From the NCBI GenBank assembly GCA_026770585.1, contig MU646577.1:419613-447116 (forward strand): a stretch of 27,504 nt of DNA, read 5' to 3'. The stretch comes from Baffinella frigidus (lineage: Eukaryota; Cryptophyceae; Cryptomonadales; Baffinellaceae). The notes beneath the pieces were generated by a model. That model saw only the letters and a list, made by a program, of their open reading frames with translations. It was not told the origin of the DNA and did not search any database. This document shows positions 1 to 27,504 of the stretch, piece after piece (positions within the stretch are counted from its first letter, which is position 1; the number at the start of each line of letters is the position of its first letter). Position numbers and translations under genes: made by a program.

Positions 1-130
1 GGGTTTGGGGTTTGGGGTTTGGGGTTTGGGGTTTGGGGTTTGGGGTTCAGGGCTTAAGGTTTAGGGTTTAGGGTTCAGGGTTTAGGGTTTAGGGTTTAGG
101 GTTCATGGTTTAGTGTTTATGGTGTAGGGT
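1..130. repeat. Telomere-like repeat, TTTGGGG then TTTAGGG
   Basis: About seven TTTGGGG units followed by degenerate TTTAGGG. The G-rich strand points inward at the left edge, so this is interstitial filler rather than a chromosome end. Confidence 0.85.
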
Positions 131-162
131 GCCAGGTCCAGAGTTTAGGAAAGAGAGGGGGA

Positions 163-382
163 GAGAAGACTTGATTGAAGCTGCGACAGAAAAAGAAAGT
201 GCAGACCGCTAAGACAGCAAAACCCGCCCTTGAATTGATTCACACCGGAGTTTTAAATCAAACGTGATTTCGAAAAGGACCAGGATCTGCCACGAAACGA
301 AAGTTCGTGGAAACTTTCCGGGAACTTTCCGGAAACGTTTATTAATGCGGCAGATCGTTTTTCGTATTGTATTAATCTGAGT
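163..382. other. AT-richer stretch with a possible next acceptor and a small inverted repeat
   Basis: The minus strand has a strong acceptor ending at 181 (TTTTTCTGTCGCAG). A pair GATCTGCC / GGCAGATC at about 282-358 flanks TTCCGGGAACTTTCCGGAAA-type sequence. No convincing gene. Confidence 0.35.
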
Positions 383-482
383 TCCAATTCGACTAATCAA
401 TCAGTTAGACCAATTGATTCCAACTAGACTGATTGATTGAACCAAATAATTCCAATTTGACTAATTAATTAGACCAATCAAC
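382..482. repeat. Three AT-rich tandem units of 32-36 bp
   Basis: Units start with TTCCAA at 382, 418 and 450, each containing GACTAATYAAT- or GATTGATT-type cores and ACCAA. They lie in the intron downstream of exon 22. Confidence 0.65.
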
Positions 483-502
483 TCGCGGGTGAGGCTCGGA
501 AC

Positions 503-557
503 CTGAGGAGCGGGGCGTAGATGTGGTTCCCGCCCACGAGATTCTTCATCGCGAATC
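503..557 (-). CDS. Kelch gene exon 22
   Basis: 17 codons with two bases at each end, phase 1 to 2: FAMKNLVGGNHIYAPLL. The acceptor is CCAAACCAG and the donor CTCAG|GTTCCG. GGNHIYAP looks like a blade strand after the GG. A strong acceptor (TTTTTCTGTCGCAG) with the exon start at 180 could begin the next exon, but its extent is unclear. Confidence 0.65.
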
Positions 558-3352
558 CTGGTTTGGGGTTTGGGGTTGAGGGGTTAGGGTTTGAGGTTTT
601 GGGGATTGGGGTTTGGGGTTTGGGGTTTAAAGTTTGAGGTTTGGGGGTTGGGGTTATGGGTTTAGGGTTCAGGGTGGGCTTGGGGTTTGGGGTTTGGGGT
701 TTAGGGTTTGGGTTTTAGGGTTTGAGTGTTTAGTGTTTAGTGTTTAGTGTTTAGTGTTTAGTGTTTAGGTTTGATGGTTTATGGTTTATGGTTTAGGGTC
801 CAGGGTTCAGGGTGGGTGTAGGGTTCAGTGTTCAGGGCTGGACCGCGCGGGGGCATTTCCCCTTTCATGATTTCGACCTCCTCCTCGCCTTTGTACTTTG
901 TGCCTGGAGGTTGTAGGGCTTAGGGTTGAGGGTTTAGGGCTCGGGGTTTAGGGTTCATGGTTTACTTGTTCCGAGGAGTAAAGATTTTCAAAGGTAAATG
1001 ATCCCAGGGGTAAGGATTTCAAACGGTGTCGCTCTCGAACGAACTTGGCACATATAAGACAGTCACGGCCGGAATCCGGCTTTGGCTTTCAGGTGAAAGT
1101 CCTTGAAATCTTTTTAGGTGGCTTTTAGGTGTTCCCTCCTCGCTGGACCGCGAAATGTTCCGAGGGGTAAGGTTTTCAGTGTTTAATGTTTAGGGGTAAG
1201 TAAGGTCTTAAGTGTTTATGGTTTAGGGGCGTTTCACCCTTCATGGTCTGAACTTCCTACTCCGCTGTGTACTTCACTCCGAGCCACAAGATTTCAGCTA
1301 AGTCAACCAGCTCACCTAAGTCAACTTTCCCCTGTTTTCGTTTAGATGGACCCGGGTACCATGGCCGGCATTTGACTTAAGGCGCTGGCTTTCAAGGGGA
1401 GTTGACTTAGGCGAAATGTTCTGACTCCGAGTGTACTTGGTGTCTGGTGTTTCGAAGGGTAAATATTCCGAGGGTTGAGGGTTTACGGCTCAGGGTGAAG
1501 TGTTTAGGAGTCATGGGCGGTACCCTCGAGGTGAAAACCTGAACCCGAAGGGTAAATCTTCCAAGGGGTAAAAAAGCGTTACCGGGTTTGAGCATTTGGC
1601 ACCACGATAACACCCAGAAGTCGAGAGGCGGTGCACGCCGTCCAACTTCCCCGCATACATGTAAATATAGTACATGTATAGATTATACAATCTTAAGATG
1701 ATACAATCTATAAATCTGCCATAACCCATCAATAAATACGACATAAACCATTAATAAATCCATTATAAACCCATTTCTCGGTACAGAACAGGCCGGGCAA
1801 AACGGTGCGTTTTGAGTACCGGGTTTGAGCATTTGGCTCCAAGACATCGCCCGGTAGTCGAGGCGGTGCACGTCGTTGAGCTTTCTGGCGCGGGAGGATC
1901 CTCCCGCGATGATGATGGAGGTGTCTTGCAGGAGGACGCAGGGCGAGGACCTCTGCAGGTGTGTGGGGGGAGTTTTAATGGACAGAACGCAGGTGACTGG
2001 GCTGTTGTAAACAGCTGACTGGGCTGCTGTACACAGCTGACTGGGATAATGTGACGTCGTTCAGCTTTCTGGCGCGGGAGGATCCTCCCGCGATGATGAT
2101 GGAGGTGTCTTGCAGGAGGACGCACGGGGAAGACCTCTGCAGGTGGTGGTGGTGGGGGGGATTAATGGACAGCATGCAGGTGACTGGGCTGTTGTAAACA
2201 GCTGACTGGGCTGCTGTACACAGCTGACTGGGCTAATGTGACGTCGTTCAGCTTTCTGGCGCGGGAGGATCCTCCCGCGATGATGATGGAGGTGTCTTGC
2301 AGGAGGACACACGGGGACGAGCGCTGCAGGTATGTGTTGGGGGAAAGTTTTAATGGACAGCACGCAGGTGACTGGGCTGTTGTAAACAGCTGACGGGGCT
2401 GCTGTACACAGCTGACTGGGCTGCTGTGACGTCGTTCAGCTTTCTGTCGCGAGAGGAGCCCCTCGCGATGATGATGCTCCTGTCTTGTAGGAGGACACAC
2501 GGGGACAAGCGCTGCATGTGTGCGTGGGGGGGCGGTTTCTGGTCAGCAAACAGCTGACTGGGCTGATGTTACGTCGTTGAGCTTTCTGAGCATCATTATC
2601 TGAAGAGGCTTCTCCCAGGCCAGGAGGACGCATGGGGACGAGCGCTGCGGGGAGAGGGGGGGGTTAGTCTAAAGAAAACAGCTCCTCGTGGTATTGGTCA
2701 CGTCCTTAGGCACACCCTCTCCACACAGCGGACTTCGAAGGGATCTTGAATAACCCCTAAGCGATAAGACCTAGGACCCTACGGTAGGTAACCCGTAGGG
2801 ACATAAGGGGGGTTCCTACGGATAAGGTAACGGAAACTCGGGCACTGAGTGCCCAAAAATCCCTTCGAAGTCCGCTGTGTGAAGTACTGGGCACGTCCAA
2901 CAGGCACACCCACTGAGGGACGGGACCTGGACATCGTGTCCAAAAAGGATGACCGGCCGTGGCATCTTTGTGTGTGATACGTCCCACCAGCCACCAGAAG
3001 TGAACCAACCCAAAAGTTGATTTCCCCTGCAGACTAGCCCTCAGGGTTAGTCTGCAGGGGAAATCAACTTTTGCCATTCTTCGATTTGGTTCTCTTCTGG
3101 TGGTTGGTGGTCAGCTGTTCGTAGTCCGTGGCCAGTCCCCTCAAAACCTCTTCTCCGTACTGGTCACGTCCGTACGCACACCCTCTGAGGGACGCCCTTC
3201 GATGGATGCTACGGTAGGCAATACCGTAGGGACACAGGGGGGTTCCCACGGATGAGGTAACGGAAAGTCGGTCAGAATCGGGCGAGGTCAAGTTACTCTC
3301 TGTCTCTCTCGCTCTCCTTCTCGCTCGCTCTCTCTCTGACACACAATATCTC

Positions 3353-3383
<31 letters not shown>

Positions 3384-6300
3384 CTCTCGCTCTCTCTCGC
3401 TCTCTCTCTCTCTCTCTGGCTCTCTCTCTCTGGCTCTCTCTCGCTCTCTCTCTCCAAACGGCCAACGTACCTGGGACGGTTGTCGCCCCTCGATATCCTT
3501 GGTGATTTTGTGCAGCTCGTGGTGGTAGTAGACCTTCACACCTGTTGAAAAACGCCAAAACGTGTCAAAAGTCACAGGTGGAGATTCGCCCAAAGTTGAT
3601 TCCCAAGATTTGTACCAGATTTATCTCAAAGAAAAAAGGAACATCCGTTGCCAGGAGTAACGGTGAAGAACACGATCGTTACCTTTTTTTCGTTGAGAAT
3701 AGGCAGAGCTAGGAACACAGGGTTGTTCCTCGAAAACTTGTGAAGTTGTTCCTCGAAAGCAGGCTTGTTCTCGGTGATCTTTTTCGAACTACGCGGGAGA
3801 GCTACATGTGATTTTACGCCCTGCGTCCATCTATTATTTTCCCTTAAAATCGGCAAAAGTTGCCCGAAATGCCCACAGATAATTGACTTTGACGGAAAAG
3901 TAACCGCAGGATATGGGGAAAAATGGATCCAATAACGCAACTAGCCCTCCCCCGTAGAACGGCGACCACTTGTTCTCTGGGACGTCTCAAAAGCAAAAGG
4001 TCAACCTCCGTTAGTACGGTGGAGAACACGGGTCTTACCTTTTTTCGAACGCATGTCAACTTGAGAAAAGTCGGTCAGCCCGAGTGAGGCAGAGCTAGGA
4101 ACACAGGGTTGTTCCCCGAATACTTTCGAGGTTATTGTTGGAAAGTGGTTCTCAGTCGAAAGTGGTCCTGAGTCACCTTGTTCAAACGTATATCCCTTGT
4201 TCAACGCGCAATCTCGAAACCTCGAAACCCAGGAATCGAACAAGTCTTCCCCGGATTCCATCTACTAGGAGTGACGGAGGAAATCACGGGCTCTACCTTT
4301 TTGGAGAAAAACACTTGCTTTACCTTTTTCGAACGGCGACCACTAGTTTGCAGCGAGCGTGGGACGTCTCAAAGCAAACGGGAACCTCCGTTCCTAGTGT
4401 TAAAGGTGGAGAAAATCGGGTGTGACCTTTTTCGAACGGCGACCACTTGTTTGCAGTGTAGTCGAAGATCCACATGTCGCTGAAATACATCTGGGTCAGC
4501 GGTTTGGGGTTTAGGGTTTGGGGTTCAAGGCTGAGGGTTCAGGGTTTAGGGTTCCAGGTTCCGAGTTTGGGGTTCTGGGTTCCGGGTTCCGGATTTAGGG
4601 TTTAGGGTGTAGGGTTTAGGGTGTAGAGTTCAGGGTTCAGGGTTCAGGGTTTAGGGTCCAGGGTTCCGGGTTCAAGGTTTAGGGTTTAGAGTTCAGGGTT
4701 CCGGGTTCAGGGATCAGGAGTCAGGGATCAGGGTTTAGGGTTTCAGATTTTAGGGTTTAGGGTTGAGGGTATACCTTGTACCGCACCCCCGCAGGTTCAT
4801 TAAGGTTCCAGGGTCAAGGTTTAGGGTTTGGGGTTCAAGGTTTAAGGTTTAGGGTTTAGTACATACCTTGTACTCACCCCCACGGCTTTTCCCGCCGTAG
4901 AGGATCGTCCGCAACCCATCGTAGACCTGGATGGTTGAGGGTTTGAGACCATGGTATTTGTGGTGTATATGTGGTGTATATGTATATACCACGTGGTGTA
5001 TACGTATATACCACGTGGTGTATACGTATATATGGTGGGAGATACCAAGGTGGGTGCGTCTCTTTCAGCCGGGGCGCGCGCGGGGTCGAAGATGTGCAGC
5101 TCCGTCCACTCCATCAGCACGACGCCTCAACCCTAGTATATGTGGTGTATATGTGACGGGCGTCCCTATCGGCCAGGGCGCACGCGCAGAGCGAGACACC
5201 ATTTCCGAGGAGGACCCAGCCACACAGCGGGCTACGAAGAAATTTTCGGCCCGAATCGGGCCACCTTTCCGTTACCTTATCTGTAGGACCCCCCCCTATG
5301 CCCCTACGGATTGGTTACCGTAGGGTCGTAGGTCTTATCGCTTGAGGGTTGTTCGAAATCCCTTGAAAGTCCGCTGTGTGGGACGTGTGGATCACACGCG
5401 TCGAACCTTGAGAGTAACTATGGTACGAGCAACTCTTACGACAACGTCTAAAGTGTTCCTCCAGTTGACTTTACTTGTGGAACAACCCTTGCGAGAGAGT
5501 CAGAGTGACTTTACAGAAAACGTACAGGTTATGTACCATGGTAGGAGCGTCGGGTTCGGCCGGGGCGCGCCCCGGCCGTATGTACATACCATACACGTAT
5601 ATACCACGTGGTGTATATGTGTATATGTGTATATGTGTATATGTGTATATGTGTATGTGTGTATGTGTGTATATGTGTATATGTGTTTATGTGTATATGT
5701 GTATATGTGTATATGTGTGTATGTGTATATGTGTGTATGTGTATATGTGTATATGTGTATATGTGTATATGTATATATGTGTATATGTGTATATGTGTAT
5801 ATATGTATATTTGTATATGTGCATATGTTTATATGTGGTGCATACGTATGTATAGTGGGAGAAGCTCCTGGGGATTACCAAGGTAGACGCGTCGCGTTTG
5901 GCTGGCGCGCGCGCGGGCCAAATGTACGTATCATATACGTGTATACCACATGGTGTATACGTATATATGGTGGGAGATACCAAAGTGGGTGCGTCGCGTT
6001 CGGCAGGGGCGCGCGCGGGGTCGGAGATGTGCAGCTCCGTCCACTCCATGAGTACGACGCCCACCTGATTGGGATTGAGGGTTTATTGAGGGTTGAGGGT
6101 TGAAGGTTGAGGGTTTAGGGTTGAGGGGTAAGAAAAGGGTTTGGGGTTTAGGATCGGAGGTTAAGGGATTAGGGTTTGGGGTGCCAGGGTGAAGATGTGC
6201 AGCTCCGTCCAGCACTCTATCAGCACGATGACCACCTGATTTCATGCGATCTGATTTGTTCACCTTTCGCTATCCACACAGCTGGCTATGAAGGGATTTT

Positions 6301-9300
6301 CGGGCACTCAGTGCCCGAGTTTTCCTCACCTTATCCGTAGGAACCCCGCTATGGCCCTGCGGGTTTCCCACCGTAGGGTCTTAGCTCTTATCGCTTAGGG
6401 GTTATTCAAAATCCCTTCGAAATCCGCTGTATGGCTTATGAGTCGCATTCAATTTGAAACGCCGCATGGTCAAGTTCCTGACGGGAACATCACCACCCTC
6501 AGTACAACCCATACAACCAACATTCTAAAGTAGTCTCATTTTTGGCCTCGAGTGCATAGTACATCGCACACCACACTTATGTGGTCAGCCCGGGCTCTTT
6601 CCCACTCCAAAGTTGACAGATTTAGACCGCACATCCAGCTGGTCAACTGGAGAATAACTTGTCAACTTGAGAATAGTCGGTCAACCCGAGTGGGGCAACG
6701 CGAGACCTTGGCCTGGGGGAACTTGGCGTTGTTCGCGGCGTTGTAGCACTGCAGGTCGATCGTCCAACGTACCGTAAACGCCCGATTCCAGACCTGTGGG
6801 CGTGTGTTGGGTCCGTATCGTATAACCCTCTAAGGTTATGTTCCTTTGTACAGACGTGGAAAATGCTCCGGCCCCACGTCAGGGTTTAGGGTTCAGGATT
6901 AGGAGTCCGGGTTTTGGGGTCAGTGATCACGACAAGTCCTTGCCCGCATTCTCATCGTCACATTGGTTCCCAAGACGATCTTCTTCCCGTAGCGCAATAC
7001 ACGCGCGGCGCTAGTGTAATGCCACAAGCTAACGCCAACGGACCCCTTAGCCTACGGTAGGAACCACCCCTCCTCCTACGACGTTGAAAACAAAAAGGTC
7101 TTTAAAAGTTGTAGGGGGGGTGCGCCTACCGCAGGCAATCCGTAGGCTCCAAGTACCTCGCTGGCGTTAGCTTTTCGGATGAAGTGTCTAGCTCATCACC
7201 AGCGCTGCGCACGCGCGTGCGCTCGCGCAGCGCTAGTGTCCTAGACCCGGCGCACCTCCAATGTGGGGCAGGGTTGGAAGGTAGGGCAGGGCAGCACCTC
7301 GAGATTGCCGCCCTCTTTAGACCGCAAATCCAGCTTGTCACTCTCGAGGTGCCGCCCTGCCCTACCTTCCAACCCTGCTCCACATTGGAGGTGCGCTGGG
7401 TCTAGGACACTGTCGCCGTCGCTGACGGTGACAGCGATCGTCGCGTCGCCATCCTCATCATCTTGATCCTCCTCCACTATACCCCCTTAGAACCCTGGGG
7501 TTCTAAGGACCAGGGTTCTAAGGATGCATAGTGTAAACACTACCTACGGTGGTAGTGTTCAGAGTTCTAAGGTGGTAATGTCTAAGGTTCTAACGTGGTT
7601 TCGGGTGGCAGGAAACGCGCACCTCCAGAGTTCTCGAGGGTAGGGGGTGTTGGGGTTAGGGGTGTTGGGAAACACGCACCTCGAGAGTGACGACGGCGAC
7701 AGCGATCACCTTATTACCATCCTCATCATCTTGATCATCCTCCACTATACCCCCTTAGAACCCTGGGGTTCTAAGGACCAGGGTTCTAAGGATGCATAGT
7801 GTAAACACTACCTACGGTGGTAGTGTTCAGAGTTCTAAGGTGGTAATGTCTAAGGTTCTAACGTGGTTTCGGGTGGCAGGAAACGCGCACCTCCAGAGTT
7901 CTCGAGGGTAGGGGGTGTTGGGGTTAGGGGTGTTGGGAAACACGCACCTCGAGAGTGACGACGGCGACAGCGATCACCTTATTACCATCCTCATCATCTT
8001 GATCATCCTCCACTATACCCCCTTAGAACCCTGGGGTTCTAAGGACCAGGGTTCTAAGGATGCATAGTGTAAACACTACCTACGGTGGTAGTGTTCAGAG
8101 TTCTAAGGTGGTAATGTCTAAGGTTCTAACGTGGTTTCGGGTGGCAGGAAACGCGCACCTCCAGAGTTCTCGAGGGTAGGGGGTGTTGGGGTTAGGGGTG
8201 TTGGGAAACACGCACCTCGAGAGTGACGACGGCGACAGCGATCACCTTATTACCATCCTCATCATCTTGATCATCCTCCACTATACCCCCTTAGAACCCT
8301 GGGGTTCTAAGAAACCCTGGGGTTCTAAGGAGGTACAGCGCAAACACTACATACGGTGGCAGTGTTCAGGGTTCAAAGGTGGTAATGTCTAGGGTTCCAA
8401 CGTGGTTCAAGTTGTTAGGAAACGTGGTTTAGGGTGATAGGAAACGTGGTTTAGGGTGATAGGAAACGTGATGTAGGGTGTTAGGTAGGGATTTGTTAGG
8501 GGTTTGGGGGAATGCTTACCTCGAGCGCGACCCTCCAGGGTTTTAAGGTGGTTATGGGCTTGGGAATGCTTACCTCGAGAGCGACGACGGCGACAGCAAT
8601 CACCGCGTCGCCGTCCTCCTCATCTTGATCCTCTTCCAAATACCACACCCCACACCCCAACCCTCAAACTCCAAACGATCTAGGGTGTAGGGTGTAGGGT
8701 CCCGAAATCCTAAACCCAAGATCTTAGGGTAAGGGGTTGCACCTCGAGAGCGACGACGGCGACAGCAATCACCGCGTCACCGTCCGCATCATCTTGATCC
8801 TCTTCTAAATCCGCATCGTTCCTTGCTATCTTGATCACCCGCTTGTACAGATGCACCTGTGTTGGGGGTTTTGGTTCAGAGTTCAGAGTTTGGAGTTTAG
8901 GGGGTAGACAGTCTGCTATTTTGATCACCCGTTTGTACAAATGCACCTGTTGTGAGGGGTTCGGGTTTCGGGGTTCGGGTTCGGGGGTTTGGGAATAGAC
9001 AGTCCACATCGTCCTCATCCTCCTACCGGTCAGTGTCATTCCGCGCTATCCTGATGAGCCGCTTGCATAGGTGCACCAGTTTTGGGGATTAGGGATTAGA
9101 ATTCAGGGCCTTGTCCTGCTTCTCCTCCTCCTCTAAACCCAAATTCCTCTTAATTTTTGTAACAGCCGCGTGTACAGGTGCACCGGATTGGAGGATTTGG
9201 GATTTGGGGTTAGGGTTAGGATCAGGGTTAGGGTTAGGGTTAGGGTTAGGGTTTGGGGATTAGAGGTCGGGCGACGAAGGAATGTTCTGGCCAAAATTAA

Positions 9301-12300
9301 GCAATTTTCCTTTGAGATAGTCCTAGGAGAGGGGAGGGGACCGTGGCGTGTTTGGAGGGCGGGGGCGGAGTCCCAAAGAATCGGAGCTGCTTCCAGACCA
9401 CGTACTCGCCCTCTGGTCTTTGCGAAGACAGCTTGCCCCTGCTCGGTTTAGGGTGTAGGGTGTAGGGTGTAGGGTTTGGGGGTTGAGGTTTCGGGCTTAG
9501 GGTTTCGGGTTTCGGGCTTGGGGTTTCGGGGTTTGGCTTCGAATTTCGGGTTTCGGCTTTGGGGTTTGGAGCTTGGGGCGTGTGGTTTGTGGTTTATGGG
9601 TTGTGGTGTGTGGTGTGTGGTTTGTGGTTTGTGGTTTGTGGTTTCGGGCTTAGGGTTTCTGTCTTAGGGTTTCGTGTTCAGGGTTTAGGGTTTCGGGTTT
9701 AGGGTGTGGGAGGGCTGGGGGCGCACGCATCGATGCGTGGGTTCAGGGTTTACAGTTTAGGGTTTAGGGTGTTGGGTTTCGGGTTTAGGGCTTAGGGAAG
9801 GGTCTCACGAGTCCATTGGCTGCCGGGCGTTTGCCGCGAGCGTGCGGAGCCTCTCCTCCTGAAAGTCAACAATCCCACGTTAAGTCAACTCACTACCTCA
9901 GCATTTGCCCCCTGAAGTCAACAACTTCGTTTCAAGTCAACGAGTTGCCGTACAAAGTCGATTGGCCTCCTAAAAGTCAACAATCTCGCGTCAAGTCAAC
10001 GCCCTGCCGTGAAAAGTCAATTTCGTGAAAAGTCGATTGGCTGCCGGGCATTTGCTGCGAGCGTGCGGAGCCTCTCCTCCAGAAAGTCAACAATTCCGCG
10101 TTAAGTCAACGGGTTGCCGTGTAAAGTCAACTCCGTGCCGTGAAGGTCAACAATTTCGTGTAAGGTCAACGCGCTGCTGTGAAAAGTCAACGCATTGCCG
10201 TGAAAAGTCAACATTGCCCTCCTGAAGTCAACAACTTCGTGTAAAGTCATCAACGTCGTGTAAAGTCATTGCGTTGTCGCGTCAAGTCGATTGGCATCCG
10301 CGCGTTTGCCGCCAGCGAGTGGGGCCTCTCCTCCGTGTTCAGCGTTTAGGGTTTAGGGTTTCGGGTTTAGGGTTTAGGGTTCAGGGTTTAGGGTTTAGGG
10401 TTTAGGGTTTAGGGTTTAGGGTTTAGGGTTTAGGGTTTAGGGTTTAGGGTTTAGGGTTTAGGGTTGATGATTTAGGGCTTAGGACATCGGGGTTTTGGTC
10501 TAGGGTTTCGGGTTGCGGGTTGCGGGTTGCGGGTTTCTTATCCTGAAGTCGTAATTAGGGTTTGCGGTTAAGGGTTTAGGGTTTGGGGTTTGGGGTATAG
10601 GGGTCGCAACCTGTTCGCGCTTCTTCAGAAAAGCTTTCCGTATCTTCTCCTCCACCGCAACCTGAATTATCGAGTTTTACGGTTTAGGCTTTAGGCTTTG
10701 GGGTTTATGGTTTATGGTTTATGGTTTCGTGTGTGATATACGTTTCTCGAGCCGCCCCTTGCTCAAACAAGTCCTCTCTCCCTACAGTTTTGATCTCAGA
10801 AAATAACTGAATCAGTTCCCTTAGAGTTTTCATTTAATTAGGAGGTCTATTTAAATTTACTATGCCCTACATAATTTCTCCTGTTCGACCTCTCATTGAA
10901 AAGGAACTGATGGAGTTATCTTCCAAGATTAGTTTGATGACAGTTGACGATGACACTTTCCTGACAATTTGATGACGCATCAAAAGGGACATGCGATGTT
11001 GAGTGTCCTCAGGATGGTAAACGCCCCAAAAGCGCAGCGTTTCGGGCCAGCACGTGTTCTTGGGAAGACCAACACCTCCAAAAACGCATCGTTTCAACGA
11101 ATTTAAACATGAAGCGTTTCAGGGACACGACTCCATAAATGATATTTTTGGGGGCGTGACCTCGGCTGAACCTTCAACATAAACCCTGGCCGAACCCTAA
11201 ACCCGAACCCCTAAAGCCTAGCCGAACACCCAACCTTACACCCTAGCCGAACCCTAAACTATAAACCCTAGCAGACCCCTGAACCCTAAACCCTAAACCA
11301 TAGCCAAACCTCAGCGTCGAGCAGCACAAGACGCGCTTGTTCGGCTATGTCCGCGGAACGATCAGCTTCGAACTGTCTTATTGGGGACAAGACTCCGAAA
11401 CGGACGATTTTTCGGAGGACAATCCTCCGAAACGGACGCTGTTCGGGGGACAAGACTGCAAAAAGGACGCTTTTTCGGGGGGTATGTGACTGCACAAATG
11501 ACTTTTGGGGGGACGTTATTTTTTTGGGGGGGTGACCTCAGCGTCGAGCAGCGCCTGTTCGGCTATGTTCGCGGAACGGTCCACTTCCAACTGTCTTCAT
11601 GGGGACAAGACTCCGAAACGGACGCTCTTGGGGGGGGTATGACTCTAAAACGAACGCTTTTGGGGGGACAAGACTCCGAAACGGAGGCTTTTGGGGGGTC
11701 ACGACCCCGAAAAGGACGTTTTTCGGGGACGAAAAGAAGGATTTTCAGGGACGTGACCTCGGCGTCAAGGAGGACAAGGCGCGCCTGTTCGGCTATGTCC
11801 GCGGCACGGTCTGCTTCCAACTGCGTTCAGGGTTTAGGGTTCAGGGTGTAAGGTTTGGGGGACATAAGTACAGGTCAGGGTTTAGGGTTTTATGAGAACA
11901 GAACGGTCGGCTTCCAACTGGTGGATTCGGGGTGTGGGGTTTGGGGTTTGGGGTTTATAGTTTATGGTTTGGGGTTTGGGCTTGAGGTTTTACACAACTC
12001 GAGAAGCGCCACAGGGGGAATATACGGCGGTTGACTTAAGAGATGTTGACTTTAGAGATCACTGGACGAGAGGGGCCTCATAACCTGTTCACGAAAGAAG
12101 AGCCGCTTGACGCCAGGCATGATTCCTGTCGCGTCCACAGGGAACTTCTCCCCACCTGTTTCGCGAAAGTTGACAACCCCGGCGTAAAGTCAACTGGTGC
12201 GTAAAGCAAAAAAATAGGGGTTGGCTTAAAGTTAGGGGGGGGGGGGCAGACTTGGAGCGAGGCAGACCATGACCACTTAGCAGCACCAGGGGGCTTCACG

Positions 12301-15300
12301 GATACAGTCCATCTAACCTATTTGTACTAGAATCTCATCCATTCCAATGGATTCCAAACGGAATTCCCTCGGGAAATCCGGGGGGGAAGGCCTTGGGTCG
12401 CTACTCAGCGGAACCGGGCGGGTCTTTGGTGTCTACCCTCCACCCTAACCCCAAAGCCCCACACCAGACGTACATCCCCCGCAGCGGACTTCGAAGGGAT
12501 TTCGAATAACCCTTAAGCGATAATACCTACGACCCTACGGTAGGCAATATCGTAGGGACGTAGGGGGGTTCCTACGGATAAGGTAACGGCAAGGTGGTTA
12601 TAATCCAGCAAAAAATCCCTTCGTAGCCCGCTGTGTGGCTAACCCCAAAACCCCAACCCAGGCGTACTTCTTGAGAGGGGCAGGAACACGTGATCCGAAA
12701 GGCTACACCCCCGCATAAAGTCATCTCGTGTGTAAAGCGACACATCGTAACAATTTGGTTCCAGACGGGGCACGTGCTTGAAGGGTAGGGTCGAGGGTTC
12801 AGGGTTTTGGGGTTTAGGGGTTGGGGTTTGGGAGAGGGACTTGGGGCGAGGCAGAAGATGAAGCCCGGCGGACCCTTGTTGTCTGCGGACACGATCGAAT
12901 ACGCCACGTACGGCAGCTCGCATATCTGCCGAGGTCGAGGGTGCGGGGTTCAGGGTTCAGGGCGCACACCCTAAACGCCGAACCCATCTCAATGCAGGAC
13001 ACGTGATAGCGACGAAGTAGAGACGATCGAGTACGCCACGTAGGGCAGCTCGCATATATGCCGTTAAATTTTAGGGATCAGAATGTTTAGGGGTCTGGGT
13101 TTACGGGGATTACGTGGTCGAGGAAGGGTTCAGGTATACTGCAAGACACATGGTAGCGAAACAACAGAGACGATCGAATAGGCGACATACGGCAGATCTG
13201 CCGAGTGTTCCGTGCTAGTGAGCACCCCCCCCCTGCAAAGTACAAATCTCCGACATGCGCTCAGGTCCACCAGCCCCCAGACTGGAACCAAATCGCCTTT
13301 TTCGAAGCCTGGATGTGTACCACAGCGCGCCGGAATCCGGTGGATTTAGCCTCAAATACTGTGTCTACTGTCTGCAGATACGATCGAGTAGGCGACGTTG
13401 GGAAGCTCGCAGATCTGCGAGAGGGGTTTGCGTGATTGATCTGGTGGTGCGTGCTGGATGCTTGTGCTGTTACACGCCACCCTGGAGGCAGGGTGGGGGT
13501 ATTTTGAGCACTCTTAAGTCAACCCCCCTGGAATGGACTGAGATCTCAGTCCCCCGTGATGAATGGATCTGGTACAAAACGGTCTTGTACGTATTTTAGT
13601 GGTACAAATCCTGTCACCTTTTGCGATAAAGGGTTATTCGGGATTGGCCGCAAGTCCCCTCCAGGGTGGTGTTCATGTTCCGGTGAGCCTCAAACATATA
13701 AAGGCTGCGAAAAAGGTTATACAAAACTGCAACTACATTTCCCAAGAGCTGGTTTATGGAGCTTAGGATATCCGTAGAAACACCCCCATGTCCCTACGGA
13801 TGGCCTACCGTAGGGCCCTATGGATTTTCCTCGTATGGGTTATACACGAATCCCATTGTAGACCTTTGAGTGGTAGGGTTTTGGGGCCTTACTCGCTCCT
13901 CGCCCGAGAGTAGGGTTTAGGGATGATGGATTTTATGTGTCAGGGCTTGGGGGATACGGTGTTTAGGGGCTCTAGGTGCTAGGGTTCTTGGTGCTAGGGC
14001 TTACGGGGATTACGTGATCACGGATCCCCTAGAATCCCCCAAAATCGTAGACAGGTTATGAGGGGGTTACGTGATCATCTCCCGAGAGCACGATGAGGCG
14101 CCCGTGGTTCGGGTCGAATTTCACTTGGGGCTGCAACATACAATGCAGCCAAAAAAATATGAAGGCTGCGAACAAGGTTATACAACAATACGTTTTCTAC
14201 ATTATCCAAGTCAGGGTTCACGGGGGTTACGTGGTCCTCGCCCGAGAGCACGACGAGGCGCCCGTGGTTCAGAAACAGCTCGAAATCCTTCATCGGGAGC
14301 TGTACACGTGAGGCAGTGTGTAGTAATTTTCACGTGTTTGGTCACGTGTCGCCCCGCTTCTCGGGGGGACACGTGACCACCTCCGTACAAAACGCCTACA
14401 ATCGACATGTAAAAAAGGTGCTTGGGATAGCCTCGTGTGGTACGGGGGTTACGTGGTCCTCGCCCGAGAGCACGATGAGGCGCCCGTGGTTCGGAAACAG
14501 CTCGAAATCCTTCATCGCTCGCAGGTCAGACTCGCGCACCTGAACCGTCGCGAGGGAGTGTTTTTAGCGGCCGCGATGCAAGTTTCAGGCACCAAACGAC
14601 GCGAGGGAGTGCTTTTAGCGGTCGCGATGCACATTTTAGACTAAAAGGACGCGATGAGTGTGGTTAGTGGACGTGATGCGAGTTTTGAGGAGGTTTGGAG
14701 GACACGATGCACAGTTTTTAGGCCAGGGTGCAGAGATTTTATGACTCAATGTGGTGATTTTGGAGGGTAAGATAGGAAGAGCCCGAAATCCTTCATCGCT
14801 CGCAGGTCCGACTCGCGTACCTAAACGGTACATACGAGATGACTTTACACGGGGTTGTAAAGTGGTAGAGGATGCTATAATCCGTCATCACTCGCAGGTC
14901 GCTCTCGCGCACCTGAACCGTCGCAAGGGAGTGTTTTTACCGGACGCGACACGTCACGTGACGTGATTACCGGACGTGACACCGTGGGTTTTCGACTAGA
15001 AGGACGCGATGCAGTGTGGTTAGTGGACGTGATGCAAGTTTTGGGGAGGGTTCGAGGACGCGATGCAGTGTTTTTAGGAAACGGTCAAGTGATTTTGGAG
15101 GGTAAGATAGGAAGAGCTCCAAATCCTTCATCGCTCTCGCGCACGTGAACCCTCGCGAGGGGTTAGGGTTTAGGGTTGCGGGTGTAGGGCTTAGGCTTTA
15201 CACACCAAAAGAAGCGCCACACAGGTCCTGCATGAACGATAGAGGCCTTTACCACACGGTGGACTACGAACCTTTCATCAAAAGTCAACTTGCCTTCAGG

Positions 15301-18300
15301 CAATTAACCTTGAAGGATTTTCTGGGGCAATTTGGTCACGTTACACCCTGGAATCCAGGGTCCACGAAACCCTCGTAGCCTACCGTGTGGTCACAACCAA
15401 CACGGCCGCCACGAACCTGAACTCCGCGGAATCAGCTGCGGAAACGATTTAAAATGTTGCTTTCTGGCAACAAAATTTACTACACAATTGGGTCTTACTT
15501 GTAATAGTAAAGCATCTGTGTAGTAATTTTCATTGCCTTAGAAGTAATATTTTTAATCTTTTCCAGGTGAGTATCGTGTTCCCCCCTAGCACCATAGCAC
15601 AAAACGAGACGCGATACAGGTATGAGCTAACAACGAACACAACCAAACAATGGCAAAAGTTGATAATGCTGGTGCTCAACCGTCAACTTTGGGCGTCGTT
15701 TGATTGCGTGCGTGGCCACCAGATACGAAACCCGCTCTATGCGAGAACCTGCACGCGAATCTGGTGCCCTCCTCGTATCCCGTCGCCCGAGTCACAGGCC
15801 CCCCCAAAATCAGGCGTGGAAGGGTTGACTGAATTTCTAGGAACCTCCCCAAGCCCCGACAGAGAGAGATGGGTGGGAGCCTGGACGAGGATCGTGGGTC
15901 CTCCTCGTATCCCGTCCCCCGAGTCGCACCACGCCTCCCCCCACAAGCACCACAGGCCACACAGTGGGCTTCGCAGATCGGTCCATTTATTTACGTGGTA
16001 CTAATTAAGTATTGCTCACAACAAAGACATTTTATTGGCCAAAATTCGACCGTGTCAGTACAGGTTATGGGTGTGACCTGGACGCGAATTTTGTGGCCTC
16101 CTCGAATCCCGTCCCCCGAGTCACACCACGCCCACGACTTGCTGCGGATTTTCTGTTGAGAATTTGGGGTTTAGGATTTGGGGTTTGGGGTTGGAGGTTT
16201 AGGGTTTGGGATTTAGGGTTTAGGGTTTGGGGCTTGGGGTTCGGGGTTTGGGTGTTAGGATTTGGGGTTTGGGGTTGAGTGTTTAGGTTTTAGTGTTTGG
16301 GGTTGATAGGTCAGGGTTTAGGGTTTAGGGTTTAGGGTTTAGGGTTTAGGGTTTAGGGTTTAGGGTTTAGGGTTTAGGGGTTAGGGTTTAGGGGTTAGGG
16401 TTTGGGGTTCAGGGTGTATGGTTTACCGGGTGGTACGTGGGGAGGATCTTGAGCAGCGTCGCAGGCTGCGATCAAAGGCAAACAGTTTTAGTCAACTTCT
16501 GTTGCGATCAAAGAACTTGAAACATTCAGTTGACTGCTGCTGCGATCGAAGCCCAGCCAGAGTTAGTCAACTGCCGTTACAAAAACAACGATACATTCTT
16601 TGTTTTTTTGCTCAATTTTCCTGATGGCCTTTGTGGGATTCTCCCCTCGAGAATGCCGGAGCACTCTATTTACATGTGGGGAGGGTAAAACTTTGTACCA
16701 GGATAACGTAAACAACCTCCTTTCTGGCCTAATTTGGTTGCGAGACCAATCTCACGAAAGTTACTACACAAATGCCCACTAGTAAAATCAAACGGGCTTA
16801 AATAGATCCCTCTCGCATTCTCGTGTGTGTGGCTGTGCGAGCAGTGGTACCAGTACACACCAGTGTCATGGGGCCTAAACCTTAAACCCTGAACCCTAAA
16901 CCCCAAACCCTGAACCAGGAGGAGCCCACTAGAGGTACCACAAAAACACTGCATCGCGTCCTCCAACCCTCCCCACAACTTACATCACGTCCACTAACCA
17001 CACTGCATCGCGTCCTTCTAGTCGAAAACCCACGGCGTCACGTCCGGTAAACACGTCACGCAGCAGCGACTTTCACGATCGCCACGAAACACTCCTCAGT
17101 AACTTTCATTACCTTTGGAGCCATTCCATGCCAAATTAGCCAGCCACGAGGTTGGAAGCCCCTATCCTGGTACCAATGTTTACAACCCCACATGTAAATA
17201 GGATCCTCCAACATTTTCGAGTGGGAGCGGTGGTACCGATGCAGAAGCGACTCTCACGATCACAGCAAAGCACTCCTCAGTAAGTGTCATTGCCTTGGGA
17301 TCCATTCCATGCCAAATGAGGCCAGCCACGAAGTTGGAACACCGTAGCGTGGTTCAAATGTTTACACCCCCACATGTACATAGGGCCCTCTTGGATTCTC
17401 GAGTGGTTGAGTGGGACGCTGTGCTTGCGGAGGTACCGATGCACCAGCCACTAGGTTGGAAACCCCTATCCTGGTACCAATGTTTACAACCCCACTTGTA
17501 AATAGGATCCTCCAACATTTTCGAGTGGGAGCGGTGGTACCGAAGGAGAAGCGACGCTGTGCATGCGGAGTGTGGTAAATATCGATATCCAAAAGCAATT
17601 AATTAATACTTTTGCAGAGATTAATGCGGAGGTACCGACGCAGAAGCGACTCTCACGATCGCGGCGAAGCACTCCTCGGTCACGTGCCCCCTGCCAACAA
17701 TACATGTAAAACAATCGTGCCCAGAACGTGGGGGTTTCCGAATCAGGGTTCAGGTTTCGGGGTTCAGGGTTCATGGTTCATGGTTCAGGGTTCAGGATTC
17801 AGGGGTAGGGTTTATGGTTTGGGTTTTCGGGTTTTCGGGTTTTCGGGTTTTCGGGTTTTCGGGTTTTCGGGTTTTCGGGTTTTCGGGTTTTCGGGTTCAG
17901 GGTTCGGGGTTCAGGGTTCAGGATTCAGGGGTAGGGTTCATGGTTTGGGTTTTCGGGTTTCAGGTTTCGGGGTTTAGGGTTTAGAGGGTCACCGGCTGAT
18001 GCGGAGCTCCTCAGGAAGGTGGTGGGTGTGCTTGTCGAGGTGCAACGAATGATGGACCATCGCGGCCACGCCCCCCACGATATGCCCCACCACTTCTTCT
18101 GCGGTCGGAGAAGAGGGTTAAGACAGTCGCGGAAGAGGGTTAAGACGGTCGTAGACAATGGATCTGCGGTCACCACACGAGGCGGACCAAACACCTTTTT
18201 TAAACCCGGGGAGCTGTACAAGTGAGGCGGTGTGTAGTAATTTTCATGTGTTTGGTCACGTGCCCACCCGCGTTTCAGGCGGACACGTGACCTGCTCCGT

Positions 18301-21300
18301 ACAAAGCGCCTACAATCGACATTTAAAAAGGGTGCGTGTCGAGGTGCAACGAATGATGGATCATCGCGGCCACGCCCCCCACGATATGCCCCGTCACTTC
18401 TTCTGCGGTCGGAGAAGAGGGTTAAGACAGTCGCGGAAGAGGGTTAAGACGGTCGTAGACAATGGATATGAGAGCGAATGATGGATCATCGCGGCCACGA
18501 CCCCCGCGATATGCACCGCCACTTCTTCTACGGTCGGGTGGGAGGGTTAAGAGAGTCGAAAAAGAGGGTTAAGAGAGTCGCTGAAGAAGGTTAAGACAGT
18601 CGTAGACAATTAATATGAGGGCGAATGCGCGAGCACACCCACCCACAAACAATAATGTGTCCGCATTAGATTGGACGAACGATGAAAATACTTTTCATTG
18701 CTTCCTAGCACTGCCTCAGTCTATTCAGTTTCATCAATTTGGCGAGACCACCCTGTTTTCCACTCTAAAGTTGACGGATTTGAACCGCAAACCCAGCATG
18801 TCAACTTAGGAATAGTCAGCCAACCCGACTGAGGCAGAGCTAGACTTTTCACGTCGGAGGGCTGTAGAGAACCTGCACTGCTAGCGAGAACATTTCACCG
18901 TAAGTCAACTGGCTCATCCTCGACACTAAGTTGCCGGGGATCCCAGAACAGGCAATTGGCTTAAGACTCTGGCTGACAGGGCAGTTGACTTCAGGCGAAA
19001 TGTTCTGGATGGAGAGAATCTGGTTGGCCCACGACAGTCAACGCTACCCAAGCACCCTTTTTAAATGTCTACTATAAGCGTTTTGGATGGAGTTGGTCAC
19101 GTGGCTACACGGAAAGCGAGTAGCCACGTGACCAAACATATGAAAGTTTCTACCCAATAATCACTTGTACAGCTCTTCGGGTTTTAAATTGAGGAATGGA
19201 ACTGCCTCATGTGGGGAGAGAACCTGGTTGGCCCACGACAGTCGACATTTTCCGCGTCACCTGATCCCGCCAACGGTAAAATGTCACCCCCATTTTCGAA
19301 GAGCAATGTCACCCCCATTTTCAAAGAGCAATGTCACCCCCAGTTTCAGAGAGTAATCTTGCCCCCAGTTTCAAAACGCAATGGTACACCAAGTTTCACA
19401 GAGCAATCTCACCCACAGTCTCACCAATCGCACCTCCAATTTCAGAGAGCAGTCTCAACCCCAGTCCCACAGAGCCGTCTCACCCCTTGTTCGGTTGCAC
19501 TCCTCTCCACGCTTGCACGCAAACGCAACCTGAAAAGAAAAACCCACATTAAAATATAACGCCACCTTAAAAGAAAACGCCCTTAAAAGAAAACGCCACC
19601 TTAAAAAGAAAAACAGCCAACGCCGTCTGTGTCACGCGAACCCACCCGTTCACATGAAAACAACAGTGGCAAAGTTAATTTTCCAATTTTGCAAAATTAA
19701 CTGAATCTGTTGGGTATCCTCCTTGAAAAAAACGGGTTCAAAACAACTGAACGTCGTGTTTGGGTGGATTTACGACGGCAGCAAAACGATCAAACTCGTG
19801 TGGTTTCCTCTTGGGAAAAGGCGGGGGCTAAAAAACGAGTGAGTTTCGCGTGGTTTCCTCTTGGGAAAAGACGGGATCAAAACCACTGAATTTGGTATTT
19901 GGGGGGAAGTACTTCGGGTTTTCGGCCCGCCTGTTGGTCCGCCTCTATCGAAACCTTCCGCTGTTTGTCTGATGGGTTGGGTTTTAGGGTTGAGGAACAC
20001 GGCGGGTTAGTGTTTATGGTTCAGGAACAAGACAGGTGAGGGTTGAGGGTTCAGGAACAAGCTGGGTTAGGGGCTAGGGGTCAGGAACAAGACGGGTCAG
20101 GGGTTACGGTTCAGGAACAAGAAGGGTTGGGGTTTATGTTTCAGGAACACGATGGGTCAGGGTTTAGGGTTCAGGAACAAGACAGGTGCGGGTTGAGGGT
20201 GCAGGAACAAGACGGGTTAGGGGTTCCACTTAGCAGCCACCGGGGGCTTCACGGATACAGTCCATCTTAACGATTTGTACTAGAATCTTATCCCTTGCCC
20301 TGGAATTCTGACCGGAATTTCACCTTGAAGTCAAGGTGAAAAGGTCTTCTCTCGCTGCTCAGTGGTAGGGGTCAGGGGCAAGACGGTGTTTGTCCCCTCG
20401 CGGAGGTAGAGGATGATTTCATGTGGAAACGCTTTGAAGTTTCAAAAGTCGGCAGTGAAATTTACCACACAGAACGGTGTTTACTAGTGACATTGAAGAA
20501 AACGAGTAATAATTTCCATTGAATTCCAGTTTTTAAATTAAAATATTTTCCACATGAGATTGTAGCAAGCAGTGCCGCCTGTTCAGCGAGAATCCTACTC
20601 ACGCGCATGCACACGCACACACATGCACAGATAAACACGCACAGTCATGCACAGACACAGACACAGACACAGACACAGACACAGACACAGGCACAGACAC
20701 CGACACCGACACAGACCCAGACCGAGACACACCCTCAACCCCAACCCCTTCACATCAACGTGAAACAGGCGATTTTCTCCCACTCTTAAGTTTTTTATCC
20801 CACTCTTAACAGGCGATTTTCTCCCACTCTTACGTGAAACAGGCGATTTTCTCCCACTTTTAAGGCTGGTCGGTGGTGGGGGGTCTGGCACCTTGGAAGG
20901 GGTTGGGGTTTAAGGTTTAGGGTTCAGGTTTCAGAGATTAAGGATTGTGATTCAGGATTTAGGGTTCAGGGTAAGGGGTTAGGTGTTAGGGATTTGGGGT
21001 TAGGGTTTCAAGTTCAGGGTTTAGGGCTGAGGGTTTAGGGGGCTTAGGGTTTAGACCTTTGAAGGGATGAAGGGGCCCGGTTGTGGGTTGAGTGTTTAAG
21101 GTTTCGGGCGTAGGGTTTAGGGTTCAGGGTTTATGGTTTAGGTTTGAGGGTTCGAGGGTCAGGGTTCAGGGCTCGGTTTGGGTTATATGGTTTAGGGTTC
21201 AACGTTTCTGGTTTCTGGTTTAGGGTTTAGGGTGTAGGGTTTAGGGTTAAGGGTTTAGGGTTTAGGGTTTAGGGTTTAGGGTTTAGGGTTTGGGGGTTAG

Positions 21301-22458
21301 GGGTTAAGGGTTAGACCTTGGAAGGGCTGCAGCCCTTCAATCGGAGGCATCTTTAGTCGTTGGAACTCCTCTTTTTCCTGAGGCAGTCACCGCTCGTATT
21401 TGTTCAGTGGGAGCAAATCCTCTTTGCCGAGACCCCTGATGTGTGACGCAGGTTGCCGGATTCCGGTGGCCTCCAGTGCAAATGATGGGGATTGGGAAAG
21501 GCGATTCGCTCCCACTCTGACTGCTGGAACTCCTCTTTTTCCTGAGGCAGTCACCACGTCAGGTCATGAGTTGGAATTTCAGTTACTGGTCACGTTCAAA
21601 CCTTGACGAGGAGCTGCGTGTCACCAGGTCCCACACACTCACTTAGAACCACGAAAAAACGAAACGTGGTGCTCTGAAATTAAGTTGGAACTCCTCCTTC
21701 TGCTACCGCCACCAGCCACCAGAAGTTTACCAGATATAGATGGGCCCGATTTTTTCGATTTTGAACGACCTACGGTGGCAAACCCATAGGGACCTGGGGG
21801 GTCCCTACAAGGGCGAATAGATAGACACTAAAGGCTGAGCCTTGAGTCTGGGTGAAGATCAAATCAAATCAGATCAAACCTAGTTCTCTTCTGGTGGCTG
21901 GTGGCGAGGCAGTCACCGGCTCGTATTTGTTGAGAACGTAAAGGGTGGAAGAACCTGCCACCAGCCCTCGGAGTGGGAACAAATCCTCTTTGTCGAGGCT
22001 CTTGATTTGTACCACAGGGTCGCCGGATTCCGACGACTTCCAGTGCAGGTCAAGGGGACTGGAAAAGGCGATTCGCTCCCACTCTGAGTGCTGGTGGAGG
22101 GTCGGTCCCGGGTAAGTGTTGTGGGTCTGGGTCGTGGGCTTCAGGCTCAGGAGTTCGCGTTGGGGGCGCAGATGCGCGGGCGTTGGTCGTGTTTGTGGTA
22201 GACGGTGCGGAACTCTTCTTGGGCGGATGGGGCATGCAAGGTGAGATTCCGAGAGGGTGAGGGTTCCTACTTCAGGGAGCTCTGACTCCGGATTCTGGGC
22301 TGCAGCCTAGCTGCAGGTCAAGGGAATAGGGGCCGGGATGGAGGGGTGCAACAATCGGGGCTTGGTTTCACCAGTCCAGCGAGGGTGTGCGAGCCGCCGC
22401 CGCCCTTTTCCGGCGAGCCGGGGCCTTCCGGCTGCGCTTTCCGCTGCGAGAGGTCCAT
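503..22458 (-). CDS. Kelch beta-propeller protein gene, 22 chained exons, 3' end beyond the left edge
   Basis: The coding sequence is the minus-strand join of the 22 exons listed separately, from ATG at 22458 to 503. It totals 1931 nt, ends in phase 2, and continues off the window. Every exon has an AG acceptor and GT donor and all phases agree, which is unlikely by chance across so many short exons. Residues 1-159 have no recognised domain. Residues ~160-400 include helical, acidic stretches and are unrecognised. Residues ~400-643 contain Kelch motifs (PPPPSKHAT, ILYGGKSRGG, SDMWIFDY, SIIIAGG, LNDVHRLD, MSWSQM). Kelch repeats form propellers that usually bind proteins, and some sit in enzymes; no catalytic motif was seen here. 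Symmetrical exons could have been missed, and the exact choice among duplicated exons is inferred. Introns are long (up to about 2.7 kb) and full of repeats. Confidence 0.75.
561..840. repeat. Degenerate telomere-like intron filler
   Basis: TTTGGGG, TTTAGGG and AGTGTTT variants, including a TTTAGTG run near 725-765. This fills the intron between exons 21 and 22. Confidence 0.85.
844..903 (-). CDS. Kelch gene exon 21
   Basis: 19 codons with two bases before and one after, phase 1 to 1: TKYKGEEEVEIMKGEMPPR. The acceptor is ACCTCCAG and the donor CGCG|GTCCAG. MKGEMPPRG resembles the G-x-x-P-x-R loop after a blade. Two upstream copies of the 5' part (1227-1285, which has a stop, and 1421-1447). 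Confidence 0.68.
1227..1447 (-). pseudogene. Echoes of exon 21 5' end
   Basis: Copies at 1227-1285 (reads GVKYTAE, a stop, EVQTMKGETP) and 1421-1447 (TKYTRS). Both lie upstream of the real exon and carry only its 5' part. A small inverted-repeat element sits between them. Confidence 0.6.
1286..1422. mobile_element. MITE-like element with AAGTCAAC inner ends
   Basis: Imperfect inverted ends (ACAAGATTTCAGCTAAGTCA / TTGACTTAGGCGAAATGTTC). A related element is at 18887-19006. Non-coding. Confidence 0.5.
1573..1660 (-). pseudogene. Echo of exon 20 3' end with donor
   Basis: Decayed copy reading KLDGVHRL and ending CAAACCCG|GTAACG, parallel to the real exon end and donor. It lies downstream of the exon in the direction of transcription. 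Confidence 0.65.
1820..1952 (-). CDS. Kelch gene exon 20, complete blade
   Basis: 44 codons plus one base, phase 0 to 1: RSSPCVLLQDTSIIIAGG, then LNDVHRLDYRAMSWSQM. The acceptor is CACACACCTGCAG and the donor ACCCG|GTACTC. The GG doublet, the LNDV-x-x-LD strand and the W give the clearest Kelch match in the window. Four copies of its 5' part lie upstream (2054-2650) and a decayed copy of its 3' part with a donor lies downstream (1573-1660). Confidence 0.82.
1953..2650 (-). repeat. Tandem array of exon 20 5' echoes
   Basis: Four units beginning near 2054, 2241, 2429 and 2571 (spacing about 184-188, then 142). Each repeats exon 20 from the acceptor CTGCAG through RSSPCVLL to RKLNDV, then diverges into CAGCTGACTGGGC-type spacer. 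Within RSSPCV the copies use different codons for Arg, Ser, Pro and Cys but the same residues. The oldest-looking unit (2571-2650) has lost the GG strand. Confidence 0.75.
2722..2881 (+). mobile_element. 160-bp MITE, copy 1
   Basis: Terminal inverted repeats CACACAGCGGACTTCGAAGG, nearly perfect. The interior has CCTACGGTAGG and GGGCACTGAGTGCCC palindromes and no ORF. Same family as 5221-5380, 6275-6433 and 12477-12637; internal fragments occur near 3200-3280 and 13760-13870. Confidence 0.75.
2984..3110. mobile_element. Foldback element with perfect 25-bp core arms
   Basis: Outer ends CCACCAGCCACCAGAAG, an inner perfect palindrome at 3012-3036 / 3048-3072 with an 11-nt loop. The same outer ends bound the element at 21707-21906. 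Confidence 0.7.
3297..3454. repeat. CT microsatellite
   Basis: Interrupted (CT)n with CTCG interruptions, immediately downstream of exon 19. Confidence 0.9.
3471..3541 (-). CDS. Kelch gene exon 19
   Basis: 23 codons plus two bases, phase 1 to 0: VKVYYHHELHKITKDIEGR, then QPSQ. It has an excellent acceptor (TTTTTCAACAG) and donor (CCCAG|GTACGT). GRQPSQ followed by exon 20 RSSPCV matches the G-x-P-x-x-R loop that opens a Kelch blade. Confidence 0.8.
3650..4360 (-). repeat. Echoes of exon 18 donor junction
   Basis: Copies at 4321-4353, 4033-4055, 3953-3978 and 3678-3696 repeat the minus-strand segment AAGTGGTCGCCGTTCGAAAA and/or the donor AAAAAG|GTAA. The intervening sequence is also tandemly related (GGTGGAGAACACGG-type). 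All lie downstream of exon 18. Confidence 0.6.
4427..4490 (-). CDS. Kelch gene exon 18
   Basis: 21 codons plus one base, phase 0 to 1: MYFSDMWIFDYTANKWSPFE and K. The acceptor is CTGACCCAG and the donor AAAAAG|GTCACA. D, W, FDY and the second W sit at the Kelch spacing for the fourth strand. Downstream echoes of the donor junction carry stronger donors (GTAAAG, GTAAGA, GTAACG). Confidence 0.8.
4501..4770. repeat. Degenerate telomere-like intron filler
   Basis: TTTAGGG, TTCAGGG and TTCCGGG variants between exons 17 and 18. Confidence 0.85.
4771..4795 (-). pseudogene. Echo of exon 17 donor junction
   Basis: The minus strand reads GCGGGGGTGCGGTACAAG|GTATAC, parallel to the real junction GGGGGTGAGTACAAG|GTATGT about 95 bp away. 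Confidence 0.55.
4867..4926 (-). CDS. Kelch gene exon 17
   Basis: 20 codons, VYDGLRTILYGGKSRGGEYK, phase 0 to 0. The acceptor is CATCCAG and the donor ACAAG|GTATGT. An internal GTGAGT is a tempting earlier donor, but using it breaks the phase with the next exon. The strand followed by GG is the Kelch signature. The donor junction is echoed downstream at 4771-4795. Confidence 0.78.
5045..5126 (-). pseudogene. Near full-length downstream copy of exon 16
   Basis: Encodes GVVLMEWTELHIFDPARA then PAERDAPTL and keeps a donor (CTTG|GTATCT), but has no clear AG acceptor at its start. It is the best candidate for an alternative version of exon 16. Confidence 0.6.
5221..5380 (-). mobile_element. 160-bp MITE, copy 2
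   Basis: Exactly 160 bp between CACACAGCGGGCTACGAAG and its inverted partner; orientation opposite to copy 1. Confidence 0.72.
5557..5578. repeat. 22-bp perfect GC palindrome
   Basis: CGGCCGGGGCG followed by its exact reverse complement. It coincides with a decayed exon 16 copy, where ARAPA-coding GC-rich sequence would lie. Confidence 0.8.
5596..5845. repeat. GTATAT/GTGTAT microsatellite
   Basis: About 250 bp of TGTGTATA-type repeat, flanked by ACCACGTGGTGTATACGTAT units that also occur at 4981-5030 and 5940-5970. Confidence 0.9.
5981..6064 (-). CDS. Kelch gene exon 16
   Basis: 28 codons, phase 0 to 0: VGVVLMEWTELHISDP, then ARAPAERDAPTL. The acceptor is CCAATCAG and the donor TTTG|GTATCT. 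One 5' copy lies upstream (6187-6240) and three downstream copies carry the 3' part (5880-5920, 5542-5580, 5045-5126), all in frame. The 5045-5126 copy is nearly full length with LHIFDP, and its donor region is intact. Confidence 0.72.
6275..6433 (-). mobile_element. 160-bp MITE, copy 3
   Basis: 159 bp, ends CACACAGCTGGCTATGAAGG and AAATCCGCTGTATG, more diverged than copies 1 and 2. Carries the CGGGCACTCAGTGCCCG palindrome. Confidence 0.7.
6434..7235. other. Intron sequence with fragments only
   Basis: 6590-6715 resembles the CTAG-ended family (AAAGTTGACAGATTTAGACC). 7040-7150 has CCTACGG / TACCGCAGG pairs like the 160-bp MITE interior. No exon fitting the chain was found. Confidence 0.4.
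7236..7410. mobile_element. Foldback element with ~67-bp arms
   Basis: Arms 7236-7303 and 7344-7410 (GTGTCCTAGACCC ... GGGTCTAGGACAC, with GGCAGGGTTGGAAGGTAGGG inside). The loop contains TTTAGACCGCAAATCCAGCT, shared with the CTAG-ended family. Confidence 0.7.
7420..8637 (-). repeat. Echoes of exon 15 3' end
   Basis: Six copies (7420-7472, 7681-7738, 7949-8006, 8217-8274, 8576-8637, plus a short one near 8517-8530) read EEDQDDEDGD then VIAVAVV. The two rightmost (8576-8637, 8517-8530) end CTCGAG|GTAAGC, a better donor than the real exon's GTGCAA. Confidence 0.7.
7471..8274. repeat. Three identical 268-bp tandem units
   Basis: Units at 7471, 7739 and 8007 appear identical, with a partial fourth from 8275. 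Each contains an exon 15 3' echo. Confidence 0.9.
8743..8856 (-). CDS. Kelch gene exon 15 with acidic insert
   Basis: 38 codons, phase 0 to 0: VHLYKRVIKIARNDAD, an acidic stretch (LEEDQDDADGDA), then VIAVAVVALE. The acceptor is CCAACACAG and the donor CTCGAG|GTGCAA. Three upstream copies of the 5' part (8916-9183) and several downstream copies of the 3' part (7420-8637) use the same frame, with AAG/AAA and CTG/TTG swaps. The acidic stretch probably forms a loop between propeller strands. Confidence 0.75.
8916..9183 (-). repeat. Echoes of exon 15 5' end
   Basis: Three copies (8916-8949, 9020-9080, 9150-9183). The first reads VHLYKRVIKIA with synonymous Leu and Lys codons and keeps the acceptor ACAACAG. 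The second has lost the AG and has an in-frame stop; the third is strongly decayed. Confidence 0.65.
9223..9258. repeat. Short TTAGGG run
   Basis: About five TTAGGG units within TTTAGGG-type filler. Confidence 0.75.
9342..9438 (-). CDS. Kelch gene exon 14, propeller begins
   Basis: 32 codons plus one base, phase 2 to 0: GKLSSQRPEGEYVVWKQL, then RFFGTPPPPSKHAT. The acceptor is AAACCGAGCAG; the donor is weak (ACG|GTCCCC). The W, then G, then PPPPSKHAT order is typical of the loop into a Kelch blade, where proline and arginine or lysine precede the first strand. Confidence 0.68.
9440..9800. repeat. Degenerate telomere-like intron filler
   Basis: TTTAGGG, TTTCGGG and TGTGGTTTG variants between exons 13 and 14. 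Confidence 0.85.
9809..9858 (-). CDS. Kelch gene exon 13
   Basis: 16 codons plus two bases, EERLRTLAANARQPMD, phase 0 to 2. The acceptor is GTTGACTTTCAG and the donor TC|GTGAGA. It extends the helix of exon 12. Two upstream copies (10030-10083, 10280-10333) keep the frame; one has lost the acceptor AG (CTG). Confidence 0.72.
10030..10333 (-). repeat. Echoes of exon 13
   Basis: Copies at 10030-10083 and 10280-10333 read EERLRTLAANARQPID and EERPHSLAANARMPID. The spacer is full of GTTGACTTT (plus strand AAAGTCAAC), the sequence that precedes the real acceptor. Confidence 0.65.
10334..10740. repeat. Telomere-like repeat with a long perfect TTTAGGG run
   Basis: 10390-10463 is almost uninterrupted TTTAGGG; the rest is degenerate. 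Confidence 0.9.
10741..11160. other. Intron sequence without a convincing exon
   Basis: AT-richer to 10990, then two related stretches (CCAAAAGCGCAGCGTTTC and CAAAAACGCATCGTTTCAAC). Nothing fitting the exon chain. Confidence 0.4.
11381..11745. repeat. Minisatellite of ACTCCGAAACGGACG units
   Basis: Roughly ten degenerate units of GGGGACAAGACTCCGAAACG with TTTTGGGG spacers, lying between exon 12 and its downstream copies. Confidence 0.7.
11758..11820 (-). CDS. Kelch gene exon 12
   Basis: 21 codons, LEADRAADIAEQARLVLLDA and a final E, phase 0 to 0. The acceptor is CCCTGAACGCAG, directly after C-rich telomere-like intron, and the donor GAG|GTCACG. Strongly helical and charged. Two near-complete downstream copies (11537-11589, 11311-11372) and a short upstream one (11896-11922) differ mainly at third bases on this strand, while the plus-strand reading accumulates replacements. 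Confidence 0.75.
12085..12155 (-). CDS. Kelch gene exon 11
   Basis: 23 codons plus two bases, GEKFPVDATGIMPGVKRLF and FREQ, phase 1 to 0. The acceptor is TTTCGCGAAACAG and the donor GAACAG|GTTATG. The two leading bases complete the Ser codon begun by exon 10, so the weak donor there and this acceptor support each other. Confidence 0.72.
12273..12420 (+). repeat. Dispersed repeat, copy A
   Basis: Shares GGGGGCTTCACGGATACAGT, TTTGTACTAGAATCT and CGCT(A/G)CTCAG with 20226-20370. Function unknown. Confidence 0.6.
12477..12637 (+). mobile_element. 160-bp MITE, copy 4
   Basis: 161 bp, ends GCAGCGGACTTCGAAGGGAT and its partner CCCGCTGTGTG; orientation as copy 1. Confidence 0.72.
12841..12925 (-). 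CDS. Kelch gene exon 10
   Basis: 28 codons plus one base, phase 0 to 1: ICELPYVAYSIVSADNKG, then PGFIFCLAP. The acceptor is CTCGGCAG. The donor is weak (CCAA|GTCCCT), but the same junction is echoed downstream at 12244-12270. Three upstream copies of the 5' part (13019-13424) keep CELPYVAYSIV with changes at third positions. Family not recognised. Confidence 0.7.
14069..14295 (-). repeat. Downstream copies of exon 9 3' end
   Basis: The copy at 14237-14295 reads MKDFELFLNHGRLVVLSGED then H and keeps the donor CAC|GTAACC. The copy at 14069-14132 reads PQVKFDPNHGRLIVLSGDDH, has its own acceptor TATGTTGCAG and the same donor, and would splice in the same phase (0 to 0), so it could be an alternative exon. 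Confidence 0.65.
14297..14425 (+). mobile_element. Hairpin element, copy 1
   Basis: Begins GAGCTGTACACGTGAGG, contains GTGTAGTAATTTTCACGTG, an 11-bp perfect stem GGTCACGTGTC / GACACGTGACC (14340-14350, 14368-14378) and ends GACATGTAAAAAAGGTGC. Copies at 18211-18338 and 19050-19175. Confidence 0.7.
14453..14539 (-). CDS. Kelch gene exon 9
   Basis: 29 codons, phase 0 to 0: VRESDLRAMKDFELF, then NHGRLIVLSGEDH. The acceptor is GACGGTTCAG and the donor CAC|GTAACC. Upstream copies of the 5' part (three, 14776-15156) use TCT, TCG and AGC for the same Ser, which is strong evidence for this frame. Downstream copies of the 3' part (14237-14295, 14069-14132) keep the same donor. The NHGRLIVLSG strand is reminiscent of a propeller strand, but this is not certain. 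Confidence 0.75.
14776..15156 (-). repeat. Upstream copies of exon 9 5' end
   Basis: Copies at 14776-14822, 14882-14924 and 15121-15156 repeat VRESDLRAMKDF or parts of it, embedded in GACGCGATGCAGTG-type tandem spacer. Ser is TCG or AGC where the exon has TCT. Confidence 0.65.
15251..15391. mobile_element. MITE-like element with ACCACACGGT ends
   Basis: 141 bp; 17 of 19 terminal bases match as an inverted repeat (ACCACACGGTGGACTACGA). Single copy in the window. Confidence 0.6.
15440..15700. other. AT-rich intron stretch with a small inverted repeat
   Basis: GCAACAAAATTTACTACACA and its approximate inverse at 15477-15540; TGTGTAGTAATTTTCA is also in the hairpin element. No exon seen. Confidence 0.4.
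15755..15935 (-). repeat. Downstream copies of exon 8
   Basis: Copies at 15873-15935 (AWCDSGDGIRGG then PTILVQ) and 15755-15801 (CDSGDGIRGGHQIRVQ). Both keep CAG at the exon end, and the second keeps a GT donor. Confidence 0.65.
16078..16152 (-). CDS. Kelch gene exon 8
   Basis: 25 codons, phase 0 to 0, including SKSWAWCDSGDGIRGGHKI. The acceptor is TTCTCAACAG and the donor GTCCAG|GTCACA. Two downstream copies (15873-15935, 15755-15801) preserve CDSGDGIRGG with third-base differences (TGT/TGC, GGG/GGC, ATA/ATT), which fixes the strand and frame. Confidence 0.72.
16160..16420. repeat. Telomere-like filler with a perfect TTTAGGG run
   Basis: 16316-16376 is about nine perfect TTTAGGG units; the remainder is TTTGGGG-like. 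Confidence 0.9.
16427..16465 (-). CDS. Kelch gene micro-exon 7
   Basis: 13 codons, PATLLKILPTYHP, phase 0 to 0. It has a good acceptor (TTTGATCGCAG) and a good donor (CCCG|GTAAAC). Two copies of the acceptor region with GATCGCA(G)CAG lie just upstream. Confidence 0.65.
16466..17044. other. Intron sequence between exons 6 and 7
   Basis: 16490-16560 repeats the exon 7 acceptor region (CAACAG, GCAGCAGCAG after GATCG). 16860-16915 has CCCTAAA on the plus strand, against the local trend. The rest is unassigned. Confidence 0.45.
17045..17560 (-). repeat. Tandem ~180-bp units carrying exon 6 echoes
   Basis: Units near 17099, 17277 and 17440 share GGTTGGAA, CCTGGTACCAATGTTTACA and CCACATGTAAATAGGATCC. 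Copies of exon 6 at 17219-17277 (TEECFAVIVRVASAS with GTACC donor) and 17045-17100 (TEECFVAIVKVAAA) sit between them. Confidence 0.6.
17636..17690 (-). CDS. Kelch gene exon 6
   Basis: 18 codons plus one base, GHVTEECFAAIVRVASAS, phase 2 to 0. The acceptor is TTGTTGGCAG and the donor TCG|GTACCT. It continues exon 5 smoothly (LPEELRIS-R-GHVTEECF). Two downstream copies (17219-17277, 17045-17100) keep the frame, with synonymous changes at Thr and Cys. Confidence 0.7.
17740..17990. repeat. Telomere-like filler with a GGGTTTTC run
   Basis: 17821-17896 is about nine 8-bp GGGTTTTC units, between TTCAGGG variants. Confidence 0.85.
17993..18098 (-). CDS. Kelch gene exon 5
   Basis: 34 codons, phase 1 to 2, including VVGHIVGGVAAMVHHSLHL and then LPEELRIS. 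The acceptor is TCCGACCGCAG and the donor AGCCG|GTGACC. Two upstream copies of its 5' part (18341-18421, 18480-18538) keep the frame and show conservative changes such as Val/Ile and TTG/CTC for Leu. The plus strand is also open here, but it explains the differences less well and lacks splice sites. His-rich segment; family not recognised. Confidence 0.7.
18211..18338 (+). mobile_element. Hairpin element, copy 2
   Basis: Same ends as copy 1; stem GGTCACGTG / CACGTGACC (18254-18262, 18284-18292). Confidence 0.7.
18341..18538 (-). repeat. Upstream copies of exon 5 5' end
   Basis: Copies at 18341-18421 and 18480-18538 read EVTGHIVGGVAAMIHHSLHL and EVAVHIAGVVAAMIHHSL. The first keeps the acceptor CCGCAG; the second has CCGTAG. 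Confidence 0.65.
18705..18843. mobile_element. CTAG-ended MITE, copy 1
   Basis: Ends CTAGCACTGCCTCAGTC and GACTGAGGCAGAGCTAG; interior ACTCTAAAGTTGACGGATTT. Related to 23978-24106; fragments at 4045-4097 and 6590-6715. Confidence 0.68.
18887..19006. mobile_element. MITE-like element, second copy of the 1286-1422 family
   Basis: Ends AGAACATTTCACCGTAAGTC and GACTTCAGGCGAAATGTTCT. Confidence 0.6.
19012..19040 (-). pseudogene. Echo of exon 4 3' end
   Basis: The minus strand reads TTGACTGTCGTGGGCCAACC then AG|AT, with the donor GT lost. Confidence 0.5.
19050..19175 (-). mobile_element. Hairpin element, copy 3, inverted
   Basis: 14-bp perfect stem GGTCACGTGGCTAC / GTAGCCACGTGACC (19095-19108, 19120-19133) with an 11-nt loop. 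Confidence 0.7.
19224..19260 (-). CDS. Kelch gene exon 4
   Basis: 12 codons plus one base, VTRKMSTVVGQP, phase 0 to 1. The acceptor is GGCGGGATCAG and the donor CCAG|GTTCTC. A copy of its 3' half, with the donor GT changed to AT, lies downstream at 19012-19040. Confidence 0.55.
19283..19498. repeat. 25-bp minisatellite
   Basis: About nine units of GTCACCCCCATTTTCAAAGA-type, with growing divergence to the right. Confidence 0.8.
19499..19912. other. Intron sequence with small duplications
   Basis: AACGCCACCTTAAAAGAAA repeats at 19558-19615 and a duplicated TGGTTTCCTCTTGGGAAAAG at about 19801 and 19851. No exon seen. Confidence 0.45.
19913..19960 (-). CDS. Kelch gene exon 3 (probable)
   Basis: 16 codons, RKVSIEADQQAGRKPE, phase 0 to 0. 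The acceptor is CAGACAAACAG and the donor GAA|GTACTT. It fits the chain but has no echo copies to confirm it, so it is less certain than its neighbours. An unplaced open stretch reading HEIILYLREGTNT lies at about 20380-20430 and could be a further exon, though its phase does not fit simply. Confidence 0.45.
19987..20222. repeat. ~30-bp minisatellite
   Basis: About eight units of GTTCAGGAACAAGACGGGTT joined by TTTAGGG-like sequence. Confidence 0.8.
20226..20370 (+). repeat. Dispersed repeat, copy B
   Basis: Matches 12273-12420. Followed by a minus-strand open stretch (HEIILYLREGTNT, about 20380-20430) that I could not place in the gene. Confidence 0.55.
20605..20730. repeat. ACACGC / CAGACA microsatellite
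   Basis: Simple repeat, mostly (ACAGAC)n. Confidence 0.9.
20890..21330. repeat. Degenerate telomere-like intron filler
   Basis: TTTAGGG variants with a near-perfect run at 21243-21290. This is the last G-rich-on-plus block before the divergent promoter. Confidence 0.85.
21393..21521 (-). pseudogene. Decayed copy of exon 2 second half
   Basis: Encodes SEWERIAF and LHWRPPESGN, then shifts frame and stops, and ends AACAAATACGAGCG|GTGACT like the real exon. It is flanked by a ~32-bp direct repeat at about 21360-21391 and 21526-21557. Confidence 0.6.
21707..21906. mobile_element. 200-bp element with CGCCACCAGCCACCAGAAG ends
   Basis: Near-perfect terminal inverted repeats. It lies about ten bases from the exon 2 donor. 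The interior has a CCTACGGTGG motif like the 160-bp MITE. Same ends as 2984-3110. Confidence 0.68.
21917..22306 (-). CDS. Kelch gene exon 2
   Basis: 130 codons, open throughout, phase 0 to 0. The acceptor used is CTGCAGCTAG after a 65-nt intron, and the donor is GAGCCG|GTGACT. The first half is Pro/Thr/Arg-rich. The second half looks globular (SEWERIAF, LHWKSSESGD, VVQIKSLDKEDLFPL, LYVLNKYEP). An alternative acceptor at CACCAG just before CACTCAGAGTGG (about 22087) would keep the frame and drop the Pro-rich part. A decayed copy of the second half lies downstream at 21393-21521. No family recognised. Confidence 0.65.
22372..22458 (-). CDS. Kelch gene exon 1 (start codon)
   Basis: 29 codons beginning MDLSQRKAQPEG, phase 0 at the end. 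The ATG has A at -3 and G at +4, and an in-frame TAG lies seven codons upstream, so the start is well supported. The donor is CTG|GTGAAA. The residues are polar, with a GGGG run and no signal peptide, so a cytosolic protein is likely. The opposite strand is also open here, but it lacks a comparable start context. Confidence 0.65.
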
Positions 22459-22702
22459 CCTGCTCTCTTCCCTGTTCTACTAAAGTGGCGGACACGCCGC
22501 AGTCAAGGAATAGCTTGAAGTGCTGAGCAAGGGTGCGACCCCCCTGTCTTCTCCGCCGAATTCTGAGGAGCACAGGCACCCCTGCAACCCCGTCCAAACG
22601 GAGCGCCCTCAGGTTGGTTCTTCAGGTGATGAGGCTGCTTCTGGTCAAATTCAAATCTCAACGTTCGTTTCAAAGAAAGAGACGATTGGCAAGGCTCCGA
22701 CC
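22459..22702. promoter_or_regulatory. Probable bidirectional promoter between divergent genes
   Basis: The 244 bp lie between the ATG codons of the minus-strand Kelch gene and the plus-strand gene. No TATA box is obvious. The right part (22514-22702) is open in the plus-gene frame without an ATG, so it is either 5' leader or further coding sequence from an unseen upstream exon. Confidence 0.4.
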
Positions 22703-22810
22703 ATGGTGGTTGACTGGCGCAGTGCGCCCTTGCGCGGCGGGCCCGTCGATCCGAAGCGCCACTCCTCCCCGTCTGCCGGCGAAAACGCCGCACGCACGCC
22801 GTTCGGGCAG
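22703..22810 (+). CDS. Plus gene exon 1
   Basis: 36 codons starting MVVDWRSAPLRGG, ending FGQ in phase 0. The donor is GGGCAG|GTCTAG. The upstream frame stays open to a TAG at 22511, so an earlier start by splicing cannot be excluded. Confidence 0.6.
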
Positions 22811-25800
22811 GTCTAGCCGCCCCTCGAAACCTGCAAAAGTAGAGTGGCCTGCGAGGCCCATGCCTGCGCCGGCACTGACTGACCCCTGCTCATTGCAGGT
22901 GAACACCAACTCGAACGCCGACGCACGGGCTAAACCGGCGGCGGTCGCCGCGCACACGTTCGGGAGAGGGCAGGGCCCTCATGGGACCAGCCACGCTCAA
23001 AACTCGGAGCAGCACCATCTCCGCAATGTCGCGATCGGGGGGCAGGCAGGCATCCCGCACCGCTCCGACCCCGCGTCCACTTCTGCGGTCCCGGGTCAGA
23101 GGGAAGACCCCCAGGAGATGAAGCGGGTGCTGCAGGAGTCGATCGCGACTCTCAAGGAGCAGCTCCGGCACCAGAAGGCCGCAGATGAGGACGACTCGCC
23201 CGCCGAGCCCCCCCACGCGCCCCAGCAGCCGCACGCAGCGCTGCAGCCCGCGCTGGGCGGCACCACGCAGGCGTCGCTCCTCTCGCGCGCGCGCAAGACG
23301 CGCCTCCTCCCCGCCGCGCGCCTCTCCGCCCCGGGTGAGGGCCCGCGCTGGGGCACGGCCCCCACGGCGCCCGTCCTCGCCGCGCAGGGCGGTGACGCAC
23401 GCGCCCCCTCCCCGGCCGGGGGGATGGCGGCGGGAGGGAGAGAGGAGGCGGCGGCGCAGAGCCGGGCGGCGCGCGGGGCATTGGAGAGGAGGAGGGCGTC
23501 GTCGCACTACTCGAGCAGTGATGAGGAGGAGGACGAGCGCCAGATACGGTGCGTTTTCACCCTCTGCCTAAACCATGAACTCCAGACTCCAAACTCTAAA
23601 CTTTAAAACCCTAAAACCTAAACTCTAAAACCCTAAAACCTAAACCCTAAAAACAGCATACAAAACCTGCGCCCTTAAACCCTAAACCTGCACCCTACAC
23701 CCTACACCCAGTATACAAACCCCACGCCCTGAACCCTAAACCCTAAACCCTGAACCCTGAACCCTAAACCCTAAACCCTAAACCCTAAACACCAGGGGAG
23801 CAAAGCCTGCCGCGCCCGCTTCCAGGGGGCGCCAGGAAGGCGGGAATGGCTCCAATTCCCAGGGGTTCGAGCCAGGGCGGGGTGGGGCGCCGCAGGAGCG
23901 GGAGGGGGAGGAGGGGGGCAGCGCGTTGGCTCCGCGCATCAAGAACTTCCGGAGGTGACGCACCGGTTGCTCTCTGGCTAGCTCTGCCTTAAAGACTACT
24001 CTGAAGTTGACATGATGGGTGTGTGGTACGAATCCGTCAAGTTTGGAGCGGGAAAGCGCCCGTGCTTACCGAATCGGTGCGACCGAATAGTCTGAGACAG
24101 AGCTAGACTGTGGCTGGGCGTGTTTCTGGGGGGGCGTGAGGGTTTGGGGTTTAAGCGTGATGGGAGCTTGAGGTGAGCTTGAGGGGAGAGGCCCGACGCT
24201 CCTCTGAGCTACAGAAGAACGCAGCCCGGCGGAGCGTCATGCTTCTCCCGGAGGACATTCTGCATGAATGCGGCTGCACGGCACCTTTTTCGAGCCCCGC
24301 GTTACAAAATTTTGTACCAGAGTGCTACAAATTTGTTCCGCGAACAAATTGTAAAGCGATCCCCAGAGTAAAAGGTGACTTTGCTCCCCTGACGCCCCGC
24401 CCCGCCCCACCCCCACAGGCTCCCCCTGCGGCGTCCGCGCCACAACCCCGAAGACCCACCAGAGCCCGCGCTCCCCCCCGCCGCCTCCCATGGGAGCCTC
24501 AACCAACCTGTTCGCTCTGCCTCCCCGGAGCAACCTCCCCTCTGCGCTCCGCTGGGCTCCGAGCAGTCTCCGGGGTACTTTCAAGCCCGAAACACGACAC
24601 CCGAAATCCGAGCATGCACTCCCTAGCTCTGTCCCAGTTCAATTTGGTCTCGTAGGTCGAGTGCCCCCCCCCGAAATTTCACAGGTGATTTTCACGGGGG
24701 GGGGGGTCAAAATTCACCTGTGAAATCTCGGTGGGGGGCACTCTATCTACGAGACCAAATTGAACTGGGACAGCGCTAGACCCCCCTCCCGCCGCCTCCC
24801 TGGAGCCCGTGCCCGTCCGGGCTGTGCAGCCTCCTGGGTATTGCAACACCCGAAACCCGATATTGATACCCGAAACTGGAACCCGAAACCCGAAAGTGAT
24901 ACCCGAAACTGAAACCTGAAAACCGAAAACCGGAACCAGGAACTCCGACGCCGTCCCGCAGTCTCCGTCTGGGAAACCGTCACTGGGCGTGGGGTAAACC
25001 CCTGAACTCTAATCCCGAACCCCAAAACCCGAACCCAGAACCCTAACCCTGAAACCGGAACCCTAACCCCGAAACTTTAACCCTGAAACCCGAAAACCGA
25101 AAACCGAAAACCGAAAACAGGTCGATGGGTTCGCGCATCCCAGCGCAAACCCTAAACCCTAAACCCTAAACCCTAAACCCCAAACCCCAAACCTCAATCC
25201 CCAAACCTCAATCTCCGGACCCCAAACAACAAACCTCAACCCCCAAACACCCAACACCAAACACCAAACCCTAAACCACAAACCACAAACGCCAGGTCGA
25301 TGTTTTCGACGCACCCGAACGCTGAGGAGCAGCTCCGGCGGGCGCGCGTCGCTGGTGCACACCCGAAACCCGAAACCCGAAACCGCAAACCCAAAACCAT
25401 AAACTCAACAACATAAACCTGACACCATAAACCCGAAACCCGGAAAACATTGAACAATTCATACCAGCAGATTCACCCTGATTTGTACCTCTAGGTTTCT
25501 CCTCCCTGATTTAAACCCCAACCCTCACCGCAAACTCCGACCCCTAAATTCTAAACGCCTAACCCCAACCCCCGAACCGTAACCCTCACCTCTATCCCCA
25601 ACCCCCTAAAAAAACACAGACACCCTACACCCTGAACCTGAACCCACAAATCCTAACCCCAAACCCCAAAAACGGGAGTGGCATGGGACAGGGCCCTGGT
25701 GGCAGTGAGCGTAGAGTCTGCCCAATCCCAAACCCCAAACCTCTAGCCCCTAACCCAGATACCCAGATACCCCTATACCCAGATACCCCTATACCCAGAT

Positions 25801-27504
25801 ACCCCTATCCCTTATCTGCCGAAAAAGGTACGTGGTCATTTTTTTTAGCAGGAATCAGGTGTGTAGGGATTCGAATTCAAGCGGAAGGAGGTTTTCCGGG
25901 CCTCATAAATCAGGAATTTCTCTGGTCGTTGAGCACCAATTACTCAATTTGTTCAGCTTAGCGAGCCTGACAAGCTGGTGTTTTTTTCATAATTTTCCAT
26001 CAAGAGGCGGCCTAATTAAAAAATGCCAAAGTTGACATTTGAGCCTTTTGTCATCTCAGGATGACACAGGCACTTAAGGGATACCCCTATACCCCTGTAC
26101 CCCTATACCCTAAAACTCCAAACCGGAACCAAAAATCCCGAAGCAGGAGTGGCGCGGGACAGGGCCGTTGTCGCAGCGAGCGTCGAATCTCTTTGCTCTC
26201 TGCGGCGATACACTACCCCTAAACCTTAACCCCCGAACCCCTCACCCCCAAAACAGGAGTGGCGCGGGACAGGGCCCTGGTTGTATCGAGCGTCGAGTCA
26301 GAAACCCTACCCCTTAGACCTTAACCCCAAAACTCCACCCTGTACACCAAATCCTCAAACACCCAAAAACAAAACCTCAACGCTATACACCAACACCAAA
26401 ACACCAAACCCTAACCGCTATACACGAAAACAGGAGTGGCGCGGGACAGGGCCCTGGTCGCAGCGAGCATCGAGTCAGATAGCAGCCTCGACGACTCCCT
26501 CCTCGACGAGCACCTCCCACCCGCCGCATCCTCCTCGGGCGCCCCGTCCACCAGCGGGGGCGCGGCGGCCCCGCTCTCGCGCGCCACGGCCATCGCCCTG
26601 CTCCGCGCGGAGGCGTCATCGTCCGAGGAGGAGGAGGAAGGAGGCGGGTCCTCCGGGAGGGGCGGGGGCAGGGGGGGGCGCGAGGGGAAGCAGCGGATGT
26701 TTGTCTCGGGCGGGATGAGCGGGGGGGGGAGGCATGATGCGATCGTGCGGGGCGCGGCGTCGGATTGGGTTGCCGAGGATGAGCGGGTGACGCCCCGCAA
26801 CCCAGACCCTTACACCACAGTACCCTGAAAATCCGACACCGTAAGGTAGGCCTACGGAGCATGAGCGGGTGAGAGCACTGGAGGCGGGCTGGGGTTGTTA
26901 TCTTTGGATTTGATCCCGTGTGGGGTGTCGGAGTGGGTTGCTGAGGATGAGCGGGTGTGGCTCGCCCCCGTTTTGATTTGATTTGATTCCGTTGGTGTGT
27001 GAGCCTCGCGAAGCCGTCTGGTTCCAGGGGGGGTCTTTCTCTTTGGTTTGGTCCGGTGAGTTTTTTTCTGCAAAATACCCCACCACTCCCCAGGTTCCCG
27101 AAACTCTCTCGGTCGTGCTGAACACTCAACTCTAAACCCTAAACCCTAAACCCTAAACCCTAAACCCTAAACCCTACACCCTAAGCCCTAAGCCCTAAGC
27201 CCCACCACCCAGGCTCCCGAAATGCTGTCGATGGTCCTCGAGGGTGACGAAAACGCCTCACTCGCCTCCTCCTCCATATCCTCCCCCTCCGCCAACCACT
27301 CCCCCTCCAACAACAACATCCTGTCTTCCTCCGGAACCAACAACATCCTGTCTTCCTCCGGAACCAACAACATGCTCTCCTACAGCACCGGGGGCTTCCT
27401 CCCCTCGTCATCCTCCTCCATCCCCGCCAGCCCCCCCACTCTTGGCGTTGGGGCCATTTCCTACGTGGCTTCTGCCGCCATCCCCTCCTCCCCCCCCCCC
27501 CCCC
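22703..27504 (+). CDS. Low-complexity Ser/Pro/Gly-rich protein gene, 8 exons, continues past the right edge
   Basis: The coding sequence is the plus-strand join of the eight exons listed below, 1831 nt (about 610 residues), open at the right edge. All phases agree. The start is the ATG in ACCATGG, a strong Kozak context. Most of the protein looks disordered: Ala/Pro/Arg-rich, then Gly/Glu-rich, then acidic Ser patches (SSSDEEEDER, SSSEEEEE, which resemble casein-kinase-2-type sites), then Ser/Asn repeats. A short helix near residues 100-125 (MKRVLQESIATLKEQLRHQK) could form a coiled coil. No family recognised. It is divergently paired with the Kelch gene, so the two may be co-expressed. Confidence 0.7.
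22899..23548 (+). CDS. Plus gene exon 2
   Basis: 216 codons plus two bases, phase 0 to 2. The preceding intron is only 88 nt and ends CTGACTGACCCCTGCTC then ATTGCAG, a clear branch point and pyrimidine tract. The donor is TACG|GTGCGT. It encodes the predicted coiled coil, an Ala/Pro/Arg-rich middle and an acidic SSSDEEEDER end. The frame also reads through the 88-nt intron, but exon 1 frame and splice signals favour splicing. Confidence 0.78.
23580..23795. repeat. CCCTAAA-type filler, plus gene intron 2
   Basis: Degenerate C-rich telomere-like repeat running to the exon 3 acceptor, with small exon 3 echoes at 23654-23672 and 23711-23731. Confidence 0.85.
23796..23954 (+). CDS. Plus gene exon 3
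   Basis: 159 nt, phase 2 to 2, Gly/Glu/Arg-rich (GFEPGRGGAPQEREGEEGG, then ALAPRIKNFR). The acceptor is AAACACCAG, directly after C-rich telomere-like repeat; the donor is GGAG|GTGACG. Two decayed copies of its 5' end lie upstream at 23654-23672 and 23711-23731. Confidence 0.68.
23978..24106. mobile_element. CTAG-ended MITE, copy 2
   Basis: Ends CTAGCTCTGCCT and AGACAGAGCTAG; interior ACTCTGAAGTTGACATGATG. Lies in plus gene intron 3. Confidence 0.65.
24107..24418. other. Rest of plus gene intron 3
   Basis: Includes an AT-rich patch at 24300-24357 (TTACAAAATTTTGTACC and CAAATTTGTTCCGCGAACAA) in GC-rich surroundings. A possible alternative exon starts after GAGCTACAG near 24210 but reaches a stop at about 24370. 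Confidence 0.35.
24419..24574 (+). CDS. Plus gene exon 4
   Basis: 156 nt, phase 2 to 2, Pro/Ser-rich (PEDPPEPALPPAASHGSL, then SASPEQPPL). It has a strong pyrimidine tract and acceptor (CCCACCCCCACAG) and the donor CCGGG|GTACTT. A degraded copy of its middle lies at about 24775-24835. Confidence 0.65.
24623..24779. mobile_element. 157-bp foldback element
   Basis: Arms of about 64 bp (CTAGCTCTGTCCCAGTTCAA at the left end) around a loop with a G run. Ends with CTAG like the family above, but the arms differ. Confidence 0.75.
24940..24993 (+). CDS. Plus gene exon 5
   Basis: 54 nt, phase 2 to 2, NSDAVPQSPSGKPSLGV. The acceptor is CCGGAACCAG and the donor GTGGG|GTAAAC. The phase match on both sides is the main support. 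Confidence 0.6.
25118..25140 (+). pseudogene. Echo of plus gene exon 6 5' end
   Basis: AACAGGTCGATGGGTTCGCG parallels the exon 6 start CCAGGTCGATGTTTTCGACG. Confidence 0.5.
25296..25354 (+). CDS. Plus gene exon 6
   Basis: 59 nt, phase 2 to 1, SMFSTHPNAEEQLRRARVA. The acceptor is AAACGCCAG and the donor GCTG|GTGCAC. A copy of its 5' end (CAGGTCGATG then TTCG) lies upstream at 25118-25140. Confidence 0.65.
25360..26433. repeat. Plus gene intron 6 filler
   Basis: ACCCGAAA and CCCCAAACC variants, a TACCCAGATACCCC run (25755-25810), an AT-rich patch (25835-26060) and the exon 7 echoes. No further exon is needed, because exons 6 and 7 match in phase. Confidence 0.7.
25671..26302 (+). repeat. Upstream copies of plus gene exon 7 5' end
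   Basis: Copies at 25671-25721, 26143-26191 and 26254-26302 read VAWDRALVAVSVES, VARDRAVVAASVES and VARDRALVVSSVES. The last two keep CAG before GAGTGG. Confidence 0.7.
26434..26786 (+). CDS. Plus gene exon 7
   Basis: 353 nt, phase 1 to 0: VARDRALVAASIESDSSLDD, a Ser/Ala-rich stretch, an acidic SSSEEEEE, a Gly/Arg-rich tract and AASDWVAEDER at the end. The acceptor is GAAAACAG and the donor GCGG|GTGACG. Three copies of the 5' end lie upstream and two of the 3' end and donor lie downstream, all in the same frame. Confidence 0.75.
26849..26964 (+). repeat. Downstream copies of plus gene exon 7 donor junction
   Basis: 26849-26872 (CATGAGCGG|GTGAGA) and 26929-26964 (SEWVAEDER with GCGG|GTGTGG) repeat the exon end DWVAEDER and donor. 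Confidence 0.6.
27076..27112 (+). pseudogene. Echo of plus gene exon 8 5' end
   Basis: CACTCCCCAG|GTTCCCGAAA and onward reads VPETLSVVL, parallel to APEMLSMVL of the real exon 137 bp away. Confidence 0.6.
27213..27504 (+). CDS. Plus gene exon 8 (truncated by the window edge)
   Basis: Phase 0 start, APEMLSMVLEGDENASLASS, then a tandem repeat of NNILSSSGT (two full, a third begun) and a Ser/Pro-rich tail, open to the edge. The acceptor is CACCACCCAG. A copy of its 5' end and acceptor lies upstream at 27076-27112 (VPETLSVVL). The last bases are a C run, so the final residues may be uncertain. Confidence 0.72.

Follow-up and report, generated by a model that had tools for sequence, protein, structure and literature searches.

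The introns of a Kelch protein gene from the Arctic cryptophyte alga Baffinella frigidus contain half-copies of the exons next to them. Copies located upstream of an exon keep its 5' part, copies located downstream keep its 3' part, and we refer to all such copies as echoes. We consider it likely (probability about 0.8) that they originate from local, out-of-register duplication over exon-intron borders, with selection retaining one intact exon.

The gene is encoded on the minus strand of the window (the whole stretch of DNA that was analysed, 27,504 nt), where it has 24 exons and 23 introns, all GT-AG. Its structure is fixed by an exon-by-exon match to P0001 (NCBI: hypothetical protein T484DRAFT_1668292, Baffinella frigidus). 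At 21 of the 23 junctions the agreement holds at each residue; the two junctions touching exon 14 miss 1 and 2 residues. A search against solved structures returned weak matches, mainly Kelch proteins (best E 0.0035). The initial protein search of the window gave no match, nor did its comparison with viral contigs, plasmids, Rfam, and tRNA. Exons are numbered in 5'-to-3' order, which does not correspond one-to-one to the numbering in the first-pass annotation of this DNA.

Each exon was aligned with all 23 introns, using as per-exon threshold the 95th percentile of shuffled introns (strict test). Adjacent introns yielded 39 direct matches versus 1 inverted match in 40,416 b compared, and nonadjacent introns 5 direct matches and 1 inverted match in 444,576 b. 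The density of direct matches is 0.965 per kb in adjacent and 0.011 per kb in nonadjacent introns, an 86-fold difference, and the half-copies which the first-pass annotation had described are real. They were found for 13 of the 24 exons (4, 5, 6, 8, 9, 10, 12, 14, 16, 18, 20, 22, and 23), with 1 to 8 copies per exon and 70-95% identity to it. A looser test, with the threshold set separately per intron pair, gave 41 direct and 8 inverted local matches together with 34 nonadjacent ones, and it added exon 2 (14 of 24 exons). The annotation had spoken of most exons and of one to six copies each; multiple copies do occur, but the affected exons are only just over half and the range is wider.

The exons with echoes are listed below, followed by their copies and by the MITEs that separate them. 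Intact exons rest on the P0001 junction check (exon 22: P0001 aa 501-545) and echoes on the strict alignment, except where stated; AG and GT denote the acceptor and the donor.

844..903, minus: exon 23, intact
1226..1274, minus: exon 23 upstream echo, most of the exon, ends unaligned
1820..1952, minus: exon 22, intact
2051..2136, minus: exon 22 upstream echo, 5' part and acceptor AG, within a 187-b tandem array
2238..2322, minus: exon 22 upstream echo, 5' part, AG kept
2423..2505, minus: exon 22 upstream echo, 5' part, AG kept
2561..2643, minus: exon 22 upstream echo, 5' part, AG kept, degraded (score barely over threshold)
1583..1654, minus: exon 22 downstream echo, 3' part and donor GT
4427..4490, minus: exon 20, intact
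4324..4355, minus: exon 20 downstream echo, 3' part, GT kept
3955..4002, minus: exon 20 downstream echo, 3' part
5981..6064, minus: exon 18, intact
6178..6235, minus: exon 18 upstream echo, 5' part, AG kept
5879..5917, minus: exon 18 downstream echo, 3' part, GT kept
5537..5608, minus: exon 18 downstream echo, GT kept
5046..5126, minus: exon 18 downstream near-full echo, acceptor lost, GT kept
8743..8856, minus: exon 16, intact
8914..8946, minus: exon 16 upstream echo, 5' part, AG kept
8999..9076, minus: exon 16 upstream echo, 5' part, AG lost
9098..9183, minus: exon 16 upstream echo, 5' part, AG lost
8574..8649, minus: exon 16 downstream echo, 3' part, GT kept
7420..8336, minus: 268-b tandem array containing four further exon 16 downstream echoes; the polarity exception is its cut end
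9809..9858, minus: exon 14, intact in the window, with 2 residues different in P0001
10031..10079, minus: exon 14 upstream near-full echo, acceptor lost
10285..10333, minus: exon 14 upstream near-full echo, acceptor lost
11758..11820, minus: exon 12, intact
11537..11590, minus: exon 12 downstream copy, 9 b deleted but in frame, both splice sites kept
11310..11372, minus: exon 12 downstream full copy, both splice sites kept, in frame
12841..12925, minus: exon 10, intact
12997..13057, minus: exon 10 upstream echo, 5' part, AG lost
13165..13198, minus: exon 10 upstream echo, 5' part, AG kept
13369..13414, minus: exon 10 upstream echo, 5' part, AG kept
14453..14539, minus: exon 9, intact
14771..14820, minus: exon 9 upstream echo, 5' part, AG kept
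14879..14912, minus: exon 9 upstream echo, 5' part, AG kept
15106..15157, minus: exon 9 upstream echo, 5' part, AG lost
14231..14306, minus: exon 9 downstream echo, 3' part, GT kept
14071..14112, minus: exon 9 downstream echo, 3' part, GT kept
14295..14445, no strand: MITE M, truncated at one end, separating exon 9 from its first downstream echo
16078..16152, minus: exon 8, intact
15881..15935, minus: exon 8 downstream echo, 3' part, GT lost
15749..15806, minus: exon 8 downstream echo, 3' part, GT kept
17636..17690, minus: exon 6, intact
17237..17288, minus: exon 6 downstream near-full echo, acceptor lost, GT kept
17058..17107, minus: exon 6 downstream near-full echo
17993..18098, minus: exon 5, intact
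18330..18402, minus: exon 5 upstream echo, 5' part, AG kept
18433..18527, minus: exon 5 upstream echo, 5' part, AG kept
18173..18331, no strand: MITE M, truncated at one end, separating exon 5 from its first upstream echo
19224..19260, minus: exon 4, intact
19020..19055, minus: exon 4 downstream near-full echo, both splice sites lost
19049..19214, no strand: MITE M, truncated at one end, separating exon 4 from its echo
21317..21377, minus: exon 2, intact
21523..21541, minus: exon 2 upstream echo, 5' part (looser threshold only)
21406..21527, no strand: MITE3 (second MITE family), truncated at both ends, separating exon 2 from its echo

Among the copies found at the strict threshold, the 5' part is retained in 16 upstream ones and the 3' part in 9 downstream ones, and 13 comprise nearly the whole exon. 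The partial copies thus follow the polarity given in the first-pass annotation in 25 of 26 cases. The outcome named there as contradicting it, 5' parts equally common downstream, was looked for, and the ratio by copy came out at 25 to 1. The sole exception is the downstream copy at the cut end of the exon 16 array, in which the 3' part is otherwise well matched and GT is kept in all three copies scored. Partial copies of the expected polarity occupy 12 exon-sides, one of which also holds the exception.

Decay of the copies resembles that of neutral DNA, while changes in the intact exon fall mainly at third codon positions. Mismatches between copy and exon at codon positions 1, 2, and 3 amount to 79/731, 77/727, and 177/720 (chi-square p 3e-16, with array copies not independent), which puts the divergence at positions 1 and 2 at 11%. 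Of 40 indels, 35 have lengths not divisible by 3. AG is kept in 15 of 24 copies, compared to 17.7 expected from identity, and GT in 15 of 18, compared to 13.2. This scoring covers 39 of the 41 looser-threshold matches (the array end 7528-7420 and a weak match at 5196-5151 were omitted); several of the 39 were shortened by hand, and the survey of filler between copies likewise used a trimmed list. Selective loss of the acceptor in full copies was considered and dismissed (AG kept in 2 of 7 full versus 13 of 17 partial copies, p 0.06, in groups picked post hoc).

Homology continues beyond the exon. When alignments were extended, 5 of 37 were set aside because the exon flank matched itself or another repeat; 31 of the 32 usable ones reach at least 9 b into the intron, with an intron identity of 54 to 100%. 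Local repeat pairs found from intron sequence alone number 26 direct and 10 inverted. In nine of the 26, both copies end flush with an exon or echo edge, and do so on the same side, versus 2 of 2000 random placements; six of these nine belong to one array. A preferential targeting of borders was not accepted: a comparison by eye of repeat pairs with and without exon edges gave an apparent excess of such edges, but the search from intron sequence leaves about four independent border-spanning events, which by our estimate chance placement could nearly give. Any apparent border preference may also reflect visibility, since the conserved reference exon keeps exon-derived copies recognisable for longer.

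Many copies are separated by filler, which consists of truncated MITEs, telomere-like repeats, and other sequence. By our reading, only about 5 of 18 exon-sides are head-to-tail, the others having filler or unexplained spacing, so that plain tandem duplication is not the whole mechanism. The tandem duplication over borders put forward in the first-pass annotation thus fits the polarity, the neutral decay, and the homology into the intron, but not the arrangement of many pairs. MITE M lies between exon and echo at exons 4, 5, and 9, where it fills part of introns of 1125 to 1527 b (those next to exons 4/5 and 9), and MITE3 does so at exon 2; for most echoes, none of the three marked MITE families lies between the copies. 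One exon 5 junction shows a microhomology of 6 b (CGAATG). Inspection of three M junctions by eye showed about 6 of 7 b in common with the exon at one of them and 0-1 b at the other two.

Flush long direct repeats (40-141 b, scores 182-651) were found at 7 of 30 M loci, one of them the window's own; among truncated copies 5 of 12 have them, and among complete ones 2 of 18. No mismatched flank pair (0 of 870) is flush above the cut-off of 171, which was chosen afterwards; at 297, the stricter 99th percentile of mismatched pairs, 3 of the 30 M copies count as flush. Flush long repeats are missing from the other 23 M copies and, among 30 copies of MITE3, from nearly all. MITE3 was rejected as a general cause, as only the window's own locus is clearly flush among 30, with L078 borderline (120 versus a shuffle maximum of 111). 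Intron gain by M was rejected as well: at the loci inspected (L026, L029, L031, L037, L050, and L051), the copy past M is followed by more intron-like sequence wherever this could be judged. The M copy in L037 lies in an older tandem array.

The presence of M between the copies at three exons, and flush repeats of 53 and 40 b at complete M copies in L050 and L037, would fit exon copies that are abnormally long target duplications of an inserted MITE. Such footprints are compatible with border-spanning duplication for some echoes, but we regard them as an unlikely explanation. Target duplications of 2 b accompany 9 of 17 complete M copies, and the scarcity of flush repeats above 171 among complete copies (2 of 18) and overall (absent from 23 of 30), the older array around L037, and the many echoes lacking any marked MITE all speak against it. 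That nearby sequence was copied into broken intron DNA, as in vertebrate repair-mediated duplication, with exon pieces landing anywhere locally, is decidedly unlikely. The copies are local, filler and some microhomology are present, and in primates, exons as well as splice sites were copied by comparable events (PMC2671141, in the part available). Random capture would nevertheless be expected to leave 5' parts as commonly downstream as upstream, contrary to the polarity, and direct copies outnumber inverted ones by 39 to 1.

Selection might instead maintain the echoes as alternative or decoy splice sites or as tandem alternative exons. Two additional copies of exon 12 are in frame and retain both splice sites, and AG or GT persists at 30 of the 42 splice sites scored in echoes. 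This reading is very unlikely, given that splice-site retention is about what identity predicts, that most indels break the frame, and that codon positions 1 and 2 have diverged. Neither the P0001 model protein nor the CCT-alpha transcript protein (see below) includes a copy, and among the copies with both sites scored only the two of exon 12 keep both sites and the frame. Repeat-rich, telomere-like sequence is hard to assemble, and it is present here, so that reads from one exon might have been placed several times. We hold such an error to be highly improbable: the copies are not identical, they are cut with a fixed polarity, and the pattern is also found on other contigs. In addition, the source contig of P0001 differs in length (506,642 b versus 497,551 b), which suggests a separate assembly.

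Under border-spanning duplication, segments of a few tens to about 300 b would fall across exon-intron borders, converting intron-[X]-rest into intron-[X']-(filler)-[X]-rest, where X comprises one splice site and part of the exon. Selection would hold one exon intact, and the other copy would turn into intron and decay. Duplication of the acceptor edge would leave a half-copy upstream and duplication of the donor edge one downstream, which is the polarity seen. This polarity follows from any local duplication that crosses a border, and no splice-site mechanism is needed. Filler, truncated MITEs, and the microhomology at one junction suggest break repair; the duplications may arise when staggered or resected breaks, some of them at MITEs, undergo error-prone repair. 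Short exons amid long introns are probably recognised via exon definition. A half-exon offers one of the two splice sites needed and would be skipped even when that site is intact, which may be why the duplications are tolerated.

The first-pass annotation had also reported echoes for a gene on the plus strand. With exon edges read from the sequence, this holds for one exon, which has 5' copies upstream and a 3' copy downstream, but three further stretches tried as exons gave no direct match.

26434..26786, plus: exon of the plus-strand gene
25676..25757, plus: upstream echo, 5' part (alignment)
26147..26313, plus: upstream echo, 5' part (alignment)
26845..26954, plus: downstream echo, 3' part (alignment)

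The same exon has two weaker upstream matches (24415, 23790) and 3 inverted matches.

In the final tests, the pattern recurred in other genes of the same genome (CCT-alpha, CCT-delta, and CCT-zeta), a comparison that the annotation had proposed. The 18 exons of CCT-alpha agree with a transcript protein at every one of 552 residues. At the strict threshold, CCT-alpha has 5 direct and 0 inverted copies; the excess is gone once the threshold is loosened, with 8 direct and 5 inverted local matches in 16 kb versus 104 nonadjacent ones in 114 kb. Support from CCT-alpha is convincing at the strict per-exon threshold only. CCT-delta and CCT-zeta were covered in part (8 and 5 exons, with each edge moved to the closest AG or GT), giving 7 copies at 5 of the 8 exons and 5 copies at 1 of the 5 exons. 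Neither gene shows a polarity violation; both counts come from the local comparison alone, and 4 of the 12 matches are near threshold. A preliminary test with eight CCT exon pieces had given 6 direct matches in 4 pieces and 2 inverted ones. One match from it, L087 (positions 19-129 of 132; score 122, threshold 112), is weak and runs against the polarity, being upstream without the 5' end; it is absent from the later CCT-delta/CCT-zeta test.

A literature search by title and start of abstract found no description of introns made of half-copies of neighbouring exons, and the available parts of PMC12220804 and PMC3296678 held nothing decisive. In rice, short tandem, partly tandem, or insert-bearing duplications occur near breaks, with asymmetric nicks followed by end joining as proposed cause (Vaughn and Bennetzen 2014, as summarised in the review PMC7407515). 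The Baffinella events are likewise local and filler-bearing, but they are dense in the genes read, of mixed divergence, and seen from exon borders. Repair-mediated duplications (Pace et al. 2009, PMC2671141) share close short copies and the copying of exons and splice sites; they also show filler and microhomology, of which Baffinella has filler at several junctions and clear microhomology at one. Their Table 2 gives 4 partial-exon and 4 full-exon donors among 824 events. The available portion of that paper describes no polarity, whereas the Baffinella echoes are polar, which argues against free capture. The system of PMC4974935, as far as its available text goes, also duplicates exon sequence and splice signals inside a gene, but yields a new intron; in Baffinella, existing introns grow, and the half-exons sit inside introns that continue past them. 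Introners, according to the accessible part of PMC7789003, are inverted-repeat elements with direct repeats (3-5 nt in Amoebophrya), but they are introns themselves, with splice sites at or near their ends, whereas the Baffinella elements lie inside longer introns and have flush repeats of 40-141 b. Tandem exon duplication resembles the three in-frame copies of exon 12, unlike most partial echoes, which have one splice site only.

Intron lengthening is usually attributed to transposons. In the window gene, introns with copies have a median length of 1096 b versus 373 b for those without, but in CCT-alpha the relation between copies and intron length is not significant; the lengthening proposed in the first-pass annotation is supported in the window gene. 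Its notion of a genome-wide mode of intron growth is plausible, with a handful of genes sampled. Echo duplication may help to explain how Baffinella introns became long. The genome, with 33,051 gene models, has 534.5 Mbp compared to 87.2 in Guillardia theta (figures from the part of PMC9756366 available). We tentatively consider it possible, though short of probable, that border-spanning duplications, set off where breaks at MITEs and telomere-like tracts are repaired, are a main route of intron growth and account for part of this about six-fold size ratio. Exon definition would then be a permissive filter: splicing would not see a duplication that copies a single splice site, and introns would lengthen by a ratchet with half-exons as its fossils.

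Half-exons are oriented markers of local duplication, from which event rate, size, and age could be read per gene, since the exon is a conserved ruler by which copies are recognised once their intron part has drifted. They also raise the question of how splicing chooses one exon among several near-identical splice sites, and they make echo duplication a testable contributor to the large genome of Baffinella.

With the draft of the minus-strand protein, a single homologue was found, P0001, which is named at NCBI as a partial hypothetical protein from Baffinella frigidus (T484DRAFT_1668292). The species is a cryptophyte. P0001 matches the window (G000:C273:419613-447116, in an assembly of 382 Mb) exon by exon; as its contig has a different length, it probably stems from another assembly. 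The minus-strand gene consists of 24 exons of 37–133 b with exact junctions and 23 introns, all GT-AG and with a mean length of 879 b; the encoded protein contains Kelch repeats. Exon 14 ends in PIDL in P0001 vs. PMDS in the window, and the echoes nearby (partial or near-full exon copies in the adjacent intron) read PID. The difference may reflect the ancestral state, gene conversion of the exon with an echo, or allelic variation.

Features of the window
9809-9858, minus strand: exon 14
10031-10333, minus strand: echoes near exon 14
11310-11820, minus strand: exon 12 with two extra copies (63 and 54 b; AG and GT intact, open frame)
18173-18331, 14295-14445, 19049-19214: MITE M, about 182 b, inverted ends CCACACGAGGC (genome loci L023-L052)
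21406-21527, 21972-22094: MITE3, a second family, ends CCACCAGCCCTCAGAGTGGGAGC (genome loci L053-L082)
2721-2881, 5218-5386, 6275-6434, 12472-12640: third palindromic element, about 160 b, CACACAGCGGACTTCGAAGGGAT-like ends
4507-4770, 10344-10536, 16163-16425, 20898-21312: examples of degenerate TTTAGGG-like arrays in introns (about 12% of the gene's intron bases by a simple word count; several near splice sites)

Every exon was aligned with every intron, using a per-exon threshold derived from shuffled introns (strict threshold). Adjacent introns gave 39 direct matches and 1 inverted match in 40.4 kb compared. For non-adjacent introns the counts were 5 and 1, respectively, over 444.6 kb. The copies which the first-pass annotation had placed beside most exons are thus present, their extent being 13 of the 24 exons. 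Under a looser threshold, set per intron pair, exon 2 is added, with 41 direct and 8 inverted local matches and 34 non-adjacent ones. Exon-like copies total 2554 b and exceed the exons themselves (1748 b). At the strict threshold, 16 upstream copies carry the 5' part of the exon, 9 downstream copies carry the 3' part, and 13 are near-full. A single downstream copy, where the exon-16 array is cut off, has the wrong polarity; 5' parts are not equally frequent on both sides. Copies inside one array are not independent. Counted by exon-side, the expected polarity is seen at all 12 that have partial copies (p 5e-4), one of them also holding the exception. The orientation originally described therefore holds.

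This polarity is the fact that discriminates between origins. Free capture of nearby DNA predicts no polarity and is disfavoured by what is observed. If a segment spanning an acceptor were duplicated beside itself, the downstream copy would be the intact exon with a half-copy upstream; with a donor-spanning segment, the upstream copy would be the intact exon with a half-copy downstream. Among the extended alignments (37, of which 5 were set aside), 31 of the 32 usable ones reach at least 9 b into the intron, some at low identity. Of 26 repeat pairs detected from intron sequence only, 9 have both copies ending exactly at the edge of an exon or echo, on matching sides, vs. 2 of 2000 random placements; 6 of these 9 belong to one array. 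Tandem duplication across exon borders, as first proposed, fits the two tandem arrays of the gene (a 187-b array at exon 22 and a 268-b array following exon 16), but in other cases filler separates the copies. This filler is M, cut short at the end that meets the copy, at exons 4, 5, and 9, MITE3 with both ends truncated at exon 2, and partly telomere-like sequence beside exons 16 and 18. Such duplications may arise when breaks are repaired with templated filler, in some cases at MITE sites. Because the reference exon is conserved, exon-derived copies stay recognisable longer, and this visibility bias alone can make duplications appear border-preferring; true border targeting is shown by none of our tests.

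The genome holds at least 47 matches to M; 40 of 425 first-look candidates were scored and 30 loci analysed. Long direct repeats lie flush with M at 7 of these 30 (scores 182 to 651), among them the window's own locus and another that sits inside an older tandem array, and none of 870 mismatched flank pairs has a flush match above 171. This cut-off was chosen post hoc, and at 297 (99th percentile of all mismatched scores) only 3 of the 30 pass. Flush repeats are commoner at truncated M (5/12) than at complete M (2/18). As 9 of 17 complete copies show 2-b target duplications, the long repeats are not the normal signature of M. For MITE3 (40 of 148 candidate places scored), they are clear at 1 of 30 copies, the window's own. 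We read this as probable break repair with templated filler, partly at MITE sites. At L050, two 53-b direct copies resembling an exon end plus donor abut a complete M on either side, an arrangement unlikely by chance.

Mismatches between exon and echo amount to 10.8%, 10.6%, and 24.6% at codon positions 1, 2, and 3 (39 of the 41 looser-threshold matches, some trimmed), as results when a neutral copy changes everywhere beside a constrained exon that changes mostly at third positions. Of 40 indels, 35 break the frame, and splice dinucleotides are retained at about the rate predicted from identity. The copies thus resemble DNA in decay rather than concealed coding sequence. Candidate alternative exons are the two extra copies of exon 12.

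In the minus-strand gene, introns with copies have a median length of 1096 b (n=13) vs. 373 b for those without (n=10; p 0.004). Intron length still rises with copy number once the copies are subtracted (rho 0.60, p 0.002), although longer introns could simply hold more events. When low-complexity arrays and every other kind are counted, local direct repeats cover 50% of the gene's intron bases, and local inverted repeats 11%. The length data fit a lengthening of introns by duplication in this gene, but the difference is not significant in CCT-alpha (471 b, n=4, vs. 267 b, n=13; p 0.41).

CCT-alpha (contig C94) is the cleanest test among other genes, its 18 exons matching the transcript-derived protein P0002 (an MMETSP entry) at 552/552 residues, an identity suggesting the same species. 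Strictly thresholded, 4 of the 18 exons have copies in adjacent introns, 5 direct and none inverted, and non-adjacent introns hold 2 direct and 2 inverted in 114 kb. The looser threshold gives 8 direct (7 exons) and 5 inverted matches; because it also yields 104 non-adjacent ones in 114 kb, the claim relies on the strict threshold. In CCT-delta (C6), 5 of 8 exons together have 7 copies, with 1 inverted; in CCT-zeta (C39), a single exon of 5 accounts for all 5 copies, none inverted. These counts cover adjacent introns alone, and 4 of the 12 matches are near the threshold. The copies thus recur in other genes of the genome, with no polarity violation in these final tests of the three CCT genes. 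A preliminary test of eight CCT exon pieces gave 6 direct and 2 inverted matches; one weak upstream match without the 5' end (L087), against the polarity, is absent from the later CCT-delta/CCT-zeta test. Two kinesin genes (C506 and C112), selected for partial second matches already visible in the family search, have copies that match expectation at two exons, while a third exon has two downstream copies whose type is uncertain. Further cases are suggested at the M loci L026, L029, L031, and L050 by reading frames and splice-like edges, judged by eye from the sequence alone.

Short local duplications with filler are already known from rice (PMC7407515) and primates (PMC2671141), as is intron gain by duplication (PMC4974935). 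Among the papers listed in our literature searches, no title or displayed abstract opening describes oriented half-exons as an intron feature across genes, and the word "intron" is absent from the main text of the Baffinella genome paper (PMC9756366). The kind of duplication is therefore known, and its trace as oriented half-exons in introns across genes is probably a new form of it.

The gene has short exons and long introns, and a half-exon offers one splice site. Should splicing recognise each exon as a unit, such a lone site would be ignored, which may be why the duplications are tolerated. Among the window copies scored, only the two extra exon-12 copies, both in frame, keep both splice sites, and this scarcity would agree with exons being recognised as units.
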